Source: Deltaproteobacteria bacterium RIFCSPHIGHO2_02_FULL_40_28
GTDB taxonomy: Bacteria > UBA10199 > 2-12-FULL-40-28
Direction of reading: 5' to 3'
Assembly: GCA_001798135.1 (NCBI GenBank)
Contig: MGRJ01000031.1
Location: 62,001 to 126,000 of the forward strand
DNA length: 64,000 nucleotides
Positions 1 through 64,000 of the stretch are shown in pieces; the stretch's first letter is position 1, and each line of letters begins with the position of its first letter. Made by a program: the position numbers and the translations under genes. The notes under the pieces are model-generated. The model was not told where the DNA came from. It ran no database searches and saw nothing but the letters and a program-made list of their open reading frames with translations.

Positions 1-213
1 AACAATCTTCAAACAAGCCTTCTTTAACGCAGCATACGCACTTTCGGCATCCACAACATTTTTATCATGCGTTAATTCATTCAAAAGTTTCTTCGTCGCA
101 TCAACTCCAACATCTGCAACTAACAAAAGTTCTTCTAACTCGTCTTTGATTTCAGAAAATGTTTTTTTGGATCTAAAAAGAAAACTTTTGATGGGGGTGA
201 GAAAATTGTTCAC
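1..213 (-). CDS. ftsY: FtsY signal recognition particle receptor, N-terminal part (partial)
   Basis: This gene runs off the left edge and only the first 71 codons are present. Translation from a GTG at 213 gives an N-terminal four-helix-bundle-like sequence with the motif LEELLLVADVGVDATKKLL, typical of the N domain of SRP-family GTPases. The short lead (VNNFLTPIKSFLFRSKKTFSEIKDE) fits FtsY better than Ffh. FtsY is the membrane-associated receptor that docks SRP-ribosome complexes at the SecYEG translocon. The GTPase G domain lies outside the window, so the call rests on the N domain only. The start codon is inferred: no clear Shine-Dalgarno precedes it, and a GC-rich palindromic repeat (221-250) sits immediately upstream, between this gene and hisG. 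Confidence 0.75.
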   Translation of the reverse strand, partial: MNNFLTPIKSFLFRSKKTFSEIKDELEELLLVADVGVDATKKLLNELTHDKNVVDAESAYAALKKACLKIV

Positions 214-220
214 TTATAAA

Positions 221-250
221 GATGGATCCCCGCCTTCGCGGGGATGACAT
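221..250. repeat. Interspersed palindromic repeat, GGATCCCCGCC/GGCGGGGATCC family
   Basis: This short GC-rich palindrome (GATGGATCCCCGCC then CGCGGGGATGAC) lies between hisG and ftsY. The same unit recurs at about 23870-23965, 30470-30503, 30600-30630, 30938-30990, 31866-31893, 46975-47012 and 62170-62200. It is a small mobile-like intergenic repeat with no coding capacity of its own, although several copies lie in frame inside genes. Confidence 0.85.
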
Positions 251-256
251 TTATGT

Positions 257-1135
257 TTAATAAATTACCTTGTTAAGCGGATACTCTACAATACCCGAAG
301 CACCCGCCTCTTTTAATTGCGGTACAATATCGCGAACAATTTTTTCATCTACAATTACTTCAACACTTTGCCAACCCGCATCACTTAAAGAACCAAGGGT
401 TGGAGTTTGAAGAGCGGGCAAAACATTTAAAAGCTTTTTCAAATTTTTACTTTCTACATTCATTTTCAATCCCACTTTTTCTTCGGCAGTAATGGCTCCT
501 TGCAAAAGCATCACAATGTTTTCAATTTTTTTACGTTTAAAAGAATCTTCCCACGATTGTTTATTGGCAATAAATAAAGTGTTGGATTCAAGCAAAGTAT
601 CAACCACGCGTAAATTATTGGCATGGAGAGAAGAACCTGTTTCGGTAAGTTCCACAATGGCATCTGCTAAAAGAGGTGGTTTTACTTCTGTGGCACCCCA
701 AGAAAATTCCACCGTGGCGTTTACCCCATTTTGTTTTAAATATTTTTTGGTATACCCCACCAGCTCGGTTGCAATGCGTTTTCCTTCTAAATCTTTTACC
801 TTTTGAATTTTCGAATCATTGGGTACAGCTAAAACCCAACGCACAGGCTTTAGGCCCGCCTTGGCATAACGAAGTTCTGCAACTTCTACAACCTTGGCTC
901 CCTGCTCTAAAACCCAATCGCGTCCCGTTAAACCAGCATCAAGCACACCATCTTCCACATAACGCGCCATTTCTTGCGCCCGAATGAGCATGGGTGAAAT
1001 TTGGGGATCATCCACCATTGGAAAATAAGAACGTGATGATGCAGTAATTTGAAAACCCGCCTTTTTAAACATGCGATAGGTGGATTCTTCCAAACTTCCT
1101 TTAGGTAAACCTAATTTGAGAATGTCTTTGCTCAT
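257..1135 (-). CDS. hisG: ATP phosphoribosyltransferase (long form)
   Basis: HisG catalyses the first step of histidine synthesis, joining ATP and PRPP to give phosphoribosyl-ATP. The product (292 aa from this start) begins [17 protein letters not shown], the standard HisG opening. It contains the PRPP-binding-type stretch [17 protein letters not shown] and ends with an ACT-like HisG C-terminal domain (roughly residues 215-292), so it is the long hexameric form that binds histidine for feedback inhibition. An upstream ATG at 1192 would add 19 residues that do not resemble HisG, so I chose the ATG at 1135. No other his genes are nearby. The upstream spacer is filled with repeats. Confidence 0.93.
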
Positions 1136-1192
1136 GGGCCAAGGTATGTAGCATCTGTGGGCGCTTGAATCAATGATTTTCAAAGGTATCAC

Positions 1193-1445
1193 TATTATCC
1201 CCTCCCCCTTGAGGGGGGAGGGTTAGGGAGAGGGTGTATCCCCGCAGGTATTGAAGGATAATTCAAAATTTTCACCCTCCCCCTCTATCCCCCTCCCCTC
1301 AAGGGAGGGGGGAATAAAAATTATCCTCACCCACTGTAACTGTAATAAAATTAAATTCATTTGCATTCTTTGTCTAGATCGCTAAAATTGATCGCTCTGA
1401 TAATTGTATAAACACAGGGCAGGTTTAGAACCTGCCCCTACGGAT
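1193..1445. repeat. Intergenic repeat block between hisG and the parvulin gene
   Basis: About 110 bases (1199-1312) are an inverted pair of the CCCTCCCC...GGGGAGGG family, the two arms reading as reverse complements around a short spacer. A second repeat family (GGGCAGGTTTAGAACCTGCCCCTAC) occupies about 1417-1441, directly ahead of the next gene. I see no gene in this stretch. The AT-rich segment 1315-1415 is the likely promoter region for the downstream lipoprotein gene, but I cannot assign boxes with confidence. Confidence 0.7.
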
Positions 1446-1456
1446 GGGGGTTTTTA

Positions 1457-2524
1457 ATGAAAAAATATTTGTTGGGCTTTATTTTACTTTCTACCATTGT
1501 TGCCTGTGCACCTTCCGGCAAACTCAATATGAGTGGTGGTAAAGAAATTGCTAGAGTTAATGATACTGTGCTTGGTCAAAGTTACTTGGATACCTTGGTT
1601 AGACTTAATCCCAAGGTTGAAGTTCAACTTAAAAATCCTGCTACAAAAAATAAAATTGTCGAAAATTTAATAGAACAAGAACTACTTTATCAAGAAAGTG
1701 TAAAACGTGGCATTAATAAAGATCCACAGGTGCTTGAAAAATCGGCCCTCTATCGTCGCGTGATTATTGCCCAAGCCCTTTTAGAAAACGAACTCGAAAA
1801 AAGAATTAAAGACGAATACGAAAAGAAAAAAGATACCGACTACATGAAAGTGGCCGTTTCACAAATTCAATTTGATTTTCAACCCGAAGCAATCATGCCA
1901 AAAAAACATCCTCAAGTACCTGCAAAAACAGAAGAAAAACCTGTGACAGAACAACAAAAACAAGCAGCTTTGGCAAAAGCCAATCTTGTTCTTGCCAAAC
2001 TAAAAGCAGGCGAAGATTTTGTTAAATTAGCCACTGAAATATCAGACGATAAAATGTCTAAACGCAAAGGCGGAGATATCGGAAAAATTAGCCGTGGAGA
2101 TAAGCGCTTAGAAAGAATGGGTTTAGAATCACTTGCTGAAAAAGCCTTTGCTTTGAAAAAAGACGAAATTTCCGAACCCATCGAAAGTAAAAAAGGATAT
2201 CACATCATTAAAGTAACCTCAGAAGCTGCACCCATTCCTTATGAGGAAGCCGAAAAATTACTTCGCTTTGAACTCCAAAAAATAGTGAAAGACGATTTAA
2301 TAGCCAAACTAAAAGGCACTGCAGAAATTAAGTTTGCTGAAAAACCAAAAGAAGCACCTGTGAACATGCAAACACCACAAGATGTCCATGTTCCCCCTCC
2401 TCATGGAGCTGTGCATGCTGGCCAGCCACCAGCCCCAACAGCGGCAGCGCCGGTACCAGCTCCTACCCCAACCGAAACTCCTGCATACAAGGGAAATTAC
2501 AATAAACTTGAGGATAAAAAATAA
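1457..2524 (+). CDS. Periplasmic peptidyl-prolyl isomerase lipoprotein (parvulin/PpiC type, SurA-like)
   Basis: The 355-aa product starts with a lipoprotein signal peptide (MKKYLLGFILLSTIVAC, with Cys17 as the lipidated residue). A SurA/PrsA-like N-terminal helical chaperone region follows (about 30-130, including ENLIEQELLYQESVKRGI). A parvulin rotamase domain comes next (about 130-275) with the hallmark segments KRKGGDIGKI and IESKKGYHIIKV. The last 60 residues are a Pro/Ala-rich low-complexity tail. It probably helps fold outer-membrane or periplasmic proteins at the envelope. The neighbours on both sides are unrelated and on the other strand, so it looks monocistronic. Confidence 0.87.
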   Translation: MKKYLLGFILLSTIVACAPSGKLNMSGGKEIARVNDTVLGQSYLDTLVRLNPKVEVQLKNPATKNKIVENLIEQELLYQESVKRGINKDPQVLEKSALYRRVIIAQALLENELEKRIKDEYEKKKDTDYMKVAVSQIQFDFQPEAIMPKKHPQVPAKTEEKPVTEQQKQAALAKANLVLAKLKAGEDFVKLATEISDDKMSKRKGGDIGKISRGDKRLERMGLESLAEKAFALKKDEISEPIESKKGYHIIKVTSEAAPIPYEEAEKLLRFELQKIVKDDLIAKLKGTAEIKFAEKPKEAPVNMQTPQDVHVPPPHGAVHAGQPPAPTAAAPVPAPTPTETPAYKGNYNKLEDKK

Positions 2525-2539
2525 ACAACAAGGCTTTCT

Positions 2540-2836
2540 CTAAACCTCAATTAAAATCTCACCTTTTTCCTCCTTGATTTGATAAACTTTTATTTTTTCA
2601 TCTCCCTCACTTCCCATACCTGTATGAAGATTAAATTTATGAGCATGGTAGGGACAGATAACAATATTCTGGTCACAAACCCCTTCAGCAAGGGAGCCTT
2701 GGCGATGAGGGCACTTATTTTGAACGGCAAAAAGACCGCCGTCTCGTGGCCGAAAAATGGCGATTTCTTTTCCTTCAACAATAAAGCAGATCCCTTGACC
2801 AAGGGGAATTTTATCAATTGAACCTAGATTAACCAT
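2540..2836 (-). CDS. nirD: Nitrite reductase small subunit (Rieske 2Fe-2S)
   Basis: This 98-aa Rieske protein has both metal-binding motifs, CPHRQ near residue 42 and CPYHAH near residue 61, which bind a [2Fe-2S] cluster. NirD is the small partner of the NADH-dependent assimilatory nitrite reductase. Its start overlaps the end of nirB by eight bases (2829-2836), with a strong GGAGGT ribosome site inside the last nirB codons, so the two are translationally coupled. It could in principle be a generic Rieske ferredoxin, but the overlap with nirB makes NirD the better call. Confidence 0.9.
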   Translation of the reverse strand: MVNLGSIDKIPLGQGICFIVEGKEIAIFRPRDGGLFAVQNKCPHRQGSLAEGVCDQNIVICPYHAHKFNLHTGMGSEGDEKIKVYQIKEEKGEILIEV

Positions 2837-5339
2837 TATTTACCACCTCCTTTAAAACTTTCACTAACTCAGATCCTTTGAATTGTTGTGGATACACTGG
2901 CAACTCTGCTTCCTGTTTCCAGGGATCTCTATAGACATCAGAAGCCTTTTGAATGTCAGCATCCAACCTGTTACAAATACCAAGTTCATCTTGAACAAGA
3001 ATTGATTGAAGTCGATTGATACCAATTCGTTCCACAAATCCATAAGTACGCTCCATATATTTGGCATGTTCTCTATAGTACTGGATAAACCGCCCCACAT
3101 ACTTTAAAACTTCCTCGTGAGTATCAACAATAACAAGTAAATCTCCTTTACGTACGCATCCTCCTGCAGCTCCTCCAATATAAATTTCCCATTTTCCTCC
3201 TTCAACCGTAACAATTCCTACATCTTTCACATAAGCTTCAGAACAATTACGAGGGCAACCCGCTACAGCCATTTTGATTTTGTGGGGAGACTCTATCCCC
3301 TGAAACCTTCTTTCAATTTCTTGGGCCAACCGAATAGAATCTCCTAATCCATAACGACAAAAATCAGTCCCAACACAACTTTTTACTGTACGAACTGCTT
3401 TAGTGTAGGCATGGCCACTAGGGATGCCTAGATCTTTCCAGATGTGGGGAAGGTTTTCTTTCTTAACTCCCAAAAGATCAATTCGTTGCCCCCCTGTAAT
3501 TTTTACCATTGGTACATTGTATTTTTGAGCCACTGTTCCAATACGAATCAGTTCATCTGCTGTTGTTACTCCACCATAAATGCGAGGAACTACTGAAAAA
3601 GTACCATCTCTTTGAATATTGGCATGAACACGATCGTTAATAAAACGGGCATCCCGTTCATCCTCATATTCTTGGTTCCAAATAGAATGAAGAAGAGAAG
3701 CCAAACCAACTTTGCTGGGAGCATGTTCTGGACCATCACCCAATATTTTAAAAGTATCACTTACTGACTTAATCTTTTTTTCTTTAATCACCGCAATCAG
3801 CTGAGATTTTTCTAAAGGAATATCCGGCACATAGTAGTGTTCACTTGGATCATAACCAACTTCACCCGCATAACCTTCAATCAGTTGAGCAATCAGCCCC
3901 TTACAGGATCCACATCCCAAACCTGCTTTATTACAAGCCCCCACCTTGGACACACTGCTACATCCCTGATTTAAAATAGCATCGTGAATTTGCCCCTTAG
4001 AAACCCCATTGCAGTTACAAATTTGGGCACTATCGGGCATGTCCATCACATTGCTGAGTGAAGAAACATCTTTAGAACCAAATAAAAGTTCGGTTCTCTT
4101 AACCGGCAGGAAACCACCTTCTTTAAACAGACGCATCAGATAATCCCCCGCCTCAACAGCACCTAAAAGAATAGCCCCAACAAGTTGATCATCACGAATA
4201 ATTAATTTTTGGTAAATACCTCTTTTGGGTTCCCGGTAAACAATAACTTCATCTCTCTCATCTCGAGGATTTTTTTCTCCCAAACTTACCAACTCAACCC
4301 CCATCACCTTCAGTTTTGTTCCTAGTTTGGAACCAGTATAGGTTGCCCGAGGATTGGTTTTTGTAATGACATCAGCTAAAACGCCAGCTTGTTCCCAAAT
4401 AGGAGCAACCAAACCATAGAGTTGACCCCTATGTTCCACACATTCCCCTACGGCAAAAATGTTTGAGTCATTGGTCTGCATTTGATCATTACAAAGAATA
4501 CCTCGTTTTATATCTAAGCCAGAGTTTTCGGCAATATCGGTAAGAGGCCTAATACCAGCACTTACCACCACCATATCGGTTTCTAATGTTGACCCATCTT
4601 TAAAAACAAGGTTTGTAATTTTTCCTTCAGTAGTTTTAATTTCTTCTGTTACCATGCTACACAACACTTTAATTCCCATCGCCTCGATAGTTGACTTTAA
4701 AAGTCTCCCACTTTCTTCATCCAACTGCGCCCCCATCAGCTGGGATGCTGCCTCAATTACTGTAACCTGGACATCGTGTGTCATCAGGCCCCTGGCCGCC
4801 TCCAAACCCAACAATCCACCACCAATCACAACTGCTTTATGGCAACTTTTGGCATAGGCTTCAATATGGGCACATTCATCCAGGGTACGAAAAGCAAAAG
4901 TACCTGGCACTCCATAATTAGCAATCAGGGGAATAAAAGGGGCAGAACCTGTGGCAATAATGATTTTATCATACGGAACAGAAACAAGATTTTCATCAGG
5001 AAGTCCTGTTGCCGCTCTGTCATAGGGAACTCTCCCTTTTTTTACAGGCATACCAAGCACCATCTTTTTTTGACGATCTATCTTAATTGCTTTCAATCCA
5101 GTATGAAGAGTAATGGCATTTTCTTGATACCACACAAGGGGATTCATGATGGTGTCCACGGCCTTTTGAGTACCATTAAGAACGTTGGATAAAAAAATCC
5201 GGTTATAGTTGCCATAAGGCTCTGCCCCAAATAAAGTAATAGAAAAAAAATCTCGGTTTCTTTTAAGAATTTCTTCTATCACCCTGGCCCCTGCCATACC
5301 GTTACCAATAACAACTAATTTTTGTTTTTGATGAGTCAT
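2829..5339 (-). CDS. nirB: NAD(P)H-dependent nitrite reductase large subunit
   Basis: NirB reduces nitrite to ammonium with six electrons from NAD(P)H. The 836-aa chain shows an N-terminal FAD/NAD-binding oxidoreductase (VVIGNGMAGARVIEEI near residue 9; VVIGGGLLGLEAARGL near 170). A BFD-like [2Fe-2S] domain follows (CNCNGVSKG and CNKAGLGCGSCKG, about 442-480). The C-terminal nitrite/sulfite reductase domain has the siroheme/4Fe-4S cysteines in SCVGTDFCRYG and AGCPRNCSEAY (about 650-700). Its length is normal for the family and it appears intact. It sits directly downstream of a broken nitrate reductase fragment, with start and stop overlapping, so nitrite reduction is retained while nitrate reduction from this locus is lost. 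Confidence 0.95.
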   Translation of the reverse strand: MTHQKQKLVVIGNGMAGARVIEEILKRNRDFFSITLFGAEPYGNYNRIFLSNVLNGTQKAVDTIMNPLVWYQENAITLHTGLKAIKIDRQKKMVLGMPVKKGRVPYDRAATGLPDENLVSVPYDKIIIATGSAPFIPLIANYGVPGTFAFRTLDECAHIEAYAKSCHKAVVIGGGLLGLEAARGLMTHDVQVTVIEAASQLMGAQLDEESGRLLKSTIEAMGIKVLCSMVTEEIKTTEGKITNLVFKDGSTLETDMVVVSAGIRPLTDIAENSGLDIKRGILCNDQMQTNDSNIFAVGECVEHRGQLYGLVAPIWEQAGVLADVITKTNPRATYTGSKLGTKLKVMGVELVSLGEKNPRDERDEVIVYREPKRGIYQKLIIRDDQLVGAILLGAVEAGDYLMRLFKEGGFLPVKRTELLFGSKDVSSLSNVMDMPDSAQICNCNGVSKGQIHDAILNQGCSSVSKVGACNKAGLGCGSCKGLIAQLIEGYAGEVGYDPSEHYYVPDIPLEKSQLIAVIKEKKIKSVSDTFKILGDGPEHAPSKVGLASLLHSIWNQEYEDERDARFINDRVHANIQRDGTFSVVPRIYGGVTTADELIRIGTVAQKYNVPMVKITGGQRIDLLGVKKENLPHIWKDLGIPSGHAYTKAVRTVKSCVGTDFCRYGLGDSIRLAQEIERRFQGIESPHKIKMAVAGCPRNCSEAYVKDVGIVTVEGGKWEIYIGGAAGGCVRKGDLLVIVDTHEEVLKYVGRFIQYYREHAKYMERTYGFVERIGINRLQSILVQDELGICNRLDADIQKASDVYRDPWKQEAELPVYPQQFKGSELVKVLKEVVNNG

Positions 5340-5593
5340 AAAATCACTCCTGCCCTTTCAATCCTTACTGCTGCTTGTTTATAATTGGGTTCACGTGAAA
5401 TCGGATCAAATGCCGCTACAGTTAAAATGTTGGCACAGGCTTCAACGTAGTGGAACGGGATAAACAAATGCCCTGGTTTAAGTTCCCTGGCATCCTGGGG
5501 ATTTATTTCTACCCACATGGCTGCCGGTAACACAAGGTCTGCTAACTCTGCAGCATGGGAACAGAAAGCAAAGATTATGCCACTATGTATCAA
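5336..5593 (-). pseudogene. nasA: Remnant of assimilatory nitrate reductase catalytic subunit
   Basis: The 85-residue reading frame joins two pieces of a molybdopterin nitrate reductase. The first is a stretch like ELADLVLPAAMWVE from the cofactor-binding domain. The second is the extreme C-terminus, PGHLFIPFHYVEACANILTV followed by AAFDPISREPNYKQAAV. The long segment that normally lies between them, and everything N-terminal, is missing. The frame has no ATG near its start. It abuts nirB exactly where nasA sits in nitrate assimilation operons. I read it as a deletion relic. A small functional protein is possible but unlikely. Confidence 0.65.
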
Positions 5594-5738
5594 AAAAAAA
5601 TTATTTCAAATCAAGGGAGTAAACAAAATGTGGTTTATTAGAAATGAAAATTCATGCTCAAGATAGAGGCAATTGCTTAAAAAAAAGACACATACAAATT
5701 CCATTGATTTGCCTTGCATCCCTGGTTATATCATTTTT

Positions 5739-6782
5739 ATGTCCAACAAGCCGCTCTCCTACGCCGACTCGGGTGTAAATATTGACGAAGGAAACGCCCT
5801 CGTTGATCAAATTGAAAACTTAGTAAAACCTACCCTAAGGCCTGAAGTGATGGCCGCAGTTGGAGGTTATGCCGGCCTCTTTGCTCTTGATACCAAAAAA
5901 TACAAAAACCCTGTGCTTGTTTCTTGCACCGATGGAGTTGGTACCAAGTTAAAACTGGCTTTTGAAATGAATCGTTTTGATACCATTGGTCAGGATTTAG
6001 CAGCCATGTGTGTTAATGATCTTGTTTGTTGCGCGGCCGAGCCCCTCTTTTTTCTGGATTATTATGCCACCGGAAAACTGGATTCTAAAATTGCAGCCCC
6101 CTTTTTAAAAGGCTTAAGCAAGGCTTTGTCTGAAATCAATTGCACTTTAATTGGTGGTGAAACCGCCGAAATGCCAGGCTTCTACAAACCAGGTGAATTT
6201 GATGTGGCGGGTTTTTCAGTAGGAGTGGTCGAAAAAAATAAAATCATTGATGGAAAAAATATTAAAGAGGAAGATTTACTGATTGGAATTGCTAGCTCGG
6301 GTTTTCATAGCAACGGATATTCCTTGGTGAGAAAAATTGTTGAAACTTCCAAATTAAAACTTACTGAAGATGCTCTTCGATTAGGAAAACCCTTGGGTGA
6401 AATTTTGTTGGAACCAACACGTATCTATGTAAAACCAATTTTAAAACTCCTTTCAACCTTAGAGCTAAAAGGGATTGCCCACATTACAGGTGGCGGGCTT
6501 ATTGAAAATTTACCTCGAATCTTTGGAGAAAAATTTTCAGCAAAGCTCACTGTTTCTCAAATTAACCCTCCCCGTCTTTTTCGTGAATTCCAAAAATTAG
6601 GAAAGGTTGCAGAACATGAGATGTGGCGGGTGTTTAACATGGGTATTGGAATGGCCATTGTCCTTGCACCCTCTGATGCTCCTAAAACCTTAGAAATTTT
6701 GACGCAACAAGGTTATCCTTCCTGCGTTATAGGAAAAATGGTAGCCAGGAAAAAAATAAATGAAGAGGTAATTTTAATCTAA
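5739..6782 (+). CDS. purM: Phosphoribosylformylglycinamidine cyclo-ligase (AIR synthetase)
   Basis: PurM closes the imidazole ring of 5-aminoimidazole ribotide in purine synthesis, using ATP. The product from this ATG is 347 aa and begins MSNKPLSYADSGVNIDEGN. It has the signature stretches SCTDGVGTKLK, QDLAAMCVNDLV, IGGETAEMPGFY and ASSGFHSNGYSLVR. An earlier ATG at 5673 would add 22 residues unlike the family. It is followed by purN after a repeat-filled spacer, so the two purine genes may form one unit. No Shine-Dalgarno is obvious at the chosen start. Confidence 0.95.
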   Translation: MSNKPLSYADSGVNIDEGNALVDQIENLVKPTLRPEVMAAVGGYAGLFALDTKKYKNPVLVSCTDGVGTKLKLAFEMNRFDTIGQDLAAMCVNDLVCCAAEPLFFLDYYATGKLDSKIAAPFLKGLSKALSEINCTLIGGETAEMPGFYKPGEFDVAGFSVGVVEKNKIIDGKNIKEEDLLIGIASSGFHSNGYSLVRKIVETSKLKLTEDALRLGKPLGEILLEPTRIYVKPILKLLSTLELKGIAHITGGGLIENLPRIFGEKFSAKLTVSQINPPRLFREFQKLGKVAEHEMWRVFNMGIGMAIVLAPSDAPKTLEILTQQGYPSCVIGKMVARKKINEEVILI

Positions 6783-6784
6783 GA

Positions 6785-6925
6785 ACGTGTAGGGGCCCGC
6801 CTGAGGTGGGCCCTGGAATTGATGGTTGATTTGTGGGCGGGTTTGGAACCCGCCCCTACGTAGGGGCGGCCCCCTGTGGCCGCCCATGAAAAGGGCAACC
6901 ACGGGGGGTTGCCCCTACAAAAAAT
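6785..6925. repeat. Tandem cluster of GTAGGGGC/GCCCCTAC repeats between purM and purN
   Basis: Three inverted-repeat units lie in a row, with arms such as GGGGCCCGCC/GGTGGGCCC, GGGCGGGTT/AACCCGCCCC and GGGCAACC/GGGTTGCCCC, each framed by GTAGGGGC-like ends. The same family occurs at 1417-1441, 14266-14335, 29978-30000, 30525-30588, 30882-30903 and, inside genes, at 31284-31341, 47092-47126, 47517-47574 and 48079-48157. The cluster opens a spurious in-frame extension of purN upstream of its true start. Confidence 0.8.
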
Positions 6926-6936
6926 ACCCAATATTT

Positions 6937-7554
6937 ATGCACAATATTCTCCCCATCGGTGTTTTAGTTTCTGGCAGCGGTACAAACCTGCAATCATTGA
7001 TTGATGCCTGCCAAAAAAAACAAATCCAGGCTGAAATTAAGGTGGTTATTTCTAACAAGCCAGATGTTTTAGCTCTTCAAAGAGCCAAGAATGCAAATAT
7101 TCCAGCCTTTGTGGTTGAATACCCCACGCAAACAGATCGTAACCTTATTGAAAAAAATATAACGCAAATTTTAAAAAATCATGGTGTTACTTTAGTTGTA
7201 TTAGCTGGTTTTATGAAAGTACTTGGAAAAACTTTTTTAGAAAAATTTCCAGGACGCGTCATTAATATTCATCCCTCATTACTTCCCGTCTTCCCTGGTA
7301 TGAATGCCCAAAAACAAGCCTTTGAAGCAGGCGTTAAAGAAAGTGGAGCTACTGTCCATTTTGTAGATGAGGGATGTGATACAGGCCCCATTATTTTACA
7401 AGAAAAAGTGCCAATTTTAAAAACAGATACCTTGGAAGATTTACGTCTGCGTATTTTAGAAAAAGAACATATCATTTTACCAAAAGCGGTTGACCTTTTA
7501 GCAAAAAACAAAGTAAAACTCATCAATCACAAGGTCCATTGGGAGGAATCATGA
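6937..7554 (+). CDS. purN: Phosphoribosylglycinamide formyltransferase
   Basis: PurN transfers a formyl group from 10-formyl-THF to GAR in purine synthesis. The 205-aa product has the expected opening IGVLVSGSGTNLQSLIDAC. It also has the catalytic region VINIHPSLLPVFPGMNAQKQAFEAGV with its Asn-His pair, and the downstream motif GATVHFVDEGCDTGPIILQ with the catalytic Asp. The reading frame is open back to 6826, but those 37 codons are translated repeat sequence, so the ATG at 6937 is the real start. Its TGA overlaps the ATG of the following outer-membrane protein gene (ATGA). Confidence 0.94.
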   Translation: MHNILPIGVLVSGSGTNLQSLIDACQKKQIQAEIKVVISNKPDVLALQRAKNANIPAFVVEYPTQTDRNLIEKNITQILKNHGVTLVVLAGFMKVLGKTFLEKFPGRVINIHPSLLPVFPGMNAQKQAFEAGVKESGATVHFVDEGCDTGPIILQEKVPILKTDTLEDLRLRILEKEHIILPKAVDLLAKNKVKLINHKVHWEES

Positions 7555-8129
7555 AAAAAACCCTTATTATTTTCCTTACTCTTTTAATTCTTATGCCTTG
7601 GTATGCCGAGGCCAGAAGCGCCAAAAATAAAACCGTTGGAGTTTATGGCATGGGCAATATTCAATTACTGGGAACCGAACCAGAGTATGCTCCAGGGCCA
7701 GGAGGTGGAGCTTACTTTGATTACCGCTTTAACCATCGTTTTTCTTTAACTGTTGATGCGTGGGTTACTACCCATAATGGAGATGATAGCTCTAATGGTG
7801 ACGATGATATTGTATTATTAGGCATTCCCACTGCTACTTTAAAGCTTTACTTTATCGATGACGAATCTTCTAAATGGGATCCCTATGCGGGTATTGGCTT
7901 GGGTGTTTTTGCCCTTACAGAGGGAAGTACTGCCAATGGAACCAATGGGGTAGGCCTAGGAGCCCAAATTGATGTGGGTTTTGATTATCATTTCACTGAT
8001 ATTATTGCTCTTGGATTTTCAGGTATTTTCCGCTCTGCAGGAATTATTCATAACCTGGATGGGGGCAATAATAGCGCTACTGCCATTATCCCCTTTTCCC
8101 TGGTGGCCCGTTTAGGGTTTCATTTTTAA
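7551..8129 (+). CDS. Predicted outer-membrane beta-barrel protein (OmpA/OmpW-like fold)
   Basis: The 192-aa product has a classical signal peptide (MKKTLIIFLTLLILMPWYAEA, cleaved near residue 21). The mature part has alternating hydrophobic residues suggestive of beta strands, e.g. SLTVDAWVTTHN, YAGIGLGVFALTEG and DVGFDYHFTDIIALGF. It ends in LVARLGFHF, with the terminal aromatic residue used by the BAM machinery. An Asp/Ser-rich loop (GDDSSNGDDD) probably faces outside. The function is unknown. A GGAGG ribosome site precedes the ATG, which overlaps the purN stop codon. Confidence 0.75.
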   Translation: MKKTLIIFLTLLILMPWYAEARSAKNKTVGVYGMGNIQLLGTEPEYAPGPGGGAYFDYRFNHRFSLTVDAWVTTHNGDDSSNGDDDIVLLGIPTATLKLYFIDDESSKWDPYAGIGLGVFALTEGSTANGTNGVGLGAQIDVGFDYHFTDIIALGFSGIFRSAGIIHNLDGGNNSATAIIPFSLVARLGFHF

Positions 8130-8145
8130 TAAAAAACGGGTCAAT

Positions 8146-8237
8146 AATCCCCTCTCCCCTTGGGAGAGAGGGTGAGGGGTGATTTAAAATTTTCACCCTC
8201 TCCCTAACCCTCCCCCCTCAAGGGGGAGGGGATAGAC
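8146..8237. repeat. Inverted CCCTCCCC/GGGGAGGG interspersed repeat
   Basis: The spacer between the barrel protein and the FAD enzyme contains a head-to-head pair of the CCCCTCTCCCC / CCCCTCAAGGGGG family with a short AT spacer, matching 1199-1312, 23896-23932 and 56196-56345. The stem could also act as a weak transcription stop. I see no gene in 8130-8311. Confidence 0.75.
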
Positions 8238-8314
8238 CCCCGCGCCACCCATTTTTTCTTTTTTCATCATTATCTCTTTACTGACCCTGAGCTTTTCATG
8301 TTAGGATATCTTTG

Positions 8315-9820
8315 ATGCTTGAGCGTTATTGTGATACCTTGGTTATAGGAACCGAGCTTCCAGGCTTAATTACAGCTGCCTTTCTTGCCAGACGTGGCCT
8401 TTCTGTTCATCTTCTCGATTTAGATCCCTTTGCAGGCGCTTCCCATACTCCCGATCCCTTTTGTGTAGCGCATCTTCATTCAAAATTACTGCGCTCTATT
8501 TTAGGAAGGCTTAACGTACCCGAACCCAACATCAATCTGCTCAAAGAAACCGATTCACCCCTTCAGGTTATTTTTCCTAAAAAACGCATCGATATTTCCC
8601 CTAATCCCATTATTTTTTACGAAGAACTGGAAAGAGAATTTCCCAAACACATTGATCAGTTGAAAATTTTTTATGAAAACCTGGCACATATTAAACATCA
8701 GGTAGATACCCAGCAACTTTATTCACACCTCTTACCTAAAACCTTCATGGCAAAAAGAAAGCTTAAGAAATTTCTCCAGGTTCATGATCTCAATAAAAAA
8801 GCGACAGATCTGGGTTTTAAGGATACGCCTCCCGACTTATCAGCTTTTTTAAAAGCTCAACTTAAACTTTTAACTTATACCCACAACGAAGATCCCTTTG
8901 TGTTTCAGGTTGCAGAACTTTTAAATCCTAATGAAGGAGAAATTCTTTCAGTGCAAGCAGGACATCAACATTTAAAACAAATCTTTTTAGATCGCATTGC
9001 ACACCATGATGGTGTGTTGCGCTCCAATGTTAAAATTGATCATCTGCTTTTTCGAAATGGGCTTTTCCATGGGGCTAAACTTGCTGGAAACGATGGAAAT
9101 ATTCTTTCACGCTACATTATTTGGAATACCCAACTTAAACCACTTCTTCCCTACCTGCCTAAACTCATGCGATTTTGGTGGCTTAAAAAAGCAATACGTG
9201 AAGTTAAACCCAAGGCGCATTGGTTTACCACCCAGTTTGAAATTGATTACACATTAATCCCACTTCCTATGAAAGAAAATATTCTTTATGTACACAATCC
9301 CAATAGTGAACTTTCTGGAACTAATTTTCTTTATATTCAACTTTATAAAAGAGCTGCGCAAGAGAGCCAAAAAACAGTCATCTCGGTAAGCTATCTTCTT
9401 GCTCCTGGTTATTTGGATGAAAAACTAAAAATCTTCGAAGGTTTTCATGCTAAAATTAAAGAAATACTGGAATTTTTAATTCCCTTTTCTCAAAAAAGTT
9501 TGGAACTTGTTTTTCCTCTTCCCCATAAAGCATCAGAAGAAGAAACTCTTTTTCCTCTTCGTGAAGATGATTTTGAAGTTTTTAAACAAAATGCTGCTAC
9601 CCATCCTGTTTATGAAGTAAAAACAAAAACTTTTGCAGATCTTTTCCCTATTTCTTACAAAACTCCCTCCCCTAACTTTTTCCTCACTTCTCCCGAAATT
9701 CTAGGCGGTTTGGGTTATGAAGGAAAATACATGATGGGTCTTAAAGTAACTGATCTTATTTGGTCGGAAGTTGAACGCGAGAAAAAACGCGCCATGAAAG
9801 TAGAACAACGAATTGCGTAG
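8315..9820 (+). CDS. FAD-dependent oxidoreductase, phytoene-dehydrogenase-like
   Basis: The 501-aa product opens with a Rossmann FAD-binding motif (DTLVIGTELPGLITAAFLARRGLSVHLLD), where the usual GxGxxG is altered to GTELPG. The family match is to NAD(P)-binding amine-oxidase/phytoene-desaturase-like proteins, with a C-terminal PEILGGLGYEGKYMMGLKVTDLIW stretch that would close over the flavin. The substrate is unknown and no carotenoid genes are nearby. The preceding TTG at 8312 gives only one more residue. A repeat hairpin (9824-9919) begins just after the stop codon. Confidence 0.7.
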   Translation: MLERYCDTLVIGTELPGLITAAFLARRGLSVHLLDLDPFAGASHTPDPFCVAHLHSKLLRSILGRLNVPEPNINLLKETDSPLQVIFPKKRIDISPNPIIFYEELEREFPKHIDQLKIFYENLAHIKHQVDTQQLYSHLLPKTFMAKRKLKKFLQVHDLNKKATDLGFKDTPPDLSAFLKAQLKLLTYTHNEDPFVFQVAELLNPNEGEILSVQAGHQHLKQIFLDRIAHHDGVLRSNVKIDHLLFRNGLFHGAKLAGNDGNILSRYIIWNTQLKPLLPYLPKLMRFWWLKKAIREVKPKAHWFTTQFEIDYTLIPLPMKENILYVHNPNSELSGTNFLYIQLYKRAAQESQKTVISVSYLLAPGYLDEKLKIFEGFHAKIKEILEFLIPFSQKSLELVFPLPHKASEEETLFPLREDDFEVFKQNAATHPVYEVKTKTFADLFPISYKTPSPNFFLTSPEILGGLGYEGKYMMGLKVTDLIWSEVEREKKRAMKVEQRIA

Positions 9821-9823
9821 GAG

Positions 9824-9919
9824 GGCCAAGGGGGAGTGTTTCTTGAGGAGCGAGGACTGTCTGACGAGCCTTTGTGGCTGCGAGTTCCGCAGGGACGAAA
9901 GAAATACTCCCCCTTGGCC
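9824..9919. repeat. Structured palindromic element A (same core as 21670-21767)
   Basis: This 96-bp element has a 21-bp outer stem (GGCCAAGGGGGAGT... paired with ...ACTCCCCCTTGGCC, one mismatch) and a central region with a CTGCGAGTTCCGCAG mini-hairpin and an AGCC/GGCT pair. Its core (GAGGACTGTCTGACGAGCC, then GGCTGCGAGTTCCGCAG) is nearly identical to the reverse complement of 21670-21767, while the outer stems differ in sequence yet stay paired. Confidence 0.8.
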
Positions 9920-9939
9920 ATTCTCAGATTTTCTTTAAC

Positions 9940-9971
9940 AAAAAAGCCGGAAATGTTTCCACCTCCGACTT
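9940..9971 (-). terminator. Rho-independent terminator of the FG-GAP lipoprotein gene
   Basis: Read on the minus strand, AAGTCGGA pairs with TCCGGCTT across a 12-base loop and is followed by a run of T. It lies about 50 bases after the stop codon of the minus-strand gene at 10020. Confidence 0.65.
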
Positions 9972-10019
9972 CTTGTTTGTCCATCCTCGGGAAGAGAGGA
10001 AGTTAAGTAATCAAAAAAA

Positions 10020-12353
10020 TTAAAGCTCCGCACCAAAGTTGATATAAACTCGGCCCTTATCAATGTTTGGGTTAGTACGAGAATATCCTTTTGCACTTAC
10101 AACGACATCATCAAGCCCATCCCCATTCATATCCTGGCCGCCGCTCACAGATTTGCCTGCATAATCTCTTTCTAATTCACCAACCATGGTGGCATTAGCA
10201 TCTGAGAGATTAATACTCGAACCAGAAATTGAGCTTCCTAAGAAAATATAGATTTTGCCTGCTTCGATGGCATTATCATCGTTTAAATAAGATCCAAAAA
10301 TAAGATCATCCAAACCATCACCGTCTAAATCGCCCGCAGAAGAAATTCCATAACCTGCATTATCATCAGCAGATTCACCTACAAAGGTGGTTGTTGCAGA
10401 CATCAAGCCTGAATAACTAGCACCTTCAATCAAGTAAATAGCACCCGCATTGGAGCCACCATTATCGTTTGATGGAGCACCAATTAACATATCGGCCATG
10501 CCATCTCCATTTACATCACCAGCAGCTGCTACTCTTAAACCGGCACTATCGCTGGCAGATTGTCCTACAAAGTAGGGACGGGTGGAAAGGGTTAATGAAC
10601 CACTTAAACTTGAGGATCCATAAATTAAGTAAACCCGGCCTGCATTGCTTGCAGTAGTGTCGTTTCCGGGAGCACCCACTAAGAAATCATCGTAACCATC
10701 GGCATCTACATCACCAACACCAGCTACAGATTTACCAAGGTAATCTTGTTGATCGGCTCCAACCATCGTGGCATCAGCAGAAGAAAGAGAAACCGAACCA
10801 GACATCGAGGCATCTCCATTACATGCGCTTCCCTTGCCTAAAAACAAGTAAGCTTTTCCGGCGCTGGAATCGCTTCCATTATCATAACCATAAGAGGCAA
10901 TAACAAAATCATCACAACCATCGGCATTAACGTCCCCCGCACCAGCAATAGAATCTTCTTCGCCTAAATAATCGCTTTTATTTTCACCTGTAAAGGTAGC
11001 TGAAGCAGAAGAGAGTACAAGTAAACCATCACCAGAACTCGCTTCTGCAGTGAGACTAGAACCATACACCAAGTAAACCCGGCCTGCGTCTGTATTGGAA
11101 CCATCATCATAACCAGGAGCACCAACTAAAATATCATCCTTGCCATCACCGTTTACGTCACCCGCACCAGCAATAGTTGTTCCGGCCTGACCATAAACAC
11201 TTCCGGAAGAATAAGATCCAGCTCCGGCCAATTCTACATTGGGGCCATTAGAATCATCACGATCAGCTGTTAAGGTGGCAGAAGGACTGGACGAACCAAA
11301 GTAAATATAAACCGCACCCGCACTGGTTCCGCGGTCATCGTTATAGGGAGCGCTTGCTGCCATATCGGCATAACCATCACCATTTACATCCCCAATAAAG
11401 GCCACTTTAAATCCAAGGCTGTCGTACATGTTTTTACCAGTACCAACAGAGGTAGAATCACCTAAATCCATTCCTAAATCAGCAACTCCATCGCAATCGT
11501 TATCGGCTAGATCAAAAATTTCTGCTGCATCAGGATTTACAGCGGCATTGGTATCATCACAATCAGAACCACCATCAGCTACCGCGTCAAAGCCATCATC
11601 GTCATCATCAGTATCTTCATTATCACCCAAGCCATCCCCATCACTATCTGCAGATTCATCGGGATCGGTTGGGAAAGCATCTGAGTTATCGCCTACACCA
11701 TCTCCATCGGTATCTACAGTTTCATCAGGATCTTCAGGAAAGGCATCCGAATTATCACCAATTCCATCCCCATCGGTATCAGTTGTTTCGGTTGCATCAT
11801 CGGGAAAGGCATCGGTATTATCGCCTACACCATCTCCATCGGTATCGGTTGTTTCGGTAGCATCATCGGGAAAGGCATCACACACATCGCCTGCGCCATC
11901 ACTATCGGTATCGGTTTGAGCTTCATTGCCAAGATCAGCACAGTTATCGCAGGTATCACCCAGGCCATCGGCATCGGTATCGGTTTGATCGGCATTTAAA
12001 TCACTGACGCAATTATCGGAATTATCACCAACACCATCACCATCGGTATCATTGGTTTCGGCTGGATCTGTTGGAAATTCGTCTACATCATCTGTAACAC
12101 CATCTCCATCGGTATCTTGACTACCACTTCCACCTTCATCACCACCACCCGTATCACCACCGTTTTCATCTCCAGTGCCGTCTCCAGTACCATCGTCACC
12201 GCTTCCATCATCAGCTGGTGGCACTTCATCAACAGAACCATCGGCGCTGCCATTATGTTCGTCTCGGGCTTGACTTGTACAGGCGTTAACACCCAACACA
12301 AGAAAACCTAAAAACAACCAGGTAAAAATTTTAAAGCGAGTTTGGGACATCAT
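10020..12353 (-). CDS. Secreted lipoprotein with thrombospondin type 3 and FG-GAP repeats
   Basis: The 777-aa product starts with a lipoprotein signal (LGFLVLGVNAC, lipidated Cys about residue 25). A Gly/Asp-rich linker leads to calcium-binding thrombospondin type 3 repeats (about 75-260; DTDGDGVGDNSDAFPDD units). About seven FG-GAP/integrin-alpha-like repeats follow (about 290-777; patterns such as GDVNGDGKDDILVGAPGYDDGSN and AGRVYLVYGSS), which fold as a beta propeller. It is probably a surface-exposed, calcium-dependent binding or adhesion protein. A good AGGAG site precedes the ATG. It lies 25 bases after the 575-aa lipoprotein gene and is probably co-transcribed with it. Confidence 0.85.
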   Translation of the reverse strand: MMSQTRFKIFTWLFLGFLVLGVNACTSQARDEHNGSADGSVDEVPPADDGSGDDGTGDGTGDENGGDTGGGDEGGSGSQDTDGDGVTDDVDEFPTDPAETNDTDGDGVGDNSDNCVSDLNADQTDTDADGLGDTCDNCADLGNEAQTDTDSDGAGDVCDAFPDDATETTDTDGDGVGDNTDAFPDDATETTDTDGDGIGDNSDAFPEDPDETVDTDGDGVGDNSDAFPTDPDESADSDGDGLGDNEDTDDDDDGFDAVADGGSDCDDTNAAVNPDAAEIFDLADNDCDGVADLGMDLGDSTSVGTGKNMYDSLGFKVAFIGDVNGDGYADMAASAPYNDDRGTSAGAVYIYFGSSSPSATLTADRDDSNGPNVELAGAGSYSSGSVYGQAGTTIAGAGDVNGDGKDDILVGAPGYDDGSNTDAGRVYLVYGSSLTAEASSGDGLLVLSSASATFTGENKSDYLGEEDSIAGAGDVNADGCDDFVIASYGYDNGSDSSAGKAYLFLGKGSACNGDASMSGSVSLSSADATMVGADQQDYLGKSVAGVGDVDADGYDDFLVGAPGNDTTASNAGRVYLIYGSSSLSGSLTLSTRPYFVGQSASDSAGLRVAAAGDVNGDGMADMLIGAPSNDNGGSNAGAIYLIEGASYSGLMSATTTFVGESADDNAGYGISSAGDLDGDGLDDLIFGSYLNDDNAIEAGKIYIFLGSSISGSSINLSDANATMVGELERDYAGKSVSGGQDMNGDGLDDVVVSAKGYSRTNPNIDKGRVYINFGAEL

Positions 12354-12378
12354 AAATTCTCCTACCCCCTTACCCTTT

Positions 12379-14106
12379 TTAGTAACGGCCAGAATTCCTG
12401 CGATCAGTTAAGGCATAGTTCATCTCATCAGTTGCCAAGAGATCGTCATAGTGTTCGCCACCACGACCACTGATAGGTGATACATCGGTTCCTTCACCAC
12501 CATTGTCATATTCTGTAGAGGCCGAACTATCTCCTGCATAAAGAAGAGGGCTACTAGCATCGGGAGTAAAGGCATCGGGTGTTGCTTCTAATGCACCATC
12601 ATCGGCAATGCTCAAAGTTACTCCATCGTTTTGCCAAACAGGAGCCTCAGTGAAAAGATTACCCGTTGAAGATTCTGGAACTTGATCATCTGTCATTCCA
12701 AAGGTGTAGAAGTTAGAAAAATCAATTGTGGCACGATTTTGTGGATCAGAATCCGACAAACCAGAAATGATATCTCCTTCAACCAACATGTGGCTGATCT
12801 GCCAGTTATGAAGTGAAATCACTCCCTCATCAACACCATTATCTAAAGTAACAGCATTTGTAAAAGGGGTGATACTGTCGGCCGCTGTGATTTCTTCGCT
12901 TATAGGAAGTGAAGCTTCAAAATAATCTGTAATGCTGCGATTTTGAGCCAATTCTACATTGGAAGAATCGAAAGTATTACCTTCAACAGAAGTAACGCGC
13001 ACAGGGGCTACACTTCCAGCAAAGTTATCTACAAATTCTGCAGAAACAAGGCTTGAAGTATCCAAGTAATCACTATCTAAATTATTAAGCAATTCAAGAT
13101 CAAGAAGACCATACTCAGCATAGCTGGCATTGTTGGCTACCTTAATCCCCCAACCTTCGTAGTAGTGGGCGCTAATATCTAAAAGGCTGCCTGAGGTTAC
13201 GTTGCCATCTATGTTAACAGAATGGAGCACCACAGCATTGGCACCATTTGCTGCAACAACACTGGGAGCAAAATCATAGGAATCTACAAGATTCACATTT
13301 TCCAACCAGAGAGTGGAACCTTCACCTGCAAAAGCTGCTTCACCACGAGAAAGTTCGATATAGCTGGGATCCTCTGGGTTTGTGCTTACTACTTTAAGGC
13401 TGGCACCTGTTCCATGAACAGAAACAGCTCCACGTTCTTCATCATCAGAAAGATCTGCATGCCCTTCTGGTCTGGCAAAATCATGGATGGAAACATCTTC
13501 TAAAGTGAGATCGTACTCCATGTCTCCAGGAACTAAAACATCCTCTAACACGTCATCATCGGTGCCATCACGACGCACCACAACGGCTGCATGATGCACA
13601 TAGCCATCATCACCACTTGTACGACCATCAAAATTTAAACCTTGAACGGAAATTCTTTCGGAATTGTAAACATCTAAAACAACTCCATCCTCAGTGCCAC
13701 TTTCTAAAACAATGGAGGCACTTGAATAGGGAGCTAAAGTCACATCAGCTTTATCATCAACGCTGATATTGACATGATAACTACCAGTTGTGCCGATGGC
13801 ATAAGTAGTTTCATCTTCAGTCTCTGTTGCAATGGGATCGGGTAAAAAGTAAACATGATCTCCACTGGTTAAAACGCCATTTAATTCGGAGGGGGAAACA
13901 ACAGGACCAGTTAATTCATACAACCCGGCTGCTGCATCGGGATTATTGGTAACAAAAATATCTTGGGGGGTTGCATCATCATCTCCAGTACCACCAGTAC
14001 CTGCGGTATCATCAGCAGAATCCTCTGCAAATTCACCACAACCTGAAATTGCTACAATCGCAGCACCCGCAGCAACATAACCAAGCCATAGTAAAGGTAA
14101 AACCAT
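12379..14106 (-). CDS. Large lipoprotein, parallel beta-helix-like
   Basis: The 575-aa product begins with a hydrophobic signal (MVLPLLWLGYVAAGAAIVAISGC) ending in a lipobox Cys. It then has a Gly/Asp/Thr linker and an acidic, Asp/Ser-rich body with recurring short strands (e.g. VVLDVYNSERISVQGLNF and LWLENVNLVDSYDF), as in right-handed beta-helix proteins. I find no catalytic motif. I chose the ATG at 14106 because GGGGAGG sits four bases upstream. An earlier ATG at 14178 would add 24 basic residues before the signal. The gene leads a two-gene unit with the FG-GAP lipoprotein. A sigma-28-like box lies upstream at 14210-14236. Confidence 0.6.
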   Translation of the reverse strand: MVLPLLWLGYVAAGAAIVAISGCGEFAEDSADDTAGTGGTGDDDATPQDIFVTNNPDAAAGLYELTGPVVSPSELNGVLTSGDHVYFLPDPIATETEDETTYAIGTTGSYHVNISVDDKADVTLAPYSSASIVLESGTEDGVVLDVYNSERISVQGLNFDGRTSGDDGYVHHAAVVVRRDGTDDDVLEDVLVPGDMEYDLTLEDVSIHDFARPEGHADLSDDEERGAVSVHGTGASLKVVSTNPEDPSYIELSRGEAAFAGEGSTLWLENVNLVDSYDFAPSVVAANGANAVVLHSVNIDGNVTSGSLLDISAHYYEGWGIKVANNASYAEYGLLDLELLNNLDSDYLDTSSLVSAEFVDNFAGSVAPVRVTSVEGNTFDSSNVELAQNRSITDYFEASLPISEEITAADSITPFTNAVTLDNGVDEGVISLHNWQISHMLVEGDIISGLSDSDPQNRATIDFSNFYTFGMTDDQVPESSTGNLFTEAPVWQNDGVTLSIADDGALEATPDAFTPDASSPLLYAGDSSASTEYDNGGEGTDVSPISGRGGEHYDDLLATDEMNYALTDRRNSGRY

Positions 14107-14209
14107 ATATCCTCCCCAACGAAAAAGCTTTTTAAAAAGCTTGTATTTCTTCTTGGTCGTCCAACGGTAGATAACCAAGATTTTTTATATACTCAACGTT
14201 CAATGATAA

Positions 14210-14236
14210 TTATCGGGTGAAAAAAAGAATGGTTGC
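14210..14236 (-). promoter_or_regulatory. Possible FliA-like promoter of the lipoprotein pair (weak copy)
   Basis: On the minus strand this reads GCAACCAT, 11 bases (TCTTTTTTTCA), then CCCGATAA. The spacer and -10-like box closely match the copies at 25386-25412 and 29911-29937, which have GCCGATAA. The -35-like box is poor. It lies about 100 bases upstream of the ATG at 14106. Confidence 0.3.
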
Positions 14237-14265
14237 TAAAATTTTGACACTGGCAATTTTTGAGG

Positions 14266-14335
14266 ATAGGTAGGGGCAATTCTATGTAATCGCCCCAATA
14301 ATAAACAGGGCGAAAACATAGTTTCGCCCCTACGT
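14266..14335. repeat. GTAGGGGC/GCCCCTAC interspersed repeat pair
   Basis: Two inverted units (TAGGGGCAATT...ATCGCCCC and GGGCGAAAACATAGTTTCGCCCCTAC) lie between the histone-like gene and the lipoprotein gene. The rest of 14107-14374 is AT-rich and holds no gene that I can see. Confidence 0.75.
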
Positions 14336-14374
14336 AAATAACATAAATACTTAATATTATTCAATAATTTATGC

Positions 14375-14830
14375 TTATTGTTCTTCAGTTTTAATAAGGC
14401 CTGAGGTTGCTTCTGTTTTCCAATCTTCCCAGGTATCTGAAGCAACTTCTACCCCTGTACTGGCAATTTCACGGGCTTCTTGAATAACATCATCAGCCAT
14501 GTCTGACAGTTCATCAAATAAGGGCTCGATGCCTTTTTCTTGAACGCGGCTAGCCGTTTCACCAATACCCACAACGGCTCCCTGGACTTGACTTTTCATT
14601 TCATGCAAGCCCTCTTTAATTTCGTTGGTTGCCACCTTAAGTTTGGATTTGATACTGGCTTTTCTGGCTTTGATTTTAGTTTTTACCTTGGAGACTCTAG
14701 CTTTGAGCTTGCCAGTCACTTTCTTTTTCCCCTTGGTTTTACGAGTTGATTTTTTAGCCTTTTTACGAACTATTTTCTTTTTAGCTGTTTTGCGAGCTGA
14801 TTTTACTTTTTTCTTTTTCTTCTTAGCCAT
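14375..14830 (-). CDS. Histone H1-like Lys-rich DNA-binding protein with acidic helical tail
   Basis: The first 65 of 151 residues are almost entirely Lys/Arg/Ala/Thr/Ser (e.g. KKKKKKVKSARKTAKKKIVRKK), resembling the C-terminal tail of histone H1 and bacterial H1-like proteins that bind DNA non-specifically. The second half (about 66-151) is an amphipathic, increasingly acidic helical segment (FDELSDMADDVIQEAREIAS). It is probably nucleoid-associated or stress-related. The acidic half may oligomerise or moderate DNA binding. The start is preceded by AGGGAGGTG. It is monocistronic, between purA and the lipoprotein pair. Confidence 0.65.
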   Translation of the reverse strand: MAKKKKKKVKSARKTAKKKIVRKKAKKSTRKTKGKKKVTGKLKARVSKVKTKIKARKASIKSKLKVATNEIKEGLHEMKSQVQGAVVGIGETASRVQEKGIEPLFDELSDMADDVIQEAREIASTGVEVASDTWEDWKTEATSGLIKTEEQ

Positions 14831-14891
14831 AATTCACCTCCCTGAGGGTTTAAGGGATTCTTCAAAATTTTAAGATTTAAGGCAAGAGAAA

Positions 14892-17779
<2,888 letters not shown>

Positions 17780-17804
17780 AATTTTTTATACCCACCGCTT
17801 TTTG

Positions 17805-18935
17805 CTACATCAAAATTTCCATCATTTTGGCAACACCTTTACCTTTTTCGAACTTGTATCCTAGTTTCGTAAGGGCCATTTCGATGGCCGACCAAACAGT
17901 AATCATATCCATGGCATCATAGTAGCCCAAGTGTCCGATACGGAAAATTTTACCCTTGGCATCATCCTGCCCATTGGCAATAGTCATGTTGAAATCAATT
18001 CGCAAGGTTTTTACAATTTGCCCTGTATCTATTCCAGAGGGGCCATAAATGGCAGTAACGGCTGCTGAAGGAGATTCGGGTGCATACAGCTTAAGCCCAA
18101 TGGCAACTGCTGCACTACGCACAGCTTGGGCCATTTTTTCATGACGTTTAAAAATGTTTTCTAAACCTTCTTTTTTAAGATTTTGCAAAACAAGACGAAG
18201 CCCTGCTACAAGTGAAATAGCCGGGGTGTAGGCTGTTGTATTGAGAAGAATATTTTTCTTTTCGCTTTTAAAGTTAAAATAAAATTTTGGGAGATCACTT
18301 TTTTCAACCATGCCCCAAGCCTTTTGACTAAGAGCCGCAAAAGCCAAGCCCGGAGGGAGTTGAAAAGCTTTTTGAGAACCCGAAACTAAAATATCAATAC
18401 CCCAACTATCCATGGGCAGGTTAACCACACCCACAGCAGTAATGCCGTCGACTACCAGTGCCGTATTGGGATAGCCCTTCACGATATCAGCAATTTGTTT
18501 TACTGGATGAGCAACTCCTGTAGAAGTTTCTGAGGCCTGCATATAAACAGCACGATAATCTTGACTCTGCAATTTTTGAGCAACAAGATCGGCATTAACA
18601 GCCTTGCCCCATTCTACTTTGATCACATCATGTTCAATTCCATGGGCTTTTAAAATTTTCCACCAACGCTCACCAAATTTTCCACCATCAATTACAAGAG
18701 CGTGATCTTTTTTAGAAAGAAGATTGGTAACACTCCCTTCCATAGCTCCTGTACCACTGGCGGCCAGGATTAAAACTTCTTCCTTGGTTTGAAAAATCCA
18801 TTTCAATCCTTCACGAACTTCTTCGATAATTTTTTCGGCAGCGGGGGTTCTGTGATGCAAGATGGGCTTGGCCATCTCGGTTAAAACATCCTCAGGAACG
18901 GGAGTAGGACCGGGAGCATACAATCGGTATTTCAT
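17805..18935 (-). CDS. Class V aminotransferase (serine/alanine-glyoxylate or phosphoserine-type)
   Basis: This is a 376-aa PLP enzyme of the alanine-glyoxylate/serine-pyruvate aminotransferase group. It opens MKYRLYAPGPTPVPEDVL, has LILAASGTGAMEGSVTNLL, the cofactor-phosphate region VVDGITAVGVVNLPMDSWGIDILVSGSQKAFQLPPG with the Schiff-base Lys in SGSQKAF, and a normal C-terminus. The frame is open to 19010, but those extra 25 codons are translated repeat sequence, so I use the ATG at 18935. It is 26 bases upstream of serA, so it may supply or drain serine-pathway intermediates. In several lineages this family member serves as the phosphoserine aminotransferase, which I cannot settle here. 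Confidence 0.85.
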   Translation of the reverse strand: MKYRLYAPGPTPVPEDVLTEMAKPILHHRTPAAEKIIEEVREGLKWIFQTKEEVLILAASGTGAMEGSVTNLLSKKDHALVIDGGKFGERWWKILKAHGIEHDVIKVEWGKAVNADLVAQKLQSQDYRAVYMQASETSTGVAHPVKQIADIVKGYPNTALVVDGITAVGVVNLPMDSWGIDILVSGSQKAFQLPPGLAFAALSQKAWGMVEKSDLPKFYFNFKSEKKNILLNTTAYTPAISLVAGLRLVLQNLKKEGLENIFKRHEKMAQAVRSAAVAIGLKLYAPESPSAAVTAIYGPSGIDTGQIVKTLRIDFNMTIANGQDDAKGKIFRIGHLGYYDAMDMITVWSAIEMALTKLGYKFEKGKGVAKMMEILM

Positions 18936-18950
18936 AGCGAATAAAACTCC

Positions 18951-19036
18951 TTCTGAGTCCGCCAAAGGCGGACGAAGAACCTCAATTTGATCAATTAGAT
19001 CCTTCGTCACCCTTATCAGGGTTCCTCAGGATGACA
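18951..19036. repeat. Interspersed repeat, TCCGCCAAAGGCGGA family
   Basis: An 86-bp unit contains TCCGCCAAAGGCGGA, then GATCCTTCGTC and CCTCAGGATGACATTT. A closely matching second copy lies at 29783-29876, between the AAA+ gene and its candidate promoter. A shorter relative is at 56156-56190. Confidence 0.8.
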
Positions 19037-19074
19037 TTTCAATTAAAAACAAATTGACTATACCAAGCAAAATG

Positions 19075-19109
19075 CCCGCTTTATCCAGATTCTTCAAGGA
19101 TAAAGCGGG
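19075..19109 (-). terminator. Hairpin downstream of tRNA-fMet, probable terminator
   Basis: A perfect 12-bp stem (CCCGCTTTATCC / GGATAAAGCGGG) with an 11-base loop lies 11 bases past the tRNA 3' end on the minus strand, followed by CATTTTG. The T run is short, so termination efficiency is uncertain. Confidence 0.5.
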
Positions 19110-19160
19110 ATTGCCTTATGTAGCGGGGCCAGGATTTGAACCTGGGACCTTCGGGTTATG

Positions 19161-19821
19161 CATACCATCTACAGCTTTCGCTGCTCTCGCTTAAAAAGCG
19201 AGATTTGTGGTCTGGACTTTCTCTTCACCATACTTTTTTTCAAAAGCTTAGGTGCCTGCCATTAAGTCTCTACACCTTTCCCAACCAATCATTGAGTTGG
19301 AACTTGGCTCGGGATTACCCTTCCAACGGCTTCCCCGAGTTTGACAGGAGTTCGTACAAAAGTTTCCTTCTGTACAGCCCATTGCGAAATTAATTCCCAA
19401 GCATCCCGAAAAGAGGAAGAATTTGGTTTTCGTTGACGCTTGTCAGTTTCGACAAAGTGAATTTCACTGCCGTAACTGATAAACACTTTAACTGGCATTA
19501 CATAAAAAACATTAAGTTCTTTAATGTAGGCCAGCGCAAAGTCAAAGTCGCACTCATTGTAAACCTCACGAACCATCTGACGACGATTCGTTTTGGTTCG
19601 GCGGTTATCAACAACATAATTGCCTGATCCCTCATGGAACCAAGCCGATTTGACTTGAACCTTTATAAGAGTTCCCTGGATATCAAAAACCAGATCATAG
19701 GACATTCTATCCCCAACTGGTTTAAGAACACCCCAGCCTCTCTTTAAGGCCTCAAGCACGGCCGCCTGCTCAGCAATATCGCCTTTGAGCTTTGTGTTCA
19801 TTCGTTAACTTCGCGGTATCG
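19161..19821 (-). mobile_element. Group I intron (IC3-like) in tRNA-fMet with homing endonuclease ORF
   Basis: The 661-nt insert follows group I rules: the 5' exon ends in U and the intron ends in G. On the minus strand the core elements are clear: Q (AATCCCGAGCCAAG, 19303-19316), R (GTGTAGAGACTTAATGGC, 19258-19275) and S (GAAGAGAAAGTCCAGACC, 19209-19226). These are close to the cores of cyanobacterial tRNA introns. The intron termini GATACC and GGTATG are complementary, which may help align the exons. The endonuclease ORF starts 20 nt into the intron, and its last codons run through the Q element. Confidence 0.9.
19289..19801 (-). CDS. PD-(D/E)xK intron homing endonuclease, I-Ssp6803I-like
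   Basis: The 170-aa product lies wholly inside the tRNA-fMet group I intron. It has the metal-binding and catalytic pattern Glu11 (GDIAEQAAV), Asp36 (DRMSYDLVF) and Gln49-x-Lys51 (IKVQVKSAWF). This is the arrangement known from I-Ssp6803I, the enzyme of the Synechocystis tRNA-fMet intron, in which Q replaces the usual acidic residue of the PD-(D/E)xK motif. It would cut intronless tRNA-fMet genes and drive intron homing. It is intact, with no frameshift, which suggests recent activity. The C-terminal residues (RVIPSQVPTQ) are encoded by the intron core itself. Confidence 0.87.
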   Translation of the reverse strand: MNTKLKGDIAEQAAVLEALKRGWGVLKPVGDRMSYDLVFDIQGTLIKVQVKSAWFHEGSGNYVVDNRRTKTNRRQMVREVYNECDFDFALAYIKELNVFYVMPVKVFISYGSEIHFVETDKRQRKPNSSSFRDAWELISQWAVQKETFVRTPVKLGEAVGRVIPSQVPTQ

Positions 19822-19866
19822 AGCCCGACGAGCTACCTGGCTGCTCTACCCCGCAGTCGTGGGTGG

Positions 19867-19895
19867 TGTATAAGGTTTTGAACTCGGTGTGTCAA
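19867..19895 (-). promoter_or_regulatory. Sigma-70 promoter of the tRNA-fMet gene
   Basis: On the minus strand: TTGACA (perfect -35), a 17-base spacer, then TATACA (-10, 5 of 6). The -10 box ends 11 bases before the mature tRNA 5' end at 19855, the expected spacing for transcription starting at the tRNA leader. Confidence 0.85.
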
Positions 19896-19913
19896 GAAGG
19901 GAGTCGGGGCTTT

Positions 19914-20171
19914 TTACAAGAGCCCTTTGGCAATGTATTGCTTCATCAAGGTTTGATAAGGAATATGGAGTTCGTTGGCTTGTTCTTTAAGCCTTAAAAG
20001 CAAGTAACTAGGCAAACGAATAGAAATAGCATGAGAAGTTGGTTTCAAGTTTGGAAAAGAAACCGAGCTAAAATCGGATGAACTAAAATATTCTGTTAAA
20101 TCAATTTGAGACCAATGCTTGAGTTCTTGTTTTTTACTTTTAAATTGGGGTAATTTAATTTTCTTCTTCAT
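19914..20171 (-). CDS. BrnA-type antitoxin (CopG/ribbon-helix-helix)
   Basis: The 85-aa product has a C-terminal ribbon-helix-helix segment (AISIRLPSYLLLRLKEQANELHIPYQTLMKQYIAKGL), matching BrnA/CopG antitoxins that bind the operon promoter and neutralise BrnT. Its start overlaps the end of the upstream toxin gene by 17 bases, typical of brnTA operons. A second, diverged brnTA pair lies at 25437-25956. Confidence 0.8.
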   Translation of the reverse strand: MKKKIKLPQFKSKKQELKHWSQIDLTEYFSSSDFSSVSFPNLKPTSHAISIRLPSYLLLRLKEQANELHIPYQTLMKQYIAKGLL

Positions 20172-20451
20172 AAAGACAAACCTCCTTTTTATTCAAATCA
20201 CGTGCTGAAATCACACGTATTTTTGGGCCACTGATCGTAAAAACAATGAAAAGCCTTCTTTCCTTTTTTGTTTTACCAAGAAGCAAACATCGCTCTTCTT
20301 GGCCAGAATGGATGACATCATTTAAAATCTTTTTTTTGTGATCAAAAAAAACTTCCTCACATTCCTCATTGGTTACCTTATGCTTCAGGGTATTTTTTTC
20401 TTTATTCCCTTGATCCCATTCAAAAATGAGTGGTTCTTTAAGAACAATCAT
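20155..20451 (-). CDS. BrnT-type toxin (RelE-fold ribonuclease)
   Basis: The 98-aa product shows the BrnT pattern: FEWDQGNKEKNTLKHKVTNEECEEVFFD at the N-terminus and a C-terminal IRVISARDLNKKE. BrnT toxins are RelE-fold mRNA-cleaving enzymes. The gene is upstream of and overlaps the antitoxin gene, the usual brnT-brnA order. It lies about 300 bases from the tRNA-fMet intron, in a small cluster of addiction modules. Confidence 0.8.
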   Translation of the reverse strand: MIVLKEPLIFEWDQGNKEKNTLKHKVTNEECEEVFFDHKKKILNDVIHSGQEERCLLLGKTKKERRLFIVFTISGPKIRVISARDLNKKEVCLYEEEN

Positions 20452-20501
20452 GTATATACTGTATTATACATATTTTTTAAGAATGGTCAATATTAATAAT
20501 T

Positions 20502-20792
20502 CTAGTTTTCTTTTTTAACCAAATAAAAAGTTTCACGATAGATATTCATTCGGGGACCAATAGCAATAATATCAAGAGTTTTATTACCCGATACCCGGTA
20601 GATAATTCTGAATTTTCCAACACGAAAACTCCATAAGCCTTCCAATTCTTCCTTCAACGCCTTACCAATTGTGGGGTTTTCAAGAATCATTTCCAATGCA
20701 GCTCTTATTTTTCTTTTAATATCAGGATGGAGTTTTTGGATTAAATTCCTTACTGCATGAGGAAGATTGAGTTTGTATTTGTTTAAAACCAC
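20502..20792 (-). CDS. RelE/ParE family toxin
   Basis: The 96-aa RelE/ParE-fold protein has the features LPHAVRNLIQKLHPDIKRKIRAAL and LWSFRVGKFRIIYRVSGNKTLDIIAIGPR. Arg and Tyr in the FRVGKFRIIYRV strand are the usual active-site or core residues. It lies 7 bases downstream of an antitoxin gene of the Phd/YefM family, so the pair forms a complete type II toxin-antitoxin module (antitoxin first). Confidence 0.8.
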   Translation of the reverse strand: MVLNKYKLNLPHAVRNLIQKLHPDIKRKIRAALEMILENPTIGKALKEELEGLWSFRVGKFRIIYRVSGNKTLDIIAIGPRMNIYRETFYLVKKEN

Positions 20793-20799
20793 TGAGGGA

Positions 20800-21063
20800 T
20801 TATTTTAAGAAAATTTCATCAAGAGTATACAGTTTTGATTTTTTCTTTTTAAGAGCTGCCAAACCCGCCTTGATTTCCTTCATCATGGAGACATCTGAAC
20901 GAATTTCCAGGGTTTCTTGCCAACTTTCGTATTCATCTGGATTAACAAGAACTGCAGCTGGCCTTCCATTTTTTGTGATAACAACAACATTATCGGTTTT
21001 TTTAACTGAATCAACTAAACCACTTAATTTCATTTTGGCTTCCGATAAAGATAATGTTTTCAT
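20800..21063 (-). CDS. Phd/YefM family antitoxin
   Basis: The 87-aa product begins MKTLSLSEAKMKLSGLVDSVKKTDNVVVITKNGRPAAVLVNPDEYE, the standard Phd/YefM DNA-binding fold. The C-terminal part is more variable and would wrap the toxin. It is the first gene of the two-gene module with the RelE/ParE toxin. Confidence 0.85.
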   Translation of the reverse strand: MKTLSLSEAKMKLSGLVDSVKKTDNVVVITKNGRPAAVLVNPDEYESWQETLEIRSDVSMMKEIKAGLAALKKKKSKLYTLDEIFLK

Positions 21064-21147
21064 AAAAAGACCTTAATTATGGTTGACTAGAATTATAGTC
21101 TACCTTTTCAACTGTGTCAATCTATGAAAGGAATCGGAATAATTAAG

Positions 21148-21798
21148 TTAGTGATTGTAGAAATACTCCCACAGAACAAGAATTTTTTTGACGCCACGCG
21201 TTATGGCCTTAGAGGAATAAGTAGCTCCTGTGACATTGGTGATATCTCCGTCAAGTTTTAAGGGATCGTAGGTGGACTTTTTCTCAAACTGTTTCAGAAA
21301 GGGTTTTTCTTTAACTTCACTCCCATAAGATTCGCGATAGGCTAAAATTTCAACCATCAACACTTCCCCCTTGGGATTTAAAGTCACTAAGTACGTAATG
21401 GGTTCGGTTTTACCAAGCTCGTTATCAACCAAGGCATAACCTATAATTTTTTTACCCTGCTTAATAACCTGAAAGGGCCAATCTAGTTTTAAAATTTTAA
21501 TGCCTGCTTCTTTTGCTAGCCTTGCCTTGTCTTCGGGTTTGATGGATTTTTTTTCTGGGATTATTTCACCAACAGGAAATACCTGGCGAATGGCTTCGAG
21601 AGGTTTGAGGTAGATTTCTTCGGCATGCAAATTGAAAGATGAAAAAAAGAGGACCAAAACGATCAAAATAAAGCCCGAAGGAGATTTCTTTCGGGCTCTG
21701 CGGAACTTGCAGCCCCAAAGGCTCGTCAAACAGTCCTCAATCCCTCCAGAAACCTCCTTCGGGCTTTTACATGTTTGTCTCATTTTTTTCATCATCAA
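21148..21798 (-). CDS. Exported FMN-binding domain protein (RnfG/NqrC-like)
   Basis: The 216-aa frame has a hydrophobic export segment (FILIVLVLFFSSFNLHAEE, about residues 43-61) and then an FMN-binding domain. The attachment motif is VTGATYSSKAIT (about 191-202), where Thr is normally linked covalently to FMN by a phosphoester bond. YRESYGSEV precedes it, as in RnfG/NqrC-type domains. The first ~40 residues before the signal are encoded by repeat element B (21670-21767), so the original start has probably been overwritten. Translation may use the ATG at 21798, or a TTG just after the repeat. No Rnf genes are near. Confidence 0.65.
   Translation of the reverse strand: MMMKKMRQTCKSPKEVSGGIEDCLTSLWGCKFRRARKKSPSGFILIVLVLFFSSFNLHAEEIYLKPLEAIRQVFPVGEIIPEKKSIKPEDKARLAKEAGIKILKLDWPFQVIKQGKKIIGYALVDNELGKTEPITYLVTLNPKGEVLMVEILAYRESYGSEVKEKPFLKQFEKKSTYDPLKLDGDITNVTGATYSSKAITRGVKKILVLWEYFYNH
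21670..21767. repeat. Structured palindromic element B (same core as 9824-9919)
   Basis: This 98-bp element has a 19-bp outer stem (AAGCCCGAAGGAG... with ...CTCCTTCGGGCTT, one mismatch). Its core on the minus strand (GAGGACTGTTTGACGAGCC, then GGCTGCAAGTTCCGCAG) matches element A almost base for base. It overlaps the 5' end of the FMN-binding protein frame. Confidence 0.8.
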
Positions 21799-21859
21799 CT
21801 TTTATGCTGGGATAGGGACTTATTCAATAAAAAACGAATATTAGTATTTTCCTCTTGAA

Positions 21860-21885
21860 TATATTTTACTCATGAGTAAAATATA
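21860..21885. promoter_or_regulatory. Perfect 26-bp palindrome, operator-like, before the DUF4143 ATPase gene
   Basis: The halves TATATTTTACTCA and TGAGTAAAATATA are exact reverse complements. The site ends three bases before the ATG at 21889, over the expected ribosome-binding region, and could be a repressor operator or an RNA hairpin blocking translation. No Shine-Dalgarno is otherwise visible. Confidence 0.6.
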
Positions 21886-21888
21886 CAT

Positions 21889-23031
21889 ATGGGTAAAATA
21901 ATCAGATATCTTTCTAAGCCGGTTACCAGGGATTTACGCAAAAAAATGGTTTTCATTTCAGGGCCCAGGCAAGTGGGTAAAACCACATTTGCCCTTTCCT
22001 TTCTTAAGGGGACACAAGCCGGGCATCTGGCTTATCTTAGTTGGGATAATGTCCATGATCGGGACAAAATTAAAACAGCTGAACTTCCTAGCAAACAACC
22101 TGTTGTTATTTTTGATGAGGTTCATAAATTTGCCCGCTGGCGTAGCCTTGTTAAGGGACTTTATGATAAATACCATAACTCAACTCGATTTATTGTTACT
22201 GGCTCGGCCAGACTTGATTACTTTAGTAAAGGGGGTGATTCCCTTTTTGGACGATATTATCATTATCGACTCCACCCCTTTTCCCTTGCAGAAATTTCAA
22301 AAAATCCAACTCTTGATCATGCCTTTCATTTACTCCAGTTTGGAGGCTTCCCTGAGCCCTATCTTTCTGCTTCTGAAATTACTCTCAAAAGGTGGCAAAA
22401 GGAGAGAAAACAAAAAATCATCTATGATGACTTGCGAGATCTTACGTTGGTTAAAGAAACCTCTCTTCTCGATCTTTTGGTTGATGCCTTGCCTGCAAGA
22501 ATTGGATCGCCATTATCGATCAAAAATTTAGCTGAAGATCTTCAAGTAAATCATAAAACCATGGAGCGATGGCTATCGATTTTAGAGCGTCTTTATATCA
22601 GTTTTCGTATTGCCCCTTTTGGATCTCCAAAAATCAGGGCTGTTAAAAAAGAACAAAAGCTTTATCTTTGGGACTGGTCAGCTTGTGAAAATGAAGGAGC
22701 ACGGTTTGAAAATATGGTTGCCTGCCAGCTTCTAAAATATTGCCATTTTCAAGAAGATGTTTTTGGTGATTCCATGGAACTGCGCTATTTACGAGATACC
22801 GATAAACGAGAAGTTGATTTTGTTGTTCTAAAAAATAAAAAAGCAGTTTTTGCTGTTGAATGCCGATTAAGCGATACAAACCTTAGCCCTCATATCCACT
22901 ATTTTTCTGCCCGAACAGATATTCCAAAATTTTATCAGGTTCATTTGAAAGAAAAAGATTTTGGAAATGAAACTACAATTGGACGCAGCCTTCCTTTAAC
23001 TCATTTTGTCAAAGAACTAGGATTACCATAG
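21889..23031 (+). CDS. AAA family ATPase with DUF4143 domain
   Basis: The 380-aa product has an N-terminal P-loop ATPase (Walker A GPRQVGKTTFA near residue 26; Walker B VVIFDEVHKF near 74; sensor FIVTGSARLDYF near 105). A winged-helix-like region (SIKNLAEDLQVNHKTMERWLSILERLYI, about 205-232) and a C-terminal DUF4143 nuclease-like domain (about 240-345, REVDFVVLKNKKAVFAVECR) follow. The D-x-x-V... E-C-R pattern recalls PD-(D/E)xK folds. These proteins are common in bacteria and archaea, often on mobile DNA, and their role is unknown. A 26-bp palindrome precedes the start codon. Confidence 0.8.
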   Translation: MGKIIRYLSKPVTRDLRKKMVFISGPRQVGKTTFALSFLKGTQAGHLAYLSWDNVHDRDKIKTAELPSKQPVVIFDEVHKFARWRSLVKGLYDKYHNSTRFIVTGSARLDYFSKGGDSLFGRYYHYRLHPFSLAEISKNPTLDHAFHLLQFGGFPEPYLSASEITLKRWQKERKQKIIYDDLRDLTLVKETSLLDLLVDALPARIGSPLSIKNLAEDLQVNHKTMERWLSILERLYISFRIAPFGSPKIRAVKKEQKLYLWDWSACENEGARFENMVACQLLKYCHFQEDVFGDSMELRYLRDTDKREVDFVVLKNKKAVFAVECRLSDTNLSPHIHYFSARTDIPKFYQVHLKEKDFGNETTIGRSLPLTHFVKELGLP

Positions 23032-23052
23032 ACCCACCCGCTTAGGTAAGAA

Positions 23053-23823
23053 CTAAAAGTAAACTCCAGCGAGTAATCTCACTTCAATAGCTTCATGTTC
23101 AACCAGATTTCTTCCACCATTTTTGATATCAACAATTTGTGGAAGTACCGTTAAAGTACCCCAACCTTTTCCTTTTTCGTAATGAAGATTAGGCCCAATA
23201 AAAAGCACAGAATGTTCATAATCTTCATACTCTACAAATTCGCTATGAACACGACCTTCAATTCCAACAGACCAGTTGGGACTAAGCTTGTAAGCCAAAC
23301 CCAGGGTTTGTTCCAATGCAAGTTCGGTAATCGTACCGCTTGTTTCAAACTCCCATTCGTGTTCAGCAATGAGGTTTAAAGCCAAAATCCATTTATCTCC
23401 AAAATTATGTTGGAGAATAATTTTTTCTTCAGCTTCAAATTCTTCACCCTGATAACCAAGTTCCCCATAAAGAAGAAGCCCAATGGGATGTAAATTAGGG
23501 CTAGAAACCATGTACTTCCATTCGGAAGAAAGTCCCCTAAACTTAAAACTCTGAGCACCCGCGTTACGGGTTTCCCGAAAGTTAAGGTAAACGGCCGTTG
23601 TAAGCCTATCAGTAAGACCGGTTTCAATTTCCTCACGAAGGTCAAAGGCATAAAAATTACCCCCGGCTCGATGTCCTCTAAAGGTTAGCCACTGTTCAAA
23701 TTCCCATTTTCCTTTTTCTAAAACTCCATCGGCCTCGTAGCTATAACCAAAATGCCTGGAATCGGCTAAAACCGTTTGTGGTAAAACAACCAAGGCCAAT
23801 AAGACAATCCATATAAACTTCAT
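23053..23823 (-). CDS. Predicted outer-membrane beta-barrel protein
   Basis: The 256-aa product has a signal peptide (MKFIWIVLLALVVLPQTVLADS) and a mature region of alternating strands rich in aromatic residues (KWEFEQWLTFRGH, ETGLTDRLTTAVYLNFRET, LLLYGELGYQGEEF). It ends in VRLLAGVYF, the aromatic C-terminal signature of BAM substrates. It resembles conserved proteobacterial barrel proteins of unknown function. An ATG at 23838 would add five residues. The AGGA placed upstream fits the ATG at 23823 better. Confidence 0.65.
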   Translation of the reverse strand: MKFIWIVLLALVVLPQTVLADSRHFGYSYEADGVLEKGKWEFEQWLTFRGHRAGGNFYAFDLREEIETGLTDRLTTAVYLNFRETRNAGAQSFKFRGLSSEWKYMVSSPNLHPIGLLLYGELGYQGEEFEAEEKIILQHNFGDKWILALNLIAEHEWEFETSGTITELALEQTLGLAYKLSPNWSVGIEGRVHSEFVEYEDYEHSVLFIGPNLHYEKGKGWGTLTVLPQIVDIKNGGRNLVEHEAIEVRLLAGVYF

Positions 23824-23863
23824 TATTTTAATCCTCATTTCTAGTTAAATTATTATCCATCTA

Positions 23864-23965
23864 CTCCGTCATCCCTGCGAAAGCAGGGATCCATCTTAAC
23901 TCCCCCTCCCCCCTCTTAACATTAAGAGGGGGTGTAGGATGGTTTCCCGCCTACGCGGGAATGAC
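23864..23965. repeat. Repeat block: GGATCC-type palindromes flanking a CCCTCCCC unit
   Basis: GTCATCCCTGCGAAAGCAGGGATCC (23868-23893), a CCCCCTCCCCCCTCTTAACATTAAGAGGGGG unit (23899-23931) and CCCGCCTACGCGGGAATGAC (23944-23963) lie back to back. The rest of 23839-24062 is AT-rich, with no gene seen. Confidence 0.75.
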
Positions 23966-24062
23966 ATAAAATTATTGAAATTGAAAATCATTTTCAAAAT
24001 CATTTATGAAGTACGTTTTAGGGGATGGGGTAAAAATAGTCAAGGATAAATTAACCCCCGGG

Positions 24063-24098
24063 AAAAATAAAAAGGGCCGCCATTTCTGGCGACCCTTT
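24063..24098 (-). terminator. Terminator at the end of the fatty-acid-synthase cluster
   Basis: On the minus strand AAAGGGTCGCCA pairs with TGGCGGCCCTTT across a GAAA loop (one mismatch) and is followed by TTATTTTT. It lies about 65 bases after the last minus-strand gene. Two further small hairpins (CTCTACCA/TGGTAGAG and GTCGGCTCGG/AAGCCGAAC, about 24100-24152) sit between it and the stop codon. Confidence 0.75.
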
Positions 24099-24164
24099 AC
24101 TCTACCACCCCAATGGTAGAGAGTTCGGCTTACTACCCTCCGAGCCGACTTAGTTTTGGAAAAC

Positions 24165-25337
24165 TTATGCCTCGGGTTCTACTGTCCCTTCTCCTACAAT
24201 CTCATCATAATTCCACGCTAAATAACCCACGGAACCAATTAAAAAAACAGCCCCTACAATATCACCAAAGGGCAAAACTGGACTATCAGCCATGGCCATT
24301 CCACCTGATACAAGAGCTCTTCCTGCTAACCATCTCAGTGCCACTGCTGTACCAGTTACAGCTACTATTGGTACTGCATTGTCTGCAACTACTTCGGACG
24401 TTGTTGTTAAAACTTGTCTGGCTGTTTCGACGGCCGTTGTAATTGGCACAACAAGATTAACTGGTTCAAACTTAACTACATTGGGAGCGGATGGGCCACC
24501 ACTAGGACCATTACCCACACGATTACCACCAGGCGCAACTGGAGGAGCACCAGGAGGAGGTCTTGGTCCACCACGAAATAAATGTTTTATTCTTTCTGAA
24601 ATGGCTGGATAAATATCAACAAAAACTGCTGCAGCAGCAAAGATTGCAAGAGTTGCTAATGCATACTCTTTTGCTGTATCACTAAACACTTTGGATTCAA
24701 CCACCCCTAAAGCCTCATCAATTTTTTCGATATCTCCCTTGGGAATGGCATTCACTCTTCCTTTTAAATTAACATCATCACTTCCTTCATTTCCAAAATC
24801 TTTATGAATGCGTTTAATTTCATCAATGATGGCACGAAATTCTTCTACATCTTCGGGTTTGGTAAAATCAAAGGGGGTTTGAAGATCCATCACGCCTGTA
24901 GGATTTACTGTTACTCCATTTTCGAGAGGGAGACTCCACTGATTATCATAGGCATAACGTTCCCCTGGTTCTACACTCACAGCAGCCCTTGCTACTCTTT
25001 CACTCATGGGCCAAACTTGATTGGGGCGAACAGATGTTGCAGCGGGATCTTGTTCAGAACTTGTTAAATCTGTAAAAATAGAACGACGAATCACAGCAGG
25101 ACCGGTTTCACTTAAACGACAAGCCTGATCTGTGGGTTGAATATATCCACCTATTCTTAATTGACCGTCGGAAGGCGCATTAACGTTAAAAACTTCGGGT
25201 AAAAATTCGGGATTAATGTCTGTTCTAGAAGCAAGGCCTCGTTCAGTTAAAAAATAAAGAGTGTCGTCTTTTCCCCAGGTTTTATCGAGAGATTCGGGTG
25301 TGATTCCGATAGTTGCACAAAGTGATAATTCAGCCAT
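24165..25337 (-). CDS. Membrane protein of the FAS cluster, unknown function
   Basis: I do not recognise this 390-aa protein. Its first ~215 residues are soluble and acidic (e.g. TPESLDKTWGKDDTLYFLTERGL). A hydrophobic segment follows (about 215-240, ALATLAIFAAAAVFVDIY), then a Pro/Gly-rich linker (GGPRPPPGAPPVAPGG...). Two more hydrophobic segments come after (about 320-345 and 358-380, DIVGAVFLIGSVGYLAWNY). It may be an inner-membrane anchor or partner of the megasynthase. It is the last gene of the minus-strand run, has a strong GAGGAAGG ribosome site, and lies 49 bases below a candidate FliA-like promoter. Confidence 0.55.
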   Translation of the reverse strand: MAELSLCATIGITPESLDKTWGKDDTLYFLTERGLASRTDINPEFLPEVFNVNAPSDGQLRIGGYIQPTDQACRLSETGPAVIRRSIFTDLTSSEQDPAATSVRPNQVWPMSERVARAAVSVEPGERYAYDNQWSLPLENGVTVNPTGVMDLQTPFDFTKPEDVEEFRAIIDEIKRIHKDFGNEGSDDVNLKGRVNAIPKGDIEKIDEALGVVESKVFSDTAKEYALATLAIFAAAAVFVDIYPAISERIKHLFRGGPRPPPGAPPVAPGGNRVGNGPSGGPSAPNVVKFEPVNLVVPITTAVETARQVLTTTSEVVADNAVPIVAVTGTAVALRWLAGRALVSGGMAMADSPVLPFGDIVGAVFLIGSVGYLAWNYDEIVGEGTVEPEA

Positions 25338-25385
25338 TGTTACCTTCCTCGGGTTTTTTTCTGTACTTTCGCCCCTCTTAGGAAG

Positions 25386-25412
25386 TTATCGGCAGAAAAA
25401 AAGAAAAGTTGT
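25386..25412 (-). promoter_or_regulatory. FliA (sigma-28)-like promoter of the membrane protein gene
   Basis: On the minus strand: ACAACTTT, 11 bases (TCTTTTTTTCT), then GCCGATAA. The -10-like box equals the classical sigma-28 consensus (GCCGATAA) at the standard spacing, and the -35-like box matches TAAAGTTT at five of eight positions. The same ~35-base sequence recurs at 29911-29937, and in decayed form at 26004-26036. Confidence 0.45.
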
Positions 25413-25436
25413 GGGAAAATAAAAAGAGATGAACTT

Positions 25437-25712
25437 TTAACGATCTAAAAACCGACCCAGAGCCAGCTTAATTAAGGCCTGATAGGGCACATCTTGTTGG
25501 CTCGCCTTGGCTTTAATTTGATTTAAAAGCCTTGTTGGCAAACGAATAGAAACCACTTGAGTAGGAGGAATTGGGGGAAGCATAAAACCAAGATCATCTA
25601 GTTTCTTTTTTTGAGAAAGGTTGATCCATGCCGTTGTATCATGGCTGTCATAATCGGTAATTTCTTTTTTTCTAGCTCTTTTCATAAACTCTTCTTTCTT
25701 TTTTTGACGCAT
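25437..25712 (-). CDS. BrnA-type antitoxin (second copy)
   Basis: The 91-aa product has a C-terminal ribbon-helix-helix (VVSIRLPTRLLNQIKAKASQQDVPYQALIKLALGRFL), the BrnA/CopG pattern, and a basic N-terminus. It overlaps the toxin gene upstream. The pair lies inside the fatty-acid-synthase cluster, flanked by two copies of the promoter-like sequence, and is probably a later insertion. Confidence 0.8.
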   Translation of the reverse strand: MRQKKKEEFMKRARKKEITDYDSHDTTAWINLSQKKKLDDLGFMLPPIPPTQVVSIRLPTRLLNQIKAKASQQDVPYQALIKLALGRFLDR

Positions 25713-25956
25713 TGCGTGCTGTAATCACTCTTATTTTTCCAGAACGTACCGTAAAACCAACCATCAAAATCCTTCCTTCCATACTCTTAGCGTACATAAT
25801 AAACCTTTTTTCGGAAGGAGTAGAATGCATTTGATCATCAAAAATCATTAAATGGGAATCATAAAAACAACTTTCTGCCTCCAAAATTGAAACCCCATGC
25901 TTGGCTTCATTTTTTTGGATATTCCACTGATCCCAATCAAACTTAATTATACGCAT
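25672..25956 (-). CDS. BrnT-type toxin (second copy)
   Basis: The 94-aa product begins MRIIKFDWDQWNIQKNEAKHGVSILEAESCFYD and ends with IRVITARNASKKERRVYEKS, the BrnT pattern of a RelE-fold ribonuclease toxin. It precedes and overlaps the antitoxin gene. It is clearly related to, but diverged from, the copy at 20155-20451. Confidence 0.8.
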   Translation of the reverse strand: MRIIKFDWDQWNIQKNEAKHGVSILEAESCFYDSHLMIFDDQMHSTPSEKRFIMYAKSMEGRILMVGFTVRSGKIRVITARNASKKERRVYEKS

Positions 25957-26042
25957 AGATTAAAAAAATACAAGGCCTTTCTTGTAATGTCAAGCACTAC
26001 AAAGTTAGGAGGCAGAAAAAAATAAAAGTTGTGGGAAAATAT

Positions 26043-29000
26043 TTAAAGACGAGCATGACGTGCTGCATCACGCATGGCTTCAGATCCACTGCGGCGACGT
26101 CTGGCTTCTTCTTCAACACGGCGGGCATGCTCTGCAGTCACTGTAGCTCTTTCAATTACAGCTACCCGTGAGGCTCTAACCCCTCTTTCGAAACCATCAA
26201 CTAAACGCGCATAATCGGCAGGTTGAACAGTAACAGCTTCTTCGGCTTGGGCTTGGCCGCAAATCATATCAAATAAAGCTTGTTCGGAAGTTAAGTTGTA
26301 ACTAGACATGCGGGCTTCTACTTCTCTGGCAACACCTTCATCCATTCTTTCGAGGAGCTGTGCAATACTACTTGTGGCTCTTCCTTCACTTAAATCATCA
26401 CGGAAATAATTGGCTAATACTGGATCTACAGTATTTAAGGCTTGATACACTTCAGCAGTACGCACCGTATCAAATATCATGGCCTCCATCGGAGTGGGTA
26501 CAAAAGTTGAGACTGGAGCTGGAGGAGGAACTGCTGTTGCTGCAGGCACACTTGAACGCAAACCACCGCCCAATGTTTTCCCTAAACCAGAACCTAAAGT
26601 AGACCTTCCCCCTAAGGTAGGGGCGGAGCGAACCACGCCCGCTGGGCGTGGGGCCTCTGGGGCAGCCATGCCAGAGGCAGGCGCAGCTGGTCTACCCGCT
26701 GCATCGGCTGCTGGAGGCCTGGGAAGCTCACGTCCCATGCGATCGTAAGTTTGACGAACCACTTCGGCTTGAGTGATTACTTGATCCCATCTTCCTTCTT
26801 CTACAGGCATGCCTAGGGCATTGGCAGAAGTTGAACCCACGCTTCTCGCTCTTTGAACAAGAGCTTGAAGACTTCCACGAATACGACGCAAGCGCGCTAC
26901 ACGCTCGGCTCTAGTTTCTCCGGGCTGAAGATCGTAGGCCCTGTAATTTCTGCGTAAATCTTCCTCAATAAATCCTTCATTGTGAAGCACAGTATGGTGG
27001 GCTTCAATTTCACCAATCAAGTCGTAGGCAATGGCATCACTTTGTAAATTATTTAAAATAGTGCGGGCAATACCGTCAGTTACAACAACCGTAATCCTTC
27101 CATCTGCAGCCTCTGTATACCAATCACGAGGGAGTTCTTGCATCTCATAGAGATAATGAATGTAAGACACAACAGATTTAGCTACTGTAGTTACACGATC
27201 AATGGGTGAACCAGGTAAGGCACTTGAAGAACGCACAATACCTTCCAATACAGCATTGGAGGGAGAGACAACAGTTAGGTTTCTAATAGCACTTGTTGGC
27301 ACCCAGCTAGGAGCACCCAAATTACTCACAGGAGCTGGTGGGTTTCCTAACCAACGTGGACGGGCTCTCCAAATAGTGCGACCTGCAGTATAAAATGTAG
27401 TACCCGTATCTATCGTCCACCTATAAGTTCCCACTGTCCAATCGATGGGATGGCGTAAGGGATATAAAGTTCCACTCCTTACATTCCAATCTACTTTTCG
27501 TACCCACCATGGCCTTGCATCAGGAAAAACAGGTTGCACTCTGGCAGTTCTAACAGCTGAATCGCTGGTCCCATCAATGGCCCGTCTAGCTGCATTAATC
27601 AATTGCGGCATGCCTAAGCGCCCTAAACGGATGGGCTCTAAACGACGAGAAAGCTGACCCGCATCGGCTTCGTCAGTAGCAATTTTATTGTAATCGGCAT
27701 TGGTCATGGTGCAAGAACCTGTTACACGACCATCACCAATATAGGGTTTTAATTGATCCACCACCTTGCGCTGGGGAGATTTATCTCTCATGCTACTTAC
27801 AGAGGCTGCATCTCCAATTTCTTCAAAGTTAACTCGAACAATATTGCTTCTCGTCCGTTCGGCTTCCAGCAAGTCAACCAAACGCATAGCTCTCTCTTCG
27901 GGCTCACCCACGTATTTGGCATCACGAATCAAAGTGGCAATTTGAACGCTGATGTAACTATTGTAAGCCAAAGATTCGGGGCATAAACTCCAAATGTATC
28001 CTCTGGCTTCTACCTGGGTCTGGGTTAATCTTTGGTTTAGCCCCAAGCTTCCTTGCTCTCGCAAATCGCGCTCTAATTCCATGATACGACGCCTAAGCCA
28101 CATGTGACGTGCAATTTCTTTTACCATGACTGTTTTACCCGAACCACCCTCACCAACAAAAGCAGCAAAGGATTTACCATCGGTACGTTCCCAAATCATG
28201 AAGGTTTGGCGCACTTCATTTTCGCGCCCTTCCAACGGAATCCGTGTTTCTACATCCTTAAAGGGATCTTCACCCCATTGTTTCACAAAATCATCCAAAG
28301 ACATTTTTGCCAGTTGAGCCCTTCTGGCCTTTTTAACAGCCTCTTCTTTGGCCGCCTCAAGTCCCGCGCCAATGGCTGTTCTTAAAATCATTGTTAACAC
28401 AATAGCACCCACAACATGTGAAAGGGATAGGGCCCCAATAAGCTGCATTACCTCGCTCGCTCCCATGGATAAACCATGCGCCTGTAATTCAGTTGGAGTT
28501 AATGAATCCACCCCTTGTTCTTCAGCATATTTTTGAAACTTAAAATAAAGTTCTCGCCTACGGCTAGGATCCATATCGTTTAAAACTTCATAGGCGGCTG
28601 CTAGCATAGGGTCTGCATTAGCGGGCAAAGCTTGTGGTGGATCACTACGAAGCATAAAAATTGCATCTCTAATTCCCTTCAACATGGCAGGTAAAGTGTT
28701 GGGATCAATTTTAAAACGCAGCGTTTTAGCCCCTGTTGTATCCATCTCTTGCACACAACCATCATAGGCCATAGGGTTAATATTGTAGATGGCAAAAAGA
28801 TCATTTACCTCATTAATTTCATGAGGATTAAAAGCAAAATCAAGGGTGTAGTAACCCTTTGCAGAATCAGCTAGGGAGCTACAAGCATCTTCAATTTTAG
28901 GGATGGCTAAAATAGTGGCATTAAAAGGAACGGCTTCCTCTACAGGCTGTCCATTAGCACCCATGACAGATGTTTTAATATCAATAAATCTTCTCTTAAA

Positions 29001-29729
29001 ATCCTCTAATTGATAAGATCCATAAGCCCCTGTTTGAGAGGTAATAAAAGCTTTTACTGCAGCTTCTTCTGCAGGCGTTCCGGGAATATGCTGACCAGCT
29101 GGTACTGTATACAAACCTAAATTATCAAGAGTAACCGCCTGAGCCGTTATATTTCCTGTAGCATCATTAATAAGTAAAATTGAAAGTTTGTAGGTTTCGG
29201 CCATTCGAGGAATATTAACACTCGCAAAAATTTGGCCGGCAGCCCCTTCGGCATCAGCCTTGCTAAAATAAAAAGAATCTTGGATAGTATCTAAATTTCC
29301 ATCTCTATCAGCATAATAAACCTGATGGGTTTGAATGGCGTCAGGATTGGAAGGATCTTTTAAAAAACCATTCCTATCAAGCATTCCTACCCCACTTAAA
29401 AAAGCTCTTTGGCCAGGAGATAAAATCTGGGCAACCGCTTTATTTTGTCTTGATAGCTGCCTGACGGCAGCTAATCGGGTTTGAGGAATAAAAACTTGAT
29501 TTTCGTAATTGGAAGGATTGTTATCGGCATCAATCACAACACCCGGGATTATTTTTTCGTTCTCTAATTGCTCACTCATAAAACGAGTGGCATGATCGTT
29601 TAAAAGATCAACTTTAAATTCTTGGAAAGCAGTAGGAGTGATGGTAAAATCTGTTCCTTCTGTTAAACCATCCAAAAGGCCACAGTTACGAAAACGTGCA
29701 AGATCGCCATGAATTATGGAAGTTACCAT
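26043..29729 (-). CDS. ClpA/B-like AAA+ ATPase fused to large unknown regions, membrane-anchored
   Basis: The N-terminal ~420 of 1228 residues are unlike anything I recognise. A hydrophobic segment (about 421-455, SLSHVVGAIVLTMILRTAIGAG) precedes an AAA+ module (about 480-690) that aligns with the first ATPase domain of ClpA/B: GRENEVRQTFMIWERTDGKS, Walker A GEGGSGKT (about 525), a KYVGEPEERAMRLVDLL stretch equivalent to the substrate-loop region, and the arginine-finger strand LSRRLEPIRLG. Walker B is altered (VNFEEIGD instead of a DE box). The rest is unrecognised, with an Ala/Pro/Gly-rich segment near 1000-1090 and an Arg-rich C-terminus. Its place in the FAS cluster suggests a remodelling or assembly role, by inference only. 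Confidence 0.6.
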   Translation of the reverse strand: MVTSIIHGDLARFRNCGLLDGLTEGTDFTITPTAFQEFKVDLLNDHATRFMSEQLENEKIIPGVVIDADNNPSNYENQVFIPQTRLAAVRQLSRQNKAVAQILSPGQRAFLSGVGMLDRNGFLKDPSNPDAIQTHQVYYADRDGNLDTIQDSFYFSKADAEGAAGQIFASVNIPRMAETYKLSILLINDATGNITAQAVTLDNLGLYTVPAGQHIPGTPAEEAAVKAFITSQTGAYGSYQLEDFKRRFIDIKTSVMGANGQPVEEAVPFNATILAIPKIEDACSSLADSAKGYYTLDFAFNPHEINEVNDLFAIYNINPMAYDGCVQEMDTTGAKTLRFKIDPNTLPAMLKGIRDAIFMLRSDPPQALPANADPMLAAAYEVLNDMDPSRRRELYFKFQKYAEEQGVDSLTPTELQAHGLSMGASEVMQLIGALSLSHVVGAIVLTMILRTAIGAGLEAAKEEAVKKARRAQLAKMSLDDFVKQWGEDPFKDVETRIPLEGRENEVRQTFMIWERTDGKSFAAFVGEGGSGKTVMVKEIARHMWLRRRIMELERDLREQGSLGLNQRLTQTQVEARGYIWSLCPESLAYNSYISVQIATLIRDAKYVGEPEERAMRLVDLLEAERTRSNIVRVNFEEIGDAASVSSMRDKSPQRKVVDQLKPYIGDGRVTGSCTMTNADYNKIATDEADAGQLSRRLEPIRLGRLGMPQLINAARRAIDGTSDSAVRTARVQPVFPDARPWWVRKVDWNVRSGTLYPLRHPIDWTVGTYRWTIDTGTTFYTAGRTIWRARPRWLGNPPAPVSNLGAPSWVPTSAIRNLTVVSPSNAVLEGIVRSSSALPGSPIDRVTTVAKSVVSYIHYLYEMQELPRDWYTEAADGRITVVVTDGIARTILNNLQSDAIAYDLIGEIEAHHTVLHNEGFIEEDLRRNYRAYDLQPGETRAERVARLRRIRGSLQALVQRARSVGSTSANALGMPVEEGRWDQVITQAEVVRQTYDRMGRELPRPPAADAAGRPAAPASGMAAPEAPRPAGVVRSAPTLGGRSTLGSGLGKTLGGGLRSSVPAATAVPPPAPVSTFVPTPMEAMIFDTVRTAEVYQALNTVDPVLANYFRDDLSEGRATSSIAQLLERMDEGVAREVEARMSSYNLTSEQALFDMICGQAQAEEAVTVQPADYARLVDGFERGVRASRVAVIERATVTAEHARRVEEEARRRRSGSEAMRDAARHARL

Positions 29730-29782
29730 CCCAAAACCCTCTCATGCCCCCTAAAAAATTCTCTAAAAAATTTAAAAGTTCT

Positions 29783-29876
29783 GTCATTCTGAATCCGCCA
29801 AAGGCGGATGAAGAATCTCAATGCAATCAATGAGATCCTTCGTCGCCCTTTTCAGGGCTCCTCAGGATGACATTTT
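29783..29876. repeat. Interspersed repeat, TCCGCCAAAGGCGGA family (second copy)
   Basis: This closely matches 18951-19036. It sits in the leader between the candidate promoter at 29911-29937 and the AAA+ gene, lengthening the untranslated region to about 170 bases. Confidence 0.8.
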
Positions 29877-29910
29877 AAAAAATTACGCCTAAAAAACTTC
29901 TGCATTGAAG

Positions 29911-29937
29911 TTATCGGCAGAAAAAAAGGAAAGTTGT
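29911..29937 (-). promoter_or_regulatory. FliA (sigma-28)-like promoter of the AAA+ gene
   Basis: On the minus strand: ACAACTTT, 11 bases (CCTTTTTTTCT), then GCCGATAA, nearly identical to 25386-25412, including the flanking CCCAC upstream and CTTC downstream. It starts the minus-strand pair below the PPTase gene. Confidence 0.45.
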
Positions 29938-29996
29938 GGGAATTAAAAAAACATGATGCGGTGTGTTAAATGTGTGGGGGCGGGGTCATCCCGCCC

Positions 29997-30863
29997 CTAC
30001 ATTATTAATTTCATTAAACTTAACACCTGCAAATCAACCTCGTATTTTCCTTGATGATGCAAAGCCAAACCCAAAAGATGATCTTGGCTTGGACGTAAAA
30101 TTTGAAATTGAAATTCATCTGATTTGTAAGGAGGGGTTTTGGGGGATTTTTCCCAAATTTCTGGATTTAAGCGAACAGTAATATCACCATTTGGTTTCAA
30201 CGAAAAAACAGCATGAGCAAAAGTATAAAGCACAGGAATACCTGAAGCTTTGGTAAGAGATTCTTTGAGAACAGCGTACTGATAAAAACGAAACATGCGA
30301 TCTTCCCCTTTGCGGGATTCTACATCTTTTACTTCCTCCTCGGGCCCACCCACCATGGCCAAGCGACCCTCATCAACACGGGGTTCTTTGAGATATTCTA
30401 CGTCAATGCCATGGGACACATCACCTAGGGAACAAACAACCATTTTTTTGGTGTGACTCAGGCTAACAATAGAAGATGGATCCCCGCCTTCGCGGGAATG
30501 ACGAATATGTTTTTCATCCCCATCCGTAGGGGCAAACCCATGTGTTTGCCCGTTTAATGGGGTGACACATGGGTCACCCCCTACATTTAAGAGAGAAGTG
30601 TCATCCCCGCGAAGGCGGGGATCCATCTTCATTCTTGGACGCTTTCCTTCTTCCATTTCCAAATCCGGTGAAATTTTGACGCGCGCTAGGGCATGAGAGG
30701 CAAGGTATTGAGCACGAAATCCAGGATGAGTTGCTTCGTCAAAACGTTTTTGTTCAGAGGGAATTAAAGCTTCGTACAAAAACTTTTTTTCTTTTTCAGA
30801 AAAATGGTCAATGGATTCAGGAATGGGAAGCGACCAGATGGTAATTTTTTTGGTTTCATTCAT
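29997..30863 (-). CDS. Sfp-type 4'-phosphopantetheinyl transferase with a repeat-encoded insert
   Basis: PPTases move the phosphopantetheine arm of CoA onto a Ser of carrier domains. The 288-aa product keeps the family signatures: RAQYLASHALARVKI (about 50-64), SLSHTKKMVV (about 133), the Mg-binding GIDVEYL (about 151, Asp and Glu present) and YQYAVLKESLTKASGI (about 195-210). About 50 residues (79-128) between the first two signatures are translated copies of three interspersed repeats (PRLRGDDTS, GDPCVTPLNG, HSREGGDPSS) and are absent from the family. The frame stays open, so the enzyme is probably still made. It lies directly downstream of the megasynthase and is its likely activator. Confidence 0.85.
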   Translation of the reverse strand: MNETKKITIWSLPIPESIDHFSEKEKKFLYEALIPSEQKRFDEATHPGFRAQYLASHALARVKISPDLEMEEGKRPRMKMDPRLRGDDTSLLNVGGDPCVTPLNGQTHGFAPTDGDEKHIRHSREGGDPSSIVSLSHTKKMVVCSLGDVSHGIDVEYLKEPRVDEGRLAMVGGPEEEVKDVESRKGEDRMFRFYQYAVLKESLTKASGIPVLYTFAHAVFSLKPNGDITVRLNPEIWEKSPKTPPYKSDEFQFQILRPSQDHLLGLALHHQGKYEVDLQVLSLMKLIM

Positions 30864-30995
30864 GTTGAATATTTTTTTGGACGGGTTTGGAACCCGCCCC
30901 TACACCAACAACATCTGCTAAGCCGACTAATTGTCCTGCAGATGGATCCCCGCCGGAGTTTACCCTCACGAAGGTGGGGGCGGGGATGACAAAAA

Positions 30996-33900
30996 TTATC
31001 CCGCGGCCTTTAAGGCTGCTGCAACCACTGGAGATGCACTTCCTCGTCTCATGGCACCTGCTCGTGTTGCCATTGCTTCCATACGAGCACTAGGACCGGC
31101 ATGTTCTATCACACCTACATCTTCTAGCACTTGATCGACAGCACTTGCAGGGTCTTCGGCATCCAAGGCCATAGCTAATTGCTGCCAATGAATATTTTCT
31201 AAACCAAGCCCTTCCATTTCATCACGGCCATAACCATGTTCTTCCAAACGAGCAAGAAGGGTTGCGCGATCCATCTCTCCAGTAGGGGCGTGATTTATCA
31301 CGCCCTGTTCAGAGGGCGCAATAAATTGCGCCCCTACATGAGAGACACCTTGAACCAAGCCACTACGCAAACCAGCAACATCTGCTAAGCTAACAAGTTC
31401 TCCAGTTGCTCTAGCCGCTACTTCTCCAGGTGCAGATGGAGAACCTGGATCGCCACGTCGCTCTTCGGGCTCCTCGCGATGACCAGGGCTCGGGCCATCT
31501 CCACCATCAGGGCCACTATCTCTTCCGGGCTCTGGAGGAGGTGGAGCTTCGCGTCCATGGATTAAACGTTCAAACGTACTCTCTAATTCTTCACCCACAC
31601 GTACTGTCCCCACATTTTGTGAAGCCAAGAAAATACCACCTTGCCTTCGCGTAGCATCATTAGCAGACTGGGCATTGGCAAAGGCATTAGTGACAGCTGT
31701 TCTCATCAAAGGCTTTGCAATGGCCTCTGTTAAAGTTTTATCTTTAATTTTCTCACGATAGAATTTTAATTGAGTGTCTAATTTTAAAGCTCCTGGAGTA
31801 TCCATTAAACGAAGTTTGCGGCCTTCGGCATCTTCAATCACACGAACAGCTACGGAACTACCTAAAGATGGATCCCCGCCTTCGCGGGGATGACTGAGGG
31901 TAAGGGGATCACTCAGAATAGTTTTTCCACCATACTGACTTTCTTTTGAATAAAGAATGGCATCATCCAAGGCTACACCGCTAGCGCCCCAATGAAATGC
32001 GCCTTTTACATCTTCGTGGGTGGTATAGGCACCCGAAGCAATGACTGGAATTTTTGCATCATACAAAGCTTCACGAGCTTTTCGAACAATCAGTTCGGGA
32101 TCGGCATTCATGTCGCGATTTTGTTCAACGGCTTGAAGAATTTTATTAAAATTATGCCCCAAAGCTTTTTTAACAAAAGCAAAGGTGGCTCTAATTTCTG
32201 GATCCTCGGGATGGGCACGCAAGTTTTCGATAGCTCGCGCCAATACGTTTTGAGCTGCCTTCATTTGAGGAACATAACGAGCCGTTAAAACACCAATGGC
32301 CTGTCCGTCTTCACCAAAGAAGGTAACTTTCATGCGCATATCACTCGTTAAGCCATCCCACTCTGGAACCTCAGCCACTAAGGTAATTGCTTCATTGGCT
32401 TCCGGTGCACGCAAAGGAGTGTACAAATTATCTGCAGTGAATCCCCAAATTTTAAAAGCCATCATGCCTGTCCAGCCTGTTAATTCATCAGCAGCCAGCA
32501 TCATGGAATGATAACGGCTTTGACCTTCAATGGGTGTTACCCTTCCCCAAAGAGCTTTTTTTCCATCATCATAATTAAATCTAAAATGTAAGCCCGTGCC
32601 ATGCTCATGCCCGGCTGCTACACAATTAGGTAAACATCCAAATTGAGCATTACTTGCAAGTTCGGCTGGATTAATTGTGCTGGCTTTATCTTTGCTTTTA
32701 ACTTTGGAAGCATCTTGGAAAGTAGCATTGGAAAGAGTTTTTTCTTCACGAGTGGCAGGCTTACCTCCTTCGGCTGGCTTATCAACAAGCTCCATCATTC
32801 TCATTTCAATGCGACCATCTGGTTTTTTCTCTACATAAATTCGAACATTGGCATTGGAAGGCGCATTCGCAATATAGCCCACGTTTCGATGCAATTTATT
32901 AATATCAACTCTTTCGCCACCCTTCACCATGGCTTCTAAAACAGATTCAAAAATGGAATCAAGCATGCCTCCATGGGTGATACCCGTGTATCCCGCATAA
33001 GTTTCTGGAAGTTTAAAATCGACTTCGGATTTATTGGAGTAAAGTCTAAAAGAAGGAAAATCCGTTGTTTTGAATTGTAAATTAATGGGGCGAAGGGGCA
33101 CAGTAGGCATCACATCCCACCTAGGATCTCTTAAGTCAGATAAATCACCAAATTTATTTTCTCCGGCCTGGTTTATATTTCCAGAAGAAATACTTCTCTC
33201 AACCACCACAGCATCAAACTTAGCCTTGGTAGTTTTTTGATTAGGTTTACCTTCGTGTTCAACCACCTTCATTTCAGTGAGTTTAATAACCTCGGCTGCT
33301 GTATCCACCGTTTGAAAAACAGCAATGCCTACTTTATTTAAAGCAATGACTTGTTCTGTCTTAGGCAATCCCCCTCTAAACATCACGCCGCGCACTTGCT
33401 TTTCTGCAACCACTTTAAGTTGGGCTTCAAAGTTAGAGGCAGAAACATCTAAACTCACCACAAGAGGCGCTGTATTACCTACAGCGGCATACACAGCATC
33501 AATTCTGGCCTCTAGGGTATCAGGGACCCCATTAACACCATTACCACCTTCAGTTGCTGCTTTTCTTGCAGCTCTTTCTCGTAAAACTTTTTCTGCTGCT
33601 GTTTCAGTGGCTTTTAAATTTCCTGCATCCAGGGTTCCAATGCCACCGGCATCAATAACAGCAATGGCCAAACTAGGTGTATTGACCTCTGGTGAAAAGC
33701 CACGTTGAAGCACAGGATAAGAAACACCCTTAAAGGCCTCGGGCATGGGCAACTGGGCTATCCCCTCTGCGTCATGTTTAATGCCTCTCTCTAAGGTTCT
33801 TTTTTCTTTGATGTCACCAATATGCTCAAAAGTATATTTGAGATAATCACCAGGTAAAATATCCGTCAGTAAAAGGGCCGTGTCTTCACGAGACATTTTG

Positions 33901-36900
33901 CCTTCAAACTCCCTGATATCTTTACCGTTGGCCACCCAGGCTGCTTTTTCAGCTCCTAGTCTTGCTTCTAAACGAGCTTGAACTTCTTGAATTCTTCTGG
34001 CCACCTCGGGATAAACAGACACTTCGTGCTTATCTACAAAAACATAAATATTTTGATCATAGAGACCCCTTTCAAACTCACCTTTTAGAGCTCCCAAGAG
34101 AGCACGCACAGAAAGTTCATTCATAGATACAAATTTTGTTACCGCAGGATCAACTCCTGGTAAGACAAGAGCTCCACTTTGAATATCTTCAAAAATGCGT
34201 TTTTCAATCAAGCCCGCCAAGGTTCCACCAGGAATTGCATGTAATGCAAAAGATAAAAAAGCAGGAAAACTTAAAACACGACGTAAACCTGTTTTAGGAT
34301 CAGAAAGCCTGGGGCTTGCCAATTCTTTTTTGGTGGTCATCTTGGCGCGACCCAGAGAACCCTTGGTTTCCCAGGTAGCCCCGCCGTACACTCCACCCAA
34401 CATTCCATCCGATTCAGAACCACGCCAATCAAACCAAAAAGTTTCTGAAGCTCCAAAATGTTTGCCCCTGGCTCCTTTTAACCAACCTTGTTCATTGAAT
34501 AAATCAAGCAAACGGGGATGGCTTCTGCCCATGGGAATAATGGTTGCTATTTCTTCTTCTTTTTCAGAGGCAAAATTAGGAATTTTTTTCATTTCTAATT
34601 CGCCATAGGAATTCATGCTAGGAACAGAAAGTTCGGGCTGGTAATGCGCCCTAGCAGGCAAGCCAAAGGCTACAGAGTCAAAGAAGTTTACCCCCGGGAG
34701 TAGATTTTGTTTAATCAAAGCATCAACAGTTAAACCTTTAATGTTATCCCATTGAAGCTCGGTGTCAAATTCTGTATTAACAGCGGCAAGCCAGCCCCTA
34801 GGGTCTGTAAATCCCAGTTCTTCTAACTTGGTTGTACCTTTCACCAGCACAGGGCGATTTAAAATACGAGAAGCTTTTCTAGTTAACCATCCACGAATTT
34901 CAGCAACGGTAGGCTCAAAAGCTTTTCCAACAGCTTCAACCACTTCTTTGGGAAGAGGAGTTGGAGTACCGGTTGCTGCCGGGTGGCCCACATCAAAGGG
35001 TACGGCATTTACATTAAGCAATTGTAAGTTAACTCCATGAGTCTCCGCCAAGGCCTTCAAAACAGCAGGATTAAAGGCAGAAGCTTTTTCAACAAGTTCT
35101 TCGGGTTTAGCGGGATCAACGGGATTTGGATCACGATGCACACCCACTACTTCTTTAACCGCTCCTGATTTAATCAGCGCGATTAAGGTGCGCATACCCA
35201 TGCCATCAGACATGCCGTAAAACACCATGGGACGACGATGCCAGTTTTTTTGACGAGCCAGGTGGCCCATTTCGTTTACTTCTCTTTGTCCAATGGAGTC
35301 ATAAATTTCTTTTACACGGGCTTGGGCCTCGGCATATTTAATGGCATTGTGCTGAGAGCGAATAATTTCTGCATTGGCGCGTTTGTTAGTGGCGCTAGCT
35401 TGATCTGCTGTAACTTCCAAGCGTTTTACCTTCTTGTTTTCGAAATCAACCGTATACACTCTGGGGTTTACAAAATTATTCTGGGCTAAATCGGTATCCA
35501 CTTCCAGCTCTACACCCTCATTTAAGGGGAATTGGTAAACCCAACTTTCGATATTGTTCCAATCCAGTTTTCTGCCTTCCAAAACAAGTGCACGAGCAAT
35601 GGCATGGGAACGCAAGGTTACTTCATATTGATCACGATAGAGAGAAACGGGGGTTTCTTGATAAGTAGCCCGATTAAAAAACATTTTACGCAAGCCCTGA
35701 CGTTCGGCTCTTTTTTGAACTCTTTCTTTCGCTACTCCCTCAATGAGTTTAGCCACATAATCCACTGCAGATTCTTCGGTCTCAAAACCCAGTTTTCCCA
35801 TCACTTCAATGATGGCTGTATTTTTAGCATTAAAACCAGCAGCCTCACGAAGCACCACCCATGTTACATCGTCATCGTAGAGATCCCTTAAATTCTCGGC
35901 ATGCTTATGGTGGTAAACAGTCACATTTTCTCCACCCTGTGCATGAATATTATCCAAACCAGGATCACCCGGAATACCCAAGAAACGCATCACAAGTGGA
36001 GATAAAGCTGAATCGGAACCGGAAGAACCACCCAAGAGATGTCCCATATGGGCCTTGGTTTTAACAATGTGGGCAAACTGGGTGGGATCTAAAATGGAAG
36101 AAAGGAAAAGACGTATGGATTCTTCCTCGTATAAATCTCCCATGGGCGTAGAAGTCTTGTGCGCCATTACAACCAGGCGTACATTTTCTTTAAGCTTACG
36201 GGTATTATCCACAAGAAAATCCACCAAATTTTTTCCCGTACGACCTTCTCCAACAGCTTTATTCCATTCTTCTTCAGTCAGTTTGGGGCCAAAACGTTCG
36301 ACTAACTTATTGTAGAGAGCTTTTTGTTCGGTAAGTTTTAAACCCCACGTACTGATGGCTGTATCGGCATTAAATTCTGCTTTTGCACGCCCTGCAGCAC
36401 GCTTCCCCCTTTGAACTGCAACCATTAATTCTTGTACAATACCCGTCATTTCCTCTGGGGTATGCAACACTTCAGTTAATTTTTCTTTGGCTTGATCCCA
36501 GGCATCAAAAAGAGCCGAGCGTTGACCAATACCGTAACCTTCTCTGGCTCCCTTGTAGGCTTGTTTATCTCCATCGGTGCGGCTTTCTGCCCCTGCAATC
36601 ATGGAGTAAACAGGATCTCCTGTTTTGATGGCATTAGAAAGTGGGGTAATCCCCTGACCACCACCACCCGCACCCAACACAAAACCAAAGCGTTCCATAT
36701 CATCGGGACGGGAAGCCATTTTAATGGCAATATCGCGACCACGACGAACAGAATCTCTTATTGTGGCTCCAATGGCATCAAAACCAAAAATGGCGTTGAA
36801 GGTAATGGCGTAATCAACTCCACCGGCAATCCAAATTTTTGCAAAAACTTCATCCCAGTTAACATCCATTCCACTTTCTTCTCTGCGTGTTGCAGCCCAA

Positions 36901-39900
36901 TACTCACTAAACAAATGTTTCACAGCCATCACAATGTTCATGTTTCCTGTAGAACAAGCAGCTACAACGGCTAGCGCCATCCCTTCAGCACCTAATTGTT
37001 CGGTAGCTACCTGACCTGTTGTTGAATCGGGAAGAAGAGCTGCCATTAAGTAGTTGGCCACGCTATCTTCTATTTGCATGGGTTTTAAGGTCATTTCATT
37101 GAAAGGCTCTAAGTCACCCAAGCCTGTACCAATGCCGACAAAAACATTTTTAGGACCAAAAACTTCATCCAACTCTTTAGGAGAGCGCCCTGCAGCCGAC
37201 ATCAAAATTTGGGATGTAAACATCTTGGCCATAAAGGAAGCTTTGGCCCCAGTACGAAGCTCGCTAGCGGGCACACCCATGCCTTCCCAGTCAAAACTGG
37301 TTTGACCCGGAAGATCGCCCGCAATGGTTTTAGGCAATTGAATTGTAAATTTCATGAAGTAGGTTTGGCCACCCTTGGCTAAAGCATACAGAGAGCCATC
37401 AGGACGCCTATGAATAGCCAAACCAGCATTTTCTAGTTTTGTACGAGTAGCTGCAGGTAAATTAATTCCCTTAGCAGTATTTTCAATTTCGATTTCCTTG
37501 TCATTATCTCCAAAAGCAACTTGGCGAAGCACTTCAAATTCTTTGAAGCGACCAACTTCCTGAATACCACTATTGGCCAAAAGATGCGCTTCAACAGCAT
37601 TTTGCCATGTTTTAAATTTTTCCAAAACAGCATCATCTAAACCAATGGAAGCGGCTAGTTTTTTATAATCTCCCCACTGGGAAACATCCACACCCATGGC
37701 CTTGGCCAAATTGTAAAAATCATAATTACCAAGCCAGCTATAACCCTCGTGCCCTTTAAATAAACCAGCCGCCAACATATTACGATAGTTGGCTAGGGCA
37801 TCTGTTCCCAAGGGACCAACCATGCCATACCCACGCACCACAGGAGTTTCATCTTCAAAAAGGATATCGGTTTTAGGCTTGTAAGCATAGCGACTGCTTG
37901 TTTCTCCCTTAATGGCAATGTTGATGTTATTGAGATCAACAATGGTTCCATCTAAGGGAATAAGGCTGGGATCTACTGCTGCTTTCTTTTCTTCTGCTTT
38001 TCTAGCTTTAGCTTCGGTATGTTTTATATCTTCTGTTTCTTTAACGCGCGCTTCTATCTCACCAAATTTTCCTGTTCTTAAGGCAGACGTAAAACCATAG
38101 GTATCATCATATTCCCAAAGACCTTGAACCCGCTTGCGGGTATCTCCCTCTGGGGGTCTCAATTTACGTTTCCCAAATTTAGCAGCCAGCGCCCCCGATA
38201 AACCAACTGTTGACAGCTCATCACCTGTAAGGGTTTTAATTTTAATTCCTTCTGCTAGTGATTCAGTTTCTAGAGGTTGCGAATAATAATCTTTGCCCGA
38301 CATTAAAGTTTCTGATCTGCCATCTGATTTTCCCCAACCCGTTGTTCTAGCTACTTCCACTAAAATGGGCTTTTCTTCTTCGTCTCTAATCCCATTGGCA
38401 TAGGCCTCTGCTGCGGTTTGACCTGGAGGCAGAGCATTTTTAGTTAAGTGATAACTTTTGGAACCTGGTAGGGCCGCAGGATTTAATTCTCCCTCAAGCT
38501 CACCCAAGTTTGCTGCATTATTGGGAGTGTAGAGATTAACAAAAACAACTTTCTCCCCTGTTTTGTATTTTTGATGGAGTTTAGCCAGACTAATGGCCAT
38601 CCAACGCGTAGAAAGAGCCATCACCAAAAGAGAATCGAGTGGAGTACCACGATCGGCTAGAGAGCCATAGTCTTCACGTCCAGCTCCATTGATGTAGAGA
38701 GTAGGGAGATGAGGCATTTGAGGTTCTACTTCTAATTCACCCTTTCTGTATTTTTCTTTATCTTCCTTGTATTGTTTTAAGTCTGCAACATACTTCATTT
38801 CGATGTAATAAAGCAGGGCATCTTCATCAAAGCGGTTTCCGGGTTGCATATTGGGCACCACATCCATACTGGCTCCATCCGCTGCCTCGCTGTAAATATC
38901 GTAGTAAAGATCGCTGGCTACTCTGCCTTTGCGCTCGGCACTTCGGCCAGCATAATCTGTCATCATCACGTTACCACCCAATTGCATCCACTTGGAGGCA
39001 TAGCCGGCTGTGATGGTTGAAGCTTGATGAATTAAGGCCACATGCCCACGCAAATCGTAACCATCCTCAAGTAAAAACTGGAGATCTTTCCCTGTTTTTT
39101 TATCGGCCATGGTGGGATCGGCTAATCTTTTCGCAGCTTCGATAGTGCCATCAGTATCTGGAACAAATTGTGATTTTTTAGCACCTCCATAGGTGGGAAC
39201 ATGATTACCCGAAACGATATCGATCACCTTCCCGGTATAAATAATTCCCTCATCCAAACGATGTGCAGCTAATGTGTAGAGATGTTCCAAGGTATCAATA
39301 CGTCCTTGGCGACGGGCCTTTTCTGCTGTATCCGCAGTTGCATCCCGTTTTTTGGTTTCGGCATTGATGAAACCACGCAACCAACCCAAGCGAATACTAT
39401 CGATTCCATTTGCAATTTGACGCATTTCTCTTTCTTCTTGGTCCAAAAGACTTGCACGTAATGCGTCAGAAGCATCTTCGGGCATACGGGTTTCAAAAGC
39501 AGCGCTTCGCACATAACCCACAAAACGCATGAGGCGGGCTATGCCTCCATTTTGGGTTACATGATTAAAACCATACACACCCATGCCAGCACGCACGGAA
39601 GTTAAAACACCTGTCACATCTTCGGCCGTCATATCCCCGCGTAAAATTTTACGAGGATCAATGGTTTCTGTTCCCCCCTCGGTACCTCGGTAGTAAATAC
39701 TATCGGCATAATGGGGTTGCATGAGGCTATCCATAAAGAAGTCGGAGGTGGAAACACGAACAGCCCCTAAACGACGTTCTGCTTCGGCTAAACGAGAAGC
39801 TTGTTCTGAATCATAAGTTGTGGGTGCGCCTTTAGCATCAAGACCCACACGGGTATCTGTGGCTTCTACTCCTCTAGCTGAAGGGGTTGCTAAAACAGCA

Positions 39901-42900
39901 ACAGCTGCACCTCGAGCCCCTGTTGCACCTGGCGAAGCTGGTGGTGGAGAATCTCCAGCAGCCGCAGGGGCGCTGCTCGCTGCGCCCACAGAAGCCAATG
40001 CTGTTTGAATGGCTTGTTGAATAAGCTTGTCTTCGTTAGAGAGAGTTGTAGTTGTTGCAACCGCTGCTGCTCCAAGCTTCACTCCTTTTTTATCTAAAAG
40101 TTTTGCAAAATCGTTAACGCTTTTTACTTTTTCCAGGTCTCCATCCGAAATGGTAATAGAATACTTGGCTTGATAGGCACTTCTAACTTCATTGATTTTA
40201 TTTGTATCAAAACCAAGATCATCCGCAAAACGAGTACTGGCTTCAATAGTTTCTGATACGCTCACTAAGCTTAATTGCTTCATGGTGAGGCCAATATCAT
40301 CTACTAAAGACCCTCCCCCTGCACCCCCTCCCTGAGGGAGGGGGGAAGTTTGTGCACTTCCGGTTTGAGCAGTAATTGCTGCTAATCTAGCCTCTAAACC
40401 CGACCTGGCCGAAGCTCCTAAACCTTGAAGTTGTGTTGCTAGTTGTGTTGCTAAAGCATCTAAATGAGTCCCGGCATCAATGGCTGCTCGATTAGCGGCT
40501 ACAAAGGTAGAAAGGGTGGAATCAACAGATGAGACCCCTCCCCCTGCACCCTCTCCCTGAGGGAGGGGGGAAGTATTGGTCATAACAGAATTGGTAAGGG
40601 CTTGGGTAATGGCTTTTTGTTCTACCTCTTCAGCAGGAGGAAGGGTAGCAGTAGCAGCAGAAGCTACAGCAACAGTTGCAGCAAGTTTGACTCCCTTTTT
40701 TTCTAAAAGAGCAGCAAACTGATTAACTGTGGATATTTTTTCAATCTCAGAATCGGCAATGGCAATGCCATGTCTACTTTGATAGGCATTTCTTAACTCG
40801 TTTATTTTGTTGGTATCATAACCCAAATCATCTTTAAAACGCGTACCCCCTTCTACAGCTTCTGACGCACCAATCTGACCTAATTGTTTCATGGTTACAA
40901 TAACATCATCTACTAAAGACCCTCCCCCTGCACCCCCTCCCTGAGGGAGGGGGGAAGTTTGTGCATTTCCAGCTTTACCAAGCAATTCACTTTGACGCGC
41001 TTTTAACGCATCTGCTGCACCCGCACCTAATGCAACTAATTGTCCAGATAATTGAGTAGCCAACGCATCTAAATTTTGACGCGCTTCAATAGCAGGTTTA
41101 TTGGCCCCCACAAAGGCATCAACAATGGCTTTTACTTCAGCAGGAGTTACTTGCTTGAGAGCAGAGGTACTCGAAGGTGCTACTGTAGCAATAGCTTGAG
41201 GCTGGGCTGCCACTTCATCTGCTGCTCCTCTTCGAAGATCTTCTAATGTTTCTACCTTGATTTCACCAACCGTAATATCGGGGCGGTTGACTTCAACAAC
41301 GGCTGTTTCGGCACTGGCAGTTAATGCCCCAATTTCCTTGGTATTAAAAGCCTTTAAAGAGTTGGCATAAATAATTTCAATGCGTTCATCAGGTTTAATA
41401 ATTCCTTTTGCTTTCAAATATTTTACTTCTTCTTCAATAAAGGGTTTTAAGGTGCCCGCTGATTGATGATGAGAAGGCCCAATTTCAATAAAGCGTCTTA
41501 CCCCTTCTTCTAACATTTTTCGAACATTAGCCCGCCAACGCACACTACGAGCCAATTGGCCGGCCATAATTTCACCCAAAAGTTGTTTTCTTCTCTCGTT
41601 AGTTGGAGGAGAAAAATCATCCTCGGCAATCCCTTTTTCTCTTCCTATTTCACGTAAAGATTTTCCTTCAACATCCAAGTAAACATCCACAGCTTGATCT
41701 AATTTAGCAGGATCAAAAGGAATACCATGCTGACGCATGTAAACCAAGAAATCCGCCGAAGCCATTTCCATCAAGGAGGTATGAAAAGCATTGGCAATGG
41801 GACGAATATTGAGTGTGTATCCAAATTGATCAAACAATCCCCACACACTTTCGGCTAAACGATAATACTGGGGATTTGTTGTGGGATTTTTATCAAACAA
41901 AGCCTTGTGTCCACCAATCATCCACTGTTTAGGAGAGTTATCATTGGAAAATTCAACAACAAAGGGTGGCTCAATCTCCATCTCTACACATTGCCCCCTC
42001 ACATACTCTTGCATTGCTGTCATTTGCGCTTCACTTAAAGGCTCAACCTCATCTCCCTTGGGAAACACAGCAACAAGAGCTTGCGGTCTTTCTGTATCAA
42101 TGTATCGCACCTGGGAAGAACCACGCTCGTAAACAGCTTTCATGGCATCATCAGGACTTAACATTCCAGAAGCAACTAGGGTAATCCACATGCCCAAACT
42201 ATGACCTGCATAAGCGGCATCACGAGGAATCAAACCCTTTGCCTGTAGCTCTTCAAACAAAATCAAAGAGTAGGCCATGATCATGGGTTGAACTTTGGAG
42301 GTATCATCTTCAGTTTTATCAGTCTTCCCCGCTTTGCTGTTCATGGATTTAACCAGATCAACAATGGGCTCTTTTCCATCAGGAGATAATCCAATGGAAT
42401 TCACTGCAGCTTTCAACGCCTCTCTTTTGTCTGCATCAATGTAGATTCCTAAAGAATCAATGGCATCTAAAAGGGGTTGATGTCTTTGGGCTGCATCGGC
42501 CTCTAAAAGGGCTTTATACAAAACAGGCATAACCCTGGCCTGACCAGCAATTTTAGCTTCTGCCCTGGTTGGCGCTGTATACTTGTAATGTTTTAATTCC
42601 CGTACAAGGGCGGCTTGAATCTTTCTGGCCGAAGCTGAAATTTTGGGCATGTACTCTTGAAACTGAGCCAGCCTGGCTCTTCTTGCCGGATCAGAAATGA
42701 GATGATTGCCCATATCCAGGTATTGAGAGCCCTGGCCTGTAAAAACAACGGCTGTTTTAACTCCCTTGCCTACCAAATCGTAACTCATCACAGCTGTGCC
42801 TTGTGCATTTTTTACTACCACATGGTAGGAATCTACACCTTCGGCGGTTGCTGTACGGGTTACCTCTGGAAAAAGTTTATCCCCCATCCCCACAAAGCCC

Positions 42901-45900
42901 GTGTATTTAAGGTTGGCTACTCCTAGGGCATCACGCATGAGTCCCGCTCTTTGCATTTCGTTTAAAACAAATTCGTTCACATGAGCAAAGGTAGCCATGC
43001 CCTGCATGATGCGCCCTTGCGCAATTCCACCCGCAACAGCTGCTAAATCAGAAACATGGATGGGATTTAAATCGACAACATATTTTTCAGCTAAATCTAC
43101 TGGAATGGTTAACGAACCTTTAAACACCAAACGACTTTGAGGAAGATAGGCCAAACGTTCTGAAAGATACTTGGAAGCCACCACTCCCAATTTTTTGTAC
43201 TCGGCCTTTAATAAATCTCCCAAACGTTTTTGTTCAGCTTCTACTTTAGCTTTGGCATCAGCATCACCTTCTTCTGCTTTTTTAATTAATTTTGCTAAAG
43301 TCTCAATAGCTGTAGCATGCTTACCCATAAAGGCAGCATAGGCAGCTTGTGCCTTGGCTCCATCAAAATAAGGAATGCGTTTGGGGCTTGGCCTTTCTTT
43401 TAAGTCTTCATTCCATTCATCAATGTCAGTTTTTAAATCTTTTTGATACCCTTCAATAGCTAGGCGTTCAATAGTTTGAGCCGGGCTTGCCACATTGTTA
43501 TAAACTGTTCTTCCTTCTAAAAGATTAATGGCGGCATCGGGAGCTTTAAATATAACGCGCTCTGGCCCTGTACGCATGCGGGATACCAAGGAAGAATCGA
43601 TCACACGTACTAATTCTTCAGTTGCACCTTTTATACGATACACTTCAGCACGCACCACTATACGCCGACCTGCCAAGCGGCCATCATTAAAATCTTCGGC
43701 TTTTAAAAGACGAGAACGAGTTACAAGAGTATCCCCCACACGAATAGGGGCTACAAAATTAAAAGTTTTCCCCTCGTCAATTACACGAGTTGGATCCATA
43801 TCGAATTCTTCCATAAACATGGCGCCATCCAAGGATTGCCACATGTCGTGCGAAAGATAATGCGGATGCACTTCAAAATTTCTGGCATGGGCATCAAGAT
43901 ACTTGGCTTCTGTAGACCCAATGGAGGCTGCATAATCTGTTGCCTGACGGGGCGTTAAAGGAGATGACCGCCTCTCAAAAACTGCCCCTCCTGCACCTGC
44001 TTGTTCTTTAGAAACGCTAGCCCACTCGGTTGGAATATCCCAAATTTGTCTGTAAAAAACTCTAGCTTCCTTTCGAAATTGATCCATGTTTTCTTGTTCC
44101 CAAGTAGCACCCACTTTTTTGTAATTGCGGTTTAATTCATAGTGCGTGGTGAGATCGGATGGACTAGGATAATAATACTGAACCATGTGAATTCCACCGT
44201 CTCCCCTATTAGTAACAGCAAAAGAAAGCCGACCATTTTCGTAAAAATTAATGGTTTTTACTTTTCCATTTTCAAATTGAAATTCAATTTCATGACGCGT
44301 TTTATCTTTTTCGGGAACATTCCGAATAAAACCAAGATAGGGATTATTTTCTGGTTTTCCCTCTACCGTTATTTTTTTAGCTTTTAAAAAATCGGTGAGA
44401 ACACTGTCGGGATCAATACCTAAAATACCGTTTTTATATTTTTCAAATACACTGGGATTAGTTCCATCAGATTTTTCATCCATGCGCTTGGTTGGAACAA
44501 CACGAACATTTAAATAATCATCACTTCCATCTACTGTTTTAACTTGTACTTGTACTCCATCAATGGCTTTTAGTTTTCCTACAGCAGAATCATCTGTATC
44601 TTTTTTTGTTTTAGGTATTGTTTGCAAATGAGCTTTAAGGGGATCGTTGCTTGTAGTACGAAGCCAACTTTTCATTCCATCGGCATCTTCATCAACCACT
44701 CCTAAAATATCCATGCGCTTATTAGAAAACACAGCAGGAAGGGCAGTTTTAGCATGATGGGAAGAAGGTCCTACAGTTACAGCTGAAGTAGCACCGTGGC
44801 TTGCCGCCCAACGGTATTGATGGGGCATATTGACTGGCCAATGCCATTGCTGACGACGCAAGTTTAAAGCAATATCACTCTCTGGGGTAATGGGAGTGAT
44901 ATTATAATTATGAATTACAGTTGAAAGATAGGGAGCTCGCAAAGGAAGGGGTGTTCCTGGTTCATAATGATTGGCTGTGGCTAGAAGCCTTTCGTGCTCT
45001 GCGGGAGCATCTGCATAAACCCTGGGATTATGGGGAGGCATGGTAAGGCCCGTTTGAGTGAGAGGATCACGCACATTGTTATTCCACGAAAAAGAAGTAA
45101 CAATGGGTTTTAAGCGGGTAACTGTTGCATCATCATAACCTGTCCAATCAAAATCACGCTTAAAAATAATCATCTTGGCCAATTCTGCCAAGGCTTTTCC
45201 ATGACCAATCATCAAAATAAAATGAGAACGAGTCCCATCTTTGGTTTCATCTGTATTTACATTGTTCACAGCTACATAATCATCTGTTCCTGCATAACGA
45301 GTATTAATGGCTTCAACGAGTTGCCCCAACTCACTCTCACCTGGATTAAACCAATCATAGGGGATACCCGAAACCGTCATGGTAACCAAATTATATCTTT
45401 GAAAATAAGTGTCGATGTCTTGAGGTTTGGGTGGAATTTTTTTACCTTCACCGTCCATTTTAACTAAGGGATCAAATTCTGTGGCTCCCTCTGCATTGGC
45501 ATTAAAGGGTCCTTCAAAAACAGCCCCTTCCGTAACAGACCATTCGATAAAATTTTGATACGCCTGCACCGTATGGTATCCACGGAAATCCCCATCGTTT
45601 CTAGGAATCAAGGGGCGCTCATACCCTTCTACATCAAAGGAACCACCTGCAAAGTAAGCTGCAGGCAAGCCTCCCGATTGACCTAAGAGGGCCACAAATT
45701 GACCAAAATCATACCCATGAAGTTCCATCACCCTTACCCGAAGGGCCTGAACTAAGTTAATCATGGGAAAGGCATGGCTTACACGACTGATTTCAATGTA
45801 GTTGGCATAGATTTTTTGATCGGCATCGGCCATACGACGCAATTTTTCGATATCAATGCCATGGCGTATGAAAATATCGCGCAATTCACCATAAAGTTTT

Positions 45901-46712
45901 TGAGCTTCAGGATAATTTTCGATTAAAAAGTTGAGTTCATTGATGTAACCTGCCCCCTGACCTGCAAACACAGCAAAGGGCTTATCGCGACCATCTCGAA
46001 TATCTAAGGCTCTTTGAGCCATGGGCTCTAAGCCCTGTTTTCTAATTTCATCACGAAGCCTGGTATAAACTTCCCAATCGGTTGCATTGATGGAGGCTTT
46101 TTTAAGTGCATCATCTTTTGTAGGATCAGGATCAGCCTTACCATTCATTCCAAATTCATAATCGGCACGTGCTAAAAGTTCCCAAAGGAAAAGTGTTCTT
46201 TGTCCTTCAGTTATTTCTAAAAGCTCAGCATCATGATCTAAAACTACTTCTGCTAATCCTAAAGTTTTTCCTAAATTTTTAAAACGTCCCGAAAAATAAG
46301 TGGCATAATCTCCTTCTCCTTCGGCCTGAGCTAAAATGCTATGAGCAACAGCTTCAAATTGATCACTTACATAAACCACATCCCCACCTACAGAAATTCC
46401 TTTGAAATGAAATTCGCTGGGATAAATGGGATTACCATCTTGATCAAGCCCAATAGAGCCTGTAAAGCGCTGTAAACCACGTTCGGAAACTGGGCCCACA
46501 AACATTTCAAGCCGGCTACGCAAGGCCTCCATTTGAGATCCCTCAACAAGACCCGATCGTTCTAACTTGCTCAACATGTTACGACGCAGTAGAGAAGTTT
46601 TAGCTGCTGAAACCTCAACTAAAACTTGCCCTACTTCAGAATCTTTTAAAGGTGTTGTTCGATCACCTGATATGATCTGTGAGTAAATAGAGGCACCGAT
46701 TGCATTCGCCAT
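30996..46712 (-). CDS. Giant type I fatty acid synthase-like megasynthase (AT-DH-MPT-ACP-ACP-KR-KS-ACP'-ER/TE)
   Basis: This is a single 5238-aa chain, numbered from the ATG at 46712 (GGAGA site). The layout resembles fungal/mycobacterial FAS I:
- AT (about 245-660; FAGQGAG, Ser346 in GQSGG).
- A DUF1729-like part (about 760-900).
- Double hot-dog DH (about 925-1325; D1214-LNPI-H1219).
- Malonyl/palmitoyl transferase (about 1320-1700; FTGQGSQ, Ser1505 in GHSLG).
- Two ACPs (about 1930-2010 and 2133-2213) with Thr1967 and Thr2170 at the Ser position.
- A divergent KR (about 2540-2830; YHLTK near 2754).
- KS (about 2930-3640; Cys3253, His3518, His3558).
- A degenerate ACP-like domain (about 3930-3995).
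- A flavin-type TIM barrel (from about 4330, closing near 4925) split by hot-dog folds (about 4560-4800; GITHGGMLDSIFE).
The tail contains repeat-encoded segments. It probably builds acyl chains in the cytosol. The product is unknown. Confidence 0.85.
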   Translation of the reverse strand: MANAIGASIYSQIISGDRTTPLKDSEVGQVLVEVSAAKTSLLRRNMLSKLERSGLVEGSQMEALRSRLEMFVGPVSERGLQRFTGSIGLDQDGNPIYPSEFHFKGISVGGDVVYVSDQFEAVAHSILAQAEGEGDYATYFSGRFKNLGKTLGLAEVVLDHDAELLEITEGQRTLFLWELLARADYEFGMNGKADPDPTKDDALKKASINATDWEVYTRLRDEIRKQGLEPMAQRALDIRDGRDKPFAVFAGQGAGYINELNFLIENYPEAQKLYGELRDIFIRHGIDIEKLRRMADADQKIYANYIEISRVSHAFPMINLVQALRVRVMELHGYDFGQFVALLGQSGGLPAAYFAGGSFDVEGYERPLIPRNDGDFRGYHTVQAYQNFIEWSVTEGAVFEGPFNANAEGATEFDPLVKMDGEGKKIPPKPQDIDTYFQRYNLVTMTVSGIPYDWFNPGESELGQLVEAINTRYAGTDDYVAVNNVNTDETKDGTRSHFILMIGHGKALAELAKMIIFKRDFDWTGYDDATVTRLKPIVTSFSWNNNVRDPLTQTGLTMPPHNPRVYADAPAEHERLLATANHYEPGTPLPLRAPYLSTVIHNYNITPITPESDIALNLRRQQWHWPVNMPHQYRWAASHGATSAVTVGPSSHHAKTALPAVFSNKRMDILGVVDEDADGMKSWLRTTSNDPLKAHLQTIPKTKKDTDDSAVGKLKAIDGVQVQVKTVDGSDDYLNVRVVPTKRMDEKSDGTNPSVFEKYKNGILGIDPDSVLTDFLKAKKITVEGKPENNPYLGFIRNVPEKDKTRHEIEFQFENGKVKTINFYENGRLSFAVTNRGDGGIHMVQYYYPSPSDLTTHYELNRNYKKVGATWEQENMDQFRKEARVFYRQIWDIPTEWASVSKEQAGAGGAVFERRSSPLTPRQATDYAASIGSTEAKYLDAHARNFEVHPHYLSHDMWQSLDGAMFMEEFDMDPTRVIDEGKTFNFVAPIRVGDTLVTRSRLLKAEDFNDGRLAGRRIVVRAEVYRIKGATEELVRVIDSSLVSRMRTGPERVIFKAPDAAINLLEGRTVYNNVASPAQTIERLAIEGYQKDLKTDIDEWNEDLKERPSPKRIPYFDGAKAQAAYAAFMGKHATAIETLAKLIKKAEEGDADAKAKVEAEQKRLGDLLKAEYKKLGVVASKYLSERLAYLPQSRLVFKGSLTIPVDLAEKYVVDLNPIHVSDLAAVAGGIAQGRIMQGMATFAHVNEFVLNEMQRAGLMRDALGVANLKYTGFVGMGDKLFPEVTRTATAEGVDSYHVVVKNAQGTAVMSYDLVGKGVKTAVVFTGQGSQYLDMGNHLISDPARRARLAQFQEYMPKISASARKIQAALVRELKHYKYTAPTRAEAKIAGQARVMPVLYKALLEADAAQRHQPLLDAIDSLGIYIDADKREALKAAVNSIGLSPDGKEPIVDLVKSMNSKAGKTDKTEDDTSKVQPMIMAYSLILFEELQAKGLIPRDAAYAGHSLGMWITLVASGMLSPDDAMKAVYERGSSQVRYIDTERPQALVAVFPKGDEVEPLSEAQMTAMQEYVRGQCVEMEIEPPFVVEFSNDNSPKQWMIGGHKALFDKNPTTNPQYYRLAESVWGLFDQFGYTLNIRPIANAFHTSLMEMASADFLVYMRQHGIPFDPAKLDQAVDVYLDVEGKSLREIGREKGIAEDDFSPPTNERRKQLLGEIMAGQLARSVRWRANVRKMLEEGVRRFIEIGPSHHQSAGTLKPFIEEEVKYLKAKGIIKPDERIEIIYANSLKAFNTKEIGALTASAETAVVEVNRPDITVGEIKVETLEDLRRGAADEVAAQPQAIATVAPSSTSALKQVTPAEVKAIVDAFVGANKPAIEARQNLDALATQLSGQLVALGAGAADALKARQSELLGKAGNAQTSPLPQGGGAGGGSLVDDVIVTMKQLGQIGASEAVEGGTRFKDDLGYDTNKINELRNAYQSRHGIAIADSEIEKISTVNQFAALLEKKGVKLAATVAVASAATATLPPAEEVEQKAITQALTNSVMTNTSPLPQGEGAGGGVSSVDSTLSTFVAANRAAIDAGTHLDALATQLATQLQGLGASARSGLEARLAAITAQTGSAQTSPLPQGGGAGGGSLVDDIGLTMKQLSLVSVSETIEASTRFADDLGFDTNKINEVRSAYQAKYSITISDGDLEKVKSVNDFAKLLDKKGVKLGAAAVATTTTLSNEDKLIQQAIQTALASVGAASSAPAAAGDSPPPASPGATGARGAAVAVLATPSARGVEATDTRVGLDAKGAPTTYDSEQASRLAEAERRLGAVRVSTSDFFMDSLMQPHYADSIYYRGTEGGTETIDPRKILRGDMTAEDVTGVLTSVRAGMGVYGFNHVTQNGGIARLMRFVGYVRSAAFETRMPEDASDALRASLLDQEEREMRQIANGIDSIRLGWLRGFINAETKKRDATADTAEKARRQGRIDTLEHLYTLAAHRLDEGIIYTGKVIDIVSGNHVPTYGGAKKSQFVPDTDGTIEAAKRLADPTMADKKTGKDLQFLLEDGYDLRGHVALIHQASTITAGYASKWMQLGGNVMMTDYAGRSAERKGRVASDLYYDIYSEAADGASMDVVPNMQPGNRFDEDALLYYIEMKYVADLKQYKEDKEKYRKGELEVEPQMPHLPTLYINGAGREDYGSLADRGTPLDSLLVMALSTRWMAISLAKLHQKYKTGEKVVFVNLYTPNNAANLGELEGELNPAALPGSKSYHLTKNALPPGQTAAEAYANGIRDEEEKPILVEVARTTGWGKSDGRSETLMSGKDYYSQPLETESLAEGIKIKTLTGDELSTVGLSGALAAKFGKRKLRPPEGDTRKRVQGLWEYDDTYGFTSALRTGKFGEIEARVKETEDIKHTEAKARKAEEKKAAVDPSLIPLDGTIVDLNNINIAIKGETSSRYAYKPKTDILFEDETPVVRGYGMVGPLGTDALANYRNMLAAGLFKGHEGYSWLGNYDFYNLAKAMGVDVSQWGDYKKLAASIGLDDAVLEKFKTWQNAVEAHLLANSGIQEVGRFKEFEVLRQVAFGDNDKEIEIENTAKGINLPAATRTKLENAGLAIHRRPDGSLYALAKGGQTYFMKFTIQLPKTIAGDLPGQTSFDWEGMGVPASELRTGAKASFMAKMFTSQILMSAAGRSPKELDEVFGPKNVFVGIGTGLGDLEPFNEMTLKPMQIEDSVANYLMAALLPDSTTGQVATEQLGAEGMALAVVAACSTGNMNIVMAVKHLFSEYWAATRREESGMDVNWDEVFAKIWIAGGVDYAITFNAIFGFDAIGATIRDSVRRGRDIAIKMASRPDDMERFGFVLGAGGGGQGITPLSNAIKTGDPVYSMIAGAESRTDGDKQAYKGAREGYGIGQRSALFDAWDQAKEKLTEVLHTPEEMTGIVQELMVAVQRGKRAAGRAKAEFNADTAISTWGLKLTEQKALYNKLVERFGPKLTEEEWNKAVGEGRTGKNLVDFLVDNTRKLKENVRLVVMAHKTSTPMGDLYEEESIRLFLSSILDPTQFAHIVKTKAHMGHLLGGSSGSDSALSPLVMRFLGIPGDPGLDNIHAQGGENVTVYHHKHAENLRDLYDDDVTWVVLREAAGFNAKNTAIIEVMGKLGFETEESAVDYVAKLIEGVAKERVQKRAERQGLRKMFFNRATYQETPVSLYRDQYEVTLRSHAIARALVLEGRKLDWNNIESWVYQFPLNEGVELEVDTDLAQNNFVNPRVYTVDFENKKVKRLEVTADQASATNKRANAEIIRSQHNAIKYAEAQARVKEIYDSIGQREVNEMGHLARQKNWHRRPMVFYGMSDGMGMRTLIALIKSGAVKEVVGVHRDPNPVDPAKPEELVEKASAFNPAVLKALAETHGVNLQLLNVNAVPFDVGHPAATGTPTPLPKEVVEAVGKAFEPTVAEIRGWLTRKASRILNRPVLVKGTTKLEELGFTDPRGWLAAVNTEFDTELQWDNIKGLTVDALIKQNLLPGVNFFDSVAFGLPARAHYQPELSVPSMNSYGELEMKKIPNFASEKEEEIATIIPMGRSHPRLLDLFNEQGWLKGARGKHFGASETFWFDWRGSESDGMLGGVYGGATWETKGSLGRAKMTTKKELASPRLSDPKTGLRRVLSFPAFLSFALHAIPGGTLAGLIEKRIFEDIQSGALVLPGVDPAVTKFVSMNELSVRALLGALKGEFERGLYDQNIYVFVDKHEVSVYPEVARRIQEVQARLEARLGAEKAAWVANGKDIREFEGKMSREDTALLLTDILPGDYLKYTFEHIGDIKEKRTLERGIKHDAEGIAQLPMPEAFKGVSYPVLQRGFSPEVNTPSLAIAVIDAGGIGTLDAGNLKATETAAEKVLRERAARKAATEGGNGVNGVPDTLEARIDAVYAAVGNTAPLVVSLDVSASNFEAQLKVVAEKQVRGVMFRGGLPKTEQVIALNKVGIAVFQTVDTAAEVIKLTEMKVVEHEGKPNQKTTKAKFDAVVVERSISSGNINQAGENKFGDLSDLRDPRWDVMPTVPLRPINLQFKTTDFPSFRLYSNKSEVDFKLPETYAGYTGITHGGMLDSIFESVLEAMVKGGERVDINKLHRNVGYIANAPSNANVRIYVEKKPDGRIEMRMMELVDKPAEGGKPATREEKTLSNATFQDASKVKSKDKASTINPAELASNAQFGCLPNCVAAGHEHGTGLHFRFNYDDGKKALWGRVTPIEGQSRYHSMMLAADELTGWTGMMAFKIWGFTADNLYTPLRAPEANEAITLVAEVPEWDGLTSDMRMKVTFFGEDGQAIGVLTARYVPQMKAAQNVLARAIENLRAHPEDPEIRATFAFVKKALGHNFNKILQAVEQNRDMNADPELIVRKAREALYDAKIPVIASGAYTTHEDVKGAFHWGASGVALDDAILYSKESQYGGKTILSDPLTLSHPREGGDPSLGSSVAVRVIEDAEGRKLRLMDTPGALKLDTQLKFYREKIKDKTLTEAIAKPLMRTAVTNAFANAQSANDATRRQGGIFLASQNVGTVRVGEELESTFERLIHGREAPPPPEPGRDSGPDGGDGPSPGHREEPEERRGDPGSPSAPGEVAARATGELVSLADVAGLRSGLVQGVSHVGAQFIAPSEQGVINHAPTGEMDRATLLARLEEHGYGRDEMEGLGLENIHWQQLAMALDAEDPASAVDQVLEDVGVIEHAGPSARMEAMATRAGAMRRGSASPVVAAALKAAG
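31284..31341. repeat. In-frame interspersed repeat in the megasynthase tail
   Basis: Inverted units GTAGGGGCGTG/CACGCCC and GGGCGCAA/TTGCGCCCCTAC are translated as part of the C-terminal linker (QFIAPSEQGVINHAPTGE). It is the same family as 6785-6925. A different family (GGATCCCCGCC) is translated at 31866-31893 as HPREGGDPS. Confidence 0.8.
40312..40956. repeat. Three in-frame copies of the CCCTCCCC repeat flanking the ACP domains
   Basis: Copies at about 40312-40350, 40540-40576 and 40918-40956 are translated as SPLPQGGGAGGG, SPLPQGEGAGGG and SPLPQGGGAGGG linkers. They lie within a duplicated ~200-residue unit, each unit holding a DALATQL-type helix, the linker and one ACP. Glycine-rich translation suits a flexible ACP tether. 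Confidence 0.8.
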
Positions 46713-46727
46713 ACTTTCTCCGTTCAT

Positions 46728-47015
46728 GGACCCAATTTAAAGCAATACCCCCTCGCTGCTTCACAGCAAGGCCTTCCAGACAAAACTCGAAAGATGAATA
46801 GTGATTCCTCTGCCCCAGGTGGACGGGAATGATGATTACTGACTTAAGACCCCAACACTCTAAAAACTGAATGGACGTTCAGCGTCCTTAGCGTAGCTGA
46901 AAATTCATTTCAAGAAAAAAATCAAATCTTTATCTGCCTCTTACAACCAAAGGTTGCTTCCTTTTTTTCCGTCATCCCTGCCTCTTTTGTCATCCCTGCG
47001 AAGGCAGGGATCCAT
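46728..47015. other. Spacer between carboxylase and megasynthase genes
   Basis: There is no gene here. It holds a GCTGC...GCAGC-type hairpin (about 46753-46770), small inverted repeats GGACGTTCAGCGTCC and TTCAGC/GCTGAA (about 46872-46902), and a GTCATCCCTGCGAAGGCAGGGATCC interspersed repeat (46984-47010) just past the carboxylase stop codon. I cannot see a strong terminator or promoter, so read-through from the carboxylase gene into the synthase gene is plausible. Confidence 0.5.
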
Positions 47016-50000
47016 CTATATCTTCGCCTTAACCCAAGTCATTTCACCACGGCGTCGGGCTAATTGATACACATTAGCACCCCTTGCCCCATTTGTAGGG
47101 GCAGGTTCTAAACCTGCCCGGGCGGGTTCAAGCTCTTCTGCAATCACTGCTAAAGCTTCCATATTTTCGGCTTGGACAGCTGCTCTTAAAGCAAGTTCCA
47201 TCTCTGCTGGGATAATATCCATTTCTGCGAATTCAGCTCCTAAATCAGCATCTACAGCAGCTATTACCTCTGCCAAGGGGGTTTGATCCATCTCAGTAGG
47301 AATGGCTAAATCGTGGAAACCAAGGGTGTCTAAAAGCTCGCGAGCGGTTTGAACAACCCACTCAGTATAAATCCCTCGGGTTGCCGCTCGGGATGCCCTT
47401 TCCTCAGGAGTTTCCAAGAATACTAATCTGGGAGCTAAACTAAGAGCGTTCGCTCCACTTACAGCGGATAAACCACCTAAAACTTCTCCACCTATTGCCA
47501 ATCCTAATGGAGAATCCGTAGGGGCAGGTTCTAAACCTGCCCCCGAATCATGGACGGGTTGGGAACCCGCCCCTACACGATCTGTGGGTTCAACCCCTCG
47601 GCTCCCCCCTTGCTCTCTGGTAGGGACTTGCCCTTCTGCTGGCAGGCCACCACCAGAACCAGGAGAAGGTCTCTCTGGAGGTGTTACTCCATTGGCAAGC
47701 CCCGCCTTGACATAAATAGGTCCACGCTGGGATTTAGCTACTTCACCAAATCCACTACTTCCATTACGATACAGAACCGTATTACCTTCAAAAATTTCTG
47801 GCGTCTTTTCATAAGCAACTACAATGTGGGTTACTTGGGGAAATGCTGCTCTCACCCTCTCAAAAATATTCTGTTGAGTAAAAAATGGAATTCCGATGGG
47901 TTTGTTAATTCCCTTACTTTGACTCGGGGTTTTTACTTGTGAAAAACGAATAATTTTTCCGTCATCATGAACGCTAATACGAACATGTCTGGTTGAAGAA
48001 AAAACATAGGCACCGTTAACCTGTTCTTTTTCAACCCAACCTAACGCTTGTGCTACTGTTACAGGGGTTACAAGAGTAACTGGGGCGACGCGTGGGTCGC
48101 CCCCTACATCAGGAGCAAGGGTAGTTACGGTAGGGGCAAACCCCTGTGTTTGCCCTTCTGTTGGTGGATCTCCTGGAGGAGGATCACCTGCTGGAGCACT
48201 CGAAGCAGGGCCGCCAGAAGGTGGGGTTCTCACCAAGGCCAATAAACCTTCTGCTAAACTTTCAGCTCCCATAACTGCTGATAAACGCCCACGCATTGGT
48301 TTTGGCAACATTTCTAAAAGCCCACGAGCACGTTCCATCAAAGTTACTGCTTGTCCAAACTTGGCCTCGTTAATTTTTTCTGCTAAGAAAGCTGTATTTT
48401 TTTGAATCCAATTTTCTACAAAGGCATTATCGGCCCATAATTCATCGTTGGTTCGACCTGGATTGCCACGCGTCGCCATGTCTTCATTAAACCAACCACG
48501 AATTTTTTCTCTCGCTTCTACAGGAGTGAGATTAAATTCTCCCGTATCTCCATCACGCCCAGAGGCCTGCAGAAGAGCTTTTCTTAATTGATCAAAGGCC
48601 ACACTTCTGGCCAACCATTGATGTCCTTCAGATCTAAAATCTTTCCAATCTACAATGCGGTTGATCACTCCTTTTGTAAGCATGCGTTCGGGCACATCAT
48701 GGGCATCAGCAAATTGAGTGGCAATAGATCGATAAACAGGAAGAAGTATTTTTTCCCTGGCGGCAATTTGTTCTTTAAATCCTGTAGTTTGTCCACTATC
48801 AGCAGGCACCCTGGCAAGTTGAGATTCTAGCTCAATGATGGCATCATCACATTCTCTCATCTTGGCTTTTAAAAACTCATCATCTTTTCCCCAAATTTTA
48901 AGTCTGGCAGTAGCTCCTGCTTCCAAAACATTTCCACGAGAAGTAGATTCTGCCCAAAAGGTTGCTTGATCTTGATGATTAATGGTTGGATCAACCACCA
49001 CCCAGGCTCCACCCCGCAGCTCTCCAAAGGGAGGCAGCATAATCATTACAGGAGCATCGTACTGACGCAATTCATCCACAATAAAAGAACCATACTTCAA
49101 AATATGGTCGAACATGTTATCGACACCGCCCGAAAATCCTCTCCAGTTGGGAAGCACCACTAAAGGTAAACCTTCGCGCCTGGCATCCCCCATAAATTCA
49201 GCTGTTTTCCAAGCCGAATCAGACCACCACACCTTGCCTGCTTGATCCACACGCCTTTCAGAAGAAGCTCTCATGGCTGCATCAGCAGGAATAACTTTTT
49301 GTGTCGACCGTAATTCGGGTGTCAGCACAGCAACAGGAATACCTCCCCATCGAGCCCGACCCGTCACCACACTTTTAGCCCATTCCCCCATGTCTTCCTT
49401 AAAAGATCCCTCATCTAAAAAGCCCGGGGCATACTCTCCTTCAAAAGCAATGGTACCCTCTTTGGCAACAGGAGTTGGACCACCACGAATTAAAAAGCGG
49501 GGATCATAAACCATTGCGGGGTCAAGAGGTTTCCAAAGGTTGGTGCGGTTTACTGGATCTGTGTTCTTTACAATGAGAAGTTCGCCGCCTTTTACTTTTG
49601 GAATAAAAGAAATCCAATCCAAAAAGGTTTTCATTCCAGCAATATCATCTTCTACCACAGTGCGAGTATTTCCATTGGCCGCATGAATATTCACTCCACC
49701 AAATTCCTGGTTATCGGTGTAATACTCATCTCCCATCAACTCATTCATCATGTCTTTACCAGTAAGCATCATGGCCGTGCCCCGTTTTTGAATGACACGA
49801 CGATTTAAACGGCTAATATACGCCCCAATACCCACGTTTAGCCCCATTACGTAAGTGAAGGTAAGGCCTTCATCATAGGCCTTAGAGGCTTCTCCCGCAA
49901 TGGTTCCAGAGCCTCTTAGATTTTCAACTCCAATACCATCGGGGCCATCTTTAATACCGGTAATTTTCCAACGAGTTTCACCTTCTACAGTAATTTGTTC

Positions 50001-53000
50001 TGCTAAAATTTCTTCTGCAAATTTTGGATATTGTTCTTCAGTAAGATAAACATACCCTCCCTGAGCGGGATTGCTAGAATCATTCAAAGCATATTTTTTT
50101 GCTTTCTTTAATTCTTCAAAAACTCCAATGCGGGCTCCTGAATTAGCAGCAACATAAAGGAAAGGAAGTCCTGATTTTCTGGCATACTCGGAAGCCTTTT
50201 GATATACTTCATCTTCGGCCTCAGAAAAAGAACCATAATCGATATTAAAATCGTTGGTGGCAATAATGATGTCACGCCCCTCAGGAAATTCAGGAGTACA
50301 AAGCGTTACCTTAAAGGCCACCATGCCTACAGTGTTTTGTCCTGCAGGTCGGCTTGTAGAAACCAAATTGCCATGTCTATCAACCACCATTTCGACAGCA
50401 GAGACTACAGTAGAAGGATCGGCTGTTTCTATGAGTTTGGGAATATCATAAGCATAGGTTTGTCCCCTGCTTTGAGCAAACAAACGGCGTTTATCAATTT
50501 TATCCAAGGGAGTGTAGGGAGTATCCCGATCTTTTCCACCCAGATCATGGGCACCAAAAGTTAGAGCCCTGTAAGTAATTTGACCAGTGGTCCCATTGGT
50601 TACTTCCTCATAGCCATGAACTTCTAATTTATGCCCCGAAGGATTACTGGCTACAAAAAGATATGGCTTGGGCGCAGGATTACCATCTTTTAATAAAAGT
50701 TTTACCTCTACCATCCCCACCCGCAATTCTTTTAAACGTCCCAGATTGCGTTCGTAGATGGTTTGAATAACATGGGCTACATTGGTGGTTTCTAAATCGA
50801 TGGGGTCTGATACATTCAAAAAAACTTGGTTAAAAGTTGTTTTGTCATAGGGAGAGCCTTTTCTTAAAGTCATCTCCATGGCATCCAAACTTTCTGAAAA
50901 AGCCTCTTCAACTCGAGGAATAAAAATTACTTGTTCCGCCCCAATCCCATTGCGCCGGACCTTAGCTCCCCGAACAACATGTCTCACAAAAAAGCGGGAA
51001 TCACGGTCTTTATCTTTGATGGGTTTTTGATCAACAGCGCGACCCCAAATGGGATCTCCTTCTCCACTCCTTATATTCACCACCTTCTCACGACCATAGT
51101 AGAGATGAATTTGGTGGTTAGGCACGGGCAGGGCCTGCACATCAAACCAACTCATCCGATTGGGAGTTAAAGTATAGGCCAGGGCTGGCTCCATGTGACG
51201 TACGATAACATCTTCCTTCCAACTCAAATCTTTGCGGAAAGTATAAAAAGCAGGATAGACCCCTGGTTTATTAATAATAAAACTCATCCGATTGATATTA
51301 TAAGATTCAAATTTATTTTTCTGAGCATCAACTATCTTTTGCAAAGCAGCAAGAATAGCCTTTTCATCTCCTTGAGGAGCCTCTTTTAAAACCAAGTTGA
51401 GGGTTCTCTCTGTTCCTGAAGGAACCCCTACAAAACTTTCCAAAACCATATTCCAGTTTCTCTCAAGCTGTTCTTGATTTTGAAAAACCATCATGGATCC
51501 AGAGCGAGCATCTCTACCTCTCACAGCACGTGCAGAACGATAATTCCATACCACCGCTTGGGTTTCACCACCCCCCACTAGAGGATATCCATGGGTTTCA
51601 ATTCTTGAAAATTCATGACCCCGATAAGCTCTTTTTACATAAACTTGCAAAGCAGTATCAATAACAGCCGGATCGGTATCAAACAAATGGGGAACAACCA
51701 GCTGAAATAAAGATCGATGTTCTCCAACAAGAGCTGCTATGAGTCCATCTCGAAGTTCAGGGCGAGATCTATTGATTTCTAAAATACGGCTTCTCACTTG
51801 TCTAATTCCTTCCTCTATACCCACCTGACGATTTCTTAAAATGGCTTGGGCTGCCTTGTGAGCCAAGGGATCAAAGGCTTTGCCTCGAAGTGATTTAACC
51901 CCTACCAAACTCCCTGTTAAATCGCCTACCAGCCCTTTTTGAGACACTTGCTCCATTAAAGCTGCAATAAAAATATTTCTTTTTAAAACAGGCTTGTCTT
52001 TTTTACTCTTGGCCTCGGCATCCTCCCACATGTAAATTTCATTGTGAGCTTGGGAATAAGCATGCACATCAATAGTTTTTTCTCGTTTTAATTCAACGGT
52101 GGCGCGATAATAAGTTTTCCCTTGGAAAGCTTGTTCTACTTTTGTAAATTCAGCAAATAAACCTCTAATCACTCGATTTCGGTTTCCAGCAATGCCCTCT
52201 TTGTAATTTTCAGCTAATTCTTGGAAAGGTTTTGCTGCCATTTTAAAAGCTTCTTGTTTGGCCTTTAAAATTTCAGCTTGTTTTTCCTCACGCTCAGCTT
52301 CTTTTAAGTCTCCCCTTTCAATTAAGGATTGCACTTCTCTAGCAGAGTCCCTTGCCAATTGATCTCCTGCTTCATATCGTGCAATTATTTGAAGAATGTC
52401 TGCAGAAGGGAAAGCTGGTGGAGGAGAAGCAGCTAAACCAGCAGCATAGGCATCTACCAAGCTTCTTAATTGTTCACGAACAGTTCTGGGAAGGCTGCCC
52501 TGATAAACTGAATAAAAATAATTAAATTGCTCGATGGGAAGCCTTGGATTTTCAAGGGCAGTAAAAAGTTGGTTTATAACCAAACTTGCAAGATTTTCCA
52601 TACCACTGTCTGGTCCAAAACCTCCAAGGATTTGCCTGGCCTGATTATAAGCCCATTCGTACTGGCTTCTTAAACTCTCTCCCACTTTTAAGGGGGATGC
52701 CATTGCACGCAATTGATCAGCAAAAAGCACCGCCTTTTTCACTTTATCGGGTTCCTTTAAATCTATGTTGGCTAAAAGGTCTCCGGCTACAACTCCTGTG
52801 TTGGGAGCTATGGTGTACGAAAGTATTCCATCTTCCAAGGCCACCATTTGACTTACTGCTTTCATGGCCTCATATTCAATAATGGGCATTCCTTTTTTAA
52901 CTTCCGATCCATTAGGAACCAAGTAACGAATAAATTTTCCGGGAGCTTCTGCTAAAATTTTGGAAGGATCATATTCGTTGGGGAAAAATACTGTTTTCCA

Positions 53001-55379
53001 ACCCACATCCAGTTGCAATCCACTGGGAAGCGCACGACCAGAAACCAATTGGTATTTTCCATCAACACCAATCATATAATCTCTGCCCGCCTCCGGTCCT
53101 ACTTGCAACACATGGGCTTCTACTGCTCTTCCATTGAGATTCAAAGAATAGCGACCATCACCTAAGTAATTTACCTTAAAGCTATACTTGGTATCTTCTG
53201 TCTCCCTATTAATCACATCAACAGCAAAGCTGGTATCTAAAAGCCTGGCAAAGGGGACATGGCCCCTGTTAGATTCGGCCTGATATTCCTTTTGTCGGCC
53301 CAATAAAGTTTCGTGAGCTTTAAAGGCTGCAGCTAAAACAATGCTCAAATCTTTTTCGGGCTGGTTTACCAAACCACCACTCTCTACCAATTCATCTAGT
53401 TTGGTAGTCGTAGCTTCTGTTGATGAATTTTTTCGAAAAGTATCAGACTCTAAGTATTGCAAAATGGCTGCTGCAGGAGTTCTAAATTGGGGAACTCGAA
53501 GCATTTGAAGAGCCACGGCCATTTTATTAATGGCGTCATCTCTATTTTCACCATGGGCAAAAATATGCATGAATTGCGAATCGGCAAATTCGTGAATTCC
53601 TCCTGGAGCTGCAAAAGAAGTATAGCCCCAAACACCGGGCATATTTCTAAAAGTGATCTCATGGGCACTTCCAGGAGAGGCCCTCCAACCACGGTCGGGA
53701 TCTCGTGCAGTAATACGAACAGCAATCACATGCCCACGCGGTGGAAGAGGTTCTTTGGTATCAAAATCAATGAGGGTATGTCCCCAGGGATCTTCTCCAT
53801 ACAGTCTTCGAATATCAGGAATACGATGAAGACTGGCCCCCATCTCAACATGCAATTGCGCCACAGGAAGATTTACTCCTGTAATCATTTCACTTACAGG
53901 ATGCTCTACTTGTAAACGAGGATTTACTTCTAAAAAGAAAGCTTCGTTGTCTACGGTGCTATATAAATTTTCAATGGTGCCTGCATTTTGGTAGCCCACC
54001 ATTTTCATGGCAGCCACAGCAGATCGACGCATTTTTAAACGTTCATCTTCATGCAATCCAATAGGTGGACCTTCTTCAATTACTTTTTGAAAGTCTTTTT
54101 GAGTAGAACAATCTCGTTCGTACAAAACAATGGCCTGCCCATGCTTATCGGCCAAGCCTTGCAGCTCGATGTGCCGGGCATTGGGAATAAAAGCCATGAT
54201 TAACACAGGGCCCGCTACTTCGGCTTGAGTTTGCGTAAAAAGTTTTCGGATTTCCTCGTCGAGTGTTGCTGGATCTTCAATTAATTTTTCAAGCTTACGA
54301 ATTCCCTTTCCTCCTCCTCCAAACACAGCTTTAAACATAAAGGGAACTTGAATATTTTTTTCACGAATAACGCGCACGGCATCATCAGCAGTAGTAACCG
54401 TTGAGAGGGCATAAATTTCAGGGGGAATATTGGTTACATCCTCAATGCGACCTTCTAAACCAAATCCACTCCAAGGAGCAATACGCATGCCGGCCTTGCC
54501 GCCAACCAATAAGGCAGAAGCCTTGTCTCCAAAGGCATTCATGGCGCATGCTCGGGGACCAATAAAGCCAATTCCAAGTTCATCTAAACGCGTAGGTAAT
54601 GCTGGATTTTCAGAAGCAAAGCCCCAACCAGGCCACACAGCATCAACTCCATGGGTATGGGCTAAATCTACAATCAAATCGACATTAGAAAAATTATTAG
54701 CGGGACCTCCATCGGGTACTAAAGCAATTTCACAGCCCAGGGTTGCTGCTAAACGAATAAACTCGGCATTGGCTTTTAAATCCTGGGCTGTCACCATGAT
54801 GACAAACTTGATTTCATCAGGGTGCCCAAAGGTTTCGTAAGACCATTGCCAGATAGAACGAATAAACTTGGCAGCAGCCATGCCTGAGTTTGCAATTAAA
54901 ATTTTGCTTATGGGTTTTTCTGCACCAATAAAACTTGAATATTCATCAATGGAATTAAAACGACGGGAAGGGCTAATACTAACCACTCTTGGAATCGGAA
55001 ACAAATTTGCAGGTACTACAAATATCCCTTCTTGGCTAAGTGCAGCTTGAGGCATAGACCACTTGGGAAATGCTAGATCCAAGGAAGATAAATCACTGGG
55101 AATGGCAAGAGGAAAAACAACAACATCAGTATCAACAACAGTAATGCCATGTAAGTAAGCCTCTAAGGCTTGTTTCGCTGCTGCTCTTGGACCTTCTTCA
55201 CCAGAAGTTCCGGCAAGAATAGTACCTAATTTTCTGATAATATCGGCAGGGGCAACCCAGTCTGTTGGATTACCTAATCCAAGGCTCTCACTTGCAGGGG
55301 CAAGAGCCACTTCAAGAGAGATTACTTCTCCTGAAACTTCTCCTGCAATGATTCTTCTCCAAGTTGCACTATCCGCCAT
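47016..55379 (-). CDS. Eukaryote-type multidomain acetyl-CoA carboxylase
   Basis: This single 2787-aa chain makes malonyl-CoA from acetyl-CoA, bicarbonate and ATP. The order is as in eukaryotic ACC. Biotin carboxylase comes first (about 158-640; ISKILIANSGMAAAKFIRS, GGGGKGIRK near 351, FLEVNPRLQVEHPVSE near 483). A biotin carrier follows (about 812-880; biotinyl Lys840 in EAMKAV, where EVMKM is usual). Then come a long central region (about 885-1600) and carboxyltransferase (about 1620-2195; VAANSGARIGVFEE, GVENLRGSGTIAGEASKAY, NWRGFSGGVDNM, PPFGELRGGAWVV). The last ~590 residues are an extra tail with repeat-encoded Pro/Gly linkers. Bacteria normally use four separate subunits. I chose the ATG at 55379 because GAGGG lies five bases upstream. 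The in-frame TTG at 55391 is less likely. Confidence 0.9.
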   Translation of the reverse strand: MADSATWRRIIAGEVSGEVISLEVALAPASESLGLGNPTDWVAPADIIRKLGTILAGTSGEEGPRAAAKQALEAYLHGITVVDTDVVVFPLAIPSDLSSLDLAFPKWSMPQAALSQEGIFVVPANLFPIPRVVSISPSRRFNSIDEYSSFIGAEKPISKILIANSGMAAAKFIRSIWQWSYETFGHPDEIKFVIMVTAQDLKANAEFIRLAATLGCEIALVPDGGPANNFSNVDLIVDLAHTHGVDAVWPGWGFASENPALPTRLDELGIGFIGPRACAMNAFGDKASALLVGGKAGMRIAPWSGFGLEGRIEDVTNIPPEIYALSTVTTADDAVRVIREKNIQVPFMFKAVFGGGGKGIRKLEKLIEDPATLDEEIRKLFTQTQAEVAGPVLIMAFIPNARHIELQGLADKHGQAIVLYERDCSTQKDFQKVIEEGPPIGLHEDERLKMRRSAVAAMKMVGYQNAGTIENLYSTVDNEAFFLEVNPRLQVEHPVSEMITGVNLPVAQLHVEMGASLHRIPDIRRLYGEDPWGHTLIDFDTKEPLPPRGHVIAVRITARDPDRGWRASPGSAHEITFRNMPGVWGYTSFAAPGGIHEFADSQFMHIFAHGENRDDAINKMAVALQMLRVPQFRTPAAAILQYLESDTFRKNSSTEATTTKLDELVESGGLVNQPEKDLSIVLAAAFKAHETLLGRQKEYQAESNRGHVPFARLLDTSFAVDVINRETEDTKYSFKVNYLGDGRYSLNLNGRAVEAHVLQVGPEAGRDYMIGVDGKYQLVSGRALPSGLQLDVGWKTVFFPNEYDPSKILAEAPGKFIRYLVPNGSEVKKGMPIIEYEAMKAVSQMVALEDGILSYTIAPNTGVVAGDLLANIDLKEPDKVKKAVLFADQLRAMASPLKVGESLRSQYEWAYNQARQILGGFGPDSGMENLASLVINQLFTALENPRLPIEQFNYFYSVYQGSLPRTVREQLRSLVDAYAAGLAASPPPAFPSADILQIIARYEAGDQLARDSAREVQSLIERGDLKEAEREEKQAEILKAKQEAFKMAAKPFQELAENYKEGIAGNRNRVIRGLFAEFTKVEQAFQGKTYYRATVELKREKTIDVHAYSQAHNEIYMWEDAEAKSKKDKPVLKRNIFIAALMEQVSQKGLVGDLTGSLVGVKSLRGKAFDPLAHKAAQAILRNRQVGIEEGIRQVRSRILEINRSRPELRDGLIAALVGEHRSLFQLVVPHLFDTDPAVIDTALQVYVKRAYRGHEFSRIETHGYPLVGGGETQAVVWNYRSARAVRGRDARSGSMMVFQNQEQLERNWNMVLESFVGVPSGTERTLNLVLKEAPQGDEKAILAALQKIVDAQKNKFESYNINRMSFIINKPGVYPAFYTFRKDLSWKEDVIVRHMEPALAYTLTPNRMSWFDVQALPVPNHQIHLYYGREKVVNIRSGEGDPIWGRAVDQKPIKDKDRDSRFFVRHVVRGAKVRRNGIGAEQVIFIPRVEEAFSESLDAMEMTLRKGSPYDKTTFNQVFLNVSDPIDLETTNVAHVIQTIYERNLGRLKELRVGMVEVKLLLKDGNPAPKPYLFVASNPSGHKLEVHGYEEVTNGTTGQITYRALTFGAHDLGGKDRDTPYTPLDKIDKRRLFAQSRGQTYAYDIPKLIETADPSTVVSAVEMVVDRHGNLVSTSRPAGQNTVGMVAFKVTLCTPEFPEGRDIIIATNDFNIDYGSFSEAEDEVYQKASEYARKSGLPFLYVAANSGARIGVFEELKKAKKYALNDSSNPAQGGYVYLTEEQYPKFAEEILAEQITVEGETRWKITGIKDGPDGIGVENLRGSGTIAGEASKAYDEGLTFTYVMGLNVGIGAYISRLNRRVIQKRGTAMMLTGKDMMNELMGDEYYTDNQEFGGVNIHAANGNTRTVVEDDIAGMKTFLDWISFIPKVKGGELLIVKNTDPVNRTNLWKPLDPAMVYDPRFLIRGGPTPVAKEGTIAFEGEYAPGFLDEGSFKEDMGEWAKSVVTGRARWGGIPVAVLTPELRSTQKVIPADAAMRASSERRVDQAGKVWWSDSAWKTAEFMGDARREGLPLVVLPNWRGFSGGVDNMFDHILKYGSFIVDELRQYDAPVMIMLPPFGELRGGAWVVVDPTINHQDQATFWAESTSRGNVLEAGATARLKIWGKDDEFLKAKMRECDDAIIELESQLARVPADSGQTTGFKEQIAAREKILLPVYRSIATQFADAHDVPERMLTKGVINRIVDWKDFRSEGHQWLARSVAFDQLRKALLQASGRDGDTGEFNLTPVEAREKIRGWFNEDMATRGNPGRTNDELWADNAFVENWIQKNTAFLAEKINEAKFGQAVTLMERARGLLEMLPKPMRGRLSAVMGAESLAEGLLALVRTPPSGGPASSAPAGDPPPGDPPTEGQTQGFAPTVTTLAPDVGGDPRVAPVTLVTPVTVAQALGWVEKEQVNGAYVFSSTRHVRISVHDDGKIIRFSQVKTPSQSKGINKPIGIPFFTQQNIFERVRAAFPQVTHIVVAYEKTPEIFEGNTVLYRNGSSGFGEVAKSQRGPIYVKAGLANGVTPPERPSPGSGGGLPAEGQVPTREQGGSRGVEPTDRVGAGSQPVHDSGAGLEPAPTDSPLGLAIGGEVLGGLSAVSGANALSLAPRLVFLETPEERASRAATRGIYTEWVVQTARELLDTLGFHDLAIPTEMDQTPLAEVIAAVDADLGAEFAEMDIIPAEMELALRAAVQAENMEALAVIAEELEPARAGLEPAPTNGARGANVYQLARRRGEMTWVKAKI
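47092..48157. repeat. In-frame interspersed repeats in the carboxylase tail
   Basis: Copies of the GTAGGGGC/GCCCCTAC family at 47092-47126, 47517-47574 (two units) and 48079-48157 (two units) are translated in frame, giving peptides such as GLEPAPT, GAGSQPVHD and EGQTQGFAPT in the Pro-rich C-terminal tail. They avoid the catalytic domains. Confidence 0.8.
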
Positions 55380-55393
55380 AACATCCCTCAAAC

Positions 55394-55420
55394 AAAAAAA
55401 AGGGAGGTTACAACCTCCCC
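55394..55420 (-). terminator. Terminator-like hairpin in the leader of the carboxylase gene (attenuator candidate)
   Basis: On the minus strand GGGAGGT, a TGTA loop and ACCTCCC are followed by eight T. It lies 15 bases upstream of the ATG at 55379. No minus-strand gene lies upstream (the neighbours bolA and grxD are on the plus strand), so it stands in the carboxylase leader. A TTGACA box lies upstream (55458-55463), without a convincing -10. Confidence 0.6.
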
Positions 55421-55552
55421 TTTGATCTTAAGGCCGTTAACAAAAATAATACTTTCTTGTCAACAAAATCCTCCATAATCGTTGATTTTTTTGACGTTTT
55501 ATTCTTCTGAAGGCATTCTTGACTTTAGACCGAGGGCTTGCTATCTGGCTCC

Positions 55553-55804
55553 ATGGCCATTGAAATCTCGGTTTTAACCCATTTGATTGAAAAAGCCCTT
55601 CCAGGAGCCAAAATTATGGTAAAAGATCTTGTAGGAGATGGAGATCATCTTCAAGCCACGGTTATTGCTACTCAATTTGAGGGCAAAACTCTTTTAGAGC
55701 AGCATAAAATGGTCCTAAATCCCTTAAAGGAAAACTTGAAGGAACGTTTGCATGCTTTGAGTGTAAAAACATATACTCTCGATCAATGGAACAAAAATAA
55801 ATAA
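55553..55804 (+). CDS. bolA: BolA family protein
   Basis: The 83-aa product has the BolA class II KH-like fold (KALPGAKIMVKDLVGDGDHLQATVIATQFEGKTLLEQHKMV), with a conserved His in the GDGDH loop that can ligate a [2Fe-2S] cluster together with a monothiol glutaredoxin. It is followed 9 bases later by the glutaredoxin gene, and the pair probably handles iron-sulfur cluster transfer or iron sensing. The frame opens at a TTG (55538), but the ATG at 55553 matches the family start. Confidence 0.88.
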   Translation: MAIEISVLTHLIEKALPGAKIMVKDLVGDGDHLQATVIATQFEGKTLLEQHKMVLNPLKENLKERLHALSVKTYTLDQWNKNK

Positions 55805-55813
55805 GGAGGAAAC

Positions 55814-56134
55814 ATGAGTGATGTTCAATCCACTATTCAAAAAATAATTAAAGAAAATCCTGTTGTTGTTTTTATGAAGGGAACTCCCGAGTCTCCCCAA
55901 TGTGGTTTTTCAGCCCAAACCATTCATTGTTTCCAAGCTGTTGGAGCCCCTGTAAAAGGAGTTAATGTTTTGGCAGATCCTGCCATCAGACAAGGCATTA
56001 AAGATTTAACCCAGTGGCCAACCATTCCCCAAATTTTCATCAAAGGTGAATTTATTGGTGGCTGCGATATCGTTACCGAAATGTATGAACGCGGGGAATT
56101 AAAAACAAAAGTAGGAGAGGCATTGGCGAAGTAA
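55814..56134 (+). CDS. grxD: Monothiol glutaredoxin, CGFS type
   Basis: The 106-aa product has the monothiol active site CGFS (SPQCGFSAQTI, about residue 30), the WPTIPQIFIKGEFIGGCDIVTEM glutathione-binding region, and normal length. Such Grx4-type proteins bind a [2Fe-2S] cluster with glutathione and partner with BolA. A GGAGGA ribosome site precedes the ATG. It is co-directional with bolA. Confidence 0.93.
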   Translation: MSDVQSTIQKIIKENPVVVFMKGTPESPQCGFSAQTIHCFQAVGAPVKGVNVLADPAIRQGIKDLTQWPTIPQIFIKGEFIGGCDIVTEMYERGELKTKVGEALAK

Positions 56135-56149
56135 TAAAGCGGGGCACAG

Positions 56150-56345
56150 GTTCAATGTCATCCTGAACCCTTCACCTGTCATCCTGACAATTAAAATTCC
56201 CCTCTCCCCTTGGGGGAGAGGGTGCAGGGTGAGGGGTAATTCAAAATTTTCACCCTCTCCCTAACCCTCCCCCCTCTTAACATTAAGAGGGGGTAACGGT
56301 TTTCCTTTTCTTACCCCCTCTTAGAATAAGAGGGGGGAGGGGGAG
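56150..56345. repeat. Repeat block between grxD and the ferritin-like gene
   Basis: GTCATCCTGA-type fragments (56156-56190) are followed by several CCCCTCTCCC/CCCTCCCCCC units (56196-56345) with TTAACATTAAGAGGGGG hairpins. The plus- and minus-strand genes converge here, so the stems may also stop transcription. Confidence 0.75.
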
Positions 56346-56927
56346 TTATCCCCGTATTTCTTTTTCAAGACTCCCACAAAACGTTTCAAAAAGTTTAGCT
56401 TCGAGTGTAAGGCAAGGTTCTAAACTTTTTATTTTTCCTTCAGATAAAATTTTCTTAACTTTTGCTTCAATGGTAATACGGTGATTAGTTTCTTCGTTGA
56501 TAATCCCCTCTAATTCTTCTCGCACAAGGGTTTCCTTGGTAATTTTTTGATACAAGGGGTACAGGGCCATAGCTCGCCTCTCAATCAAACAAGTTACAAA
56601 AGCATAATTGGTGAAAGTGTTATTACATCCTAAATGCTCTTCAATAAGCTGGCATACCGAATGATCGAGCATTTGAAAATAACTTACAGCTTCATCAGCA
56701 CACAGATACCCTGGGTTTTCTCCACCTAAAGCCTCACTCATTTTTTTCAAAACATAGGCATGGCGGGTTTCATCATGAAAATGTTCCATGATAGCCAAAC
56801 TTGGATGATCCTGACAAACAGTTTTACTAATTTTACGCGCCCCAATGTGTTCTAAAAGTGAAAGTGTATTAAGCCATCTGGCTTCCAAAGCTCGATGGCT
56901 TGTGATTTTTGCTAGAAGGGTTTGCAT
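56346..56927 (-). CDS. Ferritin-like di-iron protein
   Basis: This 193-aa, mainly helical protein has two spaced E-x-x-H-type motifs (HFHDETRHAYVLKK, about 49-62; IINEETNHRITIEAK, about 142-156). Additional Glu residues lie in helices one (LSLLEHIGARK) and three (CLIERRAMALYP). Together they give the four-helix di-iron site of the ferritin-like superfamily. The subfamily and substrate are unknown: it could be an oxygenase, a peroxide scavenger or a tRNA-hydroxylase relative. It lies 34 bases downstream of rpsT. Confidence 0.65.
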   Translation of the reverse strand: MQTLLAKITSHRALEARWLNTLSLLEHIGARKISKTVCQDHPSLAIMEHFHDETRHAYVLKKMSEALGGENPGYLCADEAVSYFQMLDHSVCQLIEEHLGCNNTFTNYAFVTCLIERRAMALYPLYQKITKETLVREELEGIINEETNHRITIEAKVKKILSEGKIKSLEPCLTLEAKLFETFCGSLEKEIRG

Positions 56928-56961
56928 CGAAGGATGCTTTAAACTCTTTAGTTTGTAAATG

Positions 56962-57216
56962 TCAAGACAGGGAATTAACGAAACGAGTTACCAAGGAAAC
57001 ACGACGAGCAGCTGTGTTTTTATGCAAAACATGCTTGGCAGCTGCTTTGTGATAAACACTCATCATTTCTGGAAGTAACTTTAAGGCTTCTGCCTTAGTA
57101 GAAATGGCTTTAAGCTTCTTGTGTAAAACCTTAATACCCGATTTCACAGTGTTATTACGAGCACGTCTCTTGCGAGATTGACGATGTCTTTTTAATGCGG
57201 ATGCATGTTCGGCCAT
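56962..57216 (-). CDS. rpsT: 30S ribosomal protein S20
   Basis: The 84-aa basic helical protein begins MAEHASALKRHRQSRKRRARNNTVKSGIKVL and ends AAKHVLHKNTAARRVSLVTRFVNSL, the standard S20 pattern that binds 16S rRNA. The frame stays open to 57249, but the extra 11 residues do not belong to the family. The upstream region contains a large hairpin (57301-57446). Confidence 0.94.
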   Translation of the reverse strand: MAEHASALKRHRQSRKRRARNNTVKSGIKVLHKKLKAISTKAEALKLLPEMMSVYHKAAAKHVLHKNTAARRVSLVTRFVNSLS

Positions 57217-57300
57217 AAGGGGGTGTTCGTAACGCATTTCAGAAAACATGTCAAGACGTGTGTGGCGGGTCCTGCTATTTAAGTCGGGTTACTCGGCTGA

Positions 57301-57446
57301 AAAAAGCTGGGATATTTTCTGCAAAAGCCGCAGTCTTTCAAGACATCGAGTCTTGAAAGCTGCTTGCTCTCGCCGATTTGTTTTATTTCTCCGCAAGGAC
57401 AAATCGGCTCCGAGACACTTTTGACAGAAAATACCCCAGCTTTTTT
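57301..57446. repeat. 146-bp cloverleaf-like inverted repeat between rpsT and kdd
   Basis: The outer arms AAAAAAGCTGGG.TATTTTCTG and CAGAAAATA.CCCAGCTTTTTT pair over ~20 bp. Inside are two perfect 10-bp hairpins, CTTTCAAGAC/GTCTTGAAAG and GCCGATTTGT/ACAAATCGGC. The flanking genes diverge, so it does not follow a gene end. The overall plan recalls elements A and B, but the core sequence differs. Confidence 0.75.
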
Positions 57447-57518
57447 CACATCATTGATTTTTCACCTCTACACGTCTCCACTTGTTGCTTCATGGATATC
57501 CGTGTTAAAATGTGAGGT

Positions 57519-58541
57519 ATGAATTTTAGAGTAGGTGGACATTTGCTGGGCTTACATCGGGTACAAAAACCAAGTGGTTTTTTGCCACAGGCTGCGAAGT
57601 GCCTTGATGCCTCCCTTCCCCCTTACGAAAACGAAATTACCGTTAAAGTAAGTATGCTTCAAATTGATTCTGCAAGTTTTAAAAACCTGCAAAATAAAGG
57701 CACAAGTATAGCCACACAAATTTGTGACATCGTTTCCAAGAGTGGAAAAATGCACAATCCCGAAACAAATTCGGGCGGAGTTTTTTTAGGAAATGTAAGT
57801 TACGTGGGATCTAAACATTCCCTTCATCAAAAAATTCATGAGGGAGATTCTGTAATTTCTCTTGTTTCTTTAAGCCTCACTCCCCTTCACATCGAAAAAG
57901 TGATCGAAGTTGATTTTGATCGTGAACGAGTTTTGATTGATGGGCATGCCATTATTTTTGAAAGTGGAATGATCTCGCTGATTCCCAAAAATTTTAAAGA
58001 AGGCGTAGCCCTTGCAGCCCTTGATATTTGCGGAGCACCCGCTCAAACAAAACGTCTGGTTAAAAAAGGAGATACACTTCTTGTTTTGGGTTTAGGAAAA
58101 GCAGGTAAAACCATTGCCCTTCAAGGAGAATTAAATGGTGCACATGTTTTAGGAATTGATCCTGATCCAGAAGCTGTTTTGTGGTGCCAAAAAAATTTAA
58201 AAGGTACGTTTGAAAAGTTAGACGCCACCAATCCTGTTTCCGTTTTGGAATGGGTGGAATCTAAAAACAGGCGAAGCCTGTTGCCAGACATAGTTATCTC
58301 CGCAGTTAATGCTCCTGGTTGTGAGATAAGTGCTATTCTTCCGGTTAAACAAGGGGGGCAGGTTCTTTTTTTTGGAATGAATACTTCTTTTGGGCGTGCT
58401 GTGCTAGGCGCTGAAGGGATTGGGAAAGATGTAACCCTGTTGATGGGAAATGGTTATGTACCCGGGCATGCAGATTTGATGTTTAATTTATTGCAGGACC
58501 ACAAAGTTTTACGAGAATGGTTTGAAGAAAAATTTGGATAA
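57519..58541 (+). CDS. kdd: L-erythro-3,5-diaminohexanoate dehydrogenase
   Basis: Kdd oxidatively deaminates 3,5-diaminohexanoate to 5-amino-3-oxohexanoate in lysine fermentation. The 340-aa product has an alcohol-dehydrogenase-like layout. A Rossmann motif (TLLVLGLGKAGKTIALQGELNGAHVLGIDPD, about 189-220) and the opening RVGGHLLGLHRVQKPSGFLPQAA are typical of Kdd. It is the first of six co-directional lysine-fermentation genes, which fixes the call. GAGGT precedes the ATG. Confidence 0.92.
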   Translation: MNFRVGGHLLGLHRVQKPSGFLPQAAKCLDASLPPYENEITVKVSMLQIDSASFKNLQNKGTSIATQICDIVSKSGKMHNPETNSGGVFLGNVSYVGSKHSLHQKIHEGDSVISLVSLSLTPLHIEKVIEVDFDRERVLIDGHAIIFESGMISLIPKNFKEGVALAALDICGAPAQTKRLVKKGDTLLVLGLGKAGKTIALQGELNGAHVLGIDPDPEAVLWCQKNLKGTFEKLDATNPVSVLEWVESKNRRSLLPDIVISAVNAPGCEISAILPVKQGGQVLFFGMNTSFGRAVLGAEGIGKDVTLLMGNGYVPGHADLMFNLLQDHKVLREWFEEKFG

Positions 58542-58581
58542 CCATGTATTGTCATTGCGATGACGTTTATGGAGAAATATC

Positions 58582-59784
58582 ATGGATCAAGTACAAAATA
58601 TTCAAACAAGCGTTCTAAAAAATCAGGAAAACCTGTACTGGCAACGTTTTAAACGCTGGGCCAAGGTGACAGAAAAAGAATGGAACGATTGGCATTGGCA
58701 GTATCAAAACTTGATTACCACTCCCGAAGAATTTATCGAACTTTTTCCAGAATTTGAAAATGAGGTAGCTGATATTCGTTCTACTTTGGGAAAATATAAA
58801 TTTACTTCAACACCCTACTACATGGCCCTCATTGACAAAAATAATCCCGAATGTCCCATTAAGCTTCAAGCTGTACCCAGCAAACTTGAAATGCACATTA
58901 CACCAGGAGTGGATCAACGTGATCCTTTAAATGAAGATAAAGATATGCCTGTACCTGGCCTGGTGCATCGTTATCCCGATCGTGTGCTTTTTTTAATCAC
59001 TGAAATTTGTTCTCTCTATTGTCGCTTTTGTACGCGAAGACGTGTTATTTTAGAAAAACAAAGCCATATCGACAGACAAATTGATATGGGAATTGATTAT
59101 ATTAGAACTCATCCTGAAATTAGGGATGTGATTATTTCAGGGGGCGATGCCCTGGTTGTGGGTGAAAAATTATTAGAATCGGTTATTTCTCGTTTAAGAG
59201 CTATCCCGCATGTCATTACTATTCGTTTAGGTTCACGCATTCCTGTAGTTTGCCCCATGCGTATTACCCCTTCACTTGTTTCCATGCTTAAAAAATATCA
59301 ACCCATCTTTTTTATGACGCACTTTAATCATCCAGCCGAGATTACCCCTGAGGCAAAAAAGGCTTGTGCCCTTTTGGTTGATAATGGTATTCCTATTATG
59401 AACCAAACGGTTTTATTGAGGAAAATCAATAGTTGTCCCGATATTATGAAAGCTTTAAATTATGAATTAATCGGGATGAGGGTAAAACCGTATTATCTTT
59501 ATCAATGTGATTTGTCCGAAGGAATTGGACACTTCCGAACCCCACTTTCAGTGGGGCTAGAAATTATGAAGGCTCTTCGGGGCCACATGTCGGGATTGGC
59601 AATTCCTACGTTTGTGATTGACGCACCGGGTGGCGGAGGGAAGATTCCTATTCTTCCTGATTATGTGGTGAGTCACACAGGTAATAAAATTGTTCTCAAA
59701 AATTACGAGGGAAAAGATTTTACCTACACAGAGCCACCCCAATGGGATTGCCGATGTTCAACATCGGCGTCATTTAAAAAATAA
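58582..59784 (+). CDS. kamA: Lysine 2,3-aminomutase (radical SAM)
   Basis: KamA converts L-lysine to L-beta-lysine using S-adenosylmethionine, PLP and a [4Fe-4S] cluster. The 400-aa chain has the radical-SAM motif CSLYCRFCTRRR (about residues 146-157), the PGVDQRDPLNEDKD stretch, RYPDRVLFLITEIC, and the late VIDAPGGGGKIPI region containing the PLP-binding Lys. The length is normal. It starts 41 bases after kdd and is part of the kam operon. Confidence 0.95.
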   Translation: MDQVQNIQTSVLKNQENLYWQRFKRWAKVTEKEWNDWHWQYQNLITTPEEFIELFPEFENEVADIRSTLGKYKFTSTPYYMALIDKNNPECPIKLQAVPSKLEMHITPGVDQRDPLNEDKDMPVPGLVHRYPDRVLFLITEICSLYCRFCTRRRVILEKQSHIDRQIDMGIDYIRTHPEIRDVIISGGDALVVGEKLLESVISRLRAIPHVITIRLGSRIPVVCPMRITPSLVSMLKKYQPIFFMTHFNHPAEITPEAKKACALLVDNGIPIMNQTVLLRKINSCPDIMKALNYELIGMRVKPYYLYQCDLSEGIGHFRTPLSVGLEIMKALRGHMSGLAIPTFVIDAPGGGGKIPILPDYVVSHTGNKIVLKNYEGKDFTYTEPPQWDCRCSTSASFKK

Positions 59785-59820
59785 AAAATATAAAGGCTTT
59801 TTGCAAAAGCCATTTAATGT

Positions 59821-61377
59821 ATGGCAAAATTAAATTTGGATCGTGACAAGGTTGATGTCTGTCGTGAGCTTGCCAGCGCCCTTGTTCATCCTGTTCAAAA
59901 ATATATTGATCTGCATTCTACTGTTTCCATTGAACGCTCAGTGTTGCGACTCATGGGTTTAACTGGAGCGTTAAAAGATGAAAATGGTAACTACCCTTTA
60001 GCTAACCTCATTGTAGATAAAATGGATCGCCGGCAACTCTCTCTTGGTATTGCTACCTGGATTGGAGCTGCCAAACTTAAATATGATGCACCCTTAGAAG
60101 TATTGGCCACTCGCATTATCCAAGGAAAAATTAATTTGGCTGATTTACCCGAACCTCCTCCAGAAGCCATACGCAAAGTTTTACTCTCTCCGGTTTCCGA
60201 AGCCATTAAACGAATCGATTTTAATCGCAAAGAACGCGAACGATTGCGTTCTAGATCCCCCTTCCCTAGGGGCCCCATGAAGTATGTGATTGTGGCCACA
60301 GGAAATATTCACGAAGATGTTAAACAAGCCATTGCTGCTGCACAAAATGGAGCTGATGTAATTGCTGTTATTCGCTCTACTGCACAAAGCTTGCTTGATT
60401 ATGTGCCCCATGGGGCTACCACCGAAGGGTATGGCGGCACTTATGCCACTCAAGAAAATTTTAAAATCATGCGTAGCGCCCTCAATGACCTTTCTCAAAA
60501 AATGAACCGCTATATTCGTTTGTGTAATTATTCTTCTGGCCTTTGCATGCCTGAAATTGCTGTGATGGGTGCTCAAGAGAGTCTCGATTTTCTTTTAAAT
60601 GATGCCATGTATGGCATTCTTTTCCGTGACATCAACATGAAGCGCACTTTTGTTGATCAATTTTTTTCACGCGTTGTTACTGCACGGGCTGGCATTGTTA
60701 TTCAAACGGGTGAAGATAATTATTTAACAACAGCAGATGCTTTTAACAATCATCATCAAGTGTTGGCTTCCCATTTTATCAATGAACAATTTGCTAAAAA
60801 TGCGGGAATGCGTGAGGAACAAATTGGATTGGGACATGCTTTTGAAATGGACCCTGCTATTGAAGATAGTTTTCTTTTTGAAGTAGCCATGGCGGAGTTG
60901 GTACGTGATATTTTTTCACGTCATCCCATCAAGTACATGCCCCCCACGCTTCATAAAGAAGGAGATATCTTTTTTAGTCACGTCTTGGATGCTCTCTTTA
61001 ATTTGGCAGGATGCATGACAAACCAGGCCATTCAACTTTTAGGAATGCCAACGGAAGCTATTCATAATCCTTTCTTGATGGATCGTTTTTCAAGCATTAA
61101 AAGTGCTAATTATATTTTTAAAGCAGCTTCATCTCTGGGTGAAGAAATTCAATTTAACGCCAATGGAAAACTAGCTAGAAGAGCCCGCACAGTTCTTGAT
61201 CAAACTCATGAATACCTTCTTAAAATTAAAGATATGGGTTTGATGGAATCGATTGAGCGTGGTTTTTTTGCTGAAATGCCCAGACCAAAAGATGGAGGGC
61301 GTGGGCTTGATGGAGTGTTTCAAAAGGCCAGAAGGTATTATAATCCATTTTTGGAAAAATTAGGGTCATCACGATAA
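59821..61377 (+). CDS. kamD: Beta-lysine 5,6-aminomutase alpha subunit
   Basis: KamD is the large, PLP-binding catalytic subunit of the B12-dependent enzyme that moves the terminal amino group of beta-lysine to carbon 5. The 518-aa product matches the family in length and opening (LNLDRDKVDVCRELASALVHPVQKYIDLHSTVSIERSVLRLMG), with the conserved YGGTYATQENFKIMRSAL and NNHHQVLASHFINEQFAKNAG stretches. It is seven bases upstream of kamE. A small hairpin (GGCTTTT/AAAAGCC, about 59793-59811) precedes the start. Confidence 0.93.
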   Translation: MAKLNLDRDKVDVCRELASALVHPVQKYIDLHSTVSIERSVLRLMGLTGALKDENGNYPLANLIVDKMDRRQLSLGIATWIGAAKLKYDAPLEVLATRIIQGKINLADLPEPPPEAIRKVLLSPVSEAIKRIDFNRKERERLRSRSPFPRGPMKYVIVATGNIHEDVKQAIAAAQNGADVIAVIRSTAQSLLDYVPHGATTEGYGGTYATQENFKIMRSALNDLSQKMNRYIRLCNYSSGLCMPEIAVMGAQESLDFLLNDAMYGILFRDINMKRTFVDQFFSRVVTARAGIVIQTGEDNYLTTADAFNNHHQVLASHFINEQFAKNAGMREEQIGLGHAFEMDPAIEDSFLFEVAMAELVRDIFSRHPIKYMPPTLHKEGDIFFSHVLDALFNLAGCMTNQAIQLLGMPTEAIHNPFLMDRFSSIKSANYIFKAASSLGEEIQFNANGKLARRARTVLDQTHEYLLKIKDMGLMESIERGFFAEMPRPKDGGRGLDGVFQKARRYYNPFLEKLGSSR

Positions 61378-61383
61378 AATAAT

Positions 61384-62169
61384 ATGGGATTTTTTCACAA
61401 AAAAGAAGAAGCCAATCTCGAGCATCACGAACCTGTTATCACAGCGTATGGGGATCAAATGAATGATGGTATGGTGCAAATGAGTTTTACCCTGCCTACC
61501 ACTTGCGGGCTTGAATCTAAGGAAGCTGCAAAACTTTTTGTAGAAAAAATGGGCTTTGAAAAAGTAATGGTCACCCACATGGAAGCCATTTCCGATAATT
61601 TCACCTTTTTTGTAGTGTATGGCAAAACCAACCAACACATTGATATTCGGGAAATCAAAGTAGTAAGACCAGAGCATCCAGTTTTTTCCTTCGATGAAAT
61701 TAATGAAGTGATTGAGAAAAAAATTGGGCGTAAATTAGTGGTTGTGGGGGCTTGCATTGGTTCTGATGCCCACACAGTGGGCATTGATGCTATCTTTAAC
61801 ATGAAAGGTTTTCGTCACGATTGGGGCTTTGAACGCTATCCCTGGCTTTCTGCTTATAACCTCCGTGCCCAAGTGGCCGTAGAAGATTTAGTTCAAAAAG
61901 TTGTGGCACTTAATGCCGATGCCGTGTTGATTTCCAGGGTTGTAACTCAACGTGATGAACATATTATAGAATTAAAAAAGTTTTTAGACCTTTTAAAAAA
62001 TACCAGTGGTGTTTCTCCCCACTTGATTAAAATTTGTGGTGGTCCCAGAATAAGTTTTGAAGATGCTATCAGTTGGGGATACGATGCAGGCTTTGGTCCT
62101 GGCACTAAGCCATCAGAAGTAGCTAGTTTTATTGTACACGAATTTTTAAAACGTGCGGGAAAGAATTAA
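61384..62169 (+). CDS. kamE: Beta-lysine 5,6-aminomutase beta subunit (B12-binding)
   Basis: The 261-aa KamE subunit binds adenosylcobalamin base-off/His-on. The motif DAHTVGIDAIFNMKG (D-x-H-x-x-G, about 131-145) supplies the axial His. A further conserved stretch is KICGGPRISFEDAISWGYDAGFGPGT. It forms the mutase heterodimer with KamD encoded just upstream. An interspersed repeat (62170-62200) directly follows its stop codon. Confidence 0.94.
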   Translation: MGFFHKKEEANLEHHEPVITAYGDQMNDGMVQMSFTLPTTCGLESKEAAKLFVEKMGFEKVMVTHMEAISDNFTFFVVYGKTNQHIDIREIKVVRPEHPVFSFDEINEVIEKKIGRKLVVVGACIGSDAHTVGIDAIFNMKGFRHDWGFERYPWLSAYNLRAQVAVEDLVQKVVALNADAVLISRVVTQRDEHIIELKKFLDLLKNTSGVSPHLIKICGGPRISFEDAISWGYDAGFGPGTKPSEVASFIVHEFLKRAGKN

Positions 62170-62200
62170 AGATGGATCCCCGCCTCCGCGGGGATGACAT
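62170..62200. repeat. GGATCCCCGCC palindromic repeat inside the kam operon
   Basis: A copy of the 221-250 family fills most of the gap between kamE and kal without breaking either gene. Confidence 0.8.
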
Positions 62201-62212
62201 ACTTAAAAAATT

Positions 62213-62587
62213 ATGCCAAAAAATGTTGTTACACTTACAACTCGCATCTCAACAAAAGATGCCCATTATGGCGGAGAGCTTGTAGCAGGTGCAAAAATTC
62301 TCGAGCTTTTTGGTGATACAGCCACCCTTCTTTTAATTCAACAGGATGGAACAGAAGGTTTGTTTCGTGCCTATCAAGATATTGAATTTTTGGCGCCTGT
62401 GCATGCAGGAGATTTTTTGGAAATTAAAGCTACACTCACTGGCGTGGGCAAAACTTCGCGCCAGCTTCAGTTTGAAGCTGTTAAATTTGTAGAAGGATCA
62501 AAAAATTCCAAGAAACCAGACAAGGCCAGGTTTTTAAAAAAACCAATCCTAGTGGCCAAGGCAAAGGGCACTTGTGTAGTGAAATAG
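62213..62587 (+). CDS. kal: 3-aminobutyryl-CoA ammonia-lyase
   Basis: Kal removes ammonia from L-3-aminobutyryl-CoA to give crotonyl-CoA. The 124-aa hot-dog-fold protein has the features RISTKDAHYGGELVAGAKILELFGD and IEFLAPVHAGDFLEIKATL. On its own it could pass for a small thioesterase. Its location between kamE and kce makes Kal the best call. Confidence 0.87.
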   Translation: MPKNVVTLTTRISTKDAHYGGELVAGAKILELFGDTATLLLIQQDGTEGLFRAYQDIEFLAPVHAGDFLEIKATLTGVGKTSRQLQFEAVKFVEGSKNSKKPDKARFLKKPILVAKAKGTCVVK

Positions 62588-62621
62588 GGCAAGACACCCC
62601 CGCTAAAGAAAGTTGGCACGC

Positions 62622-63434
62622 ATGGTCCCTTTAATTATTACAGCAGCAGGAGTTGGAGCCGAGCTCACCAAGAAAGACACACCCTATCTGCCAGCAAATC
62701 CCCAAGAAATTATTAATGAAGCCATTACCATTTCAAAAATGGGAGTTCAAATTTTTCATCTGCATGTAAGAGATGGCAATGAAAAACCAACTCTTGATCC
62801 AAAAATTGTTGGTGAAGTAATTGCTGAAATCAAAAACAAAACAGATCTCATTCTTCAAATATCAACAGGGGGTGATGTGAAAGATTCATTTGAATCAAGA
62901 TTATCTACCCTTGCTCAGCCCATTTCCATGGCATCACTGACTTTAGGAAGTATTAATTTTGGAAAAAATGTTTTTTTAAATCCCCTGCCACTCATTGAAG
63001 AATTAGCAAAAACCATGAAACAAAAACAAATAAAACCCGAACTTGAAATTTTTGATGTTTCAATGATGGATACATTTTATACACTTGTTAAAAAAGAATT
63101 GCTGATTCCACCTTATCATTTCAATATTATTTTGGGTGGACCAGGCTGGTTAGCTGCTACAAGAGAAAATCTGGAATTTATTCTGTCTCAGCTTCCCAAA
63201 AATTCAAGTTGGTCTGGTTCTGGCATTGGACGTTTTCAGGACACCATGATTGACTTAGCCCTTGAAAAGGGCGCCCATGTACGTACAGGTTTAGAAGATA
63301 ATATTTATTTAAAAAAAGGGGTTTTAGCCAAAGGGAATCAAGAACTAGTCCAAAAAGTTTTGGAGAAAGCCAAAAAGTTGGGACGGAAACTTGCTTCTCA
63401 GGAAGAAACAAAAAAAATATTGGGGCTTTATTAA
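62622..63434 (+). CDS. kce: 3-keto-5-aminohexanoate cleavage enzyme
   Basis: Kce reacts 3-keto-5-aminohexanoate with acetyl-CoA to give acetoacetate and 3-aminobutyryl-CoA. The 270-aa BKACE-family TIM barrel shows the family segments PLIITAAGVGAELTKKDTPYLPANPQEI, IFHLHVRDGNEKPTLDP (metal-binding His-x-His) and a late HVRTGLEDNIYLKKGVLAKGN with a Glu/Asp pair. A TTG at 62613 would add three residues. The ATG at 62622 fits the family. It is the last gene of the lysine operon. Confidence 0.92.
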   Translation: MVPLIITAAGVGAELTKKDTPYLPANPQEIINEAITISKMGVQIFHLHVRDGNEKPTLDPKIVGEVIAEIKNKTDLILQISTGGDVKDSFESRLSTLAQPISMASLTLGSINFGKNVFLNPLPLIEELAKTMKQKQIKPELEIFDVSMMDTFYTLVKKELLIPPYHFNIILGGPGWLAATRENLEFILSQLPKNSSWSGSGIGRFQDTMIDLALEKGAHVRTGLEDNIYLKKGVLAKGNQELVQKVLEKAKKLGRKLASQEETKKILGLY

Positions 63435-63435
63435 T

Positions 63436-63562
63436 AGGCTGTTGAGAAAGGTTCAGATACAAGGCGCCCACCGAAGGCCCGACTGAGGCGTACTTATGAT
63501 GGTACGCCGCAAGGAGCGGCCGAGGATGGGCAACGCAGTAGATGAGCCTTTATCAACAGCCT
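63436..63562. repeat. 127-bp palindromic repeat (AGGCTGTTGA...TCAACAGCCT)
   Basis: The terminal 10-bp arms are perfect inverses. Inner pairs include AAAGGTTCA/TGAGCCTTT, and a central GGCGTAC/GTACGCC hairpin. Repeats of this general form are, to my knowledge, widespread in deltaproteobacterial genomes. It lies between kce and the DAG-kinase-like gene. Confidence 0.8.
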
Positions 63563-63576
63563 GCGAAGGAGAATTT

Positions 63577-64000
63577 ATGCCAGGCATCGGAGTTATCTTA
63601 AATCCCTACTCTCGAAAGTACAAAAACAATCCTGAGATGGCTAAACATATGGGTTTTATTGTGGGAGATAAAGCCTCATGTAAAGCTACTGAAGATTTAG
63701 CCGATCTGCGTCGTGTAGCCGAAGAATTTAAAACACGAGACATCGATATTTTAGCCATTAATGGTGGAGACGGCACCATTCATTGTACCCTTACCACCTT
63801 TCTCAATGTGTATGGCAATAAACCTCTTCCTAAAATTGCACTGCTGCGTGGAGGCACTCTTAATAATGTGGCAACCACAGCTAACATTACTGGTTCTTCA
63901 GAGGCAATTCTTTCTCATTTATTGGTAAAATACCATGAAGATAAACCTTTTGAAACACGTGAAATTATGCTCACCAAAATTAATGAAGAGTATGGATTTA
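63577..64000 (+). CDS. Diacylglycerol kinase-like lipid kinase (partial, 3' end outside window)
   Basis: Translation from the ATG at 63577 (AAGGAGA site upstream) gives 141 residues to the window edge. The DAGK catalytic signature is present: ILAINGGDGTIHCTLTTFL (nucleotide-binding GGDGT) followed by IALLRGGTLNNVATTANI. The N-terminus (GVILNPYSRKYKNNPE) is the usual NPxS opening. Such proteins phosphorylate diacylglycerol, sphingoid bases or similar lipids at the membrane. The specificity is not visible here. Confidence 0.85.
   Translation, partial: MPGIGVILNPYSRKYKNNPEMAKHMGFIVGDKASCKATEDLADLRRVAEEFKTRDIDILAINGGDGTIHCTLTTFLNVYGNKPLPKIALLRGGTLNNVATTANITGSSEAILSHLLVKYHEDKPFETREIMLTKINEEYGF

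What the first reader, a model, noticed from the sequence alone, without database searches (positions are those of the whole stretch)
30996..55379. Eukaryote-like lipid factory in a bacterium: single-chain ACC plus giant FAS-I-like synthase plus PPTase
Seen: a 2787-aa carboxylase with the domain order and motifs of eukaryotic ACC is followed by a 5238-aa protein with FAS-I-type AT, DH, MPT, ACP, KR and KS regions, then an Sfp-type PPTase, all on one strand. Known: Gram-negative bacteria normally use four-subunit ACC and dissociated type II FAS, and bacterial FAS I is best known from actinobacteria at about 3000 aa. Inference: this is a dedicated system feeding malonyl-CoA to a non-standard type I synthase, perhaps for special lipids. 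I do not know of a described counterpart with this layout.
Basis: partly seen in the sequence, partly recalled or inferred. Interest (0 to 1): 0.93.

Follow-up and report, generated by a model that had tools for sequence, protein, structure and literature searches.

The report
Eukaryote-like fatty-acid factory in bacterium
This uncultured bacterium seems to make its fatty acids with giant fused enzymes like those of fungi, fed by a carboxylase that is 43% identical to the human one in its key domain, instead of the separate small enzymes that most bacteria use.

Summary
Observation confirmed on the minus strand: a 2787/2791-aa single-chain acetyl-CoA carboxylase (ACC), a 5238/5243-aa synthase and an Sfp-type PPTase in a row. 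The ACC is eukaryote-type end to end, central region included; its CT domain is 43% identical to human ACC2. The synthase is a very divergent type I FAS: AT, DH, MPT, KR and KS align in order to bacterial FAS I. It has lost the FAS I enoyl reductase and gained C-terminal modules: a FabV-like reductase, a degenerate-looking FabK-like barrel and a double-hotdog thioesterase-like domain. A collinear 4436-aa homologue, also next to a PPTase and a single-chain ACC, lies in another family of the same order. The genome (listed 100% complete) has no other KAS I/II-type ketosynthase, no PlsX and no AccD-like protein, so this is probably its housekeeping FAS rather than a special-lipid system. The layout is not unique: FAS I, PPTase and single-chain ACC sit together in Tsukamurella and several 'Deltaproteobacteria' MAGs, and bacterial eukaryote-type ACC is described in Saccharopolyspora. 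New are the reductase swap, the extra domains and a phylum that apparently lacks type II FAS. Main doubt: both ACP repeats carry Thr where Ser is expected.

The parts
47016..55391 (-). Single-chain eukaryote-type acetyl-CoA carboxylase, 2791 aa (2787 from ATG at 55379)
   Evidence: Pfam BC, BT, Biotin_lipoyl, ACC_central (7e-97), Carboxyl_trans (2e-106); human ACC1 1217 bits, yeast ACC 1149 bits
53421..54911 (-). ACC biotin carboxylase domain (residues 161-657), with GGGGKG loop
52764..52946 (-). ACC biotin carrier domain (residues 816-876), EAMK biotinylation site at residue 841
50562..52760 (-). ACC central (non-catalytic) region of eukaryotic type (residues 878-1610)
   Evidence: PF08326 E 7.1e-97; 10 of 46 genomes of the phylum, 0 of 14 control genomes
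48633..50291 (-). ACC carboxyltransferase domain (residues 1701-2253)
   Evidence: 43.4% identity to human ACC2 over 600 aa, one clade with human ACC 100/99
47019..48398 (-). ACC C-terminal extension (residues ~2332-2791), low complexity, contains in-frame repeat elements
   Evidence: sequence; repeats D5 at 47547 and D9 at 48130
30996..46727 (-). Divergent type I fatty acid synthase, 5243 aa
44808..46280 (-). FAS acetyl/acyltransferase region (residues ~150-640), GQSGG at 349
   Evidence: hhalign to canonical FAS I AT (54% local, E 1.3e-4; 89% longer alignment); BLAST to G045 residues 156-568
42807..43988 (-). FAS dehydratase double hotdog (residues 914-1307), DLNPIH motif at 1219
   Evidence: PF13452 and PF01575; hhalign 99%; motif
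41358..42746 (-). FAS malonyl/palmitoyl transferase (residues ~1328-1790), GHSLG at 1508
   Evidence: PF00698; hhalign 98.4%
40698..40910 (-). ACP repeat 1 (about residues 1940-2010), GYDT at 1969 where Ser is expected
   Evidence: sequence
40092..40310 (-). ACP repeat 2 (about residues 2140-2212), GFDT at 2172
   Evidence: PF00550 6e-5
38154..39086 (-). FAS ketoreductase (residues ~2548-2858), YHLTK
   Evidence: hhalign 96.4%, E 1e-9 to FAS I KR; motif
35928..37475 (-). FAS ketosynthase (residues ~3085-3600), Cys-His-His intact (ACSTGN 3257, HKTST 3523, GH ~3562)
   Evidence: PF00109/PF02801; hhalign 98.4%; motifs
33918..35240 (-). FabV-like enoyl reductase domain (residues ~3830-4270)
   Evidence: family profile vs FabV: 96.5%, E 9e-10, 343 columns; window plus G045 alone 10%, E 0.003, collinear; FabG control 0.8%
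33180..33734 (-). FabK/nitronate-monooxygenase-like barrel, first part (residues 4332-4516); the second part lies near residues 4880-4935 (31923-32090)
   Evidence: PF03060 9e-17; NCBIfam FabK 6e-6; absent in G045
32136..33095 (-). Double-hotdog thioesterase-like domain (residues 4545-4864), THGG motif at 4585
   Evidence: Foldseek to thioesterases, E 3.7e-5; shared with G045 at 30% identity
29997..30863 (-). Sfp-type phosphopantetheinyl transferase, 288 aa, with in-frame repeat insertions
   Evidence: PF01648 7e-6; GIDVE and KESLTK motifs; repeats
26043..29729 (-). 1228-aa protein with weak ClpA-type AAA similarity, downstream on the same strand; the FAS of G044 has a similar neighbour; membership of the system uncertain
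   Evidence: TIGR02639 1.5e-7; 24% identity to the 1206-aa neighbour of the G044 FAS, E 2e-18

Best explanation
The locus encodes the cell's main de novo fatty acid synthesis machinery in fused form. The eukaryote-type ACC makes malonyl-CoA. A highly diverged type I FAS (AT-DH-MPT-ACPx2-KR-KS, then a FabV-like enoyl reductase, a FabK-like barrel and a hotdog thioesterase-like domain) elongates acetyl units. The neighbouring Sfp-type PPTase primes its ACPs. Shown: domain identities, order, co-location, a conserved counterpart in another family, and absence of another KAS I/II-type KS, PlsX and an AccD-like protein. Inferred: that the FabV-like domain does the enoyl reduction, that the thioesterase-like domain releases the product, that Thr replaces Ser as the phosphopantetheine site, and that the system is essential.
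For: ACC. FAS I identity: DH 99%, MPT 98.4%, KS 98.4%, KR 96.4%, AT weaker, against canonical FAS I; shuffles and an unrelated control 0.1-0.2%. FabV homology 96.5%, E 9e-10 over 343 columns for the family profile, FabG control 0.8%. Thioesterase fold. Conserved trio in G045. Only KS_C-type KS in the genome; no PlsX in 46 genomes; CT domains in the genome are this ACC plus three ~520-540-aa PccB-like proteins. The genome keeps PlsC-type acyltransferases, so it builds acyl lipids. FAS I + PPTase + ACC clusters elsewhere.
Against: Both ACP repeats have Thr at the expected Ser. The KR nucleotide-binding motif is degenerate here, and G045 lacks the KR YxxxK; the FabV-type Tyr-Lys spacing is stretched by an insertion. 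The FabV assignment of the window's own domain rests mainly on family-f11 relatives: window plus G045 alone give only 10%. The genome has two FabH-like genes and one free ACP-like gene, so some dissociated acyl chemistry remains. AlphaFold models were poor (pLDDT 48 and 30). No biochemical data.
Confidence: 0.72

Rival explanations
1. The cluster is a specialised lipid or polyketide-like synthase (special membrane, storage or signalling lipid) and the organism takes ordinary fatty acids from a host or prey.
For: KS on a very long branch outside FAS I proper; extra thioesterase-like and FabK-like domains; 26 of 46 genomes of the phylum show no KS_C at all, so some relatives may import fatty acids.
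Against: Domain order and DH, MPT and KR affinity are those of FAS I; placing the KS with the phylum's PKS is mildly rejected (p-AU 0.036); no other de novo system is found in the genome.
Confidence: 0.17
2. A decaying FAS I: an old synthase drifting under weak selection, no longer fully active.
For: Thr in both ACPs, degenerate KR nucleotide motif, FabK-like barrel interrupted and apparently without the catalytic His, about 25-35% identity to its nearest homologue, in-frame repeat insertions.
Against: 15.7-kb ORF fully open; KS Cys-His-His, MPT GHSLG, DH DLNPIH and KR YHLTK intact; PPTase and ACC kept beside it; domain order conserved across families.
Confidence: 0.08
3. Assembly or fusion artefact: several genes joined in one false ORF, or eukaryotic contamination.
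For: Unusual size; metagenome-derived genome in 31 contigs.
Against: No stops over 5243 codons, collinear homology to a 4436-aa ORF in another genome, even base composition, the genome's own interspersed repeats inside the genes, no introns, contamination listed as 0.03%.
Confidence: 0.03

Closest known systems
Bacterial/fungal type I FAS (Corynebacterium/Mycobacterium FAS, PDB 6gjc and 4v8l; fungal alpha/beta FAS, PDB 4v58)
   Same: Order AT-DH-MPT-ACP-KR-KS; FAS1-type DH and MPT; dedicated PPTase; profile match by domain
   Different: 5243 aa against about 3000; FAS I enoyl-reductase segment missing between AT and DH; C-terminal FabV-like, FabK-like and thioesterase-like domains; two ACP repeats with Thr; KS outside the canonical FAS I clade
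Eukaryotic cytosolic ACC (human ACC1/ACC2, yeast Acc1; PDB 6g2d, 3tdc, 5csk)
   Same: BC-BT-BCCP-central-CT in one chain; 43% CT identity to human ACC2; one clade, 100/99
   Different: Bacterial gene without introns, low-complexity C-terminal extension with repeat insertions; encoded beside its FAS
SACE_4237 multidomain ACC of Saccharopolyspora erythraea (PMC6491548) and the Tsukamurella/Gordonia plasmid-record ACCs
   Same: Bacterial single-chain ACC; SACE_4237 is reported to have the eukaryote-type central region and to be essential for fatty acid synthesis
   Different: Actinobacterial; Tsukamurella/Gordonia CT shares only about 30% over short stretches with the window; SACE_4237 itself was not aligned here
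G045 FAS/PPTase/ACC trio (same order, another family)
   Same: Collinear FAS, PPTase, single-chain ACC on one strand, ACP duplicated, FabV-like and thioesterase-like C-terminus
   Different: Lacks the FabK-like barrel; its ACC is a different, PccB-like fusion without the central domain; ACPs have Ser
FabV enoyl-ACP reductase (PMC9260719)
   Same: Fold-level profile match, Tyr-Lys pair conserved (exactly Yx8K in the family-f11 relatives)
   Different: A domain of a type I synthase rather than a free enzyme

Membership tests
Type I FAS (fungal/actinobacterial lineage) | FAS1-type DH followed by MPT, then ACP, KR, KS in one lineage-specific order | tested here: met
   hhalign to canonical FAS I in order: DH 99%, MPT 98.4%, KR 96.4%, KS 98.4%; AT weaker at 54-89%
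Type I FAS (fungal/actinobacterial lineage) | Enoyl reductase segment (FMN barrel plus helical PF08354) between AT and DH | tested here: not met
   No PF08354 hit; only about 250 residues between AT and DH, linker 5-24%
Type I FAS (fungal/actinobacterial lineage) | KS inside the FAS I KS clade | tested here: inconclusive
   Window and G045 form a long-branched clade between the FAS I and FabF/PKS groups
Type I FAS (fungal/actinobacterial lineage) | ACP with Ser phosphopantetheine site | tested here: not met
   GYDT/GFDT in both repeats; G045 has Ser (GSKK); modification of Thr not testable here
Eukaryote-type multidomain ACC | BC, BT, BCCP, central region and CT on one chain | tested here: met
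   full-length match to human ACC1
Eukaryote-type multidomain ACC | CT groups with eukaryotic CT | tested here: met
   Clade with human ACC1/2, 100/99; inner order unresolved
PUFA synthase / type I PKS | KS nested in the PKS/PUFA clade | tested here: not met
   p-AU 0.036 against a clade with the phylum's PKS; no PfaA-level score
FabV enoyl reductase | Full-length fold match and Yx8K site | tested here: inconclusive
   Family match E 9e-10, Yx8K exact in f11 relatives; in the window Tyr and Lys are kept but spaced by an insertion; window plus G045 alone only 10%
Sfp-type PPTase | PF01648 and GIDVE / KESxxK motifs | tested here: met
Housekeeping FAS of this cell | No alternative de novo FAS in the genome | tested here: met
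   Single KS_C, no PlsX, no AccD-like CT; FabH-like genes and one ACP-like gene remain

The most novel reading that the evidence does not exclude
A whole bacterial candidate phylum (filed as 'Deltaproteobacteria') has given up dissociated type II fatty acid synthesis and runs on diversified type I synthases plus multidomain ACCs, some closer to human ACC (51% CT identity) and to the fungal FAS alpha ketosynthase than to other bacterial versions. It would be a donor, sister or recipient of the eukaryotic cytosolic fatty-acid machinery, and in one branch the FAS enoyl reductase has been replaced by a FabV-type domain.
Probability: 0.4. Interest if true: 0.9.

Novelty: new variant of a known kind. 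Interest (0 to 1): 0.74.

Why it matters
Type I FAS is described from eukaryotes and Corynebacteriales (PMC9260719), and multidomain ACC in bacteria from one actinobacterial group (PMC6491548). Here both occur, next to each other, in a lineage filed as Deltaproteobacteria with no sign of type II FAS. That makes the origin of eukaryotic ACC and fungal FAS testable with bacterial outgroups, shows that FAS I may swap its reductase, and predicts an unusual inhibitor profile (for example, FabV-type insensitivity to triclosan).

Tried and rejected
AlphaFold of the C-terminal region (pLDDT 48) gave only the hotdog thioesterase match; the KR-KS model (pLDDT 30) was unusable. Genome contigs and viral-contig scans with the divergent FAS found nothing; a second genome scan with canonical FAS I named the relatives. 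PF12241 did not hit any megasynthase of the phylum, so profile-profile comparison was used for FabV. The FabK-like barrel as a relocated canonical FAS I reductase was rejected: no match to that segment (0.1%). Direction of ACC transfer could not be resolved (AU p 0.10-0.35). One PDB search with a guessed G032 segment found nothing. Literature searches for Omnitrophota, my first guess at the taxon, were misdirected.

Full report
Observation. The three genes are real and lie on the minus strand in the order ACC (47016-55391), FAS (30996-46727), PPTase (29997-30863). Base composition is even across the locus.

The ACC. Pfam gives BC, BT, biotinyl, ACC_central (7e-97) and CT (2e-106) in eukaryotic order. 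The best solved structures are human ACC1 (1217 bits) and yeast ACC (1149 bits), far above any bacterial carboxylase. The CT domain is 43.4% identical to human ACC2 over 600 aa. It forms a 100/99 clade with human ACC and with ACCs of genomes G044 and G042 of the same order; Tsukamurella and Gordonia ACCs stand outside with more distant relatives of the phylum. G044 is 51.5% identical to human ACC2 and 44% to the window. AU tests do not resolve the inner order, and only animal sequences were available, so the direction of transfer is open. In the phylum 10 of 46 genomes have PF08326, none of 14 control genomes. A bacterial eukaryote-type ACC with the central region is already described (SACE_4237, PMC6491548).

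The synthase. Pfam finds FAS1-type DH, MaoC, acyltransferase, PP-binding, KS and NMO domains. Profile-profile alignment of window plus G045 against four canonical or near-canonical FAS I of the phylum gives DH 99%, MPT 98.4%, KS 98.4% and KR 96.4%, all in FAS I order; AT is weaker (54% local, 89% in the longer alignment); shuffles and an unrelated control give 0.1-0.2%. The FAS I enoyl-reductase segment between AT and DH has no counterpart. After the KS comes a domain whose family (window, G045 and four relatives from family f11) matches FabV over 343 columns at 96.5%, E 9e-10; FabG gives 0.8%. Window plus G045 alone give only 10%, E 0.003, in the same register, so the assignment leans on the relatives. 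In f11 the Yx8K pair is exact; in the window the Tyr and Lys are kept with an insertion between them. A FabK/NMO-like barrel follows (PF03060 9e-17, NCBIfam FabK 6e-6), interrupted by a double-hotdog thioesterase-like domain (Foldseek 3.7e-5) with a THGG motif. The FabK-like part is absent in G045 and appears to lack the catalytic His (my reading of the sequence), so the FabV-like domain is the better candidate reductase (inference).

Catalytic residues read from the sequence: AT GQSGG, MPT GHSLG, DH DLNPIH, KR YHLTK, KS Cys-His-His intact. Both ACP repeats read GYDT/GFDT, Thr where Ser is expected; G045 has Ser. This is the main doubt about function.

Phylogeny of the KS. Window and G045 form their own long-branched clade (99/98) between the FAS I group and the FabF/PKS group. 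Holding them with the phylum's PKS is mildly rejected (p-AU 0.036). The branch is long, so the exact position is not claimed. In the same tree the KS of G032 and G044 groups with the fungal FAS alpha KS (99/93; G032 and fungus 100/99).

Role. The genome is listed 100% complete with 0.03% contamination. PF02801 finds only this KS. PlsX is absent in all 46 genomes of the phylum. CT domains are this ACC and three PccB-like proteins. PlsC-type acyltransferases are present. Two FabH-like genes, one alone near ruvB and one in a sugar/AMP-ligase cluster, and one ACP-like gene remain. The simplest reading is that this locus is the housekeeping FAS.

Conservation of the arrangement. G045 has ACC, PPTase and FAS on one strand; the FAS is collinear. 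Canonical FAS I followed by a PPTase and a single-chain ACC is found in Tsukamurella tyrosinosolvens and in MAGs filed as Deltaproteobacteria/Myxococcales. So the trio is a recurrent module, and the window is its most rearranged case in this data. In family f11 the same kind of parts appears as separate proteins: eukaryote-type ACC, a protein with two KS_C, and a DH/FabV-like protein.

Identity of the organism. The phylum is not named by the tools; I do not assign it.

Comparison and novelty. It works like a FAS I and is most likely derived from that lineage by domain order and profile, but it fails two usual features (FAS I-type ER position, Ser in ACP). Hence 'new variant of a known kind'. 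A 2022 review places FAS I in eukaryotes and Corynebacteriales only and knows FabV as a free enzyme (PMC9260719). My paper searches covered only the open library, so a prior description elsewhere is possible.

Noticed in passing
window 30475-30502, 30600-30627, 31867-31894, 46989-47016; 40311-40349, 40536-40574, 40920-40958; 47547, 48130: Short palindromic repeats (GATGGATCCCCGCCTNCGCGGGGATGAC and others) lie in frame inside the PPTase, FAS and ACC genes; the first occurs 59 times in the genome against 0 for the reversed control, reminiscent of Rickettsia palindromic elements.
   Followed up: partly
L133:3854 to L134:11200 (G041): One 6448-aa open frame joins a proline dehydrogenase/aldehyde dehydrogenase (PutA) part to a type I FAS.
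   Followed up: no
46 genomes of the phylum: No PlsX in any genome; KS_C in only 20, several of those clearly PKS-like or FAS-I-like; the phylum seems to lack classical type II FAS.
   Followed up: partly
L020 / G032 and L140 / G044: FAS I whose KS groups with the fungal FAS alpha KS (G032 with fungus 100/99) in a bacterial phylum.
   Followed up: partly
L173:2244-18946 (G012): Split version: eukaryote-type ACC, 289-aa ORF, 1736-aa protein with two KS_C, 1081-aa protein with MaoC and FabV-like parts in one run.
   Followed up: partly
window 26043-29729: 1228-aa weakly ClpA-like AAA protein downstream of the PPTase; the FAS of G044 has a 1206-aa relative as neighbour.
   Followed up: partly
window 58582-62169: Divergent operon with lysine-2,3-aminomutase-like radical SAM protein and both D-lysine 5,6-aminomutase subunits, suggesting lysine fermentation.
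   Followed up: no
G000:C20:54174 and G000:C24:77076, C24:93752: Two FabH-like genes and one free ACP-like gene outside any type II FAS operon.
   Followed up: partly
L184:10988-20287 (Tsukamurella): A canonical FAS I is annotated as 'type I polyketide synthase' next to a holo-ACP synthase and a multidomain ACC.
   Followed up: no
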